Positions 1-64,000 of a DNA stretch of 64,000 bases are shown here, one piece after another (the first letter of the stretch is position 1; each line of letters begins with the position of its first letter). The notes beneath the pieces were generated by a model, which was given only the letters and a program-made list of their open reading frames with translations, did not search any database and had not been told where the DNA came from. The position numbers and the translations under genes were made by a program. Origin of the DNA: Mesostigma viride (lineage: Eukaryota > Streptophyta > Mesostigmatophyceae > Mesostigmatales > Mesostigmataceae); assembly GCA_009746045.1 (NCBI GenBank), contig RPFO01000015.1, forward strand, positions 2,443,498 through 2,507,497, in the 5' to 3' direction.

Positions 1-396
1 CCGCGGCTGAGCGGGACACCTCAGTACAGTACGGCAGGGTGTACGGTACTGAGGTGTCATGTGGACCGATGTGCGGTTAGTGCCAGACTGTGCCTAGACT
101 TCAGCTCGACCCGCCAGACCCGGGTTATCCGGTTCTGGACGGGCCGAGTGTAGTTGATGCTAGTGACGTGGTCGCATGGCATTGCAGTGTACAGTTGTCC
201 ACTGGTCGTGTGCTGCAGGTAGCACCGCCATAGGCATATAGGCGTAGCACTGGGGAGTGCCACAGCACCCGAGTTTGCCCAGACGTTCCATTCTGAGCTC
301 TCAGCTTCCATTGCTCTCTCATTGTATTATTGTAATACAATCATCATTCGCTCTCAGCTTTCGTCGTTGTTCGTCGTCCCTAGTCTCCATCCAACT
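1..396 (+). repeat. 5' LTR of element A (left part missing at window edge)
   Basis: Matches 8024-8417 base for base apart from one 2-nt indel near position 100. The LTR stops at CCATCCAACT; after it the internal sequence begins TTGGACTGAAAAG. The right edge is defined only by where the two copies diverge, so it may be off by a few bases. Confidence 0.85.
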
Positions 397-441
397 TGGA
401 CTGAAAAGTTCGATATTTTTTTTACAATCAAAAAAAAAGAT

Positions 442-3093
442 ATGGCTTCCAACAACGGCAACAACAACAAGGGGAAGGCGCCGGCCAGGCGCACCTCACC
501 CCGCCTTTCGCCGGAGGGCACGCCCTCCCCCACCGATGCGAGGGTGACGCCCAACGTCACCTTCAGCACGGTGGTCGCTGACCACCCCAGGCGTCGGGGC
601 CCGCAGGTGGGGCCCGGCGCCCGGGGATGGCGAGCGGTCGTCCGTTTGCCATGGCGGTTCGTCCGCCATGGCACCTGGGGGGCAGGTCCCCCGGGCACGC
701 AATGCCCCCGTCGCAGGTGACGGGGGTCGTGAGCGGAGTGATTCCTCGAGGAGGATGGCGAGGTGCCGCCTGCGAGGCCTCGGCCTTCGCTCGAGCTTTC
801 GTCGCAGACACCTGCGACGTCTGGCAACCTTTCCGTGGGCCGACAGATGGCCACCATGGACATTGACCGGTATGGGGAACATGTTCCGCCCCCGGTCGCG
901 TTCGGGCGCCCCCCCATTTTCTCCCCCTTGGGGAGGACGACATCCCGGCGTTCATTTCGGTGAACGGCCGGATTTACGTCAACGTTTTCAGATGCTTCCA
1001 GATGAGGAGATGCACGCGATAGAGGTTCATCGGGTGCACACGCTGATCGAGGGGCGTTGAGGATGCAGTCCTGGTTCAGGTGGCGTTTGGCTGTACTGTT
1101 TCGCCAATCGGCCGAGGCACAATCCCGGCACTGTTGATCAGTGGGCGTCCAGGCAGCGCCAGAGAGAGGCGCTGCGCGTGGTCGCCCGACAGGAGATCCG
1201 CTGACTCCGTTGGGGCCGTGGCCCCAAGTCACGCCAGTTGGCTGGGGCCCGGATAGGCGTGAGGCGGCTGCGATGCCGCCTGCGACGGGCGCGGGGCGGC
1301 AGACGCCCCCAACACGCCCATGGGTGGTGAAGCCACCCAGGACCCTCTGGCAGGTCAGAGGGTCCAACCTCAGCCGCAGGCTCCCCCGCCCAGCGTGGGG
1401 GGCCAGGTGGCTGAGGAGGCCACCGGGGTCGCAGGGACCCCGGCGGCGACACAAGCGCCCGGGGTCGCAGGGACCCCGGCAGCGACGCCGGCGCCTCCGG
1501 CGCTGGCGGGGGATGCAGCCCCCATGGAGGGTGTCACGGGCACCTCCAGCGGCTCTGGGGGGCAGGCCCCCTCTAGCCGCAACAAGGACAAGCCCTGGCA
1601 GGGCCGGAGGGGCCCAGGGTCCCACCGCAGCTGGGCAGCAACCAGCACTGCTGGAGGGCGACCTGCAAGGTCGCGACTTCATCACCCTGGGTGATGAGGC
1701 CGTGTGGCGTGCCATACAGACAGCCACAGCCTCCTTCCGTGGGCTGGCCGACAGGAGCCAGCAGATGCACGTCGCGGAGGCGGGCAGCCTGGTGTGTGCA
1801 ATCATCACGCACATCCTGGGCCTGCCCAACCTCCAGGGCACACGCAGGGTGTGCGACGACCTGCTGCCTGCCCTGCAGGCTCTCCTCTCAGGGAGGAGGG
1901 TGCAGGGCAGCAGGGTGCGTCTGGTGCGTTTGCTGGAGCTCCTGCACAACGCCATCCTGAGAGGGGCGGGTAGGTGGCTAACTCTGCCTACCTGGCTGCA
2001 TCATGATCTTACTAACCCTACTGACGATGAAGTGTCCCTCTCTCCCACCTTCCATGATTGGGAGGAGGCCCGCAGCAGGAGGCGGGAAGTGACACACACT
2101 CACACCCCCACCCAGCCCACCCCTATGTTGTCTAACCCTCCTACACAGCCCATGTTTGCCCATCCTGCTCAGCTCACTCAAGTAGCACTTCCCTCTCAGC
2201 AGGTCTCTCCTGTGAATGCTGCAGCAGCAACACCATCTTCTCCCTCTCCCCCTGCATCCCCCTCTAGGTTGCCCACTTACAATGAAAACCGTCCTGTGGA
2301 TAGGATTAATGTCAGGGGGCTGCCTGAGGGGTATACTAGGGAGCAGGGGAATCATGCACTTCTCTCTCTGCAGCTGGCTAGGGAGGAACTGAATGTCAAG
2401 AATTGGTTTGGATCTCTCATGCAGGGGGATTTCTACCATCAGTCCTCTTCTCAGATTCAGAATCTCATTCTTGTCTTCCAGCGTAGGTATCCCAAGTGGC
2501 AGGACACGCAGGCTAGGGCAGTTTGGGAGGCTTTCATGAAGGAGCTAACTGACCTCCTCTCCACCCCCTCATCTGTGGACATCTATGGGGCATTCAGGTG
2601 GGTAGAGGAATACAGGGTCACATCAGTGGACTATGTGGCTGAGACAAAGAAATATGAGCTAGCCATCAAAGCACGTCCTGATGTCCAGCAGCTAGATCAC
2701 AAGTTCTTGCTGCGTTCCTTCCTTGAGAAACTCAAACTTGACAAAAACACCTACGCTATGCTTGCCACAGGAATGGCAAAGTACTGGGAGGACATGAAGG
2801 AGGCATTGGATTATATCAAGCTGGCCTTGGCTCCCCTTAGCCAGGGGGCCATGGGCACCTCTGTAAAGAGGGTCAGGGGGGAAGAGAGGGAGGAGGAGGA
2901 TAGGGAGAGGGAAGACAGGAGCAAGAGACCTGTCACTATGGCAGAAGTCAAGTCCCTGCTGGGACAAATGTTTAAGGGCAAGGGCAAGGGCAAGGGCAAG
3001 GGCAAGGGCAAGGGCAGGGGCTGGGGCAAGGGCAAGGGTAAGGGGCAGTCTCCCTCCAAGGGGGGCAGCTCCAGCAACAACAACAACAACAGC

Positions 3094-3158
<65 letters not shown>

Positions 3159-3380
3159 GAAGCAGGACAAGGAGGACAAGTCTTCTCAGCGGTGCACCCG
3201 CTGTGGCATGAAGTACCACCTGCGGCCCACCTGCCGCAAGAACGTGGACGAGCTGGGGCATTTGGACGTCCTGTGCCACAAGTGCCACGGGCCGCCCCAC
3301 GGTGACCCCAAGGACTGCAAGCGGCCTCCTTACGGCAAGAAGTGTGAGTCTCCCTCTCATGCTGGCTTGAGTGTGCCTGC
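442..3380 (+). pseudogene. Gag of element A, frameshifted in its N-terminal half
   Basis: The retrotransposon structural protein that would form the particle and bind RNA. The likely start is ATG 442 (MASNNGNNNKGK), 46 bases after the LTR. That frame breaks near 580, and further breaks lie between about 580 and 1270. From about 1270 the frame is open through Gag and integrase. The core (about 2280-2860) is alpha-helical-looking and ends in a basic/acidic linker. Then come a Lys-Gly repeat, a long Asn run and two zinc knuckles: CTRCGMKYHLRPTC (CX2CX4HX4C) and CHKCHGPPHGDPKDC (CX2CX4HX5C), at about 3190-3325. Knuckles are typical of retroviral and copia Gag nucleocapsids. Gag and integrase are fused without a stop. 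The GTG at 1141 is only the edge of an open frame, not a start. Confidence 0.75.
2970..3160 (+). repeat. Low-complexity coding repeats in Gag: (GGGCAA)n then (AAC)n
   Basis: A GGGCAA hexanucleotide run (about 2972-3030) encodes alternating Lys-Gly. It is followed by an almost pure AAC microsatellite (about 3075-3158) encoding a run of Asn broken once by Ser. Both stay in frame and sit directly before the zinc knuckles, so they look like a slippage-expanded basic RNA-binding arm plus a flexible linker. Confidence 0.9.
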
Positions 3381-4560
3381 TTCACCTCTTTCATCTGCAT
3401 GCCCCACTGTCAGAGCAGTGAGCAGTTCTGGAAAGGTGCTACAGCTGGTTTCAGAAGATTATGTCTCTAAACCAACCTTCACATCTATGGTTCCCAAGGT
3501 GTGCAGAGTGTCCCCAGCAGAGGATGCTCAGATCAGTTTTCAGGAGCTTGCTTTGCAGTTGCATTTCCTTTATGGGCATGAAGTGAGTGCAGAGGTGGTG
3601 GCAGCAGCAATAGGGGGGGCAGCACTCAGACGTGCATGCCAGGTGGTCAGATCCCACTGCCAGCATTGTCAGTTCAATGCACCCAAACCCCCTAAGTGGC
3701 ATGTAGCTACCCCACCTAAGAGCAAGGGCAGGGTGGTAGGAGATGTCTTTCATATCAAAGGACAATCTTACTTGGCACTTAAAGATGCATGGTCAAGGTA
3801 CACAACCATTGAACCATTACCTGGAATGGACAAGACACAGTTGCTCAGGGCTCTCTTGATTGCTCAGGCCAGGTACTACCCTGTGGAGGCATTGTTACTG
3901 GATCAGCAGTTCACGTGTCTTGCCAATGAACCAGGGTGTGAGGCTATTGATCTGGCTGGGCTAGAAGATCATGAGAGGCAAGGCATTATTGAAAGGGCCA
4001 TCAGGTCCATTAAAACCCTTGTAGCCAAAGAAGATGGCAATCTGCTGGCTGACAGTGGGTCATATGCTGACAGAGCTCTGTGGTCCACCAGGTTGTGCCA
4101 AGTCCTCAACAGGAGGCCACTCATGAAAACCCCACAAGGGGTGGTCATTACACCAGATGGATTGCATGCAGGCATTTATCCACCTGAGGTACTAGCCCTA
4201 TACAACGCACAGCGAGCACAGACAGCTAGCAGGTTAGCTGTCAAGGATGCAAAGCATCCACGTCCCACCTTCAGAGAAGGGGATCAGGTCCTATTCTACA
4301 AGGAGTCGGGACTAGGCAAGGTGGGTACCTGGCATGGGCCAGCCACCATCCTAAAGTTTAACACCACTGGCAGGACAGTGTTAGTTAAACACAATGACAC
4401 GGGAAAAATTCACAGGTGTTCACCTCACAGGATGAAATTGTATTTTCCAACTGTGTCAGACGTGGCAGAGGAGGAAGAGCTGTTGGCCGACAGCCCTGTA
4501 CAGTTGCCTGGCATCCCAGCGTTGCCCAGTGAGTGGTTGTTTGGAACACCCACTGGTGAG
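3381..4560 (+). CDS. Integrase domain of element A
   Basis: Continues the Gag frame (the open frame ends at 4971). The zinc-binding N-terminus shows H-x4-H in LHFLYGH (about 3565) and C-x2-C in CQHC (about 3660). The catalytic core follows: Asp in GDVFHIKG (about 3741), Asp in LLLDQQFTC (about 3901) and Glu in GIIERAIRS (about 3990). This is the D,D35E pattern of retroviral-type integrases, but the usual copia DNGGEF is replaced by DQQF. The C-terminal part (4260-4450: QVLFYKESG, GTWHGPATIL) resembles the small beta-barrel DNA-binding domain. It would insert the cDNA into the host chromosome. A low-complexity linker to about 4830 leads to the protease. Confidence 0.88.
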
Positions 4561-4834
4561 TGTGAGAGCCACACCCACTGTGACACCCAGGTCACCCTTG
4601 ATGATTGCAGGCAGTCACTGCAGGCTTGGCCCCCTGCAGCAGAGGGTCACATTGGCAAAACAGGTGATCAGCAACCTATCACCTCTTCAAGTGTGAACAT
4701 AGCTCAGCCACTAGCTGCACCTTCCAAACGCAGCCTAGCAGACGCTGTTCGCATTTTACAAGCAGCTCATAGAGCCAAAGCTCAAACTGCTGCAGGATCA
4801 GCTAAGGTGGGGAAGGTTGGGCAGAATGACAATA

Positions 4835-5130
4835 GCCCATTTATGGTTGCAGTGGACACACAAGCCCAGGTCAGCATTATCAGTGCCCTGGCTGTGCCCC
4901 ATTGCCTTTGGAACCTTCACCCTGGCACCATGTGGCTGATTTCTCAGGGCAGTCATCCCTCAAGGTATTAGGTCAGGTCATGTTGACTATACTCGGTATC
5001 CCCACTCCTTTTCAGGTATTGGAAGGTTATAAAGGGAATGCTTTGTTGGGGGATCCTTTTCTCTGTTACCCTGGTGTCTCATCTCCAGTGATAGACTATC
5101 CATCCAGGACATGGGTGGTGTTGATCTGAA
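4835..5130 (+). pseudogene. Aspartic protease (retropepsin-like) of element A, downstream of integrase
   Basis: The active-site motif is VDTQAQVSII, catalytic Asp at 4855-4857, in frame with the integrase. After about 4905 the frame shifts: the remainder (SGQSSLKVLGQ, GNALLGDPFL) is read in the frame of 4902-5129. The ALLG motif is the second hallmark of retropepsins. The canonical DTG/DSG reads DTQ. The order is the point of interest: this protease lies after the integrase, and nothing like a protease lies between the zinc knuckles and the integrase. A single indel breaks it here; elements B and E3 have it unbroken. Confidence 0.75.
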
Positions 5131-6290
5131 TCATTTCAAAATTTCTCTTGAAAAACTTCTTAACACCAACATTGCTTCTGTAAAATTTGCTACACCCAAG
5201 TATGCCCCAGGGCAAGAACCCTGTGTGGCAGACTTGGTTCACAACCAAAAACTTCATCCCAACTCATTTGGATTGGGCAAGCATGATGTGGCTAAAATGT
5301 CTCCTCTTTCTTATGAACAGATAGAGCAAGACTGTCGCACACACATAGGATTCCTAAAATGGGTGGAGGCCTTTAACAAGGCCAGGGAAGAATGGGTAGT
5401 GCCAGATCCTCTTAGTCCTTCTCATACTCCCCTGTCACACCTATTGACAAAAAGCCTGCAGGGTGCAAGCACTTGCGCCTGAAGTTTGTGTGTAAACATA
5501 AGCCAGCAGCAGATGGGTCAGTCATTTTCATGCTAGACCTTGTGTGACAGAGTTCAAGGGCACCACTGATCTGACAGAGGCAGAGTTGTACACGCCAGGC
5601 ATTCAGCAAACATCCCTAAAAATCTTGCTGTCTGTCTTTGTGGGTCATCTCAATGATGGGGATGACTATGTATGTAAGGCTACAGACATTAAAAGGGCTT
5701 TCCTGAAAGGCTCACCTGAGATAGCACAACAAGTGTGGCATGGTCAGGTGTATGTAGTCTCCACTCCCAGAGTTTGGGCAAAACACATCCCTCAGCAGTA
5801 CCTGAAAGCTAACATAGGTGTTGAAGGGCTGCAATCAGCTCCTCGCATTTTCAGGATGTCAGCTCAGGCTGTGTTTGAAAAGCTAGGGGCTAGATATGAT
5901 GACATAGACCCTTGCTTCTTTGTGGTCCCACACCCTCATGGCATTCTCACCTTTGTGTGGCATGGGGATGATCAGCTGATTGCTGGGCCAAGGCGTGCTG
6001 TGGATGATTTTATTCAACAAGTGTCACAGCATTTTGAGATTGGCAAGCAAGTAGAGCTGGGCACCACTGCCATAAAATTTTGTGGCACAATGTTACAACT
6101 CCAGCAGCATCAAAACCAGTGGGTGTGTGCACTTACTCTCCCAATGATTACATGCACAGCTGCTTGGAGGTTTTGCAAACAAAAATCAAACCTGGAGCCT
6201 GTCCTACCATTAGAGGCAAGCTGGGGTGGTTGTGCTCAACGTGTGCACCTCACCTGGCTGTGGTTAGCAGAGTTGATGATGATGTCTTGA
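5131..6290 (+). pseudogene. Reverse transcriptase (copia type) of element A, frameshifted
   Basis: The pre-RT linker is in the frame of 5111-5482. It ends at TGA 5480-5482, exactly where the RT proper begins in another frame (LRLKFVCKHKPAADG, 5473 on). A further frame change at about 5530 leads to RPCVTEFKG and ELYTPG, then the RT palm motif DIKRAFLKGSPE (about 5688) and the active site WHGDDQL (His-Gly-Asp-Asp, 5961-5972). Described copia RTs carry Tyr-x-Asp-Asp, so this residue is unusual. Another frame change near 6080-6160 separates RT from RNase H. It would copy element RNA into cDNA in the particle. Confidence 0.82.
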
Positions 6291-6898
6291 TGCAAGTAGG
6301 TCACAAAGCCATCACCAAAACTCTCCAGGAAGGCCCTCCCCTTATCTTGCACTCCTTGGATCTCCACAAAACCATTCACATCCAAGCTATGATGGATAGT
6401 TCCATGGAGTCCAGGCAGATTACCAAGATGCAGGCAAGGGAGTCAGGCTTGTATTTTGTGCAGAATGATGATGCACCCTTGTCTCTCATTTCATGGTACA
6501 GCCGGTTGCATAGACGCAAGGCTGTCAGCAGCAATGCTGCTGAGTGCAGGGCAGTGGTGTCAGCAGTGCTTCATGCCAGGTACTTGAATCATGTGCTGGT
6601 TTGGTTGCAGATGCAAGCAGGCAGCAATGCTGGGGTGGTGGCACACTTGCTCACTGACAGTCAGTCAGTCCTCAGTTTCCTTGCTAACCCCTATGCTGTC
6701 CACACTGATCTTGACTGGGTGGTCCTGAAACAGGAGTCCACCTACTGGGAGTCCACCCGTCACGTGGAGGACAAACACAACGCTGCTGATGCACTCACTA
6801 AAGTGCCTCAGCAGGCAGCTGAACAATACCAGCTGTTGTACCACTTGATGAACCCCTATGGCAAGCAGGCAACCCTGCCCCATAGGGGGGACGCCTAG
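6160..6898 (+). CDS. RNase H domain of element A
   Basis: Copia-type RNase H with the catalytic series Asp in MMDSSMES (about 6390), Glu in NAAECRA (about 6535), Asp in LTDSQSV (about 6655) and Asp in NAADALTK (about 6785). WYSRLHRRKA lies between the first two, as in other copia elements. It removes the RNA strand during cDNA synthesis. The frame is open to the TAG at 6896-6898, which ends the polyprotein. Confidence 0.85.
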
Positions 6899-7875
6899 CA
6901 GGGTCCTGTTCACCAGGGCCGCCTAGGTCACCCAGTACCCCTTGGGCAGGTCCAAGGGGTAGGTTGTGGCTTCCAGCAAGGGGGGTTGGTTGGAGTCTGT
7001 TTTTCATACATCTGCGTGCCCTATGCCCAATAAAATCTGTTTTGATTTTCTCAACACCATGGAATTTCGTTATGCACACCTTCATAGGTGGGCATGGGAT
7101 GTATCTCACACCTTTATTCACTAGGGCGTATGCCTTGGTGGATTGGCCTTGAGCTCAGTGGCTCAGGTGCCCCCATTCAAGTGGAGGGTCAAAGCTCCCT
7201 TGACAGGTGGTTACCCAGGACCCCAGTTCACTGTGGATATCCTGGGCCACCTGGCCTTACTGTTCAGTGGCAGTAAAGGCATGGGTGCTGTCATGTTGTC
7301 TAGTACAACGTGCTCAGCACAGGTGCAGGATGAAATATTCCTGTCACCTGTCACCAGGACTTCAGTCACCCATGTGCAGGGCAGGGGTGGCTGGTCTCCC
7401 ACGTTGTGCAGGTGCCATGTGGCCAGGTCCAGGATGTCATAGTCCTGTCACCTGTCACTAGGACTTCAGCCCCCTCTGTGCAGGGCAGGGGTGGCTGGTC
7501 CTCACATGTTGTGCAGGTACAACATGGACAGTGCAGGGTGCAATAAACCTGTCCACTGTCACTCCTCAGGTTGCAGGTAACCTGAGCTCAGTTGACCCAG
7601 CCTGGCTGGGTATTTTTCTCTGAGTGGGCGATGATGATGGAACAACATGGAACCTCTTAAACGGTTACCTTGGCATTTTTTACAATGGCTTCTTGGCTGG
7701 TGGTGCACTCCCTGGATAGGCAGACAGGCATAGCTATCTCCCTTGTGAGCTCGCGAGGAGGAGGAACTCCCCGGGCATGTTGAGCTAAACGTGATGCCAT
7801 CACAAGTATTGCACGAGTTCTGGGGCCCATCTTTTTCAGTCCAGATGTTGCAGTATGGGTGTCAGTTGCTCAGCA
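6899..7875 (+). other. 3' untranslated part of element A
   Basis: No supported gene. It holds AATAAA-like sites (about 7028 and 7541) and two diverged copies of a block containing GTGCAGGGCAGGGGTGGCTGG (about 7374 and 7480). These read as transcript 3' end sequence. The polypurine tract was not pinned down. Confidence 0.5.
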
Positions 7876-8417
7876 CCTCAGTCAGCTTGGAGTCAGTCTC
7901 CTAGCTGGGCAGGGTCAGGCTTGAAGTCGCTAGCCTTCAACCTGAAAGGAAAACATAATGGGAGTTAGATGAGATGCTTAGGCTGACACACGGATTTCCG
8001 GCCTGCGCGCCGCGTATTGCCTACCGCGGCTGAGCGGGACACCTCAGTACAGTACGGCAGGGTGTACGGTACTGAGGTGTCATGTGGACCGATGTGCGGT
8101 TAGTGCCAGACTGTGCCTAGACTAGCTCGACCCGCCAGACCCGGGTTATCCGGTTCTGGACGGGCCGAGTGTAGTTGATGCTAGTGACGTGGTCGCATGG
8201 CATTGCAGTGTACAGTTGTCCACTGGTCGTGTGCTGCAGGTAGCACCGCCATAGGCATATAGGCGTAGCACTGGGGAGTGCCACAGCACCCGAGTTTGCC
8301 CAGACGTTCCATTCTGAGCTCTCAGCTTCCATTGCTCTCTCATTGTATTATTGTAATACAATCATCATTCGCTCTCAGCTTTCGTCGTTGTTCGTCGTCC
8401 CTAGTCTCCATCCAACT
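7876..8417 (+). repeat. 3' LTR of element A
   Basis: 8024-8417 matches the 5' LTR at 1-396. Homology with the inverted copy at 22260-22743 extends left to about 7876 (CTCAGTCAGCTTGG), so the full LTR is probably near 540 bp. The left edge is inferred from that copy only; part of 7876-8023 could be internal sequence. Confidence 0.7.
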
Positions 8418-8845
8418 ACAAGAGACATTTTATTAAATACAGGTGAGGTGCTGGGAACAGCACGCTCACTTACAACCATGCTCCCCATTGCATCATTCAG
8501 GCCATCAGCCTCACCCTCCTCCTCTAGAGGAGCTTCCTGCCCTAAGGCAGGACTTCCACGCTCCAACATTGAAGGAGTACGCAAACTACCTCCAAGAGCC
8601 ATGTGGGAACGTTGTTGCCTTGTGGTAACTGCTTTCACCATGGTGACGTGGGAAGACCCAGTCACTACCCCATTGTGTTCTTCCTCCATGGATGCACCCT
8701 CAACCTGTGCAGGGGGACTCTCAACCTTAAATGGGAGACTCTCAACCTGTGCAGGGAGCAAATCAACTTCATCCAGAGTAATGGGGGGGTCACTCTTAGC
8801 CCCCTCCCTGGCGGACCCTAGCAAGCCCAGGGAAGGCTGAGCCCG
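8418..8845 (-). CDS. Pol-linker remnant of E4
   Basis: An open minus-strand frame (LGSAREGAKSDPPITLDEVD...) rich in Glu, Ser and Pro lies just after the Gag stop. It resembles the variable linkers before the integrase in A, B and E3. It is cut at 8417 by the LTR of A. No domain is recognised; I call it a linker only from its position. Confidence 0.35.
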
Positions 8846-9895
8846 TCAGGTTGGGTTGTTATACCCACCTTGGCCCCTTTGCTTACGCCAGCTAGGGCAG
8901 TCCTTACGGATGTGGCCCTGCTGGTGACAGAAATAACATGTGATACGAGGTGTCCCCACCCCAGGTGGTCCCCGCTGGGACCCCACCCTGTTGAAATCAA
9001 ATCTGGGACGCTGAGCCGCTGGCTGCTCCTGGGAAGGACCTCCACGACGCTTGAAGCCACTGAAGCCCTTGGCCTGGAAGCCCCCCCGCTTGGAAGGCCC
9101 TGACCTTGGTGGACCATAACCGTTGGAGGGCTGCCCCCCCCATTGGTTGCCCTTGACCTTGGGAACACTGCCCCCTGTTGCAGCTGCCATATCCACCTTA
9201 TCCTTCTCCTTCTGCTTCTCCCTGGCCTTGTCTGCCTCCTTCTTGCCTCCCACATACTTGCCCCTGAAATAATCCTTGATCTTGGCCACCATAGCAGCCC
9301 AGGTGGTGCATGTATGCATGTGCACCTGCAGGTTATCCAAGGTGACCTCATCCAATCCCAGGCTACCTAGGAAATCATCCATGGCAATCTCATCTGACAC
9401 TACATACCCCTTGCCAGCACAATTGTGCCTGAGCTCCTGAAAATCCTCAAATGCCTGCAGAATCAGACCCTCAGCCTTGAAATCAATGTACTCCTTCTTC
9501 CAAAAGGAGCCATCACTAGCTCTCTTATCATCTAGGAACACCTCAAACTCAGCTATAAAAACCTCCCAGGAATCTCCATCCTCAAACTTGTCATTTACAT
9601 ACTTCTGCACCCTCTTGGGACACTTAAGAAGGTACTGTGACATACACAGCACCTGCAGAGGATTGTTACCATTATATAAGCCCTTATATCCCTTAAGGTG
9701 CCTAATGGTAATATCCTTATCCTTAACAGTCCATTGCTCCTTGAGACTGGGAAGCTGGTTAAGAATAGCAAAGCCCTCCTGGGCCTTGGCTCTGCGGGGC
9801 TGCTCTGCTGCTGCTGGGCGATTAAAATTCTGATTAAAATTCTGACCCCGCAGCATTTGTTCGCCGCGTATCTCGCCGTCTTCCAAACCCTGCAT
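8846..9895 (-). CDS. Gag of E4 (core plus zinc knuckle)
   Basis: 349 aa from ATG 9895 (MQGLEDGEIRG); the frame is open a little upstream but without an earlier ATG. The core (residues about 30-220) has the copia Gag look (LKGYKGLYNG, FIAEFEVFLDDK, TTWAAMVAKIKDYF). It is followed by a Gly/Pro/Arg-rich basic segment and one knuckle CYFCHQQGHIRKDC (CX2CX4HX4C) near the C-terminus. It would package element RNA. The frame is intact. A separate frame (10045-10608) lies upstream and may be an N-terminal part or a distinct leader protein. Confidence 0.75.
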   Translation of the reverse strand: MQGLEDGEIRGEQMLRGQNFNQNFNRPAAAEQPRRAKAQEGFAILNQLPSLKEQWTVKDKDITIRHLKGYKGLYNGNNPLQVLCMSQYLLKCPKRVQKYVNDKFEDGDSWEVFIAEFEVFLDDKRASDGSFWKKEYIDFKAEGLILQAFEDFQELRHNCAGKGYVVSDEIAMDDFLGSLGLDEVTLDNLQVHMHTCTTWAAMVAKIKDYFRGKYVGGKKEADKAREKQKEKDKVDMAAATGGSVPKVKGNQWGGQPSNGYGPPRSGPSKRGGFQAKGFSGFKRRGGPSQEQPAAQRPRFDFNRVGSQRGPPGVGTPRITCYFCHQQGHIRKDCPSWRKQRGQGGYNNPT

Positions 9896-10044
9896 GGTCG
9901 CTGCGAATGCCGATGACAACTGTCGATGCCGATGCCGATGCTGAAGAAAGAATACTGCTGAGGAATTAATAAATTAATCCCTTAAGCTCTGGAACCACGA
10001 AAAAATTTTCCTGAATTAATTCTCTGTTAATTATAACAGAAAAT

Positions 10045-10608
10045 TTAATCCAGCCGCATATCGTCGCGCGGAAACTGCAATACGTTATCCAAAATCTGCT
10101 GCACAATACTCGGATATAAATCAGGAAGCCCCTCGCTGTTTTCACCTGGCTGCTCAGCGTTTGATTGCCGCTGAATCGAAGCAGCGACGTTTATGATACC
10201 GTTGACTGACGACGCCCACCCGTTGTTGTTAACCGGAACTGCGACAGTCGGAAGAGTCGCCGAAATTCCAGACCACGCTGTCGCCAACGCCAGAACACCC
10301 AAACCGTAGGTGCGAAGCGCCGAAATTACTTGAGCTTGCTCGTCTGCTCCCGACGCTGCAAGCCTTCGGAAAATATGGGAATTTTCCGACAGGATTTCCA
10401 AATCTTGAGTAAGGTCGTCGACGAACTGATGCAGATCGTTAGAAACTGGCGGCCGGCTGACGAGCGTTTGAGACAGCGAAGGTTGAACAGCACGCGAATG
10501 CAGCGCAGCAGTTGACGCCGTACGTTGAACGTTGAAATTAAAGCCTGAAGACGATGGAGCCGACGCACGCTCGGGAGATGGCTCACGATATTCACGCGTG
10601 TTTCCCAT
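10045..10608 (-). CDS. Leader or N-terminal Gag frame of E4
   Basis: 187 aa from ATG 10608 (MGNTREYREPSPERA). Nothing is recognised by motif. It has a Ser/Pro-rich start, a central helical stretch (HQFVDDLTQDLEILSENSH), a hydrophobic segment (LGVLALATAWSGI) and an acidic end. It stops at 10045, about 150 nt before the main gag ATG. The position suggests a first gag exon or a separate upstream protein. The hydrophobic segment is too short to call a membrane helix with confidence. Confidence 0.45.
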   Translation of the reverse strand: MGNTREYREPSPERASAPSSSGFNFNVQRTASTAALHSRAVQPSLSQTLVSRPPVSNDLHQFVDDLTQDLEILSENSHIFRRLAASGADEQAQVISALRTYGLGVLALATAWSGISATLPTVAVPVNNNGWASSVNGIINVAASIQRQSNAEQPGENSEGLPDLYPSIVQQILDNVLQFPRDDMRLD

Positions 10609-10641
10609 ATAATGGAAAAACACCGTAAAAATTGCCGACAC

Positions 10642-11340
10642 CAGAAATCAATGCCGTAATCAGTAGATTACGAACTCGCTTGTAATTCGAGTTAACGAAA
10701 CTGTGGCTGAACTGTGGTTCAGCCTGCACTGATTAATATCTACAGAGGAAGTAGTTATATTAATCAATAGGTTTACGTTGCTGGTTATGGCTACCAGCAC
10801 AGAACGCACGAGGCACGTGAGAACCGTCGCCAAAGGTGCGAGGACACAGGTGCAGGGAAAGTGGTGCTACCAAGTGGCAGCGTCCTGCTCGTTATATACT
10901 AATTGTGACGCAGTCACATCCAGATGACTGATAGGACAGATCATCTCACATTATTGCTGTCCTTCACTCTGGACCAGCAGATCTCGACTCGTTATCCATA
11001 AATAGTCACATCAGTGTCCTGTCGCACAAGTCCTGTCACTATTTGTTACGTCTAATCAATAGCATTGAATAGACCGCAGTGTCGGAGACTAAATGTCCTA
11101 TCGTACACTGTGACAAGACGCCGTATGCCACGCGTCACTTGAAGAACCACCGTAGAATCACCGAATCCAAGTAGAATGTAGTAGAACAGTATCTTGCTCA
11201 TATCTCGAGCAATACTCATCAGAATGAACCCGTTTCTGGATTGTAGTAACCGGAAGTAGAATCTCTACAAGCCAAGTAGCTTAGTAGAATAATATTGCTT
11301 GCCAGGCAATATTAACTGTAAGCACCTGTGACTAGATGTT
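10642..11340. other. LTR-like non-coding sequence, probably 5' LTR of E4
   Basis: No gene. On the minus strand a plausible primer binding site (TGGTGTCGGCAATT) lies just before the E4 leader frame, so the sequence to its right is likely the E4 LTR. It contains the hairpin GTGACGCAGTCAC at about 10908, which also occurs at LINE 3' ends here. No second LTR copy is in the window to prove it. Confidence 0.35.
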
Positions 11341-11480
11341 TATGAGATAGGAGGCCCTGTTTCCAGGGATGTAAAAACCCATCTGCTTTTCCCAAGAGAT
11401 GGTGGATTTCTGTTCAATGTCACTCTGCCTTCAAGTGTTTGGCTGTTGGACCTGGTAGGTCCAGTTTTGAGGGGGAGATA
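11341..11480 (+). mobile_element. 3' end of a family C copia element with polypurine tract
   Basis: Ends in GTTTTGAGGGGGAGATA directly before an LTR beginning TGTAACAA. That is the classic polypurine tract and LTR start of a copia element. The rest of the internal region is missing. Confidence 0.6.
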
Positions 11481-12904
11481 TGTAACAAGCAAAAATGACT
11501 TTGTTGTTACATCCTTTGTTTTGTGAATGTTTGGCTTTTATTCGAGGACTTTTGGATCAGTATTGAGAAAGTTATGAGGTTTCTAAGACGGCGGTACTTG
11601 GAGCTGGTACTTTGTCAACCGACTGGTAGGAGCCCTCATTGGTCGTGGCCTGATCCACGTGGGGTTATAGTTTGTTGGTCGGTACTATTGAGTCTTAAAT
11701 GCTCCTTTGGGACTTTAGTACTTACTACAGGTTCAGAATCTCATGGAAAGATTCTGCCAGGCTGTGTGTGGTGTTGTAGTTGAACGCCCTTCACCGCTGG
11801 CTAGCACGCCGGCGATGGAGACGGGATTTTTGTTGTTTGGGGAACCGATTGTGGGAGGCTGAGCCCGCAGCCGCCACTGATTGCTATTGAACCCTTGCAG
11901 CTGGCCAGGCCGCAAGGAGCTCAGCGGCGCGGCGCTAACCGATAAGGCATGCTCGAGCCTCTAACCCGAGACTACCGGTAGGCTACCCGATAGTGCATGC
12001 TCGAGCCTCTAACCCGAGACTACCGGCACTCAGCGGATCTGTGCTACCGAGGGCGACGGTTCTCTGACCGTCCCGGCGCGCACTGGCTTCCGTACCTTGC
12101 TTAGGCACCGACTAGCATCTAGACACCAATCTTTGATGCCCACCTGACTAGGCGCCCAGGCCGGCGACTACCGGCCAGCGGATAGATGCCACTCGGGAGC
12201 ACAACTCCCATACTTTCTTTTTAAATAATTATCATAAATTATTTAAACCGTGGGGCAATAGGGTAGCACTGACCCTACGTACGTTCAAGTAGAGAAACAC
12301 GTAACGGCACACTCGCCGTCCCCAAATCCTAAACCCCAAGGAGGGTGCCCTACGCTGGGATCTGAGCACGCCAAAAACACCCGGGCTTTGCTCCCGGCCT
12401 CCTTTTCTACTTGGGTGCAACTGCACCACATGCATCATTATTAGGCACACTGGCCGCCTGTCAGGTCTAGGGAAATGTATTCACAGTCTGTTTTGTGTGA
12501 CTAGGATGGATACGAAGATCTTGTCTAGAATTCCATGATTCTGATTGGTTCTCTTCAGGCTAAGGTTGAAGCAAGTTCGACAAGCACGTCGATATCAAGG
12601 ACGTGGGGTCGCCATTGTTGCTACGTTGGTTTTGATTCATCATGGTATAATAAAGCTTGTCTTTGTTGTCCATTCATAAGAGCCCCTTGGCTATAGACGT
12701 CCTTCAGTTCCACAGAGGTCGTCTATACACAAGCTTGTCTTTGTGTCTACAAGGGGTTGTGATTCCCTAAATCACGTGCTGTGGAATTTCCATCTCAACG
12801 TTGCTCGGATACTTGAAGATCTGTAACTCAAGAAAGCAACCCAGGTAAAAGATCTTTCATATTTGGACTATGGATGATGCTGATGATCATTTTTAGTCGT
12901 TACA
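11481..12904 (+). repeat. Family C LTR carrying a 0.7-kb insertion
   Basis: Homologous in reverse to 46959-46396 plus 44654-44584. It starts TGTAAC and probably ends GTTACA (12899-12904). Shared blocks include CCTCATTGG.CGTGGCCTGATCCACGT and GGTCGCCATTG. The two halves are separated by sequence (about 11766-12490) absent from the other copy. The uninterrupted length is near 0.7 kb. AATAAAGCTT at about 12649 fits a transcript end signal. Confidence 0.75.
11766..12490. mobile_element. Unclassified insertion in the family C LTR
   Basis: About 0.7 kb present here and absent from the family C LTR at 44584-46959. It carries a direct repeat built on GCTCGAGCCTCTAACCCGAG (about 11951 and 12000) and a GC-rich left part. 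No ORF, terminal inverted repeat or clear target duplication is seen. Edges are approximate because the flanking homology is diverged. Confidence 0.5.
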
Positions 12905-15900
12905 GGCGCAGGTTTTTTCAGCTGTGCATGGAGAAAAAAACGTGTCTTAATCCAGGGACCCCCGTCGGTTCATGTCTGCAGCCTAGAAAACTGGAGCGAT
13001 GGAGCCACAACGAACGGGAAATCCGCATTCAAATTCGCCTATGTAGCCCACGGGTCACAAGTGGCCGACAGGTATGTAGATGCAGCCAGCCCCGGGCGTG
13101 TCGCAGACAGTAAGCACTACCGTAGGCCGCGGTGCCGCACCTCGGCGCAGTTTTTTTCAGCTGTGCATGGAGAAAAAAACGTGTCTCAATCCAGGGACCC
13201 CCGTCGGTTCATGTCTGCAGCCTAGAAAACTGGAGCGATGGAGCCACAACGAACGGGAAATCCGCAAATGTTCAAATTCGCCTATGTAGCCCACGGGTCA
13301 CATGCAAGTGGCCGACAGGTAGATGCAGCCAGCCCCGGGCGTGTTGCAGGGAGTAAGCACTACATACCCTAGGCCGCGGAGCCGCACCTCGGCGCAGGTT
13401 TTTTCAGCTCAGTGCATGGAGAAAAAAACGTGTCAGAAACCCCCGTCGGTTCATGTCTGCAGCCTAGACAACTGCACTCTCTCTGAGCGATGGAGCCACA
13501 ACGAACGGGAAATCCGCATTCAAATTCGCCTATGTAGCCCACGGGTCACAAGTGGCCGACAGGTATGTACAGCCAGCCCGGGGCATGTCGCAGACAGTAA
13601 GCACTACCGCAGGCCGCGGTGCCGCACCTCGGCGCAGGTTTTTTCAGCTCAGTGCATGGAGAAAAAAACGTGTCTCAATCCAGGAACGGCCCCCGTTGGT
13701 TCATGTCTGCAGCCTAAAAAACTGGAGCGATGGAGCCACAACGAACGGGAAATCCGCATTCAAATTCGCCTATGTAGCCCACGGGTCACAAGTGGCCGAC
13801 AGGTAGATGCAGCCAGCCCCGGGCGTGTCGCAGACAGTAAGCACTACCGTAGGCCGCGGTGCCGCACCTCGGTGCAGGTTTTTTCAGCTCAGTGCATGGA
13901 GAAAAAAACGTGTCTCAATCCAGGAACCCCCGTTGGTTCATGTCTGCAGCCTAAAAAACTGGAGCGATGGAGCCACAAGGAACGGGAAATCCGCAAATGT
14001 TCAAATTCGCCTATGTAGCCCACGGGTCACAAGTGGCCGACAGGTAGACGCAGCCAGCCCCGGGCGTGTCGCAGACAGTAAGCACTACCGTAGGCCCGGC
14101 GGTGCCGCACCTCGGCGCAGGTTTTTTCAGCTGTGCATGGAGAAAAAAACGTGTCTCAATCCAGGGACCCCCGTCGGTTCATGTCAGCAGCCTAGACAAC
14201 TGGAGCGATGGAGCCGCAACGAACGGGAAATCCGCAAATGTTCAAATTCGCCTATGTAGCCCACGGGTCACAAGTGGCCGAGAGGTATGTAGATGCAGCC
14301 AGCCCCGGGCGTGTCGCAGACACTAAGCACTACCGTAGGCCGCGGAGCCGCACCTCGGCGCAGGTTTTTTCAGCTGTGCATGGAGAAAAAAACGTGTCTT
14401 AATCCAGGAACCCCCGTCGGTTCATGTCTGCAGCCTAGAAAACTGGAGCGATGGAGCCACAACGAACGGGAAATCCGCATTCAAATTCGCCTATGTAGCC
14501 CACGGGTCACAAGTGGCCGACAGGTAGATGCAGCCAGCCCCGGGCGTGTCGCAGACAGTAAGCACTACCGTAGGCCGCGGTGCCGCACCTCGGTGCAGGT
14601 TTTTTCAGCTGTGCATGGAGAAAAAAACGTGTCTCAATCCAGGGACCCCCGTCGGTTCATGTCTGCAGCCTAGAAAACTGGAGCGATGGAGCCACAAGGA
14701 ACGGGAAATCCGCAAATGTTCAAATTCGCCTATGTAGCCCACGGGTCACAAGTGGCCGAGAGGTATGTAGATGCAGCCAGCCCCGGGCGTGTCGCAGACA
14801 CTAAGCACTACCGTAGGCCCGGCGGTGCCGCACCTCGGCGCAGGTTTTTTCAGCTGTGCATGGAGAAAAAAACGTGTCTTAATCCAGGAACCCCCGACGG
14901 TTCATATCTGCAGCCTAGAGAACTGAAGCGATGGAGCCACAACGAACGGGAAATCGGCATTCAAATTCGCCTATGTAGCCCACGGGTCACAAGTGGCCGA
15001 CAGGTAGATGCAGCCAGCCCCGGGCGTGTTGCAGGCAGTAAGCACTACCGTAGGCCGCGGTGCCGCACCTCGGCGCAGGTTTTTTCAGCTGACAGTGCCG
15101 CACCTCAGCGCAGGTTTTTTCAGCTGTGCATGGAGAAAAAAACGTGTCTCAATCCAGGGACCCTCGTCGGTTCATGTCTGCAGCCTAGAAAACTGGAGCG
15201 ATGGAGCCTGGCACAACGAACGGGAAATCCGCATTCAAATTCGCAGGCCTATGTAGCCCACGGGTCACAAGTGGCCGACAGGTATGTAGATGCAGCCAGC
15301 CCCGGGCGTGTCGCAGACAGTAAGCACTACCGTAGGCCGCGGTGCCGCACCTCGGCGCAGGTTTTTTCAGCTGTGCATGGAGAAAAAAACGTGTCTCAAT
15401 CCAGGACCCCCCGTCGATTCATGTCTGCAGCCTAGACAACTGGAGCGATGGAGCCACAACGAACGGGAAATCCGCAAATGTTCAAATTCGCCTATGTAGC
15501 CCACGGGTCACATGCAAGTGGCCGCGACAGGTAGATGCAGCCAGCCCCGGGCGTGTCGCAGACAGTAAGCACTACCGTAGGCCGCGGAGCCGCACCTCGG
15601 CGCAGGTTTTTTCAGCTCAGTGCATGGAGAAAAAAACGTGTCTCAATCCAGGAACCCCCGTTGGTTCATGTCTGCAGCCTAGAAAACTGGAGCGATGGAG
15701 CCAGAACGAACGGGAAATCCGCAAATGTTCAAATTCGCCTATGTAGCCCACGGGTCACAAGTGGCCGACAGGTAGATGCAGCCAGCCCCGGGCGTGTCGC
15801 AGACAGTAAGCACTACCGTAGGCCGCGGTGCCGCACCTCGGCGCAGTTTTTTTCAGCTCAGTGCATGGAGAAAAAAAAGTGTCTCAATCCAGGAACCCCC

Positions 15901-16476
15901 GTTGGTTCATGTCTGCAGCCTAGACAACTGGAGCGATGGAGCCACAACGAACGGGAAATCCGCATTCAAATTCGCCTATGTAGCCCACGGGTCACAAGTG
16001 GCCGACAGGTAGATGCAGCCAGCCCCGGGCGTGTCGCAGACAGTAAGCACTACCGTAGGCCCGGCGGTGCCGCACCTCGGCGCAGGTTTTTTCAGCTCAG
16101 TGCATGGAGAAAAAAACGTGTCTCAATTCAGGAACCCCCGTCGGTTCATGTCTGCAGCCTAGAAAACTGGAGCGATGGAGCCACAAGGAACGGGAAATCC
16201 GCAAATGTTCAAATTTGCCTATGTAGCCCACGGGTCACATGCAAGTGGCCGCGACAGGTAGATGCAGCCAGCCCCGGGCGTGTCGCAGACAGTAAGCACT
16301 ATACCGTAGGCCGCGGTGCCGCACCTCGGCGCAGTTTTTTTCAGCTGTGCATGGAGAAAAAAACGTGTCTCAATCCAGGGACCCCCGTCGGTTCATGTCT
16401 GCAGCCTAGAAAACTGGAGCGATGGAGCCACAACGAACGGGAAATCCGCATTCAAATTCGCCTATGTAGCCCACGG
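12905..16476 (+). repeat. Satellite array, 15 units of about 244 bp
   Basis: Anchor ATGGAGAAAAAA recurs at 12928, 13167, 13416, 13656, 13896, 14137, 14380, 14615, 14860, 15130, 15377, 15624, 15865, 16104 and 16351. Spacing is 235-270 bp. Units differ by small indels (for example CATTCAAATT versus AATGTTCAAATT) and by one 30-bp internal duplication near 15090. Long open frames cross the array, but the reading frame changes from unit to unit, so I do not call it coding. The array is cut at 16476 and resumes at 20526. Confidence 0.95.
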
Positions 16477-17230
16477 TGTTACAAATACAGGTAGTCGGAG
16501 GAAAGTTCCGATCAATATTGCTTGATTACATTTTCATTATCAATATTCCATAGCCAAGTCAAAAGACAAGAAGAGATAGTGAGAAAGTGTAGGGACAACA
16601 CTTTTCACTTCATTTAGCATGCAAGCGCCTGCAACTTTAACCGTTAGATCAAGATCTGACGATCTAGGTGTGGCGGCGCTTATGTGACATAAAGCTCTAC
16701 CCATTGACCACAAGATTCCTACCAGTTTATGGCACTAACTGTGGTCACCATAGAGTCCACATCTGACCACCCATACATGGGCTCTGATCTTGCTCGGTGC
16801 ATGACATCATTCTCATGCGCAATACAAACTTATGGCAGTAGCATATAATTCCATAAGACAAGTCCACATGTGCTTGCACATACAGGCATTGAGACACAAG
16901 TGTCGGCGCCCAACAAATAAATGGCGCGGCGCTATCAGTGATGACAAGCTACAAGTGACGCAACGTTGGCGTACTGGGACAAAGCCACAGTGCCTCCAAG
17001 GCAGCGCCGGAACGTACAAGTCGTGCGCGAAGCGCGGATTCTGCTACATAACATACGGTGACAGCATAAGCAATCCAAACCGTACCGCCGGTGCCAAACC
17101 AGCACCGGTACAACATCTCGTAGCACTTCACAATGATATAGTCCCGACCCAAAAACAATCACAACGGGTCTCGTGAAGTATGATCCGTACAGTATCTCGG
17201 ACCTGAAAAACTCAGCACCAAAGTCAGTCA

Positions 17231-17992
17231 TGTTGAACAATTAAGGTATTGGAGGAACGATCTTTCCAATTATAAAATAATGTCGTATTAAAACACATTA
17301 CTTGCAATCGTTCCGAGATCGATTCACAAACCCCAGACTCCATGGCTGGAATCCAGTGGTATAAATTACGTGAGAACCTGAGCATCGTGTACAGGTGCAT
17401 CACTTTTGTCCAAGGTGCATGTGGGGCGGCTGGGCACTTTTCACCGTCGATATAAAAATCTACGGCTCATACAATATAAGTGCGGAGCACCACAAGTGCC
17501 GGCGCTCACACTGGTAAGTGGCGCGGCGTACCAAGTCAGGACTAGTAGAATGCAATGTATGATATGCTGGAGCAAAGTCACAGCGCCTCCAAGGCAGCAT
17601 CAAACATAGAAGGTGTGGCGCAACGCGCCTACACAGAGGTACACTTTTCTCTAACGGTACAGTCCAAGGTATACTGCGTGAAGCGCGGATTCCTCTAGAC
17701 ATCACAACGGCTAGTAGTCAAAGACACAAACGGCACAGAAAATTCAAAGTAGGTAAAAACGCACAAGTCCTAGAGAACGGCAAAGTACTACCCTAGTCTG
17801 CACAAAGGTCGTGCGAGCCACTACCTCGCGCGTTTTCATTCCGTCAAACATATCGGAATATTCCGTCGGAATCACAGATACGAAGCCCTCACAGTATCAT
17901 GGGCAGCAAAATATCTTGTAACATTCGAACTCTCGTCAAACATGAAAAATGTTTCTAGTCAGATTTACTGCTAGTCAGATTTCCGGCTGACA
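17231..17992 (-). repeat. 3' LTR of element D
   Basis: On the plus strand reads TGTTGAACAATTAAGG to TTTCCGGCTGACA. Same length as the copy at 19653-20414. It is the 3' LTR because gag is on the minus strand. Confidence 0.93.
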
Positions 17993-18004
17993 CCCCCCTT
18001 AGCA
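17993..18004 (-). promoter_or_regulatory. Polypurine tract of element D
   Basis: On the minus strand TGCTAAGGGGGG directly abuts the 3' LTR start (TGTCAGCC). This is the expected primer for plus-strand DNA synthesis. Confidence 0.75.
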
Positions 18005-18090
18005 GGAAAAATGACAACAGACAAGTGAAAAAACAAAAGAAAGAGGTGGCTCAGGAAGCCCTGAGAGCAACGCACCCCAAAAAACAGATA

Positions 18091-18999
18091 CTACAGTTGA
18101 TCAGCGGGAGCCTCCACCCCAGTGTGGAAAACAAAACCAGGGGGCACTTCCAGTGCCTCCGGAGCAGGGGTGCCCGTCAAGTTGGCCTGCGCCTTGGCTT
18201 CTCCGTCCTTCCCCCCCTTACGAAGATGAGGGTGCTTCTTGTAACAGGTTGCGACCTTGTGTCCCGGTTTGCCGCAGTGGAAACAGCCTCCCTTCTTCCC
18301 GTCATCCATCGCCAGGGTAGCAAAGACGCCAGCCAGTGAACCAGTGTCCCTGGTGTCTCCCTGCTTCCCCCCGCCTGTGTTGCGCACGATGGCCGCCTGG
18401 GCCTTGATGCTGTCCTCAATCCTCAGCACACGTGCCTTGTACTCATCCCACGTGAGTGTGGTGATGCGTACATCCTGCGCTGCCATCATCACCCGGATCG
18501 CAGCGGGCATGAGATCATGAGTAGAGAGTACCATGTCTTGGTCGTCAAAACGTCCGTCCAGCTCCTGGACGTATTCCTCGCGCGTCAGCTCCCTCGCTGC
18601 CAGAAACTCATTGAGGGGCTTGTCCACTGGTGCAGGCTCCTTGGAACGAAGCTTGCGACGCAGTTCATCTTGATAGGTATCAGTTGTACGGTGGTGACCA
18701 AATCTCTTCATCAGGAGCTCCCATGCCTGTTTTGCACTGGTCACATTCTTGACCAGCATAAGAGCCAGGCCATCTAAAAAGATGCCCATCGCGGCCTGAA
18801 CTGCCGCGTCCTTGCCATCGTCCTCGATCTCACCCGTGATTACCCCATACAGGTTAAAGGCTTTCAGCAAACGGGTAAAGCGGACATTCGTCGCCTCCCA
18901 CTTACGAGGATCAACACCATCGAATTTCGGTAACTTATCAGCAGCACTAATGAAGGCTCCAATGCTGGTGGCCGCTGCTACTGCTGCGTCGGCTGCCAT
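18091..18999 (-). CDS. Gag of element D
   Basis: 302 aa from ATG 18999 (MAADAAVAAATS); the frame is fully open. It has the copia Gag (UBN2-like) layout: LPKFDGVDPRKWE near residue 25, then helices around KQAWELLMKRFG and LNEFLAARELTREEYV. A single zinc knuckle CFHCGKPGHKVATC (CX2CX4HX4C) lies at about residue 240. It ends shortly after at ADQL. It would assemble particles and capture element RNA. The ATG lies 2 nt after the stop of an upstream frame (TGACAATG). Since the LTRs are almost identical and the frame is intact, Gag itself may be under selection for mobility. Confidence 0.88.
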   Translation of the reverse strand: MAADAAVAAATSIGAFISAADKLPKFDGVDPRKWEATNVRFTRLLKAFNLYGVITGEIEDDGKDAAVQAAMGIFLDGLALMLVKNVTSAKQAWELLMKRFGHHRTTDTYQDELRRKLRSKEPAPVDKPLNEFLAARELTREEYVQELDGRFDDQDMVLSTHDLMPAAIRVMMAAQDVRITTLTWDEYKARVLRIEDSIKAQAAIVRNTGGGKQGDTRDTGSLAGVFATLAMDDGKKGGCFHCGKPGHKVATCYKKHPHLRKGGKDGEAKAQANLTGTPAPEALEVPPGFVFHTGVEAPADQL

Positions 19000-19001
19000 T
19001 G

Positions 19002-19379
19002 TCACTCCTCACCAGCAGGACGAATTGTAGGATTCTCAGGGACAACAGTAGGCTGCTCTGGTGTAAGCTGATCCAGAAACTCCGCCAAACGGCGCAGAGT
19101 CCTAGGGGTGCAAACGATTTCCCAATTAAAACAGGTACCCCTGTACTGCACTTCAACAAATGCTATGTTAGGAGAGGGAGGTACCCCTTGATGGCCAGTA
19201 TTGTAGTCAGGATTCGGAATAACAACAGGGTCTCCAGCAGCTCTGGGACACCAAAATGCAGTGGTCAAATCCCTCTGCATATACAAGTTTCTCCCCACTG
19301 AAAAATGTTGCAGAAAAAAACAGATTTTTACTGCCCAGGAAGAAGAACAGAAGACGTTTCTCTCAAAAAACGCCTCCAC
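19002..19379 (-). CDS. Small upstream frame in element D
   Basis: Up to 125 aa, ending TGA 19004-19002 two bases before the gag ATG. It is Pro/Asn-rich in the middle (VVIPNPDYNTGHQG) and has an acidic Pro-rich end. No known domain. A second open stretch (about 19363-19545, DVPYFAFLVEIEPPNYVGG) lies just upstream in another frame. Together they could be one frameshifted leader protein. Function unknown. Confidence 0.4.
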   Translation of the reverse strand: MEAFFERNVFCSSSWAVKICFFLQHFSVGRNLYMQRDLTTAFWCPRAAGDPVVIPNPDYNTGHQGVPPSPNIAFVEVQYRGTCFNWEIVCTPRTLRRLAEFLDQLTPEQPTVVPENPTIRPAGEE

Positions 19380-19633
19380 AGGAAGGATGCTTCAAGAATA
19401 AAGCCGAACTTCCCAATGCTAAAGTAGCCCTTATACCCAGGGTCTTACACTTCAAACAGAACACTACAGTTCCTTCAAGAAGAACACCTCCCACATAATT
19501 GGGTGGCTCGATTTCAACAAGAAAAGCGAAATAAGGCACATCCAAAGCTTGCAGTGAAAATGTGAAGCGTCCCCCTCACAAACTTGGACAAGGTGAAGCA
19601 GATTCAGCTTGGCTTCACCAGATTTAGCCTGTC

Positions 19634-19652
19634 GCTTTCTAACACGATACCA
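19634..19652 (-). promoter_or_regulatory. Primer binding site of element D
   Basis: On the minus strand TGGTATCGTGTTAGAAAGC starts directly after the 5' LTR. The first seven bases (TGGTATC) match the common copia site complementary to the initiator methionine tRNA 3' end; the rest differs, so the priming tRNA is uncertain. Confidence 0.7.
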
Positions 19653-20414
19653 TGTTGAACAATTAAGGTATTGGAGGAACGATCTTTCCAATTATAAAAT
19701 AATGTCGTATTAAAACACATTACTTGCAATCGTTCCGAGATCGATTCACAAACCCCAGACTCCATGGCTGGAATCCAGTGGTATAAATTACGTGAGAACC
19801 TGAGCATCGTGTACAGGTGCATCACTTTTGTCCAAGGTGCATGTGGGGCGGCTGGGCACTTTTCACCATCGATATAAAAATCTACGGCTCATACAATATA
19901 AGTGCGGAGCACCACAAGTGCCGGCGCCCACACTGGTAAGTGGCGCGGCGTACCAAGTCAGGACTAGTAGAATGCAATGTATGATATGCTGGAGCAAAGT
20001 CACAGCGCCTCCAAGGCAGCATCAAACATAGAAGGTGTGGCGCAACGCGCCTACACAGAGGTACACTTTTCTCTAACGGTACAGTCCAAGGTATACTGCG
20101 CGAAGCGCGGATTCCTCTAGACATCACAACGGCTAGTAGTCAAAGACACAAACGGCACAGAAAATTCAAAGTAGGTAAAAACGCACAAGTCCTAGAGAAC
20201 GGCAAAGTACTACCCTAGTCTGCACAAAGGTCGTGCGAGCCACTACCTCGTGCGTTTTCATTCCGTCAAACATATCGGAATATTCCGTCAGAATCACAGA
20301 TACGAAGCCCTCACAGTATCATGGGCAGCAAAATATCTTGTAACATTCGAACTCTCGTCAAACATGAAAAATGTTTCTAGTCAGATTTACTGCTAGTCAG
20401 ATTTCCGGCTGACA
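19653..20414 (-). repeat. 5' LTR of element D
   Basis: Same length and near-identical sequence to 17231-17992. Differences seen: CACCATCG versus CACCGTCG, GCGCCCAC versus GCGCTCAC, GCGCGAAG versus GCGTGAAG, CTCGTGCG versus CTCGCGCG, GTCAGAAT versus GTCGGAAT. Confidence 0.93.
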
Positions 20415-20525
20415 AGTTACCTGAACCGAATGGTCTGGAAAAGTATACACTCGTACCGTCCCACTAAATCAACAAACTGTAAGCCAAAACTAGACCAGGA
20501 CAGCTTTGGCCCACTACGACTGACA

Positions 20526-20596
20526 CACGGGTCACATGCAAGTGGCCGACAGGTAGATCTATGCAGCCAGCCCCGGGCGTGTCGCAGACAGTAAGA
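20526..20596 (+). repeat. Right-hand remainder of the 244-bp satellite
   Basis: Reads CACGGGTCACATGCAAGTGG through GTCGCAGACAGTAAG, the part of the unit that should follow the truncated unit ending at 16476. It is separated from the array only by the D'/D insertions. Confidence 0.9.
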
Positions 20597-21882
20597 GTTG
20601 TGAGAGATAAATGCCGAAGATCGCCATGGCTCTTGCAGGAATGTTGCCTTTATTGAATAATGGAAACACAGACGTAAGTCACGTCACTTCCAAGACTGCA
20701 CGCAGCACAGACGACAAGGTCGCAGTGCCAAGAGAACGTGCACGCAAGAGCTAGCGTCCTGGTGCTACCAAGTCTGACACATATAACTTGCTAGGGACGC
20801 GTCCAAGTATTCAGCTGCACTGTCACAGCTGAACTGTCAATCAATTGATCCCACAGACTCTGGCACGCCTTTGGCGCGCAGATCTATCAATGGTCCATAC
20901 GGCTAGTCCTGTGGACCTATCCGTACATTACTCAGCATCAATTGTCTCATAGTAGGTCCTGGCGCGCTACAGCACGCCTACCTATCAATTGACCATCAAG
21001 TCCTGTACAAGTCCTGTCAACGTCCTGCGGACTATCAAAGTGACACTTGTACATCCTGTGTCCGTACGCGCCCACAGTGGCGCGCCGGGTACTGTCGGCA
21101 CAGCCTAGGAACGTCATAACTTTTACGTCCCGTAACCAAATGAGGCGTTCAAGGTGCCGTTGGAAAGAGCGTAACAATCTCTATCCACATAACATAAATC
21201 CTTTACGTTAACTCCAATCCCTTCTTTTCTTTAGGGATCACATCCCCTGCCAGGGACCCTTGAAGTAGCTTGAAATGTCCTTCACTCCAGCTTGAAGCTT
21301 GAACAGATGTTTTTAATGGCCAATGCCATTCCCCCAGCTCTTTCTTTTAAGGAACTGGAAAAGAAACAGATCTGCCACAGGGAAAACCATTCCATGAGAA
21401 ATGGAGAAAAACCTATGGAAGTGGCATTACAGAGTACCACCAGATATTAGAAACACACAAAATTAAATACATACAGGTTATATTCTATGAGGTCTTCTCC
21501 AGGAATTAATCCCATCACCTCGGTAGAGCCTCCAGTACAATGACCTTCTGGCGGTGAGTAACTACATTAATCCCAGATACTAATCCCATAAAACCCAGAA
21601 CATATTTAATATAAGCACAATAAATCCATGACAATTAATATACCACTTGACAAAGTAAGGCGTATTACAATAGTTTGCCTGTCATTCTCCCAACAGGGGT
21701 CTATTGGCGCCCGTCTTACTTACGGCGCCCGTCTACTTGCCAGATGGTAAATTGCCACAGCAAACAAATGACAAAATGAAACACATAGGCAACAATTAAA
21801 TCCTGCCCTGGGGAACTAGGGAAGTCTGAACAGGCAAACACCTGAACAGGCCAGCTTGTAGAAACATAATACCAGGGAATCA
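20597..21882. other. Unassigned AT-moderate non-coding sequence
   Basis: No supported gene. On the minus strand 20597-21180 looks LTR-like (AATAAAGGC signal at about 20651, GGTGCTACCAAGT shared with 10873), but no second copy confirms it. 21180-21880 shows nothing recognisable apart from two GGCGCCCGTCT repeats near 21706 and 21726. Confidence 0.4.
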
Positions 21883-22232
21883 GTTAGCATTTTGGGCAAC
21901 CAATATGCTAAGTGGATGCAGTTTGGAAAGACCTTTCCAACGCCGTGCTGATCGCCTGAAACAGACAAGGGACGAGAAAGATATTCATGCGGTCCTGAAG
22001 TCCTAGCCGTCCGCGGCCGGCGAGGGTGCTATCCTCTGGTGAAGTGGACAGGACACGTGGCAGGCCGTGCCTGCACAGGCTTAGCCTGTCTATCACGTGA
22101 CTGTGGTCCACGTAGACCAGGAGGGACAGCAGCCTGCGACTGGTGGGGTACTGGAACTGGCACAAGGCTGCAAGGATAGTAAGTCTTGCAGGCTTGTGAC
22201 AGGTCCTAGTTGAGAGTGGACTAAACGAACAA
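21883..22232 (+). repeat. Diverged LTR fragment of the E3 family
   Basis: Begins GTTAGCAT.TTGGG as in the E3 LTRs and shares CTTTCCAACGCCGTG, GTGGACAGGACACGTGG, CAGGCCGTGCCTGCACAGGC and CTTAGCCTG in order. It stops at about 22232, well short of the 655-bp LTR, where the inverted A LTR begins. Confidence 0.75.
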
Positions 22233-22259
22233 CTCACTGAAAGGAAAAAAGAGAATGTA

Positions 22260-22743
22260 TTATGAATGATAATACTTCGACCACAAAGGGCTCAGAATGG
22301 AACTCGATGCGTGAGCTGCTCGGTGCTATGGCACTCCCCAGTGCTTTGCCTACTATATGCCTATGGCAGCGCTCACTGCAGCGCCTACCAGTGGACAACT
22401 GTACACTGCAATGCCATGCGACCACGTCACTAGCATCAACTACACTCGGCCCGTCAGACCCGGATAACCCGGATCTGGCGGGTCGAGCTAGAGTCTAGAC
22501 ACAGTCTGGCACTAACGGCACAACAGTCCACATGACACCTCAGGACCGTACGACCTGCCGTACAGTACTGAGGTGTCCCGCTCAGCCGCGGTAGGCAATA
22601 CGCGGCGCGCAGGCCGGAAATCCGTGTGTCAGCCTAAGCATCTCATCTAACTCCCATTATGTTTTCCTTTCAGGTTGAAGGCTAGCGACTTCAAGCCTGA
22701 TCCTGCCCAGCTAGCTAGGAGACGGACTCCAAGCTGACTGAGT
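22260..22743 (-). repeat. Inverted, diverged copy of the element A LTR
   Basis: Reverse complement of about 7876-8330, sharing CTCAGCCGCGGTAGGCAATA and CCTTTCAGGTTGAAGGC. Divergence is clearly higher than between the two LTRs of A. No internal A sequence flanks it, so it is a solo LTR or a truncated remnant. Confidence 0.8.
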
Positions 22744-23212
22744 TGTAAAGCATTACAAATGATGCTGGGCAGGGCTCGGAAAAATACTGTCGGAACGACA
22801 CATTGAAATAAACGTATGCATTATTCTGTCCAGGTTTCTGTTATGCAATATATCAGTTTGCTGCACGTGATGTTGATTACCTGGATGCGGACAATGAATC
22901 CGGCGCGACTCATGTCGTTGGCCAAAATGGTTGCCACAATGGTTGCAGTCTTGCCACGGGTTGTTAAGATATAACCATGGCAGACTTAAGTTTGGCGTCT
23001 GGTGTCTAGAAGGTTCCATGTGCACAACGCATACTGCATTGCCATACTTGTAACGACAGTGCAGGACAAGGTTTCTAGGCATCTCTAGAAGGTTGACGCT
23101 GAAAATGTATAAATTTAATGCAATAAACAGCGGCCAAGGAGCCGCAGCCATTGTAACCAAACAATTCCAAAGTCATTCTCAACTCGTACTCTTAATCACA
23201 CATTTTTTTACC

Positions 23213-24209
23213 ATGGCTCGTAGCCGTGCTGCGGCAAGCGCTGAGACTGACGCCATTGTCCTGACTGGACAGGACAAGAAGGAAATGAACAAATTAAAGC
23301 AGCACGAAGTTGGCAATGCGTTTGCTGCCCAAGCCGCTGCCACCCGGCAGCAAGGACCCGGAGAAGAAGGACTACTGCGACGGCCTGGGGTACTGGTACG
23401 CGAAGACAGTGAGTTTCCTGGACAACGACCACGTTGCTACGTTGCGATTCAGTGGACACGGCTCGTCGGGAATGCCGGCCGTCCGTGATTTGATCCGGAT
23501 TGCCCACGAGAAAAAGATGGAGTGGGCGGACTTTTACAGCCGTTTGAAGGAACTCCTTGTGCCCGAGGGCCTGCTCAAGTCGATCAAAGATATGATGCGG
23601 ATCCTCACTTTTGAGGTGTCGGGCGACCCGGTCCAGGCGACACTGGCATTCGAGAGGATGCTGGAAGACACTACGTTGACTTTTCCAGATGATTTCAGCG
23701 TCGTGCTTTTCCTGGGCAAGGCCCTCGCCAGTGGTGTGATTACTGACAGCAGTATCCAAGGCTTGGCTCCCGTCCTGACAAAGGAAAAGCTAGAAAGCAG
23801 GACTGCCAGCTTTACTGCCATCCGGGAGGCCTTCGCCCTCGGTGGCGCGGCACAGGAATTGGCGGGAAGGGGATCTGCCACCAAGCCCGCGGGAACAGCA
23901 AGCATCAGTGCTGTTTTTGGGGAGGGCGACAGACGCGAGAAGTGCCCGAGGTGCCAGGGCACTGGCCACAACCGTGACAGCTGCAATGCCAACAAGAATT
24001 TTCCTCTGTCGACCAATTAATTGTGTGGCAAATGCCACAAGCCAGGCCACAAGGCCAGGTTTTGCAAGTCCGGCAGGCAGCCGGACAAGAAAAACGATGC
24101 CACTGCCGACGAGGGTAGGGCCGGGCCCATTAGGAGGCCTCGTCGGAGCATGCGCTGGGTTCGTCCCCAGCAGGCGCAGCAGGCGCACCAGGCGCAGCAG
24201 GGAAACTAG
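23213..24209 (+). pseudogene. Gag of element B with one frameshift and one in-frame stop
   Basis: Starts ATG 23213 (MARSRAAASAETDAIV) and shifts frame near 23345. It then continues through a copia Gag core (KDYCDGLGYWYAKTVSFL, WADFYSRLKELLVPEG). Two knuckles follow: CPRCQGTGHNRDSC (about 23942) and CGKCHKPGHKARFC (about 24024), both CX2CX4HX4C. A TAA at 24018-24020 lies in frame between them. The stop could be decay or a read-through point, since the frame after it carries the intact second knuckle to 24209. Confidence 0.78.
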
Positions 24210-24274
24210 ACGGCCCAGGACAGGGCGTATTCGACAGTGATAGGGTTCTGCAGTCTAGCCCAGCGGAGCGGCCC

Positions 24275-25700
24275 TTGGCAAATGAAAATCAAGGGGCAGC
24301 ACAAGATTTATCGGACAGTGTACCCGTAACTGATGGTAATGAAAAGCTTGTTTCTATTTACGGAATTGCCTCTCGTCTGCACACATTATTTGGCCATGGC
24401 ACAAATGCTTATAAATTTGCAAATGCACTGGGTGGGGCAGAGCTTTTGGCAGCATGTCGAGATTGCTATGCGCATTGTCCTGTGTGTCAGGCTACTGGGC
24501 CAAAGCTTCCCCGCCACCATGCTAAGCATCCCTCCGCATGCAAAGGGCAGATTGTAGGCGACGTACTGTTCTGGGCGTTTCTCCCTTATTTCATAGCCAT
24601 AGATAGGTATGCTCATAATGTAGCAGTCATCCCGCTGCGGGGTCAGTCAGCGGAAGATTTGGCGGAGGCTATTGACATTCTCTCTGCGTTTTTCTCTCCT
24701 ATTGAGTCACTACAAATGGACAGGCAGTTCGCATGCTTTGAGGGCAAGCCGGGGTTTGAGTACCTCCGGACAGTGGGCCGTCAAGACCATGAAGGGCAAG
24801 GTTTGGTGGAACGTGCTGTGCAGGAATTTAAACAAGCTGCACGGCGGAACGGTGAGGCTGCTCTTGGTTCTTATGCTTCCCGTTTAGTGTGGGCTTTGCA
24901 TATTTCTGCATGCCTAAACCGCCGTGTGCTCCTTTCAGTGCCTTCGCGCAATTGTGTTATCACTGCAGAGGGCTTGCAGCATGGCCACTACCTGCCTGAA
25001 GTAGAGGAGGAATGGGCACAGCATTTGCAGCAAAAGTTTGCCAATCTGGTTCGAAGGGATATGCGTAGGCCGGTTACCGCCTATAGCGTAGGGGACCAGG
25101 TTTGGATTCATGATGAGGGCTCCTTTGGCAAGAGGGGACAATGGGAGGGCCCAGCCACTGTGGAGGCTGTGGACGTGCATGTACGCAAGGCGATTGTGTC
25201 CTTGCAGGGCAAGCAACACCACATTCCCTGGAGCAGACTCAAGCCTTACCTGCCGCACACGAGCGCATGGGAGCGACTTCTCCACTACTACGCGGACGTG
25301 GCGCACTTCGTGCGAGAGCCAGGTGATGTTCCCACCTCTCCCCCTCGTTCTCTGCCTGCCTCTGACCCTATGGATGTCTTTGTGGGGAATAGCGAGGACG
25401 ATGGTGACGTAGATGATGATGGGGACGTGCGGGCTCTAGCGGAGGATGTTCGAGGCGTAATGAGCGAGCCCCCTGCTGACCTGCGCGAGGGTAGTAGGGC
25501 GGGCTTTACTCCTGCCGTTAGCCAGGATCCGGCTGCCGTTAGTCAGCCTAGCCAGGGGCGTGGTGGTTTGCTGAACAAGATTGTGCTAGGGCTGAGGCGC
25601 CGAGACAATACCATGGGGCTTGCTTCCCTTCGCAACCCAACCTGTGCAATGGGCAGTGCACCACCTCAGCTTGACCCGAGCATCGCTGTGATTTCCTCAC
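24275..25700 (+). CDS. Integrase of element B
   Basis: Frame open from near 24245 to 26347. Zinc-binding H-x4-H in LHTLFGH (about 24377) and CPVC (about 24478). Catalytic Asp in IVGDVLFWAF (about 24559), Asp in LQMDRQFAC (about 24716) and Glu in GLVERAVQE (about 24805). The C-terminal barrel region (DQVWIHDEG, GQWEGPATVE) ends near 25250. An acidic, Pro-rich linker (about 25320-25660) leads straight to the protease. No protease-like motif precedes the integrase. Confidence 0.88.
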
Positions 25701-26347
25701 TCTCGGCCACTTGGTCACTTCAGTGTGGGCTTCTCGTAGACACCCAAGCCCAGGTCTCCATTATTGGGGAGTATTGTGTAGATGATGATTGTCCCTTGTT
25801 TCCCTCCCGGTGGACCCAGGTCACTGACTTTGCTAGGTCGGGGTCTTACAAGGTCTTGGGGGAGATCCCACTAGAGATCCTGGGTGTTGAGACGCCTATG
25901 TGTGTGGTGGAGGGATACGAGGGCCCAGCACTTTTGGGGCAGCCATTCTTGTCCCTACCCGGGGTCACAGTTAGTAGCACACAGTTGTCTCGAGCGGGAT
26001 TCGGTTACCTGAGATTAAACAATTTCTCCCTTGATGTAGCGACTAGGGGCCTCTCCTTGCCTATGGTGGCAGCCCTGAAAGGGGTAGAGTACAATGAGTT
26101 GCCTCCTGCCCGTGATCTCATTACCCCTAAGGCCCTTACCCCTGAAAGCTTGGGGCTTAATTTCCATGACTTTGCTAAAGAGAGCCCCGTGTCCTTCTTT
26201 GATGTAGCCAGGCACGTCTCGACTGGGGAGGGTCTAGACAATACCCAAGGTGCCATCTTGGCTGCGGGGGAACGATGGCTAGGGCTGGGGTGTGTGGAGC
26301 CTGTGGACGTTGTACCGAGGGATGGCAGATTGCTTCGCTTTACATAA
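25701..26347 (+). CDS. Aspartic protease and pre-RT linker of element B
   Basis: In frame with the integrase. Active site LLVDTQAQVSII with Asp at 25739-25741. Flap-like middle (YKVLGEIPLEILGVET) and second hallmark PALLGQPFLSLPGV at about 25927. The following segment, ending CVEPVDVVPRDGRLLRFT, aligns with E3 (NCAEPVDVLPEDHQLLS) and corresponds to the stretch before RT in copia Pol. The frame ends at TAA 26345-26347 where the RT frame takes over. Both halves are unbroken here, so B is the best copy for this domain. Confidence 0.85.
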
Positions 26348-27776
26348 GTGGACATTTCAGATGAAGCCCGTCCCGGGCACTGATAGGAAAGTAGAATTTG
26401 CTAGACCTGTAGTGCTAGAGTTTTCTGGATCTTCTGACATGCCCCCTTCGGCCTTGACTGCGCCAGGTTTAAACAAAGATACATGGCGCATGGTAGTGTG
26501 CTTTCATCTAGGGCGCTTGAATAGGGGTATGCCACATGGGTCCGCTGTGCTAGATTTTTCAAAGGCTTACCTCCACGGGGATGCCAATGAAAGTGCTCGG
26601 CTATGGGATGGAACCACACCCCTCTATGTTAGGACACCCAAAATCTGGGAGCCTCTTGTAGGAAAGAAGTTTATGCGGTTGATAAAGGCGGTTGATGGGA
26701 CCGTGGCTGGTCCACGGGCTTGGCGCCTGAGCCTAGAGCGCCTTCTCCTTGACACAGCTCGCATGGTGTACAGTGACTTGGACCCCTCCTTGTTTGTGGG
26801 CGTCTGGAAGGGCGAGCTGGTGTTTGTGTTCGTGCATGCGGATGACTGTGATTGCTTTGGCCCGCGTGAATGGATTGCCTGGTTCCATAGCATTGTGCAT
26901 GCCAGGTACCCTGTGGGCAAGCTTATTTTCCGTGAGCCGGGCAAGGTGGTTCAGTTCATGGGCATGGACACTGTCATGGATCACGATGAGCACGGCAAGT
27001 GGGCGATGTTGCTTCAGCCCAAGGGCAGCTATGTGCAGGATTTGGTTAAGGAGGTGATGAGCAGCAGTGGGCCGCTTCTTGCGTCTGAGTGTGGGACATT
27101 GCGTGGCAAGCTTAATTGGCTGGCCTGCACCACTAGCCCTGATTTGGCTGTCCTTAGCCGACTGCCTGACAATGTACTGTGCCTTATTGACCGTGCGGTG
27201 ATTGTGCAGTACCTCCTGGCCTCACCCGGGTTGATGTTACAAGGTGTAGACTGGGATAAGCCCGTGGAGCTTGTGTCTTATTGCGACAGTTCCCTAGATG
27301 CCCGCGTGCTCACCAAGATGCGTGGTAGGTGCGCTGCTGTCACTACCATTTGCAACGCTGACCAACCCACGATGTCTTCCATCTTTGCATGGTATTCCCG
27401 TTTGCACCGCCGCGTGTATGTGGGATCCGACACCGCTGAGGCGCGCGCATACTGCGAGGCTGCGAGCGAGCTGTCCTACTTCCACGCGCTCATTTGCTGG
27501 ATTCTCGCGGTGGGCGGCACCACTCCGCATCTCCGTCGCGTGATACGCACGGACAGCCAGGCGGTTGTTGATTTCATTGAGAACCCTTATGCCCGCACAC
27601 GGGACTTGGACTTCCTCAGGGTCAAGGAGTTCTCTGATTGTGTCAGTACCCAGCATGTGCCGGGCGAAAGGAACTACTCCGATGCCCTTACTAAACTGTA
27701 TAGCTCAGCTAAGGCACAGTACCCGCTTCTGCGACACACGATGAATAGGCTATCACTGGGTCAGTCTTCGCACTAG
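26345..27776 (+). CDS. Reverse transcriptase and RNase H of element B
   Basis: Open frame overlapping the protease frame (it is open from 26292). RT motifs: WTFQMKPVPG, RPVVLEFSG, DFSKAYLHGD (about 26552) and the active site VHADDCDC (His-Ala-Asp-Asp, 26835-26846). RNase H: Asp in YCDSSLDA (about 27283), Glu in DTAEARA (about 27435), Asp in RTDSQAV (about 27550), Asp in YSDALTK (about 27680). It ends at TAG 27774-27776. This is the longest intact RT-RH frame in the window. Confidence 0.88.
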
Positions 27777-28360
27777 TTGAGTTGCGTTGAACCATGAATG
27801 GCCCCGCGCCACGGGTTTTCAGCCTTGGTAGGTTTTCCCCGGGAGTGATTACCTATTGTATAATAATGTTCAGTGGGCATTACCCTCTGAGACTATGTCG
27901 GTGTTGTAGTTGCTATTCATGATGGCATGGCCCGCGCGGCCGTTAATGACTGATAAGAGTACGCTGGCCATCTTTGCCACATGAAAAAGAAAAGTGCTGG
28001 AGTTGTAAAGCATTACAAATTCTTGCTGTGTAGCAACCAGGGCCGGATGGAAAGCACTTGAATTATGTATTTTATTGTGCTCCGTGACTCCCCAGCAGGA
28101 ATTGAATTGAATTGGAACATAACTCCGTTGAGAGTATGTGTAGCACATATCCCTGAGCGCGGGCAACCTCCACGAGCCACGAGCCACGAGGTAGCCATGG
28201 ATGACGTCGGAGCTCATAACTTTCACGTTTGAGCACCGAGTTTAGCCGTGAATATCACTACCGCTTCGTCTTTCTAAGACGCACACGCTGGTATAATTTT
28301 CCGCATCTAAAACGCAATATATGACGAGTAAATGCCCGTCGACGCAACGCAGTTTGGCGG

Positions 28361-29650
28361 ATGCGCTCGCCTGCGGCAGCTGCCGATGCGGCAGCTGAGG
28401 CTGACGCTTTGCCAGCTCCGGCAGGCAGCGGTGACACTAGTCGTGCACTGGTGGTCACCCAGCAACCTCCCGGCCTCCATGCCTCGCCATCGGCATCGCC
28501 AGACCCTAAACGCGCCCGCTCAGCCGACAAAACAGGAGGGTCTTCACGCCCCTCGGAACCGCGCTTTCGGCTCAAACCTTTCCAGGTCGATGATCACGAC
28601 TGGACCAACATGTCTCCGTCCGATGCTCTGGACTGCATCTTCTACGGGGACTACGCCTCGCTTTACGACCTGTGCATCCATCTCCACGCCACCGGACGCC
28701 TCCTCGTCACCGACGGCCGTCGCTGGCACAACGTCAGCATGGTTTTCGGCTCCCCCCGCCCCGACCTCCAGCGTGCCATCCTCAACTCCCTTCTCCAGCG
28801 CTCTGACGGCGAGATCTGGGCTCCATCCATCTCCGCCCCCACCCTCCGTTCCATCCTCACGGAAGCCTTCCAGCAGCACGTGACCCCCCTTGCTGCTGAC
28901 GTCGCAGCAATGGGTGGCCCGCTGGCTGCTGAACTTCCTCACCTCACCGCCACCTCCACTGCCATTTCCGCCTCCACTGCCGACATCAAAGCCCAGCTCC
29001 TCGACCTCGACCAACGCCTTCAAGCCACCGCCACCGCCCTTGAGAGCTTGCATGACACCGCCGGCCTCACCGCCCAGGCGGTGAAGGACATCGCCGCCCA
29101 GCCGGCGCCTGCTGGCCCGGCCGGCGATGCTCCCTCCACCTGGGCGGACTTGCTTAAGCAGCATACCACCTCCACCACCTCCTCCATCTCGGCACAACTC
29201 AAGCAACAAGCCCTCGACCTTCGCGAGGAAGCCGACATCGCCCGGCGCAGCCACAATGTCATCGTCAAGCACTTCGACCAGCCGGCAGGTGAGACCTCCA
29301 CGAGCCTTCTTGAGGACATTTTTGCCCCCATGCGACTCACTGGTGAGCTGGACATGTCGGCTGTCCGCCTTCCCCGCGCGCGGGGGAAGGCTGGCCCGGC
29401 ACCCGTGCTCCTCACCTTTAAGTACATGGCGGACAAGCTGGCGTTCCTTAAATGCCGCAAGAAGCTCTTGAGGACTCGCTTCACGCTGGACGACGACTTG
29501 ACCCTGGCCCAGCAACAGCGGCGACGCGAGCTATGGCCGACCTACCTTCAGCTCCGGCAGAGCGCAGGGGGGAAGCCGGTATACTGGAGGGGGGCGGTCA
29601 TCCACGTTGACCACAAGCCCTGGCAGCCCCCTCCTGCCACCTCAGACTAG
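28361..29650 (+). CDS. LINE ORF1 protein
   Basis: 429 aa from ATG 28361 (MRSPAAAADAAAEADALP), fully open. The N-terminus is Ala/Pro-rich; a central helical part (residues about 195-300) could form a coiled coil. The C-terminal third has the look of L1-type ORF1 RNA-binding domains: NVIVKHFDQP, then FAPMRLTGELDMSAVRLPR, KAGPAPVLLTFKYM and DDDLTLAQQQRRRELW. Such proteins bind LINE RNA. No ORF2 follows; only 0.18 kb separates it from a LINE 3' end. It may be an internally deleted LINE or two adjacent pieces. Confidence 0.65.
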   Translation: MRSPAAAADAAAEADALPAPAGSGDTSRALVVTQQPPGLHASPSASPDPKRARSADKTGGSSRPSEPRFRLKPFQVDDHDWTNMSPSDALDCIFYGDYASLYDLCIHLHATGRLLVTDGRRWHNVSMVFGSPRPDLQRAILNSLLQRSDGEIWAPSISAPTLRSILTEAFQQHVTPLAADVAAMGGPLAAELPHLTATSTAISASTADIKAQLLDLDQRLQATATALESLHDTAGLTAQAVKDIAAQPAPAGPAGDAPSTWADLLKQHTTSTTSSISAQLKQQALDLREEADIARRSHNVIVKHFDQPAGETSTSLLEDIFAPMRLTGELDMSAVRLPRARGKAGPAPVLLTFKYMADKLAFLKCRKKLLRTRFTLDDDLTLAQQQRRRELWPTYLQLRQSAGGKPVYWRGAVIHVDHKPWQPPPATSD

Positions 29651-29827
29651 GGAATCCATACCAGTAGTGTAGATTAGTCAGGCTTAGCCTAGCAATGATG
29701 TGGCCCACGCGCATGTGCGCCCATAATGGCCCCCATGGATGTTGCCTTCAGAATTTAGCCACGCCATGCCTATAATAATGGGACCCCCATGGATGTTGCA
29801 TTAAGAATTTAGCCATGCTATGCCTAT
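29651..29827 (+). repeat. Short duplicated segment between ORF1 and LINE 3' end
   Basis: A block around CCCCCATGGATGTTGC and GAATTTAGCCA is present twice (about 29730 and 29785) with few changes. No coding potential is seen. Confidence 0.6.
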
Positions 29828-30235
29828 GCGATATGTCCTAACCTGGCGTGCCCCCGGCCGCGCGCGGCAGGGCCGCCACCCGTGGACATTTCGTGATAGA
29901 CTCGGCATGGACATGTGCTACACTAGACGTGACGGGCTCACCCCCGGGCAGCCTCCTCAGTTTGTCTGTAATATGGAGGCGGATGGTGCGCAAGGATAGA
30001 TGGCAAGTAGTGATGAAGGAGACCACCCCCAAGCCTGTGGGGGCTCCGCGTGTGACCAAGTATGGCATTCATAGCGATTCGGGCCGCGGTGCCCACACCC
30101 CTGTAACTAGGACCTAGATAGCTTATACCATCCATTCCATCCCATGTTCCCCTCCCACTGAGGACTTATGCTCACGTGACGCAGTCACGTGTCTATTAAT
30201 TAATTAATTAATTAATTAATCAATTAATGCCTATG
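29828..30235 (+). mobile_element. LINE 3' end with (TTAA)n tail
   Basis: Nearly identical to 43642-44022. Encodes an ORF2 C-terminus (MVRKDRWQVVMKETTPKPVG, stop about 30115). Then follows a 3' UTR ending in the perfect hairpin CACGTGAC-GCA-GTCACGTG (about 30173) and a TTAA repeat tail (30193-30229). The tail replaces a poly(A), as in LINEs that end in a microsatellite. Confidence 0.75.
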
Positions 30236-30422
30236 CAGAGAGATGCTCTCTGTTGAGAAGCCATGCCCTAGCCCTTGTATAGCCATGATGATCTTCCTCC
30301 CCCGTGCCAGGATCCCCTTAGTTGGGTTGAACCTGAGACAGCATGGTGGTGCCGGTGCCCTTGAGGCACCTAGAGCAAGTGTTGCTTACATTCCACTCTT
30401 GCAGGAAGTAGCCCAGAATGTA
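30236..30422. other. Short unassigned spacer
   Basis: No gene or repeat recognised between the LINE tail and the TTAA-type transposon G3. Confidence 0.4.
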
Positions 30423-30592
30423 TTAACCCGTGTTTTTTTAATTAGAACGCGATATATCGCGTTGTAAGCTTTTTTTAGAACGCGTATAGCACCTAAGGAA
30501 AAATTTTTTTCATGGTCATGTATATACTTTCCTGAAAGCCCATAAATCAAAGGATTTTTTGAGCTACTCAGACCTACAAAATGCTTATTCAT

Positions 30593-31166
30593 GTCCCACG
30601 TAGCTCCCACAAAAACCAGCATCTTCATTAAAACAATAAGTGGAAGCATACATGTGACACTAATTGACATGCCCGGAGGCACGCCGTTCAAGGCCCTTCA
30701 TGAAGTACGTTGCCCTAGAGGCAACCAAGACAAGGGTGGGTGGGTGGGGAGCAAAGAAAGAGGCCGACAAAACCAGCCAGAGCGGCTTTTAGTCGCAAAA
30801 CCTCCCTTATCCCTAGCTAACTGACGTCATTAAACCCTTATGTTCAGTGATGCTAGTAAGACGCTAACCGTACAGACCGGGGGTAGAATATCCCGAATCT
30901 GCACGGCTAGTATTAAATAATGCGTAGGTTGTTCTTTTCAGGGGCACTGCACCTCACGCCCCGTTCCGCCCGGGTATAATCAACCCAAGCGCGGAACGCA
31001 CATTTTATTTAATTCATTTTTCGACCATGCACTATATTGCATCTACTAATCACAAAAGCTCTAGCCAAACAGCTACGAGAAAACACTACGACCTATAAGC
31101 CGCTCATCCAGCGGCCTCTTGTTCCCGCATTCACGTATAGAAGAAACTCCGTTCAAAGAACCCCGA
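30593..31166. mobile_element. Unknown insertion H1 (short form)
   Basis: 574 bp, starting GTCCCACGTAGCTCC and ending TTCAAAGAACCCCG, flanked by ATTCAT on both sides (30587-30592 and 31167-31172). Its first 122 bp and last 418 bp match H2, with only about 34 bp between them. It looks like a deletion derivative of H2. No terminal inverted repeat was found and no gene fits. Confidence 0.65.
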
Positions 31167-31172
31167 TTCATG

Positions 31173-32545
31173 TCCCACGTAGCTCCCACAAAAACCAGCA
31201 TCTTCATTAAAACAATAAGTGGAAGCATACATGTGACACTAATTGACATGCCCGGAGGCACGCCGTTCAAGGCCCTTCATGAAGTAGGTTGCCCAATCAC
31301 CCCCGCCCTGGCTTTCCCTTGAAGCCGCACTCCACCTTGCTCGTTGTCACAAGTGACCGCCCTGCCGCAAAACGGGAGCCCCCCACATCGGGAGGCGTGT
31401 GCCCGGCGGCTGTGGATGCATGGCCAGGCCCAAAAAGGCCCAGCGCATTTGCACTGCGATTGCGCACGGCCAGCCTATCATGACCCCTCTCGGGGCCCCG
31501 AGTCGGTACCGCTATGGCCGTCTCCCCATAGACCCGGGGTGCTTCGAGAAAAAACGTGGACCTAGCCCAGGCCCCGCCAGCCCGGATGCCCGAGGCCACA
31601 GCCCCAGGCACCTGGCTGAACGAGAGTCCGTTCAGCCAAGACCGCATTCCCCCCGAGGTTTCTATGCGTGGGGAAAAAATTTCTAGCTTAGGCGCTTTTC
31701 CCATCGCCGTCCCCAGCCCCAACCACCCCCCCTCGGCGGAAGGCAATTGCAAAGTTTGCTGGCCAGCAGCAATTTCCGAAGAAAAAGCCGCAGGCCGCGG
31801 ACCGAGACACGGGTCGCCAGTGCCAGCCATCCGGCTCCAACCCGGGGTGCAAGCATCCCCAGGTACGGAGCACCAGCTCGCGCACTGTGCCGACCAAGCG
31901 ACAGTTGAGCACCTGTCACGGCATCCGGCCCACCAAAGACCCCAAGCTGGGGAAAAGGTGCGGACCGGAGGTAATCATTTTCTTTTCTTTTAGTTAACCG
32001 GGCGAGGAACTACGCCTGGCCGGTTAACAACTGGAAGTCTCACCACTGGCCAAGTGGCCGGTGCAACCAGTGCTTTTGGGATTTTGCTCCGCAGCACCCA
32101 TAGCTGCGGCTGCCGCCGCAACGACAACGAGCAAAGAAAGAGGCCGACAAAACCAGCCAGAGCGGCTTTTAGTCGCAAAACCTCCCTTATCCCTAGCTAA
32201 CTGACGTCATTAAACCCTTATGTTCAGTGATGCTAGTAAGACGCTAACCGTACAGACCGGGGGTAGAATATCCCGAATCTGCACGGCTAGTATTAAATAA
32301 TGCGTAGGTTGTTCTTTTCAGGGGCACTGCACCTCACGCCCCGTTCCGCCCGGGTATAATCAACCCAAGCGCGGAACGCACATTTTATTTAATTCATTTT
32401 TCAACCATGCACTATATTGCATCTACTAATCACAAAAGCTCTAGCCAAACAGCTACGAGAAAACACTACGACCTATAAGCCGCTCATCCAGCGGCCTCTT
32501 GTTCCCGCATTCACGTATAGAAGAAACTCCGTTCAAAGAACCCCG
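31173..32545. mobile_element. Unknown insertion H2 (long form)
   Basis: 1,373 bp with the same ends as H1, flanked by ATTCAT (31167-31172 and 32546-32551). The uninterrupted G1 copy has a single ATTCATTAGAG at this point, proving both are insertions. The 0.83-kb middle is GC-rich and holds the only coding potential. I recognise no known transposon class. Confidence 0.7.
31420..31686 (+). CDS. Small ORF in H2
   Basis: 88 aa from ATG 31420 (MARPKKAQRICTAIAHG), basic and Pro-rich, with no known domain. Further on (about 31779-31975) another frame gives a Cys/His-bearing stretch (CQPSGSNPGCKH ... CHGIRPTKDPKLGKRC) that could be a degraded zinc-binding domain. Both are in the part of H2 that H1 lacks, as expected if this is the mobility gene. 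This is inference from position only. Confidence 0.3.
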   Translation: MARPKKAQRICTAIAHGQPIMTPLGAPSRYRYGRLPIDPGCFEKKRGPSPGPASPDARGHSPRHLAERESVQPRPHSPRGFYAWGKNF

Positions 32546-32780
32546 ATTCATTAGAGAGATACACTGGTTTGAATACAGGGGGGTCTGACCATGACCGCGA
32601 TTTCTTGACCCTAGGTCACAAGTCATGTGCTGATTCACAAATGGTTCATGAAAAAAATCTGGCTTCTTGCACGAGCTATGGGCAACATATGCAGGCTCTG
32701 TGAAACAAAACTCAGGCCCATTGGGCCACTGGAGCTATTTTTCATTAGCATCACAATTACAACGCAGTACAACGCAGTGG

Positions 32781-32994
32781 GAGCACGCTCGATACCCCTT
32801 CTTTTGCTCAATGCGTCACGCCGAACCGGGCCGTCGTAGAGCCTGACGTCGTTCCTAAAAGCAACGTGACTGCATCCTCTGTCTCATTCCGTGATGTGCT
32901 CACGCAATCCGTTGATGCTGCTCTGGCTCTGTCGCGCCAGGATCACGTGCTTCCTGAGCACGGGTCTACAATGCGTGACCTACTAAGCAATGTA
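32781..32994 (+). CDS. Open frame fragment of unknown origin
   Basis: Open from the breakpoint of G3 to the E3 LTR, reading ...SFRDVLTQSVDAALALSRQD... to RDLLSNV. The composition is protein-like, but no family is recognised and both ends are cut. It may be part of an older gene or element into which E3 inserted. Confidence 0.3.
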
Positions 32995-33648
32995 GTTAGC
33001 ATATTGGGGCACCAATGTGCTAGATGGATGCAGGTTGAGGAGACCTTTCCAACGCCGTGTCAACCGCCTAGAACAGACAAGGGACTAGAAAGATATCTGG
33101 TCCCGAAGTACTGCCGACCGGTGGGCGAGGGCGGTGCACTCTCAGGGCATAGTGGACAGGACACGTGGCAGGCCGTGCCTGCACAGGCTTAGCCTGAACT
33201 CTCACGTGACTGGGACACAGTGTACTGAGGGCTCAACGGTACTGTGGCTAGTAGAAGCCAGTAACCAGCCAGCAGGTCTGCAAGGATGTAAGTCCTTGCA
33301 GGACTGTGGCAGGTCCTGTGCTGTCCTAGACACAGGATAGCCAGAGATTCCTGTATGCTGCCTGCAACGAGGATGCAGGGCAGCGATACGAGGCTCTGGC
33401 AATGTAGCGTTGCCCAGCGTTGCTCATGACCGAGGAACAAGGATGGAACGAGGTTGCATATAGCTCGAGGCTCAACGAGGCAACGAGCGTCTTCACACAC
33501 GAACCTTGGTCGTCACGACGAGTGGCGAGCCTATCGAGGGTCGTAGGCCTGGTGTGAGGATAAAGGTTGCTAGCCAGCAGCCTAGGGTCATTCCAGCCGG
33601 CAAGGACCAGGAGCTCACAAGCTCTGCTGACGAGTTGCTGCGCAAATC
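32995..33648 (+). repeat. 5' LTR of E3
   Basis: 654 bp matching 40728-41386 with about ten substitutions and a few short indels by eye. A related, older fragment at 21883 begins with the same GTTAGCAT, supporting the left edge. Confidence 0.9.
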
Positions 33649-33672
33649 GTACTATTGCTTCCAAGCGCTTTC

Positions 33673-34371
33673 ATGTCTGGTTCATCGTCAAGCAGCCACG
33701 GTGCTGGTGAGGCGAACGAGCAGAGAGACGCGCAAGCGTTTTTCCCCTACCGTAACCAAGCAAACGCTCCAACATTCGTGCAAGCGGCCTACGTAGCGAG
33801 GCACTTGGCAGAAGAGGGGTGGGTGGCGGTGAGTGGGGGAGGCAGCAGGCCAGCGGCGGCGGACCCGATTATACAACGGGCTCGCGTCGTGATTTCTCCA
33901 GGTGAGACGGGGCGAGTGGCGGTGGAAGAGTTGGTGCGCATTCGTGACGCGCTAGCTGAAACTGCTAATCGTGTGGAGGTCGCTTATCAGGGCGCCCATA
34001 TCACGCTAGCCGGTCTCGACCTAGCCAGGGAGGCGCTTAGCCAGATCGTGGCAACAGCGCTCGGCAGCACCAGACTGTTCAACCACTGGGTGGCGACAGC
34101 AGTGCTAGGAGAGGGGGTACCAGACGCCGACATCATCCGGAACGCGCGTGCTCGGGAGACGGTGAATCCTTGGAGCACGGCGGAGGTATTTGCCCAAACC
34201 ATTGAGAATCTTGTTGCTGTCCTTTTGCAAGAGTCGAGAGGGTACGCAGACAGGTTCTTATTACCACGCAGCCTTTCGGAGTGTACTCCAGGCTTGATAC
34301 ACCGAGGCCGGAAACCACCACTGCGTGGGGTCCGGAGGTGGAGATTGTCACGGGGTCGAGAAGACGCCTGA
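33673..34371 (+). CDS. N-terminal Gag frame of E3
   Basis: 232 aa from ATG 33673 (MSGSSSSSHGAGEANEQR), 24 nt after the LTR. Helical, Ala-rich, with no zinc knuckle (ARHLAEEGWVAVSGGG, VAVEELVRIRDALAETANR). The frame stops at 34371 after a basic stretch that is probably out of true frame. It parallels the leader frame of E4, which also precedes the main gag. Between 34371 and 35100 the coding signal is broken by several frame changes. Confidence 0.5.
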   Translation: MSGSSSSSHGAGEANEQRDAQAFFPYRNQANAPTFVQAAYVARHLAEEGWVAVSGGGSRPAAADPIIQRARVVISPGETGRVAVEELVRIRDALAETANRVEVAYQGAHITLAGLDLAREALSQIVATALGSTRLFNHWVATAVLGEGVPDADIIRNARARETVNPWSTAEVFAQTIENLVAVLLQESRGYADRFLLPRSLSECTPGLIHRGRKPPLRGVRRWRLSRGREDA

Positions 34372-35096
34372 AGACGTCCATTTTGAGTGGACTGACAAGC
34401 CAGAGGGCTCCGTCAAGCGCTCAGCCCAGCAGATAAACGAGGGCGACGGCACTACCGAGACCTACGAGGAAGGCAGAGAGCTGATCTGCATATCCCTCGT
34501 GAGGTGACTCACGAGTACGATCGTTACGGCCGAGGCGAGCAGAACGAGCTTGTCGGCGGCGGTAAGCGGTGGGTACGCGATCTTGCTTGGCATCGCAACC
34601 CAGGTGAGACACAACATCCAGTCGAACGCAAGGAGACGGGCGACCTGTGACCTGCGTGCTGGGAGAGTTTAACCCAGACCTCCAGATTGTCGCAGAGGCA
34701 GCAGCAGCCACATCGGTTGCTGAGGGTGTTGAGCAGCGTCCAGACCGTGAGGAGGGGCAGGCGAGTGCAAGCCAGGAGGCGGCCTCGTCTGGAGTAAGTG
34801 CGTGAGCCTGAGTGGGTTCCAGCAGCCATATCTGCGTGTGTTTCTGTGTATTCTATAATGCTTCGTAACACGCGCGGGGCGGCAGCGGGAGCGGGGCGGG
34901 AGCGGGGGATGGCGGGGTGAGGCAAGGGCAGACACGGGAGGCCCCGCCAACGTCGTGCCAGAGGGACAGGCAATCCCAACGGCAGAGGGCGTCAATGGCA
35001 GGAGGGCATCCAACCGGAAGAGGAAAGAGGTGGCACAAGGGGAGGAGCGTGCAGGGTGGCCAACCGACGGCGTGGTGCTGACGGGGGAGGGCCAGA

Positions 35097-36199
35097 ATGA
35101 TGCTGAACGTCAAGCACCTGGTAAGAGACCATGTGTGCCTGGTCTGGTGTTCCTGCAGCTATGTTCCTGCGCCATTAGCACCTGTAGGAGCTGCTGTCAT
35201 TGGCAGTGACCCTCGTGCTTTGCCTGGGACTAGACCTCATATGAGTGCTGTGGCTGTGATGAATGGCCAGAAGCCTCTCAAGCCTCCTGTGGGACAGGAA
35301 GAGCTAGACAAGTGGTTGGAGGATATGGAGCTAGTTTCATGCTCTGTAGATCCCACTGTCAACCTTGTGCAGGTATTCCACACATCCACGACTAATAGGG
35401 ATTCAGTGAGCGTGAGGGACAAGGCTAGGCAAGCTGTCAAGGACAAGCTGACTTGGTCTCAGTTCCTAGAGGGCCTACGTCAGGAGTTTCTGATAAGGTA
35501 CTCAACCTCACTAATCACTATAAGCTCAGCTATGATACCTTTGAGATCAAGGGCACAATAGCTGAGGAGCTGCAGCGGCTCACACGCATCAGGGAGAAGG
35601 GGGCCAAGCATGGCTTCAATCTGACTGATAGAGCAGTGGCAGATTACTTCCTGGATCGCATGGGGCTGAGTGTGGATGGGAGAAATGCAGCTAGGATGTT
35701 TGCTGATCAGACAGATGGGACGTGGCCAGCCTTGCAAAAGGTTATTTTCAATATCCGTCCATCTGACAATGCTGCTTGCAAGGCAATCCAGGTGACTGGT
35801 GCCCCTTCAGCCTCCGCTCATCAGGTCCATGGTGACGCCCCTGGGCAGGGTGCTCAGGGAGAAACCAGACCTAGTAGGCGTCAGAGGGCTAACAGGCGCA
35901 GGCAGAATGGTAACCAGGGTGGCAAGGGCCAGCAGCAGGGATCCAAAGGCAAGGGTCAGCAGCAGGCTGGTGGTCACCAGGGTGGTCAGCAGAACAAGGG
36001 TGGCCAAGGGCAAGGCAAGAGCCAGGGCCAGGGCACCCAGGCCAGTCAGAGCAGCCAGAACCAGGGTGGCCTGAAGAAGGCTGCTGCTGGGAAGGATGAC
36101 AAGTGCTTTGGATGTGGCAGGACGGGTCATTGGCGACGTGACTGCCCAGACCAGGCCAAGTCTGCTGGAGCAGGCTCTGGCCAGGTGGGTAAGCCATGA
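35097..36199 (+). pseudogene. Main Gag of E3, one frameshift
   Basis: The core runs from about 35240 in the first frame (LDKWLEDMELVSCSVD, DKLTWSQFLEGLRQEF). It changes frame near 35490 and continues (YDTFEIKGTIAEELQRL, GTWPALQKVIFNIRPS). A Gln/Gly-rich repeat segment (35880-36070) follows, then one knuckle CFGCGRTGHWRRDC (CX2CX4HX4C, about 36103). It stops at TGA 36197-36199. The pol frame begins with ATG 36206, seven bases later. Confidence 0.75.
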
Positions 36200-36205
36200 C
36201 TTGAG

Positions 36206-37430
36206 ATGTTGTCCCCTGTAAATAGTCAATCACCCCTAGTGGGACGAACAGTTGTACATAGTAATGGGGGTGTCCCTCTTGTGCAGCAGCAAGGGGTTGG
36301 GAATGATGAGGTGCTTCCACTCAATGATTGCAATAACGCTGCTGCAGCAGTGGAATTCCCTGTGCCTGTGGCAGGTGCAGGGTCTCCAGTTGTTGGGGTT
36401 GACTCTGGGAGTCAAGCCGCCAGACTGGAAGGACCTGCAGCTTCTGTGGGAACCGGGGCTGGCTCTGGGAGCCGAGCTACCTTGGAGGAGGTCCCTGGAG
36501 CAAGAGAACAGCAGGTGGGTCGTGCTATCCCAAGCACACAGTCTTTGTCACGTTCCTCTCTGTGCAGCCAGGCTGACAGGGGGTTGAGCTATGCTCAGGC
36601 TGGAAACACTCTACACCATATCTTTGGCCACTCTAAGCAGGCAGAGATGTTTGCTTGGAAGATTGGCAAGGAGCCTTTGCTAGAGGCCTGCAGTGCAGCT
36701 GCTCAGAATTGTGTCTGTCAGGAGAATGCTGTTCGCCTCCCACAGTCCCATGCCAGAGAACCTGCTAGAGAGCGGGGGGATATCCAGGTGGACATCCAAC
36801 ACATCAGGGGCATGTATCTGTTGGTGGGGGTGGATAGGTTTAGCAGATATAGGTTGCTGACCATTCTTCCTGGAATGCAGGAGCATCAGCTGTTGATGGG
36901 TCTCCAGTCTTTGTTGCCAGGCTTTGGGGTGTACACCAAGGTGCAAGCTGACTTGCAGTTTGACTGCTTGATCAAGCTGGCTGACCAGCTTCCTTGTAAG
37001 TTGGTAGTGGTCCCTAGGGAATGCCATGGGCAGCAGGGAGCTGTAGAGAGATCTATACGTGAAGTAAAAACAGTGGTGCTAGCAGCTAGGAGTGTGCCTG
37101 TTGTGGCATCAGCTCTAGAGAAAGCAGCTTGGTGTAAGGGGATTGAGGAGCAGCTTAACCACAGGGTAACCTATTACTATGATGGTGTGGCAGTCTCTCC
37201 CCTGGCATTGCAGTTTGGTATGCTATCACAGGACGTGGTGGCAGCCTGCCTGAAGAAGGCAGACAGGGTGTTTTCCAGATTGAGGCGTAAGGACAAGGGT
37301 TGGAAAATGCTGAGGCCCCAGGTGGGACTGAGGGTCAGGATGTGGAAGGAACCGTCATTACCAGGCAAGCGTGGCAAGTGGCAAGATGGGCAGGTAACCC
37401 ATGTTGAGAAGCTAACCATTCTTGTCTGGT
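36206..37430 (+). CDS. Integrase of E3
   Basis: Begins at ATG 36206 with a 130-residue Gly/Val-rich linker. H-x4-H in LHHIFGH (about 36610); the cysteines read NCVC, closer together than usual. Catalytic Asp in IQVDIQHIRG (about 36790), Asp in VQADLQFDC (about 36945) and Glu in GAVERSIRE (about 37040). It shifts frame near 37420; the C-terminal end (RLSWAHVKERRPTAIWPED) is read from 37429. The linker contains GVDSGSQAA (about 36393), which resembles a protease site by chance; see rejected items. Confidence 0.82.
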
Positions 37431-38397
37431 GGCTTTGGAGAGTAATCCCAAGCACGTGTACAGGCTATCCTGGGCTCACGTCAAGGAGAGAAGGCCAACT
37501 GCAATCTGGCCTGAAGACGGCCCTGATCCTCCCTTGGAGGGAGATGAGCAGGATGAGAGCCAGGCAGCAGATGCTAACCCACCATGCTTGGATTATGGTC
37601 TGTCCTGGATGGATGAGGGTGAGCAGGAGTCTGCTGAGACGTCTGTCACAAGGCCAGAGGTGGCCAGGGCTGCACCACAGTCCAGGGGGCTGCTTATGGC
37701 GGACATCATTCGAGCTCTGCAGAACAGCAAGCGTGATCCCAAGGTATCTAAGCTCACGGGATGGGGGTCATGTGGGGCACCAGCACTAGAAGTGGATACC
37801 AACTCACAGGTGTCCATTCTAAGGGTAGAGGATGCTGCAGGCTTGCAGTGGTCATCCCCTAGCTGCCTAGCTGTGTCTGATTTCTCTGGGAATGTGTCCA
37901 TGAAGATCTTGGGAGAAGTGAGTGTGCCTATCCTGGGGGTGCCCACCACGTTCAGTGTGGTTGAAGGGTATCAGGGGCCTGCCATTCTAGGTCAGAACTT
38001 CTTGTGCTTACCAGGGGTGAGGATATCCTCTGAGGAGCTAGCATTAGAAGGGCAGGGCCGCCTTCCCTTGCAGAGATATCGCTACTCCCAGGGTCTTAGT
38101 GTGGCTGTAAGGGCTGTGAGGGGTCTAGAGGCAGAGGGTCCTGATACAAAGGAGCCCATTGCTGGGGACCTGCTGATCCTCCCTACTACGTTTGACCCAC
38201 GTGAGTTGGGTGTGCAGAGGTACCAGATCCCAGGAACGAGTCCTGTACCTTGGCGCAAGCTAGTGGAGATGATGCAAAGCCCCAAGATGGCTAAGGCATG
38301 GACTCTTGGCTTTGTTGCTTCTGGGCATGAGTGGATAGTTGCCAACTGTGCAGAGCCTGTGGATGTCCTCCCTGAGGATCACCAGCTGCTCAGTTGA
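37429..38397 (+). CDS. Integrase tail, aspartic protease and pre-RT linker of E3
   Basis: Open frame. The protease active site is LEVDTNSQVSIL with Asp at 37795-37797. The middle reads MKILGEVSVPILGVPT and the second hallmark is PAILGQNFLCLPGV (about 37980). The linker that follows ends NCAEPVDVLPEDHQLLS, homologous to B. The frame stops at TGA 38395-38397, overlapping the ATG of the RT frame (TGATG). The protease is again downstream of the integrase. Confidence 0.85.
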   Translation: MALESNPKHVYRLSWAHVKERRPTAIWPEDGPDPPLEGDEQDESQAADANPPCLDYGLSWMDEGEQESAETSVTRPEVARAAPQSRGLLMADIIRALQNSKRDPKVSKLTGWGSCGAPALEVDTNSQVSILRVEDAAGLQWSSPSCLAVSDFSGNVSMKILGEVSVPILGVPTTFSVVEGYQGPAILGQNFLCLPGVRISSEELALEGQGRLPLQRYRYSQGLSVAVRAVRGLEAEGPDTKEPIAGDLLILPTTFDPRELGVQRYQIPGTSPVPWRKLVEMMQSPKMAKAWTLGFVASGHEWIVANCAEPVDVLPEDHQLLS

Positions 38398-39437
38398 TGT
38401 TTGTCCTCAAGCTCAAGGAGGTAGATGGCGTGCAGGTGCCACATGTTAGACCAGTTGTGACTGAGTACCATGGCACTGGACAGTTAGCAGATGAGGAGCT
38501 TTACACACCAGGGATGCTGCATGATACATGGAGGATTTTGTTGTGCATTTATTTGTCTTTTCTGCAGAAGGGGATACCCTATAGCTCTGTGTTGGTAGAT
38601 TTCAAGAGGGCTTTTCTTAAGGGTGATCAGCAGGAAGCACAGGATACTTGGCGCACAATACCCCCTTTCTTTGTTAAGGTGCCTGCAGTGTGGAGGGCAG
38701 AGCTGAAGACGAGGTATTTGAGGATTCTCAAAGGCGTGGAAGGCCTTAGATCGAGTCCCATCATCTGGAGGAAGAGCTTGGAGAAGTACCTCAGGTCTGT
38801 CTGTGGTCTCTCAGTCTCTCCAGTTGATCCTTGTCTGTTTCAGGGTAGCTATGAGGGGCTGCCAGCGTTTGCCTCCCTGCATGGTGATGATCTGCATCTC
38901 CTGGGCCATCCCACTTGGCAAGAGTTGACTCTGGCCAGGATCCAGAAACGGTTTGAACTGGGTAAGATCCAGTACATGGTTGAGAATGAGCCCATGGTGT
39001 TTTGTGGAATGCAGGCGACCTTGGTCCATCAGCAGGGTACATGGTCCATCCAGCTGGAGGGTGGTAAGGATTATCCTCAGCAGATCATAGATGCCTTGCA
39101 GGAGCCCATCACCCAGGCCAGATGTGCAACAATACGAGGTATGTTGGCATGGCTGGCCAGCATTTGTGCTCCTGACCTGTTGGTACTGAGTCGGTTGACC
39201 GATTCCCAACTGGTTGAGGTGGGTGCTGAGAGAGTGGTAGAGGCTGTTCGCATGTCTCCCCCTCTCATGCTGGGTCCTTTGGATTTGTACAGGCCTTTTG
39301 ACATGATGCTCTATGTGGACAGTTCTATGGATAGTAGGAAGGTCACAGAGGTCAGGGGCCGTGCAGCAGCATTAATATCCCTGGTGCAGGAACAGTCCTC
39401 TCTGGTCTGCTGGTACAGTCGGTTGCAAACAGGGTAA
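38396..39437 (+). CDS. Reverse transcriptase and start of RNase H of E3
   Basis: Starts at or near the ATG of TGATG (MFVLKLKEVDG). RT motifs: RPVVTEYHGTG, ELYTPGML, DFKRAFLKGD (about 38600) and the active site LHGDDLHL (His-Gly-Asp-Asp, 38880-38891). The first RNase H motif YVDSSMDS is at about 39315. The frame ends prematurely at 39437 (WYSRLQTG then stop) through a 1-nt indel near 39428. RNase H resumes in another frame. Confidence 0.85.
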
Positions 39438-39790
39438 CTCCCAGCAGTGACATTGCTGAGTGCAGGGCAATCTGTGAAGGGCTTCATACTGCTCTTTACT
39501 TGAGGGAGCTATTTTACCAGCTATGTCAAGTGGCTTCCTGTCGGTTGCAGATGCACACACTGGTAAGAACTGACAGCATGGGCATGGTGCAGTTTGTGCA
39601 CAGGCAGCTGGCCAGGAGCAGGGACCTTGATTATTTGTTGCTCAAGGAAATGTCTTGCTTAGCTAACATTGAACATGTGGCTGGCGTGGACAACCCTGCA
39701 GATGCTCTCACCAAGCTGGAGGAGAAGGCTGAGCTGCAATACCCTTTGCTTCGTGGGCTCATGGCCTCCAAGGGGGGAGGGCCAGAGTAG
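39430..39790 (+). pseudogene. RNase H remainder of E3 (frameshifted)
   Basis: Continues the RNase H: Glu in DIAECRA (about 39456), Asp in RTDSMGM (about 39568) and the final Asp in NPADALTK (about 39690). It stops at TAG 39788-39790. Only the upstream indel breaks it. Confidence 0.8.
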
Positions 39791-40727
39791 ACCAAACAGC
39801 CTTGCTCTAGGTGGGAGGCATCCCAGTGGGCTGGGCAGCCACGTGGTGGCTGACAGCAGGTCCTTCAGAGTTCAGACACACTCTGCTGGACAGGGGTCAG
39901 GGTGGAGTCACTCCCCTGGCTGAGAATTTCGCCTGGCTCTGTCATGGAGCTGCAGAAGAGTCTTAAGGACTTTGTAATGGGCCTTGGGTCTTCATGGAAT
40001 GGACCCTGCAAGGGCAGCCCAAGTGTTGGCTCTAACAGGTTGCTGTACATTTGTATATATTCTCTGTAACCAACCTGTTGCATGCTAATAAAATCCCTGG
40101 TTGTGTGACCATGTTGGACGTGGTTGCCAGGGGCCTCACTATGGGTTATACTCTTTATAATAAAACATAATCTTGTTATTGTCATGTCTTGTTGTTTGTG
40201 ATGCTCAGTTCCAGGAGCTGATCCAAACCTGGAGGATATGGGGTGGGGTTCGATTCCCCAGCTGACCTCAGCCTGGCATGTATGAATCCTGAGTTTATCC
40301 CTCAGTGAGGACATGGGCTCCCCATGTGTTGGCTAACATTTGTCAGGGCTCTCTCAGTCTTTGGAAGGATTTAAAAGATAAAGGAGGCTCCGTGGCGGGC
40401 GCCATATGAACGGGCGCCTGTGATAACTGGATGACCAGGAACTCACAATAGTACGTTCATGGACTCCTCTATCCAAACTCCTCTGACTAAGTGAAGACCT
40501 AACTTTAATCTACACCAGGTTCCCAAAGAAAGGGTTGGGATGTCATGTGGGTCAGAGGGCAACCTTTGAACCAATGAGCAGGCCTAGCTAATATTTGGAG
40601 GCACCTCAGGTTCCAAAAGAAAAGGCAGGTCTGGTCTCTGGGAGGGATCAGATGTCTGAAGGCTTGTGGGGACAGTGGCTGATAGGTTCTCAGGCTGGTC
40701 CAAGCTCCAAAACAAGAAAGGGTTGGA
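39791..40727 (+). other. 3' untranslated part of E3
   Basis: Non-coding. AATAAAATCC at about 40088 and AATAAAACAT at about 40161 are possible transcript end signals. The purine-rich AACAAGAAAGGGTTGGA (about 40711) just before the 3' LTR is the probable polypurine tract. A tRNA T-arm-like sequence at about 40241-40258 is treated under rejected items. Confidence 0.6.
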
Positions 40728-41386
40728 GTTAGCATATTGGGGCACCAATGTGCTAGATGGATGCAGGTTGAGGAGACCTTTCCAACGCCGTGTCAACCGC
40801 CTAGAACAGACAAGGGACTAGAAAGTTATCAAGTCCCGAAGTACTGCCGACCGGTGGGCGAGGGCGGTGCACACTCAGGGCATAGTGGACAGGACACGTG
40901 GCAGGCCGTGCCTGCACAGGCTTAGCCTGACTCTCACGTGACTGGGACACAGTGTACTGAGGGCTCAACGGTCCTGTGGCTAGTAGAAGCCAGTAGCCAG
41001 CCAGCAGGTCTGCAAGGATGTAAGTCCATGCAGGACTGTGGCAGGTCCTGTGCTGTCCTAGACACAGGATAGCCAGAGATTCCTGTATGCTGCCTGCAAC
41101 GAGGATGCAGGGCAGCGATACGAGGCTCTGGCAATGTAGCGTTGCCCAGCGTTGCTCATGACCGAGGAACAAGGATGGAACGACTGGTTGCATATAGCTC
41201 GAGGCTCAACAAGGCAACGAGCGTCTTCACACACGAACCTTGGTCGTCACGACGAGTGGCGAGCCTATCGAGGGTCGTAGGCCTGGTGTGAGGATAAAGG
41301 TTGCTAGCCAGCAGCTAGCCTAGGGTCATTCCAGCCGGCAAGGACCAGGAGCTCACAAGCTCTGCTGACGAGTTGCTGCGCAAATC
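40728..41386 (+). repeat. 3' LTR of E3
   Basis: 659 bp; see 5' LTR. Sequence after 41386 (CTGTACTTTGCC) differs from that after 33648 (GTACTATTGC), fixing the right edge at GCGCAAATC. Confidence 0.9.
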
Positions 41387-43113
41387 CTGTACTTTGCCGC
41401 CCCCCTCCAGGGTTGCCTCCAAGCGGTCCATGCTGCCCACCCGGCGGTCGCTATTCAGGCCTACTTGGATGATATCTACCTTCTGGGCCCTGTGCCGGAC
41501 ACCACCGCGGCTCTGCTGGCACTGCAGACCGTGGTGGCCGACATCAACCTCCAGTTGACCCTGGCCAAGTGCGCGGTGTACTCGCCCCAAGGTGATTGCT
41601 CCGGCTTTCCGCCCCAGCTCTTGGGCCGGGACAAGCGCCTCCATGGGTTGGATGTCCTCGGCGTTCCGGTTGGCGACCCCGCGTTTGTCATCGATGCTCT
41701 GCGGGCCGCCCTCGAGGCACGCACTGAGGTACTGCCCTTGATTGCGCGCCTTCATGATTCGCAGACCAAGGGTCTGCTTCTGTGGTTTTGCGCTCACCCT
41801 CGCGTCGTTCACTGGCTCCGGGGCGCTCTTCCGGCTCAGGTCCGGCTGGCCGCCGAAGGCCACGACGAACGCATCCAGTCGGCCTTGGCGCAGCTGGTCC
41901 CGGGCCCCGACCTCCCGCCACATGCTATTCGCATTGCCTCCCTGCCTGCACGGATGGGTGGCTGTGGTCTTACTCGTGCCGCCCGGCTGGCCCCAGCAGC
42001 ATTTTTGGGCTCCGTCACTCAGTCGTGGGCGGAAAGCTGCCGGCTCCTGCCCCTTTTGGCAACGGCAGCGCCTGACCTCCTGGACCCCAGCAGCCCTTTG
42101 CCCTTCGTCACCGCCATCCAGGAGGCCTATGCTGAGGTCCAGCAGGCCTGTTCTCCCGTCCGTGCCGCTCAGGCGGTACAGCGCCACCTCCCTCGCGGCA
42201 CTCCCTCGGTCGCCTCCGTTCAATCTCCCGCCGCATTCCCTGCTCGCGTCATCGATAAACACCAGAAAACCTACGCGGGTATTCTGCACACGGCTGATTG
42301 GATGGCTCTTTTCGCGGACCTCAACGCCCAGGGACGTGCGTGGCTGTTCTCGCTTTCCTTGCGGAGTGTGGGCTCGGCGTACCTTCGTGCTCTTCCCATG
42401 GCCCCCCATTCGCCTTGGCTCCCAGCCACTACTCGGTGGCGCTCCGGCACCAGCTATTTGCCCCGCAGCCTCTTGTTCCGGCCGGGCGGCCTTGTGGTAG
42501 CTGTGGGCAGCCGCTGGATCCCACGGGGACTCACTACCTTGCCTGCATGGGGGGCCAACAGAATCAGAATTGGTATTTGTATTTGCACACTGTCCTCCTG
42601 ACGGTGGTGCTCGCCATGATTCGGTCGGTTTTCCCCCACGCGAACATCCGGTCCGAGGATGCGGATGGCGCTGCCTTCTATTCCCCCAACCACCGGCCTG
42701 ACATCGTGGTGCTGGACTTTGAGGGGGGTGGCCGGCATCTGCTTATTGACGTTTCGGTGGCGCGGCCCTTGGCTCTTAGCCACGTGGCTGGGGCCTCCCT
42801 CACGGCAGGTTACACGGCGGACCGGGCGGAGCGGGCCAAGCTCCTGGCCTACGGCGACGTCGGGCACCATCGTGTGGTGCCCTTTGTCCTGGAGGAGTTT
42901 GGGGCCCTGGGGCCCCTGACCTCCGCCTTCTTCAAGGAGTGTTGCCGGCTCCGGGAGGACCGGCTGGACCTGGAGGGCCAGCGGGCCCCATGGTCGGCGC
43001 GGACCTGGACGTCATATTGGCGTCAGCGCTTGTCGGTGGCGCTGACTCGGGCCATGGCTGACATCATGCTCCGCCGTACGCGGGCTGATTTTGCGGTGCA
43101 GCAGGGCTATTAG
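41387..43113 (+). pseudogene. LINE ORF2 C-terminal half: RT end plus restriction-like endonuclease
   Basis: Truncated at the left by E3. It starts inside RT (FAAPLQGCLQAV), with the catalytic site AYLDDIYLLG at about 41457-41485. A long thumb region follows. After one frameshift near 42410 comes a zinc-type CGSCGQPLDPTGTHYLAC (C-x2-C-x9-H-x3-C, about 42493). Then RPDIVVLDF and LLIDVSV (about 42697-42765) fit the PD...D core of the restriction-like endonuclease that R2-, NeSL- and CRE-type LINEs carry after the RT. It ends at TAG 43111-43113. This family is separate from the (TTAA)n LINE. Confidence 0.72.
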
Positions 43114-43641
43114 GTTCCTCCCGTTAGGCGTTTCCATTGGTCTTATCGTAGTATAGAGCTTTGACATGGCTCTGTATATAGGTTTATAGCTGGGCGTTTG
43201 CTTTGGTTTGAGTGATTTCACTCAGACTGCTGTAAGTAATTATATTTTTAATATATATACGTGTGAGCGCGGGGCAAGGGCTTTACAGGCATACGTGCCA
43301 GAATTATTGTGAGTGTAATTAACAATTTAAGTTTGCCAGGCCGGCCTTGAGGGGTTGGTTTTCCATTGCTAGTGTCGCGCCTTGAAACGACCAAAAATGA
43401 TCATCTACATCATCCATGATCAAAAAATAAGAAAGGTCTTTTTACCTGGGTTGCTTTCTTGAGAATGAAGGCTTCACGTAGGCAAGAGAAATGCTGAGAT
43501 GATGATTCCACAGTACAGTACGTGGTTTGGTTACCACAACCCTTGCAGACACAACTTAGACAAGTAATATCCTTGACTGGCCCGCACAGATCAGGTAGAT
43601 ACATCAGATAGACTAGCTGGCACCAAGCCCGCCCAGCCTGG
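43114..43641 (+). other. 3' UTR of the endonuclease-type LINE and spacer
   Basis: No gene. TGTAAGTAATTAT at about 43231 contains TGTAA, the usual poly(A) signal in volvocine green algae, in a plausible place. The rest shows nothing recognisable. Confidence 0.4.
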
Positions 43642-44590
43642 GCGATATGTCCTAACCTGGCGTGCCCCCGCGCGCGCGGCAGGGCCGCCAGCCGTGGACA
43701 TTTCGTGATAGACTCGGCATGGACATGTGCTACACTAGACGTGACGGGCTCACCCCCGGGCAGCCTCCTGGTTTGTCTGTAATATGGAGGCAGATGGTGC
43801 GCAAGGATAGATGGCAAGTAGTGATGAAGGAGACCACCCCCAAGCCTGTGGGGGCTCCGCGTGTGACCAAGTATGGCATTCATAGCGATTCGGGCCGCGG
43901 TGCCCACACCCCTGTAACTAGGACCTAGATAGCTTATACCATCCATTCCATCCCATGTTCCCCTCCCACTGAGGACTTATGCTCACGTGACGCAGTCCCG
44001 TGTCTATTAATTAATTAATTAATGGAGGCAGATGGTGCGCAAGGATAGATGGCAAGTAGTGATGAAGGAGACCACCCCCAAGCCTGTGGGGGCTCCGCGT
44101 GTGACCAAGTATGGCATTCATAGCGATTCGGGCCGCGGTGCCCACACCCCTGTAACTAGGACCTAGATAGCTTATACCATCCATTCCATAGTGGTCCCAG
44201 CCCAGTTTGAGCACCGCATACACTCTCTCTCCCGTCTTTGGACTGTCATGCAGGACAAGACGCGGTGGAAGAAGATTGTCAAGGCGCACACGCCCGACCC
44301 TGTGGGCAAGCCACCTCCCCCCAAGCGGAGGAGGCGTTTTGATGAGTAGTGTAGTTAGGATTTTCTAGATAGCCTAGCGTTAGTATAGTTCGATTACGCG
44401 GCTCCCTCCACCCCATCCATCATGGAATATGTGCTACATGACCTCCCCACGGAGGCATGTTATAATTTAATTTAATTTAATTTAATTTAATCCATTCCAT
44501 CCCATGTTCCCGTCCCACTGAGGACTTATGCTCACATGACGCAGTCACGTGTCTATTAATTAATTAATTAATTAATTAATTAATTAATTG
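43642..44590 (+). mobile_element. Serial 5'-truncated LINE 3' ends with (TTAA)n tails
   Basis: 43642-44022 repeats 29828-30235 and ends in a TTAA tail. 44023-44189 restarts at TGGAGGCAGATGGTGCG, a shorter copy of the same. 44190-44590 is a related family: C-terminus RWKKIVKAHTPDPVGKPP ending RRRRFDE (stop about 44347), an ATTTA-type tail (44462-44490), then a repeated 3' end and TTAA tail (44557-44590). Each copy is joined to the tail of the one before, as when LINEs insert into their own tails. Confidence 0.75.
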
Positions 44591-46959
44591 TTTTTTGACT
44601 ACTTCTGTGGAACTGAGAGTGGTCAACGAGCAAGAGGCTTTGAGGATTAATTAACCCGTGTTTTTTTAATTAGAACGCGATATATCGCGTTGTAAGCTTT
44701 TTTTAGAACGCGTATAGCACCTAAGGAAAATTTTTTTTCATGGTCATGTATATACTTTCCTAAAAGCCCATAAATCAAAGGATTTTTTGAGCTACTCAGA
44801 TCTACAAAATGCTTATTCATTAGAGAGATACACTGGTTTGAATACAGGGGGGTCTGACCATGACCGCGATTTCTTGACCCTAGGTCACAAGTCATGTGCT
44901 TATTCACAAATGGTTCATGAAAAAAATCTGGCTTCTTGCACGAGCTATGGGCAACATATGCAGGCTCTATGAAACAAAACTCAGGCCCATTGGGCCACTG
45001 GAGCTATTTTTCATTAGCATCACAATTACAACGCAGTACAACGCAGTGGGAAACATGAGAGCCCTTGACAACATTACGCAACGACCCGAGCCCCATAAAC
45101 GGGGCCATAGTGAGCTTGGAGGGTCAAAACGTTGAAAATAGGTGTTGTATAAGTTATACTGCATCAAACATGCATCAAACATCATGACTGGATGACCTAA
45201 TATGACTGAATCAGGCAGCCATAGCCAAAGCATCATCCACTCTCACAACGTGTTGAGCACATGCCTCGTGGGAATGGAGGTGCTGGGTTTTCATTCCATA
45301 ACGCGTGCAATACTGAAAGAAAGAGGCACGTGTAATGCAAGGCTTGGATAGGTTGAGTGATCCATGAGCTTACATGCAGGCAAAGATGACGCTGGAATGC
45401 ATGCTAGCAAATGGTGGCAAGATGCTAACAACACATGATTATACACCATGATTATGGGCACCCAGCTGATCTTCTTGCACAATCAACGCAGTATAAACCA
45501 TCAACATCCAATCCTAGCTCACGATATATGCACGGCTTGACGACGTATACAGCACCTAAATACTGCACAACTGCAACCTGCTATGGCTGACATGCAAGCA
45601 ACGTCGAGTAGGATGGCGGTCTTAGAGAGGCTGGGCAGAGGTCGGTAGAAATAAGTGGAAAACTGGCAGAAACTAGGTAGAAACACGATATACTTACACC
45701 TGCAAGCACTATTGAGCCGGTGGCAGAGGCCATTTCCAGGAAAATACAGCATACCGTAGCAATAGCCACGGTCACGCCTTACGCTATTTGCAGGCACCAT
45801 CATGCCCGGAGCTACCCAATAAAAGTCTGCACAAATCTCGGTTTAGCCGAGAGTCCGGGCGTTCGGAATGAATAAACATGTGTTAAGAAGTCGAAACACC
45901 ATGGAAATACCAAGCATGGTGCCGCAGCAGACCCGAGTCATGACGTAATAATATGTATGCCGGTTTCCAGGGTTTCCGCATGAAAGTTGGGTGAGAAACT
46001 GGAAAAAACTACGTTTCCTTTGCCCCAGTACCTCAACAAACTCGTAGAAACCTAATTATCAACCTTTGAACGCATCATCATGGTCGTGCTACCCAACAGC
46101 CACTGAAATTCGCGCGAAAACTGGCGAGATCTACCTGCCGCCATCGCCGTCGTCTTCACCTTCGTCCCGCGAAAATGCCTGATTTCAGTGGTACATATTT
46201 GTTTGCAGCTGTCACAAAAAAAATACCAAAAATACCAGGATTTTTTCTTGAATTCTATGAGATGTTTCTGACCTATTTTGAAAGTTTCAGACCAAAAATC
46301 GCATGTTTAACAGGTTTGCCACGTGTCAGATTACAACGCGATACATCGCGTTCTAACTCTACAACGCGATGTATCGCATTGTAAAAAAACACGGGTTAAT
46401 TAATTAGACTCGTGCTCCCGTTGGGGAGTCACGGAGCATTAACCCCGATGGATGAATAAAGCTTTGAGGATGGATGAATAAAGCTTAACCTTATTATACC
46501 ATGTTAGATTAGATCATAACCAACGTTCCAGCAATGGCGACCCATACGTCCTAATATCAACGTGCACGTCGAGCACGCTCCAACGTTAGCCTGAAACGGA
46601 CCAATCAGGTTACAGCAACACAAGGCAAGATTCCTTCGTCCCTCGAACTAGACACGTAACAGAACAGCACACAAACCAGCCTGGCAGAATCCAGATGTGG
46701 AATCACCGAATCTTGATAAGCACTGGAGTCTTAAAGGATCATTTAAGACTTGGCAGAACCGACCAACTAATAACCCAACGTGGATCAGGCCACGGCCAAT
46801 GAGGGTCCGTACAAGTCAGCTGACCAAATTCAGGTCTCCAAATATCTCTTCACGTGGGAAACCTCATAACTTGCTCAATACTTGTCCAAAAGACCTCAAA
46901 TAAAACCCAAACTATTACAAAACACAGGATGTAACAACGAGTCAGATTTGGTTGTTACA
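44584..46959 (-). repeat. Family C LTR copy, split by transposon G1
   Basis: 46959 down to 46396 aligns with the reverse complement of 11481 onward. The alignment continues past G1 at 44654-44584 (TCAGTTCCACAGA.GT.GTC matches about 12709). The LTR starts TGTAACAACC at 46959. Its far end is cut at the LINE tail near 44584. Confidence 0.72.
44655..46395 (+). mobile_element. Complete TTAA-flanked DNA transposon G1 (piggyBac-like ends, non-autonomous)
   Basis: 1,741 bp, ends CCCGTGTTTTTTT at left and the inverted AAAAAAACACGGG at right, flanked by TTAA at 44651-44654 and 46396-46399. Subterminal palindromes: AACGCGATATATCGCGTT at left; at right two copies of the form AACGCGAT(A/G)(C/T)ATCGC.TT. 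TTAA duplication and CCC/GGG ends are the piggyBac signature. The longest ORF is under 100 aa and unlike a transposase. The insertion is proven by the family C LTR continuing on both sides. Confidence 0.82.
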
Positions 46960-48043
46960 CGCCGCCATTCTAATACATGCTAGGAGTAAGCTGTAAACCA
47001 GCTTGCATGTGTGCCACAAGGCTAAGTTTAAGAACCCCTCTCCTACATAAACATGACATTGTCCTGTGGATGTTGATTCTTGCAAGGCTAGCCCCCGCAG
47101 AGTGCCAGAGGTTGTGTAGATACCACGATCACACACTCTTGCGCCTGCATCTGCAACAGGAGGATAAAGGCAGCGGAGAGCTACATTTGGCAGGTCTGCC
47201 TAGGTCTTCACTATGTCAGCTTGGCCTCACTTGAAGCCTCCCCACTTTGCCACCACACCAGGCGGCAGCTCAATGGGCTTGCTGCCATCAGCTGGGAGTC
47301 CCTGGGAGGCGATTTGTTCCTGTCATGGCATCCGTCCGGACAAGGCGCCAGCATCAACAATACGGGGCAATGTGAGTACAAGACAGAGCATCCTGTCACG
47401 TCCGTGATCATTTACGCCTATGCACTCGAGAACGCAGTTAAGTAAGTGAGCAAGCAAGTACTTGCGTGTCATGCGCATGGGCATGCCACGGAGTACAATG
47501 CTAATCTCATTAGAAAATGATTACACGAAAGTGACAAATAACGCAGTTGTGTTAGGAATCGTTACGTCTGGTTCAGTTCCAAGTCAGCAGGCAGACTTAG
47601 TTCCGTTGGGACAGTGTGGAGACTGGAGCGCCACGCCGGAAAGGCCTGAATTTCTGGAGTTGAAAGTCTTAGGTGGCCTGACTAAGCTTCAGGCGCAAGA
47701 CTTGGGGCGCAGAGCCTTGATGGCTAGTGCGAAATAATCCAGTGCGCGACATTTGGCCAGCATTTACGAATCTTTTGTATTGGCAAGACGGAATGATGTT
47801 CAGTCCATATAACAAGCTAGATACGCATATCGTACTGCGTGATGTGTTGGCTTGCACATTGCTGGCTAACAGGCTTGTTCAGTGTGTTGCTGGCAGTCTA
47901 ACTGCACGCCAGGCGGCTTGCTGGCAAACGCGACAGCGCATGGATGCCAGGATTTTCGGAGGTATTTAGAAGTATGGCAGCGGCCATTCTGATTGTTGTT
48001 CGCTCGTTACTCTCCCTCACAACTTGGTGTTGTCATGATGAGG
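46960..48043 (+). other. Unclassified region with short protein-like frames
   Basis: Three plus-strand frames look protein-like but are short: about 47221-47445 (AISWESLGGDLFLSWH), 47462-47737 (LISLENDYTKVTNNAVVLG) and 47727-47969 (DIWPAFTNLLYWQDG). A GTAAGTGAGC donor-like site follows the first at about 47441. This could be a small spliced host gene or a decayed gag. I recognise no family. Confidence 0.3.
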
Positions 48044-48047
48044 TTAA

Positions 48048-48420
48048 CCCCTGTTTTTTACAACGCGATGTATCGCGTTGTAAGGTTAGAACGCGACGTA
48101 TCGCGTTGTAATCTGACACGTGGCAGACACAGTAGATACGAGATTTTTGGTCTGAAACTCGGTGGACGGCCTCCTTACATCCCGTACACCTCAAGAAAAA
48201 ATCCTGGTATTTTTGGATTTTCTTTGTGACAGCTGCAAACAAATATGTACCACAAAAATTAGGCATTTTCGCGGGACGAAGGTGAAGACGACGGCGATGG
48301 CGGCAGGTAGATCTCGCCAGTTTTCGCGCGAATTTCAGTGGCTGTTTGGTGGCACGACCATGATGATGCGTTCGGTTGATAATTAGGTTTCTACGAGTTT
48401 GTTGAGGTACTGGGGCAAAG
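48048..48420 (+). mobile_element. TTAA-type transposon copy G2 (one end only)
   Basis: Starts TTAA-CCCCTGTTTTTT (TTAA 48044-48047) followed by two palindromes ACAACGCGATGTATCGCGTTGT and AACGCGACGTATCGCGTT. It is the reverse complement of the right 385 bp of G1 (46011-46395). It stops at 48420 where a fold-back element is inserted; the expected continuation is not found beyond it. Confidence 0.75.
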
Positions 48421-48723
48421 GTTTTTGGTTGCTTTCCACATAAAGCACCCTGTGTTCCATGGTGCAGGCTGGCTGAGTTGCTTGTCATGAGGTCGGCGGG
48501 AAGGCCGTGACCTGCATCACACTGGTTTTGCCGCCGTAAGGCCGCGACCTGCATCACTCTGGTCTTACAGCCGGCCGTAAGACCAGAGCGATGCAGGTTA
48601 CGCCCTTCCCGCCGTAAGACCAGAGTGATGCAGGTCGCGGCCTTACCGCCGACTTCATGACAAGCAACTCAGCCAGCCTGCACAATGGACTCATGATGCT
48701 TTATGTGGAAAGCAACCAAAAAC
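48421..48723. mobile_element. Fold-back (snap-back) element
   Basis: A 303-bp near-perfect inverted repeat. Left arm starts GTTTTTGGTTGCTTTCCACA and right arm ends TGTGGAAAGCAACCAAAAAC. Arms of about 140 bp also pair through CAGGCTGGCTGAGTTGCTTG and the CCGTAAG.CC..GACCTGCATCAC blocks. There is no coding capacity. It sits exactly at the breakpoint of G2. Transcribed, it would make a long hairpin. Confidence 0.85.
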
Positions 48724-49868
48724 AATTTAATTCCATAAGGCTTTGACAAGAATTCAATTATTGTCCAGTCGCATACTGTCGTACTTGTAAGTCACTGTCC
48801 AAATAAGGCTAAGCGGTTCCTATATAGTCGATCACACACATGAGTATTCTGTTGCTGTGGATATGTCATCCAAGTGATAGCATAGGATATAATGGCAAAC
48901 AAACGCGACAGTCCAATTAGCCACATAGGATATCAGCATTATACTTGCTTCCGCCACATGCTGGGCAGTGCTTGGTCCTAATTTCGACTGAAAATTTTGT
49001 CAACTTGTCGACATTGTTGTAATTTACCTAAGCTCTTCATTCTCATAAAAAGGCTAGAGACATTTGAAAGAAACTACCTAGACGACAAACTGCCCTTGGC
49101 TATATTCCCAACTGGACAAGCAGGACAGCTGTTTACAACCGTGATTCACTTTCCGTGTAACGTGAGACTTGCGTCACAAAATCCCTACGAAATATACAAG
49201 CTTTGAACTATTCCTAGTCCTACTTTCAAAGCCCAATAGGGCTTGCCACGCAAAGTGCTTTCGTCACAAAATATGGCCACTGACAAGTGGCGACCGTCAC
49301 ATCACCAGCATGTGACGCCCGTTTTTCAGCAATGTCTTACATTCCATACTAGCTGCCTAAGGACTAGTGGCGCGCGGTCCGACCAAGGGCAGCCGGCCCA
49401 CAATGTCCCTTATTTAATTTATGACTTAATTGTCTGACGCCTGAAACCCGCGCGGCCGGCGGGACATAAAAACCGGCAGCTGTCCCAGCCGCCTGCGGCG
49501 GTCTCTCTCGTACCACTATACTAAACTATTTTCGAAGAAATCCGAAAAGTTGTCGACGTTGTTATAATTTACCTAAGCTCTTCATTCTCAGAAAAAGGCT
49601 AGAGACTAGAAAAGTTTCTTTAATCGGCACTGAACGGAAGTAAATACATCCACAAGATAAGGAATCGCTGCTGCAAGGCATTGCTGCTGCAACGAGCCAG
49701 GGTAACCCCAGGGCCCTGGGATGATCAGTCGCGGAGCATAGGGGCAAGCTAGCTTAGCTAGCTCGGGGTAGGCTGGAGAACAGGGCTGTCATACACACAC
49801 CACACGTTATAAATAACCCACATCATAAAGCGCACAAACCGTACGCCCCTCATCATCACACAACGCAC
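48724..49868. other. Non-coding flank of the dioxygenase gene with a 70-bp direct repeat
   Basis: TTACCTAAGCTCTTCATTCT and its surroundings occur at about 49001-49065 and again at 49549-49612, 548 bp apart. The second copy may be in the gene's 3' UTR. On the minus strand a last exon could start after CAG at about 49774 (giving a short C-terminal tail and stop), but I cannot choose between acceptors. Otherwise nothing is recognised. Confidence 0.45.
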
Positions 49869-49980
49869 CTCGCTGACAAACAGGCCGTGGAAACCGTAGG
49901 GCACTCGATGGGGCAGCACCACGCGCGCCACCGGCGTTGGCGACATGGTCTTGGCATCAAACACGTCAAACTCTGACTTG
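49869..49980 (-). CDS. Dioxygenase exon with fourth iron ligand (YGFHG)
   Basis: 112 nt after TTGCCAG; encodes [20 protein letters not shown] to [12 protein letters not shown]. The His of YGFHG is the fourth iron ligand. A GTGCGTTG donor follows; without splicing the frame runs on to a stop at about 49758. Confidence 0.92.
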
Positions 49981-52900
49981 CTGGCAACACCAGGGTCCCC
50001 ACCATGGACCAGACCACATGTGAAGGTGATGACGGGACCGGGGTCAAAATAAAAACATTAAAACACGTGACTGCGTCACATGGGTCTTCCAAAGCCAAAA
50101 GGAACCGTCCCCCCCTATCGTACACAACGAGGAGGGAGAGCGCCGCAGGCCTGTAGATTCTCTCACTGCCTGAGGGGGGGGGGCCACCAAGCGCTCTCTC
50201 TGCATCAACGCACGACTGTGGGTGGTACCTAAGACCTGCACATACCACCAGGGACCACAGTTTGCATCTTAAAACCTATCGAGGGCTGGATGGATATTGA
50301 TATGGAATGTGTATGGGACATTGCAACAGCATAATCGCAAGCCAACCGCTTAGGGTTGCCTTGCGAAGCCTTAGAAGTCGCTGGGTTTCGATGTTGTAGG
50401 GTTGCTTGTCCCATGCATCAAAGCTGGGCTCCATCAAGCGTTGCCTTGCGAAGCCTTAGGAGTCCAAGGAATGAATGGGGGAAACAGGCTTCTGGGAAAC
50501 AGGATTCCTACCAGCAAAACGGAAGATTCTAGTAAGAAGCACGCAGTCATACAAGGCGGCCTTCCCACACAGCATTCAGACGACGACACTCCAACAGGGT
50601 AATCAGATGCCTTCTTCATCGTGAGAATACCTCAAGTTTCTGACCACAAAACATTGTCCTAAACTGTGACACCGTACCGCACGCTCCCACATCCTGGCGA
50701 ACAATGTTCTGATTACTGGCGCACGCGGCACAAGTACTCCATTTCCGATAGAGGCATAGTACAGTACATTTTAATCCCCTTAGCTCCTTGTCAAACATCT
50801 TGACTAGAAAAGCTGAATGTGATGGGGCTTGACTTCCAAAGCGGCAGATTTCCTACTCGCACAAAGGGTCAGCCCGCCATATCCACATTCCTTCTTTCAC
50901 AAAGTCATTATAAATTATGCTCAGTTGTGACCAAAGCACACTAAATCATTCAACGAGCAGTTATGTCATGTTCTCCTCGAACATTAACATGCTCCTATGG
51001 ATTGGCGTAAAACAAGTGCACTCTAAAGCACTCTGACTCGCACAACTCTCGGCTCACCCCGATGTGTCTTGCACAAGCCATGTACTAATAAACTCAATCA
51101 TTCCTAATCCCCTATTCCTACGCCCTATTCGCATACTCGGGCTAAGTGCGCTCACCCCATGTTCTCGTCGTGCACAAATCACACTCTCATTTGCGGACCG
51201 CTATTATAATAATTATTGTTATTATTATTATCATTACTATTATTGCATAGTATGGCATAACAGCTGAGAGCGCTCACCCGGTTGTCTCGTCGTGCACAAA
51301 CACGAGCAGGAAGCCGTCGTCCTCGCTCATCCCGCCCGCCCTCGGCACAAACACCGGCTCTCCCCCATACCGCTGCTCCCCATAGATGATCTTGCCGACC
51401 TCAGACGCGTCCTCGCCGGGCAAGTCCACATCGACCTTGACGATGCCCTCGATGCGGGGGCACGACATGTCGCGCGTGCCAAGGATGCCCGCGTAGACAA
51501 ACCGCGACTTGCGGCCAATCAGCGTATCCTTCACGCGGGGGAATTCCATGTGGGTCTTGGTCAGCCGGCGCTGCGTGACTGTGCCGGTGCTCAGCTGGAG
51601 CGTGTACTCAATGCTGGAGAAAGCAAACGAGACGAAGGGAGGGGGAGGAAGAGAAGGGGAGGAAGGGGAGGAAGGGGAGGAAGGGGAGGAAGGGGAGGAA
51701 GGGGAGGAAGGGGAGGAAGGGGAGGAAGGGGAGGAAGGGGAGGAAGGGGAGGAAGGGGAGGAAGGGGAGGAAGGGGAGGAAGGGGAGGAAGGGGAGGAAG
51801 GGGAGGAAGGGGAGGAAGGGGAGGAAGGGGAGGAAGGGGAGGAAGGGGAGGAAGGGGAGGAAGGGGAGGAAGGGGAGGAAGGGAGGAAGGGGAGGAAGGG
51901 AAGGAAGGGGAGGAAGGGGAGGATGGGAGGATGGGGAGGATGGGGAGGAAGGGGAGGAAGGGGAGGAAGGGGAGGAAGGGGAGGAAGGGGAGGAAGGGGA
52001 GGAAGGGGAGGAAGGGGAGGAAGGGGAGGAAGGGGAGGAAGGGGAGGAAGGGGAGGAAGGGGAGGAAGGGGAGGAAGGGGAGGAAGGGGAGGAAGGGGAG
52101 GAAGGGGAGGAAGGGAGGAGGAAGGGGAGGAAGGGGAGGAAGGGGAGGAAGGGGAGGAAGGGGAGGAGGGGGAGGAAGAGGAGGAAGGGGAGGAAGGGGA
52201 GGAAGGGGAGGTAGGGGAGGAAGGGGAGGAAGGGAAGGAAGGGGAGGAAAGAGGGGGGAGGAGGCGGGAACGTTTATTCAACCCTGGAGGTTTCAATGTC
52301 ACAAAAAGGCTTGTGGTGTCCATGCCGTCAGGTTGGCACACACAAGGTCGATTACATTTTACCTTTCCCTGTTCTTATCATTCTGGCCAGAATCTTATTC
52401 GTCCCTTGAATGTCATCATGCCATCCTTAAACAGGCATTCTCGGCGCGGCTCGTTCGGTGAGGACACTAACGTGGGGAGCGGGCGGAGGGGCCAGGCCAG
52501 CCAATGGCAGGTCGTCCCTTCATGGCATGGGAGCACATAGCCACGTTAGCCCAAAAGAAAAACACTCTAAAAGTGTCTATTAACGAAAACAGGTTCAACA
52601 AACTCTGCAGCTTGAGATCAAATGCTATGTATTGGCAACATACCAATTCCTACTTGCAGCAGTTGGGTGAAAACGAAGACCTTGTCACATGCGATGGCAG
52701 AGGGCGGCGTGACGAGTGTGTGATATACCAAATGACTTACACAGAGGCCGGCGTGACTAGTGTGTGATATACCAAACTGACTTACACAGAGGCCGGCGTG
52801 ACTAGTGGGTGATATACCAAACTGACTTACACAGAGGCCAGCGTGACTAGTGTGTGATATAGCAAAATGACTTACATAGAGGCCGGCGTGTTCGCGGTAT

Positions 52901-55900
52901 GGTTGAGATTCATGGATGGGAATGCACACGCGACCAGCTTGACAATATTATCGCCCTCCTCCCATGCGTTGGCTGGTGACGGACGTCATGGAACACACAC
53001 AAACAATATAATGTCATCGCAATTAAAACTTTGACTTTTATACTATTATTTTGTTTTCACTGGCTTTGAGCAGCACTCCCACATTGTCGTTACCGCCAAT
53101 CAATCCGCAAAAACAAAAATGTCGCATGCACGTGAACAAAATATTGCATCGCATGGACTGGAACCGGATCCATGCAGGATTGCCGAGGCATAGTTGGCAT
53201 GCTCCAATAGACAGGACATAATCGTAGAATAAGAAACGAGCGCAACAAGGGTGGGTGTGGCACACGCGATCCACCACCCAGAGACGACCCACCGTCCAGA
53301 GATGACCCATCATCCAGCGGGACGCACGTGGACAGATGCTGGAAAGCAGCCGAGCCCAGCAGGAAATGCTAAGGTATGTGTGACCAGTATGCACTATGCC
53401 CGTGGTGACACTTAAAATCATGACGCATCAATACGCTGTCACAACTACACAACTAAAACTTTCAGCAGGAGATAATAATTTTCAGCATTCGGCATGCTCG
53501 ACAGTACACTGAATGCATAACCCCCCAATGAGCTGACAACATTTAAGTGTCCATGCATAATTGCAGATCCCCTTTTCTATTTGACTTCTTTGTAGATGGT
53601 GAAGGTCTGGCAGTCTGCCTTTGAGCTGACTCTTCACCACGCAGGATGACAGAGGCCGCCATTAAAAGAAAGAAAGAAAGAAAGAAATTTCTGTAAGGCA
53701 GCTCATGATAGTTAAGGCTAGTTCAGGATGTCAGTACAGCCCGGTGAGGGCACCTGGGCAATACCAATAGACAAGGGCAAATCCAGAGAAACTAGGGTAA
53801 TGCCGGGTAATGGTACAGCTGGAAATGGCCCCCCAAACGCCACCAATTGTAACTAATTTCGCTCCTACCTCCGAGTAGGGCACATCCAGGGATTACGTTG
53901 ATGTCAGTTACCCGGTCCCTTTCAAGAGAATCGGAGCGCATGTTGCGCTCACCCAGCATGAGGCGCGAGGCAGCGGAGGGCCTCGCCCGCGGGATACACT
54001 GGGAGGCTTTTCATTAAATTATAAGGCTTTGAGTAGGCTTTTTATTGACTGCGGAACTCCAGGGTAACCAACATAACACTCACAAACTGGTTATGTCTTC
54101 CCCAATACTAATCCTTCTCAGGCCGCCGTGGCCTTATATTTGTCATCACCTCCGGCTCTACAACCTAGCAGGACAGCTATCTTCTTATTTAAGAAAACTA
54201 TGTTCAGCAAACGACGATCCTGATACTCAGATGTAGCATGCTGCACTGTGTGCAAGGCCTAGCACGCCTAACCTGTGAAGAAGATGCTTTCTATTTGAGA
54301 TGAATATACCGCCACCTGTGTAAGGATACTTTTTATTTGAAATAGAAAACGCCGCACCTGTGTGGATGATGCTTTCTATTTGATGAGATGAACACATGGC
54401 ACCATCCATGTTGATGATCATTTCTATATGAAATAGAACACGCCGCCGCACCTGTGTGGAAGATCCAGCACGCCTCCTTGAGCATGAACCACTTGATCTC
54501 GGATTCATCGCGCGCGTAGCGAGGGAGCAGGCCAAAGCGAGAGGGGAGCGACTTGTCGAACACAAAGGGGAGCTTGCCCTCCGCCACCATCACCTGGCAG
54601 GTCGGGGCCAATAGGGCATCACCAACGGGACAACGCAGACAGGAAAAAATGAGCTCAACATGATGGTGAAATGTTTTCCGAAATTCCAATCATTTCAAGC
54701 ACCAGAACAGATCGTCATTGAGGTCAAAACAGAAAAAATTCAAAACTGACTGGGTATTGAAACACCCGTTTAGTAACATTCAAAAGCGTCGCGTCAGGAA
54801 AGCAAACCAAAGAGGGAAAATGTTCGGGGGAAGGGGGGCCCGCCGGAGGGGGGGACTGGACGGCAGAATTTGTGTAGGCAATGGACACCGTTCGGCGGGC
54901 AGATTGAAAACAATTAGTCACTTCTACAACTTTCACTGAACATGCGGTCATCTCCTTTACCCTACATAAAGTTGTATGTGAGGAGCAACCAACAAAGCGG
55001 ATCATGTCACTATTTTATACCACTGGTTCTAACCACTAAATAACACTGGTTCTGACCACTAAATAACACTGGTTCTAACCACCAAATAGCCCTGGTTCTG
55101 ACCACCTGTCCCTGCCAGCAAAACATGTGGACGCTGCCTGGGCATCGCAAACGTTAGAAAAATATATTGCTTGACCTCTCATCCTAAAAACAAGCATTCA
55201 TTCGAGCAACGATCAGCAGCCCCACTACGCCACATGGCAAGCTGACCCCAAGCTGGGGTATCACGTCACCCTCGTATAGCGTGTGATGTCACCAGGTTGA
55301 CACAAACAGCAGTAGCAGGCTCGCACCCATGTGACACGTATAGCAGGCTTGCAGCGGCCGGCCAGGAACCTGCGAGCCACCCTCGTCTAGGTTCAAAAAG
55401 ATCCCTATTCCAGTTTCAAAAAGATCCCTCGTCCAGGTTCAAAAAGATCCCTATTCCAGTTTCAAAAAGATCCCTATTCCAGTTCCAAAAAGATCCCTCG
55501 TTCAGGTTCCAATAGATCCCTTCCAGTTTCAAAAGATGCCTTCCAGTTTCAAAAAGATCCCTATTCCACTTTCAAAAAGATCCCTATTCCAGTTTCAAAA
55601 ACTCGAGTCTTGGAGAGTATAAAAAAGCCTCAACCTGCCAAGGGAGCACAGTGGGCATGATGCCCGCGCCTTGAGCCGCAGCTGTGCAAGGAACAATCAG
55701 CCCCTTATTGACCCACGCCTTCAGCACTCCTAATTCCTGTACTCGATGCCGTGTGCCCCGATTAGTCTCAGAAAATAACCACCGAAGGCGGTTGTGAAAC
55801 AACATCCGAAAACGTTGTGGGGGCTACGGGTCTTCCCACTCTGTAAGGGGTTTGCTTCCGTTATCCTACGGAGGAGTGCTTAGCTGGAAACATGCCTAGG

Positions 55901-58900
55901 TCACCCATGCACCGCCAACGCATGCGTACGTTCCCCCCACGCACCTTGCCGTCGAACACGAGGGGCATGTCCAGGAAGATGGCAAACCGCTTTGTGATGG
56001 CAAAGTCGTGCATCATGATGGGCTTGGGGATCGTGATGGGCACGCCGCAGAACTGGAGCTTCGCGTCCTTACTCGCCACGCCGTACTTGATGTACGGCGG
56101 CTTCATCGCCATGTTGTAGCCAAAGAAGAAGAGCTCGCCTGCTCGCCATGTGGGGTGGGGTGGGGAGAAGAAAAGGTGTGTGTGTGGGGGGGGAGAGGTG
56201 AGGGGGAAATGGCAGGCGAAGACAAGTGGCAGAGTGAGAGAGAAAGAATATTAGGGAGGGAATAGAGCTACTAGCCTGCGACTTGAGAGTGCATTTGTGT
56301 GAGAGGGTGGATCGGAAAAGGGTCAGGGTTCCTGGCTCATAGTTTAAGGTGAACAGTTTAGGGTGTAGGGCTACAGGGGTTCCTATTCACCCTCCGTCCA
56401 CAGGCCATCAAACACGTTGTGGTGGGGTTGTCGGCACGCGATATAATAGAACCAGATGTAAGAGAGCCAGATATAAGAGAACCAGAGCGCCATGGCAGGC
56501 CGAAGCAGGGCCACTGATATCTCATGTAGATAACGAAGGTTAGTAATGGAAGACAAGGAAGATCCCAGCATGTACACGGCTGGCACCCCAAAGTGGATAT
56601 ACAGACAAGCAAGGGGCGCAGGTTCGCAAGAATAAAGCAGTGTTTCTTGAGATGTCAAGCCGCAGTGGTTATTTACTTAATAGTTACAATCATAACAACA
56701 CCCTAAATAGTGATGATAAGAACACATTCGGTAGTGATGATAAGTTCACAATCAAAAAGCGACGATCAGAACACCTTCATCTTGGGGGTGCTACTGTAGC
56801 CGCAACATTCGGTCCTATTATGATGACTGGATAGACCAGTGATCAGTGATGATTAGCACAGAAGCTTATAAGTGGGCGCCTCGGCAATGACAAGTGTATC
56901 CCCGTCCACCTTGGGATACCATGACTGCAAAAACAACATACTAGTAATCGATGGGAGCTCATATGAAAGATTTCTTCACTGCAAATCGTAGTATAAAAGT
57001 ATCTTCAATACTTTCAACAGGACCCACCTGTCTCTTCGCCCACCTGAGGGTATCCTCGCATTAACAACTGCATCCTAGTAGCAACAAACTAGTAACAGAT
57101 CGCGGGAACAACCAAATCAAATCATATGCTGTGGATCGTGCCCACCTGTCTCCGCGTCCACCTTGGGGTAGCAGTAACAATGAGCAATAGATAGTTAGAA
57201 ATAGATCGCATCATCATGTCAGATGATGCCCACCTGTCTCCGCGTCCACCTTGGGGTGCGCGGTCACGTTGTGCTTGAGCTGGCCGCCATAACTCTGCAG
57301 GCCCAGCGTCTCCAGCTCCCCGTCCATCAGCACCCGCAACGCATCTGGGCAGGGTGAGGCGCGGACACAGGAAGAATCGATGATGAGAAGTCACGATTCA
57401 GACAGGAGTGAGAAGCCTTTATCACCCCATCCATCATGAGACACACCTCGTCTGGGCACTGGGGGTGGGACATAACTTGCATGTGACGGCATGCGACCCC
57501 TAGCAAATGCAACCCAGGGGGGTTGGAGACGTCTTGCGATAGAACGGTTAGATAAAGGGCAAGAGATCAGAAATGGGAAACGCATCTCTCCTTTGCCATA
57601 CGACATTGCGTCACAGCCGCAGTGCGCAACATGGTGCCCCCACGACAAGGCATGCAAGTCATGGGCATTCCCACAAAGGCATCAAGGCAAAGTGTACAAC
57701 CATGTCACCAGGAAAACATGTCACAGTCCAGCCCTCCCCAAATGCCCTTAAGGGTGTGATGGCACAATTCGGCTACCCTTTAGCCCTTTCTTCAGCGATG
57801 CAGGGATGAAAAAACAAACGCTTCAATCTTAAACGAAATAGACGGCAAAGGGGAAAAAACGCTATTCATCAAACTGCACAAATGAAGGACAACATCCCAG
57901 CACTCAGCTCAGCGCTTGCAACAATTGTATTGCGGTCCAGTGGGCGGTCAGGGGACTAACCAGGGAGTAAGTGGACTGAGAGAGCGTAAGGGGGCATCAG
58001 CCCGGCATGCAGTTTGCAAGAAAATAAACTCACACAGTAGCAGGCCAAGCCCCAGAAAGCAACCAAGTCAATGCAGGTTGTTAGAGATATGTTTCAGCCA
58101 GCTGCCAAGGCAATCAGGCATGCCGCAACGATAAAAAAAATTAGCAAGGCAAAGAATGCCGTTCGTGATGTGCGACAAAACTAGAAATGCGAAGACTGCT
58201 GCCAATGGCGTAGAAAGGTGTGAAAAATCCAACGCTTACCGCTATGATAGACAATGGTTGCCAATAATTGTAGAAATCACTCAAAGCAAGCAGGAAGAAG
58301 CAATTACAAGGCATGTTGCACTTCTTGTTGCCCTAACATTTTCTGTTGTATCCCACCCCCCTTTATGCTCCCCTTTCATGCCAAAACTAGTTTCAACTAA
58401 AAGCTTCAGGGGGTTAAGTAGACAAAACAGGCATGCATCCCTTGCCACTTACAGGGGAGGTCGCCCTCATTCAGCGCCAGCAGCGTTTTTCCGTGGAAGA
58501 TGAGCGCTGTGTTGGCTGTGGCGCGCAATCAGCATGCAGTCGGAGCAATGGCCCCAATCGTTCAAGTGCGGCAGTGACAACGGGGGTTTAGTAAGGCGAG
58601 CCAGTCAGGCAGATTTCTACCTCATAGCTAGGCCAAAAATCCTTTGTGTGAAAGGTGATCTCTCTGGTCTGCATAACTACGAATCGGACGCCATGTACTA
58701 GGACAATGCCCTGCAGTACAAGACGCAGGGTACATGCGCCAGTATGGCATGTGGCTGTGGACAGCCTCCATCCACATCAGGAGAGGACCATGCTGGGCGT
58801 GTGCCGGCAGAAAGCCAGGTGACAGCAACCATCGACGGGATAAAGACTATCCCAGCTGAAGCACGGGGAAGCAAGCATGATTACTGTATTCCATATGGGG

Positions 58901-60263
58901 ATACGATCACAAGCACGATTACTGTATCCAATGCAGTACACCCTCCGCAGTGGTAGTTTTAATTCAGTTCAGCCAAAAGGCCCTTCGGAATTAGACATTA
59001 GCGTTTTATTGGTTGAAAGTGCTACTGTACCCGCCCAATTAATTAATTATTAGTTTGTTTGTTTGGTTACCGAACAACCGTTGAAGTGGCTGCGAAATTT
59101 AATAATTCTTTGTTTGTTGACTTTGTTCTGTAATAACCCAGCCGGATGCACTGCTCTTACGGCTAGGAAAAGCACATTTTTCAGCCAGAAATCATATTTC
59201 TTTGTTTGTTAGCGAGAAAGCTGCACACGTGACAGTAAAATAATATTTATTTACACTTTCTTTGTTTGTTTGGTAGCTTCAAAAACTACAGTTCACTACA
59301 CTCGGGAATTAGTTAATTAAAATTCTTTTGTTTTATTTATCGTTTGCAGCTGGTCGGCGCCCAGCCTCATAATTATTTAGTAAAACTACCAATGCGGAGG
59401 GTGTACTTGGGAAAGACAAAGCAAAGTGGCTGCGCCACGAAAAGGGGCAAGAGCATGATCATGCCAGGACAACTATTCCAGCAGATCATTCTTACTTGAC
59501 AAGCACAAGTACTCGGAAGCACACCCTACGCCACCGCAAATGGAAGGAAGAGCGACAAGAGTGCCAAGAGTGCCAAGAGTGCCAAGAGTGCCAAGAGTGC
59601 CAAGAGTGCCAAGAGTGCAAGAGTGCCAAGAGTGACAACGAAAAATGAAGGTAACTCAGCCAGGGTGGCGTGCCCAGAATACCACACATTCATCCATGGA
59701 GCTTCTCAGAGCGAACTATGGCCTACTATACAAGCCTCATGCACTTCAGTCCTAGCATACATTCCTTGTGCACCATGGGCCTACAAAGCAAGCCTCATGC
59801 ACTTAAGGCCTACTATAACTCTATCAAAGGCTTACTATATACAAGCCCCGCCTCTAACAACCCGCAATCCTGCCGCTCGCGCCCTGACAATCTTTAACGC
59901 GACTGAAAGTAAGCCACGCGCCCAGGCACCAGCGCGCTCGGGTGTCCCAGAAAGTTTTGGTTTTGCCAGCATAAGTGAACATTTTGGAACCATACTGGAT
60001 TCGTGCGCACGGGCCAGCACTTGTGTACATTGCGCTGGTCGGCCTTGGTCGCTGTGCCAGTTACTGCACAGGGCCAGCACTTGTGGATGTTGCGCTGATA
60101 AGCCTTGGTCACTGTGCCAGTTCTTGGCCACTGCCAGCTCCAACACAGTGCCACTAGTTATTCCCTCACCCGTTCCTTCGCTGCCCTGGATGACCCCCAG
60201 CTTCCTCTTTGCATTGGTAAGCAGCATGCGCAGGATGGCGGAGAAGCCGGCAAGGTCGCCCAT
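49869..60263 (-). CDS. Carotenoid cleavage dioxygenase (RPE65/CCD/NCED family), 8 exons seen, N-terminus missing
   Basis: Non-haem Fe(II) enzyme that splits carotenoid double bonds to apocarotenoids. Exons (minus strand): 60263-60170, 58515-58453, 57344-57234, 56138-55945, 54593-54452, 52972-52876, 51613-51278, 49980-49869. All introns are GT-AG, 1.1-1.65 kb, and every junction keeps frame, giving 383 codons. All four iron-binding histidines are visible: [26 protein letters not shown] and YGFHGLF. Family blocks [43 protein letters not shown] and [11 protein letters not shown] follow in order. The family usually has 500-600 aa, so roughly 150 N-terminal residues are undetected or outside the window. 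The last exon after FVSE is also unresolved. Four introns carry duplicated donor sites. Confidence 0.93.
51045..51300 (-). repeat. Donor-site repeats after exon ending HDETTG
   Basis: The exon end GTGCACGACGAG..AC plus donor GGTGAGCGC (51300-51271) recurs diverged at 51179-51149 and at 51077-51051, all on the transcript strand. Confidence 0.8.
51278..51613 (-). CDS. Dioxygenase exon ([10 protein letters not shown]...HDETTG)
   Basis: 336 nt, the largest exon, between TTCTCCAG and GTGAGCGC; encodes [19 protein letters not shown] to [16 protein letters not shown]. Its acceptor is preceded by a vast pyrimidine minisatellite and its donor is repeated downstream. Confidence 0.94.
51633..52262 (+). 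repeat. (GGGGAGGAA)n minisatellite in a dioxygenase intron
   Basis: About 65-70 copies of a 9-bp purine unit with few variants. On the transcript strand it is (TTCCTCCCC)n and runs directly into the pyrimidine tract of the acceptor at 51614. The large Gly/Arg/Glu or Pro/Ser frames crossing it are artefacts of the repeat. Confidence 0.97.
52691..52890 (-). repeat. 45-bp donor-site ladder after exon ending NTPAS
   Basis: CACGCCGGCCTCTRTGTAAG on the transcript strand ends at plus positions 52871 (real exon), 52826, 52781 and 52736, exactly 45 bp apart, with a fifth degenerate copy near 52700. Confidence 0.95.
52876..52972 (-). CDS. Dioxygenase exon (ANAWEEGD...NTPAS)
   Basis: 97 nt between CACCAG and GTAAGTC; encodes [19 protein letters not shown] to [15 protein letters not shown] is a family signature. 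A 45-bp ladder of donor copies follows immediately. Confidence 0.92.
53664..53690 (+). repeat. (AAAG)n microsatellite in intron
   Basis: Five to six AAAG units inside the dioxygenase intron 54451-52973. Confidence 0.9.
54265..54463 (-). repeat. Donor-site repeats after exon ending IFHT
   Basis: TCTTCCACACAG-GTGCGGCG (real donor) is followed by ATCATCCACACAG-GTGCGGCG (54370-54349), ATCCTTACACAG-GTGGCGG (54327-54309) and ATCTTCTTCACAG-GTTAGGCG (54287-54265). They are separated by related TTCTATTTCAAATAGAAAG blocks. Confidence 0.9.
54452..54593 (-). CDS. Dioxygenase exon ([10 protein letters not shown]...IFHT)
   Basis: 142 nt between CTGCCAG and GTGCGGCG; encodes [20 protein letters not shown] to EACWIFHT. 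The His of IFHT is the third iron ligand. Donor repeats follow in the intron. Confidence 0.92.
55388..55610 (+). repeat. 23-24-bp minisatellite in a dioxygenase intron
   Basis: About nine copies of a unit CCCTATTCCAGTTTCAAAAAGAT with CTCGTCCAGG variants, inside intron 55944-54594. Confidence 0.92.
55945..56138 (-). CDS. Dioxygenase exon with second iron ligand (HDFAIT)
   Basis: 194 nt between GAGCAG and GTGCGTGG; encodes [20 protein letters not shown] to DMPLVFDGK, with MMHDFAIT supplying an iron-binding His. Confidence 0.93.
56891..57240 (-). repeat. Donor-site repeats after exon ending KVDAET
   Basis: CCCCAAGGTGGACGCGGAGACAG-GTGGGC, from the real exon, recurs at 57170-57141 (almost exact), 57052-57023 and 56920-56891 (diverged). 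AGTAACAGATCG-like spacers give a period near 90-130 bp. The first copy keeps a usable donor. Confidence 0.9.
57234..57344 (-). CDS. Dioxygenase exon with first iron ligand (VTAHPK)
   Basis: 111 nt between CTGCCCAG and GTGGGCA; encodes [17 protein letters not shown] through [12 protein letters not shown]. The His of TAHPK binds iron. The exon end and donor are repeated inside the next intron (see finding). Confidence 0.93.
58453..58515 (-). CDS. Dioxygenase exon ([10 protein letters not shown]...DLP)
   Basis: 63 nt between GCCACAG and GTAAGTGG. Completes the split Ala codon, giving [21 protein letters not shown]. Matches the family block after GT.NT. Confidence 0.9.
59540..59637 (+). repeat. 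9-bp (AGAGTGCCA)n minisatellite
   Basis: About nine near-exact units inside the first detected dioxygenase intron (60169-58516). Confidence 0.95.
60010..60130 (+). repeat. Two-copy 60-bp repeat in intron near a donor
   Basis: GGGCCAGCACTTGTG.A..TTGCGCTG and GGCCTTGGTC.CTGTGCCAGTT occur twice (about 60012 and 60072), starting about 40 bp inside the intron. Confidence 0.75.
60170..60263 (-). CDS. Dioxygenase exon (MGDLAG...GSEGT)
   Basis: 94 nt after acceptor GTGTGCCAG; encodes [20 protein letters not shown] and on to QGSEGT, ending one base into a codon before GTGAGG. Upstream bases could extend the exon (RRTRV in frame), so the acceptor is the likeliest choice, not certain. First exon I can support. 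Confidence 0.75.
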
Positions 60264-60299
60264 CTGGCACACGCGCGTGCGCCGACCGCCGGAGTAGTA

Positions 60300-60490
60300 G
60301 CCCAATGAGTTGCCCACATAGTTGCCCAATTAATTGCTCAAGTAGCTGCCCAAATAATAGTCCAAATTATTGCCCAAGGAGTTGCCCATGAAGGAGTTGC
60401 CAGGGACGAGGAACAGGGGTTTGTCGATTGGGCGATGGCAGGGGAGGAGGGAACAAAAGGTATTGAATACCCTTTGCGGGGGGGGGGGGG
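60300..60490 (+). repeat. GTTGCCCAA-type short repeats and G13 run
   Basis: At least six GTTGCCCA/GCTGCCCA units (60309-60400) just upstream of the first supported exon, then a run of 13 G at about 60478. Probably intron sequence. Confidence 0.7.
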
Positions 60491-61985
60491 ACGCGTAATC
60501 GACAAACCGAATACTGAATTTAAGAACCAAATACCGATTTAACAAACCAAAATGCCAAAGTGACACACCAAATGTCTGTTTACTTAAAAACTAAATGCCT
60601 AAAATGCCTAGTAAAAAAGCACATGTCTAATTAACCAGCTAATTGCCTAACCAAAAGCCAAATGCCTAACGAACAAAACAAATTATATGGGTCACCGAGC
60701 ATGAATCCTTGATGAAGAATGAAGGGCTGCTGTGGCGTCTCGGGGGAATGGAATTGGATGCTTGAGCAAGATCTGAAGCACCACAAAGCCAAAACGCACT
60801 TTCTTGTAGCTGGCTCAACTCGGAATAAATGACACACGCAGGCAGCGCCAGACACGTAACGAATCCATGCCTTTGCCATCTCATCCCACATTCGTAAAAC
60901 CAGGCTGAGGGCATGAAGGGGACCACCCTGGTGGGGTCCAAACCTGCTCAGCTCCACATGCCACCGTCTAAGCAGGATGGCCGGAAGCGCACGCACTACA
61001 GACAATAGTAATAGTAGTAGTGGTGGTAAAGACATGCATGCCTAGCGTGGCAGAGACAAAACCATACTCGAAAGATGATGGCACCACAGAGCGAAAACAA
61101 GGGAATACGCCTGCACATGCTGAGTGTATGCGCAACGCATTAGAACCCTGCAACGCTCTCTCGGCTATTTTTTTTTAAATTATATTATTATTATTATTGT
61201 AAATTTACTACTACCATCATTATTGCTTCATCGTCCAGGCGCGCGTATCGGAGTGTGCACGGGTCCGCCCGCCGACGCCTCCTGTAGGGGGTATCAATGC
61301 GCCTGCCTTCATACTACACATCCTATCAGAATATACACACTCCTACGAAAGTAGTAGTTGCATGACAATTGAGAACCAGGGCCCACCCGCGCCTGGCGCT
61401 TACTGTAGTGTACACGGGCTCCCCAGCCTCCTCCTCCTGTAGGGGGAGTAAAAGGTCAGGTCGCAAGCATTGCGTCGCAACGTACAGGCCACGCACCACA
61501 TGGGATTGTCGCAGGGAGGCATCAGACAAGACTATCTACGGGCTGCTAAAATTGGAATTAAAATCTCGTGACTGCGTCACTTGCTGATGGAAGGTAAAGA
61601 ATCCCCCCCCTTTTGAAAAGGGAAGCCCTCGCAAAGCAAAGCCCTGTTGCACTCCCTGGTGGATGGGGCTGCAAAACAAAATGGTGTAGGTCCCCCTGTA
61701 AGGGCTGCGAAAAAGACGAGAAGCTGTTTCATATTGAAGGATGAATAGATTGCTACTTATTGAGGCTGTTTCAGAATCCCCAGCAGCTTCGATGTGATGT
61801 AAGTGGGGCATGCACATGCTGCCACGGTGCCTGTCCGCATGCGCATGGGTCTGATCAAAATTTTATTACCTCTATGCACTTACACGCGCGCTTGCAAATT
61901 GTTTTTTGAAAGGTAAGCATGACGCCCACCCACGTAGAGATGTTTGCACACGAGGATAGTTGTGCGCGTGGATGGCCGGTGCCAG
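60491..61985. other. Upstream flank of the dioxygenase gene, no confirmed exon
   Basis: A 33-nt candidate exon on the minus strand (61436-61404, EEEAGEPVYTT) lies between CTACAG and GTAAGC, and a degenerate copy of it lies about 150 bp away (near 61290). It could be an N-terminal exon, but is too short to assign. At about 61566 the hairpin GTGACTGCGTCAC with an AT tail marks a LINE-like 3' end on the minus strand. Confidence 0.3.
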
Positions 61986-61997
61986 TGTCTCTAGTAA

Positions 61998-62160
61998 CGT
62001 GACGCAGGCGTCAGCGGGCTGACGCGCCAGCTCTTACGCGTCAGGAATTTTACCCCGCGCGTCAGCCGTCTGACGCGTAAATTTTGGCCGCGCGTCAGGC
62101 GACTGACGCGTAAATTTAGGGCGTCCGTCAGTCGTCTGACGCGCACCAAGTCCTCAGGCG
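61998..62160. repeat. Cluster of interrupted palindromes CGTCAG-N-CTGACGCG
   Basis: At least four in 160 bp: GCGTCAGCGGGCTGACGCG, GCGTCAGCCGTCTGACGCG, GCGTCAGGCGACTGACGCG and CCGTCAGTCGTCTGACGCG; two are followed by TAAATTT. Related pairs recur at 63418-63492. Confidence 0.85.
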
Positions 62161-63417
62161 TCAGACTGTCCTAGTGCTGGTTCGCCGCGTCAAAGTCTAT
62201 TCGTCGCGCCGGGCCTGAACCTGATGAGAGTATCCAACAAAATACATAAGTACTGTATTTTCAATTTTGCTGTGTTGAACCTGCATGCAAAATTTCTGAA
62301 CGTGCATGCCAAAACCTGCCAACGAGCGACAAAACGTATATTTCGTGCAGCCAGCAGCGCAGTCCACGAGGTGGCGATGGCCATTGCAGCGTCAGTCACG
62401 AGCGGATACCTTGATTACCTTTATGTAAGCCAAGATTACCTAACTTACGTTACATACATTTCGATTGCAGCTGCTTGTTCAGAAGTCTAGAAGCGTTTTT
62501 CTTGCAAGGGGGGCGTTGCATCGGTTTAGGTATCGCTGAGGCGGTAGGAAGTAAATTTCATCGGTCAAACCACGCCAGCTAAAGTGTAAGTATAGGCAAA
62601 GTTTTCTTGCCTTACATTGCCTGGTTTCTCATATCGTCAGCGAGGATTACGCACAACAGCGTGGCATGGCGTCACAAGGGGGCGGATTGTTCACAAGTTT
62701 TGAACCTGTTGCGAGATCGTCGTATTTCAAGAGACAAACTGCCGACAGGGCAGGATCAAGTGGTCCCGATCTTGTCGATATAACCCCTGCGACAAGGAGC
62801 TGGAGATGCGGAACAAGAGGAAAAGGGCAACCACTTGTGAGACTAGAGGCACAAGCCCCGGGAGGTGCAGTCAGCACCTACCTTGACAACGATGGATGGG
62901 CCGATGGGGGCTAGACAGTTTGTGTTATTTGTGGCAAAGGCCGTGTTTTATGCGCATGCAGACGTGCTAGTGATTGCAATTGAGCTTGATTCATAAAGTA
63001 CCAATCATTTACCATGTACTTTTCAAGCTCATTTTGTCATGCCCTTAGTTAGGGTAACCAATAAAGCTTCTTGGTAACAACCACTTGAAGGTGATATTAG
63101 AATGCCCGTTCAGGAATCTGTGACATTTATACATTGTGAAATGAAATTTTTCTCTCATTTTGTTTTTGAAAGCTTGATAAGGCCAGTTTTCTTTACCATG
63201 GAGCATGTTCGAGATCCAATGTTGTAATACCTGTCCTGCCCCTTCACCTTGAAGCGTCTCGCCAGTCGTCACCCTGACAGTCCCTGTCCCATCTTGCACT
63301 TGCCCCCAAGTTAACAACCCCAACCCCCCCTTCCCCAGTTATTCTGCTCCTTGGGGGTCCTTGAGGGTGATTCCGCCCTAGAGGGGGCCCCTGGGACCTG
63401 CCCCTAACTGATATGGG
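62161..63417. other. Sequence between the two palindrome clusters
   Basis: One unassigned plus-strand frame (about 62666-62914, 82 aa, MASQGGGLFTSFEPVARSS) with no recognised domain. The rest is non-coding. With the flanking palindromes this could be the body of a small transposon, but no target duplication was found. Confidence 0.3.
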
Positions 63418-63492
63418 CTGACGCACCGCCAACGGCAGCGTGTCAGCCGTCCGACGCGCCGCCAACAGCGGCGTGTCAGCCGTCTGACGCGT
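63418..63492. repeat. Second palindrome cluster
   Basis: GTGTCAGCCGTCCGACGCG and GTGTCAGCCGTCTGACGCG, about 33 bp apart with CCGCCAAC.GC.GC between, matching the cores at 61998-62160. Confidence 0.8.
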
Positions 63493-64000
63493 GCCAAAAA
63501 CCCTTACTAGAAACAACACTGGCCGGTGCATGCATGGCTGCCAGCAACCAGGGTGTCTCTGCGCGTGTCTGACCACACTGTGTTTGTGTGCCTAAACAGA
63601 CTGCACGCAAATTTTCCAAACCTTGGTGGGTGGGCCTCATGACCAGACAACGAAGTGGGCTACAGTTCAGACAGCGTCGTCAGGAAACATCTACAAAAAA
63701 TGCAGCAACGGGAGGTATCATCAGCAAACCAAGTGTCCCGCCGTAGGGCCGCAACCCATCCAGTACTATTGCCAACTAATAGACTAAACACAATAGGCTT
63801 GGTAACCACGATCGCTGTAACAGTGTGACATCAAAGCACAGAAGATCTGGCCAGAACCTCCCTTGGAAACTTCCCGACCAAAACGTTAGCTGGTTCCCAC
63901 TATGTGCTCTCATGGCTTTACTTGAAATTTTTCTTCCACTCGCATTTGTGGTGCAAATGGCAACACGTCGACTTGGTAGCCCCATTCCTGACTCGCATGT
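63493..64000. other. Right window edge, nothing recognised
   Basis: No supported ORF or repeat. Confidence 0.4.

Follow-up and report, generated by a model that had tools for sequence, protein, structure and literature searches.

Results

The window, a 64,000-nucleotide stretch of Mesostigma viride DNA, contains three elements, A, B and E3, whose features are listed here with coordinates and strand:

1..396, + strand: 5' LTR of element A, 99.5% identical to 8024..8417; may start before the window
1138..3558, + strand: Gag part of the open frame of A (translation, motif positions); zinc knuckle 3193-3234
3559..4480 (end approximate), + strand: integrase of A, D,D(29)E; HHCC finger 3559-3672, D 3736-3753, D 3892-3912, E 3982-3999
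4846..4971, + strand: start of the retropepsin-like domain of A (VDTQAQVSII); frame lost before the stop at 4971, domain whole in relative L034
5502..6182, + strand: reverse transcriptase piece of A; RVT_2 E 3e-7, slightly under the curated cut-off
6155..6898, + strand: reverse transcriptase end and RNase H piece of A
8024..8417, + strand: 3' LTR of A, pairing with 1..396
23298..24020, + strand: Gag of element B; zinc knuckle 23943-23984; the Gag of family B' is related
24377..25270 (end approximate), + strand: integrase of B; finger 24377-24490, catalytic D, D and E within 24554-24571, 24713-24730 and 24800-24817
25664..26053, + strand: retropepsin-like domain of B; LLVDTQAQ 25730-25753, ALLGQPFL 25928-25951
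26283..27776, + strand: reverse transcriptase and RNase H frame of B
32991..33640, + strand: 5' LTR of element E3, 97.6% identical to 40724-41378
35429..36199, + strand: Gag of E3; zinc knuckle 36104-36145; terminal stop lies in the reading frame of Pol
36611..37414 (end approximate), + strand: integrase of E3, D,D(31)E
37720..38109, + strand: retropepsin-like domain of E3; LEVDTNSQ 37786-37809, AILGQNFL 37981-38004
38376..39437, + strand: reverse transcriptase of E3; RVT_2 E 0.0086, under the curated cut-off
39338..39790, + strand: RNase H piece of E3 (translation); continuous with the reverse transcriptase in relative L044
40724..41378, + strand: 3' LTR of E3, pairing with 32991..33640

Translations and motif positions place a retropepsin-like domain between the integrase (IN) and the reverse transcriptase (RT) in all three elements. 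The integrases, each having an HHCC finger plus D, D and E residues (A 3559-3999, B 24377-24817, E3 36611-37054), all lie 5' of a DT(Q/N) motif at 4855 (A), 25739 (B) and 37795 (E3), exactly where the initial annotation had placed an aspartic protease (PR) after IN and just before RT. RVT_2 matches, weak or better, follow downstream of the motif in each element, and the match is above the cut-off in an unbroken relative of A. The zinc knuckle is separated from the IN finger by about 80-155 residues. The protease core is intact in the window copies of B and E3, and that of A loses its reading frame approximately 17 codons past the motif, which agrees with the two unbroken proteases counted previously. 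All three window copies are frameshifted somewhere, so that the window alone gives the domain order and not whole polyproteins. LTR pairs flank A, E3 and three copies of B'. In correction of the initial annotation, no LTR pair of B was found within the window, and an LTR-like piece (21882-22103) resembles the E3 LTR (81%).

Elsewhere in the M. viride genome, four families (A, B', E3 and P0019) have frames that are naturally unbroken and encode IN ahead of the protease; these families are multi-copy and distributed over many contigs. In A and B', RNase H closes the frame, and IN precedes RT. The Gag-Pol junction is a -1 overlap in B', an in-frame TGA in E3 (the codon as read in relative L044) and a fused frame in A. 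Computation shows B' insertion with 5-bp target duplications, a distinct one for each of three copies with LTRs that are 98-100% identical, and the lineage is abundant and apparently recently active in M. viride. The conclusion that the order is not a one-off rearrangement, drawn initially from three copies, is borne out by the four families with unbroken frames, their many copies and the single RT clade described below. That the order arose from assembly, nested insertions or decay is suggested by a window full of nested, broken elements in which B has no LTR pair, but is extremely improbable in view of this clade, the unbroken frames and a EukProt record (P0013) that matches the B' frame, although this record may derive from the same assembly. 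We rejected an assembly artefact on the basis of the unbroken multi-contig frames and the distinct target duplications.

A retropepsin upstream of IN, which would have contradicted the proposed order, was looked for and not found. A Pfam scan (E≤10) of the Pol-frame stretches between Gag and IN gave no match in any of the four (A 108 aa, E3 137 aa, B 81 aa, B' 60 aa), and the same scan detected the copia protease in 3/3 canonical copia elements of this genome; in B it covered all but about 37 codons between the Gag and Pol frames, and the upstream part of P0019 was read by eye. At E≤1, no protease was matched by the Gag frame of A, B, B' or E3. E3 carries a VDSGSQ string 5' of IN (36395-36415), which was rejected as a protease: no LG motif or flap was seen after it, only about 70 residues are left before the IN finger, and in the PDB that stretch has a single match at E≤10, to a non-protease.

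Judged by its profile, which matches that of canonical copia RT (98.8%), the RT is copia-type. RVT_2 reaches 37.4 bits in the unbroken family A (cut-off 31.6) and is under the cut-off, yet the sole match, in B' and P0014, the latter known from a database gene model starting near PR; P0019 has no Pfam match, and RVT_1 gave no match at E≤1. In the RT tree, in which E3 is represented without the greater part of its RNase H, six families group in a single clade (100/99), separate from this genome's canonical copia elements (P0015 and P0020 were left out of trees and alignments). The integrases are D,D(29-31)E and show no match (1.2%) to the IN profile of the genome's canonical copia elements. The canonical families L041-L043, three of 150 canonical RVT_2 matches, are multi-copy, score 151-178 bits with RVT_2 and have the order Gag-PR-IN-RT-RH, with a Pol_BBD protease that carries an LLS-type motif.

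The retropepsin-like domain has the active-site triad DT(Q/N/M) instead of DTG in all six families, with D and T invariant, and an (I/L)LG motif in 5/6 families (LIG in P0019). For the protease alignment (A3), family A was entered as its unbroken relative L034, and six further regions, all of the B' family, were left out; the window copy of A, being broken, is absent from alignment A1. Searched as single sequences, the domain had no match to any protease family in Pfam, and Pol_BBD gave no match in four rows at E≤10, nor, at E≤1, in P0019 and the unbroken frame of A. The profile of the domain matches retropepsins in the PDB, with weak E-values (best 0.016) and many matches to near-identical lentiviral proteases, whereas the canonical copia protease profile matches none. 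The two profiles, built from 6 and 3 sequences and compared without a gypsy or Ddi1 positive control, do not match each other. Structure prediction gives the domain a retropepsin fold, with Ddi1 as the closest solved structure; two of the five models have good pLDDT values (73.0 and 70.6), as against 53.6, 44.9 and 41.8 for the others and 36.5 in an earlier prediction run. Structure prediction thus did not bear out the possibility, raised initially, that the downstream domain is something other than a retropepsin.

Both the copia protease and retropepsins have aspartic protease folds, and an internal rearrangement that shifted an ordinary copia protease behind IN, or IN ahead of it, would be the simplest route from Gag-PR-IN-RT-RH. 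We nevertheless consider such a relocation improbable. The domain has LG instead of the LLS motif and no Pol_BBD match, and the two profiles lack similarity and behave differently against the PDB. The LG motif, the retropepsin matches of its profile and the missing match between the two profiles make it probable that the domain is something other than a relocated copia protease. The initial annotation mentioned neither this apparent difference in type nor the absence of the active-site glycine from all six families.

With Q, N or M as the third active-site residue instead of G, the catalytic activity of the domain may be lost. The domain could then be a pseudoprotease, a retropepsin fold that no longer cuts and is kept for structure, dimerising Pol or linking IN and RT, with processing absent or performed by a host protease. 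The departure of all six families from the canonical DT/SG motif (PMC2642776) speaks for such a loss; however, we regard it as rather unlikely, given the invariant D and T. Furthermore, purifying selection on the domain is shown by computation: between B and B' it is as constrained as RT, on dN/dS values that are rough, with dS above 1 in several domains. In addition, 2/3 of the canonical copia families read have DSA instead of DSG and are also multi-copy, which means that other multi-copy elements of this genome likewise have a residue other than glycine in the third position.

Discussion

We conclude that A, B and E3 very probably represent an LTR retrotransposon lineage of M. viride with a copia-type RT and RNase H, in which Gag is followed by IN-PR-RT-RH. 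As to its origin, we tentatively favour a replacement of the protease, in which (i) the ancestral copia protease (Pol_BBD, LLS-type) might have been lost and (ii) an LG-type retropepsin of retroviral, gypsy or Ddi1-like descent might have been taken up between IN and RT. In its boldest form, which is slightly less likely than not, the recipient would be a deep branch related to copia, the retropepsin would be foreign (from gypsy, a retrovirus or a Ddi1-like host protein), and the active site would work without the glycine of DTG. In the replication cycle, Gag and Gag-Pol would assemble into particles, the retropepsin would dimerise and separate IN from PR and PR from RT by cutting the polyprotein at their borders, after which a DNA copy would be made by RT and inserted by IN. 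With PR behind IN, the protease could be made only together with IN, unlike in canonical copia.

Domain order is one classification criterion for LTR retroelements. A limited literature search, with Repbase outside its scope, yielded no earlier description of a protease behind IN, in line with the initial annotation, which knew of no group with this order. A large plant survey removed every element with domains in an 'unexpected order' as a likely misprediction (PMC6317226), and similar lineages may therefore be filtered out elsewhere. A profile search of approximately 5.8 billion proteins gave, among the candidates scored, two distant RVT_2 proteins besides two records from Mesostigma, and two single-protein searches each listed two Mesostigma records. 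These searches need shared five-residue words, and the profile search and one single-protein search scored only candidates sharing most words, so that the lineage may also occur in other algae. Among viral contigs searched for relatives, three stretches matched the pattern and none was confirmed.

The existence of a multi-copy lineage with PR behind IN suggests that such elements can do without a protease next to Gag, and it poses the question of polyprotein processing. It also provides a naturally occurring family of retropepsins that lack the glycine of the active site. Should the uptake of a foreign protease be true, the lineage would represent a third Pol architecture of LTR retroelements besides the copia and gypsy orders, one that moved recently in a basal streptophyte.

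The lineage shares with Ty1/copia (Pseudoviridae) the LTRs, a CCHC Gag, IN upstream of RT, an RVT_2-type RT and RNase H in the last position. In contrast to the Ty1/copia order GAG-PROT-INT-RT-RH (PMC6317226), its PR lies behind IN, is LG-type and lacks a Pol_BBD match or ILS motif, and its D,D(29-31)E integrase does not match canonical copia IN of the same genome. The canonical families L041-L043 are likewise multi-copy elements of this host with a copia RT, but keep Gag-PR-IN-RT-RH and the Pol_BBD protease. P0016 and P0017, two ENA proteins with RVT_2, resemble the lineage in IN (profile match 98.2%) and RT (99.1%), whereas inspection by eye revealed no retropepsin motif between the two domains.

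Unlike in Ty3/gypsy (Metaviridae), IN stands before RT and not after RNase H, and the RT is not RVT_1-type. The Gmr1 group of Ty3/gypsy is a known exception in domain order, with a copia-like IN position (PMC2774666). The lineage differs from this group in that its RT matches RVT_2 and not RVT_1. In Gmr1 elements, the protease comes first. Compared with retropepsins (clan AA dimeric peptidases), the domain shares the predicted fold and the LG motif, but not the DT/SG described as the canonical motif of the clan (PMC2642776). Its best solved-structure match is the retroviral-protease-like domain of Ddi1/Ddi2, which, in contrast to the domain described here, belongs to a host protein outside any retroelement. 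The active site of Ddi1/Ddi2 is DSG.

Domain order and its neighbourhood

In the three LTR retrotransposons A, B and E3, the DT(Q/N) motifs lie where the initial annotation had placed them, after the integrase (IN) and just before the reverse transcriptase (RT). Each element reads in the order Gag zinc knuckle, IN finger, IN catalytic D/D/E, DT(Q/N) domain, RT and RNase H (RH). Upstream of B lie an E3-like LTR piece (81%; window 21882-22103) and an inverted A-LTR piece (88%; 22287-22591), which are probably nested insertions. Elsewhere in the window, a minus-strand frame at 8846-9970 has a Pfam match to a CCHC zinc knuckle (E 0.00024) and is possibly another Gag; a tandem array with a unit length of about 240 bp and 13 copies of a 114-nt core occupies 12829-16582, and a further array with a 9-base period runs from 51568 onward.

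We infer the host to be Mesostigma viride, a basal streptophyte alga. According to one genome report, LTR elements make up more of its repeats than any other class and have been active over the long term, increasingly so (PMC6947507); the word "copia" is absent from the main text of both Mesostigma genome papers. No group with the protease (PR) after IN appears in the whole text of the ICTV Pseudoviridae profile (PMC8515867), in excerpts of PMC12440569 or PMC2774666, or elsewhere in our literature search, and an earlier description is possible because Repbase and most subscription papers lay outside that search.

Unbroken copies

The same order recurs in uninterrupted frames across the 439.9-Mb assembly searched, where short contigs among the matches listed may repeat one locus. 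For B and the related family B' jointly, 9 of the 73 matches listed lie in 1,194-aa frames; one B' stretch (L017) encodes IN-PR-RT-RH with no stop, and a 1,194-aa frame from the assembly matches a EukProt protein (jgi/Mesvir1) with 100% identity over 97% of its length. Frames of at least 1,500 aa hold 4 of the 89 matches listed for family A, and a relative of A (L034) has IN-PR-RT-RH in a single frame through to the stop. For E3, the 122 matches listed are 100% identical over the protease query, and 22 of them (counted from the table) lie in frames of 1,195-1,205 aa; its relative L044 encodes IN-PR-RT and most of RH in a single frame, which runs to where the retrieved sequence ends. In a further family, P0019, 13 of the 71 matches listed lie in 1,249-aa frames, IN and PR share a single frame to the end of its genomic stretch (L045), and the database protein comprises PR-RT-RH.

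Three B' copies (L031-L033) are each about 5.7 kb long. Their LTRs, of about 0.5 kb, show identities of 98.2, 100 and 100%; a purine tract precedes the 3' LTR, and the copies have 5-bp target duplications (TGCAG, TCCTG and ACCAA). Their LTR termini resemble AGTTG...CAACT, not the usual TG...CA. The B' Gag (343 aa) overlaps Pol, which lies in the -1 frame (L031 3561-3603). The Gag-Pol junction varies by family: besides the -1 overlap of B', E3 has a stop codon in frame and A has a single fused frame. The E3 stop lies at 36197-36199 in the window; in L044 (190-192) it is TGA followed by C.

Integrase and reverse transcriptase

Of ten PDB profile matches (E≤1) of the new-group IN, the best five are retroviral integrases, with E-values from 0.016 to 0.31, and the remainder are RecR and ribosomal proteins. 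Counting gives a D-to-E spacing of 29 residues for A and B and of 31 for E3, below the textbook value of 35, and in P0019 a D seemingly occupies the site of the last catalytic E (L045). In A, B and B' the C-terminal end of IN carries a GK(R/V)G(Q/T)W.GPATV stretch (window ~25100-25250 in B; L017, L034), reminiscent of the GPF/Y module in integrases of gypsy elements and retroviruses; the E3 IN end has no GPA part, and a similar stretch occurs in L045 and in the unnamed ENA proteins P0016 and P0017. These two are long RVT_2 polyproteins with a related IN and unusual N-terminal regions; inspection by eye found no retropepsin motif between their IN and RT.

In profile comparison, the new-group IN matches that of P0016/P0017 (98.2%) and has no match to canonical copia IN (1.2%); canonical copia IN matches P0016/P0017 at 56.2%. 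The new-group RT matches both canonical copia RT (98.8%) and P0016/P0017 (99.1%). RVT_2 matches the RT above the cut-off in A, below it in B' and in P0014, a database gene model of the new group, and not at all in P0019. In an RT tree of 11 rows, rooted at the midpoint and carrying a long-branch warning, the six new-group families form a single clade (support 100/99) and the three canonical copia families a separate one (100/100).

Constraint on and origin of the protease

The protease domains of B and B' are 83% identical. Between the two families, dN/dS (NG86) is 0.07 in the protease, 0.08 in RT, 0.09 in RNase H, 0.10 in IN, 0.11 across the PR-RT stretch, 0.16 in Gag and 0.44 in the linker before PR, ratios that are rough because dS exceeds 1 in several domains. 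At the third active-site position, four new-group families have Q, a fifth has N and the sixth M; of the three canonical copia families read in this genome, two carry DSA instead of DSG in the protease (L041 and L042) and the third carries DTG.

The canonical elements read in this genome have Pol_BBD proteases (E 5.5e-11 to 6.9e-17). As far as shallow profiles with no gypsy or Ddi1 control can indicate, we think it likelier that an ordinary retropepsin was taken up than that the copia protease was relocated, since a comparison of new-group with canonical protease profiles gives no match (0.5%), none of the six PDB matches of the canonical profile is a retropepsin, and the new group bears an LG motif where the canonical copia proteases read in this genome bear LLS, in agreement with the ILS noted for copia proteases in excerpts of PMC2642776.
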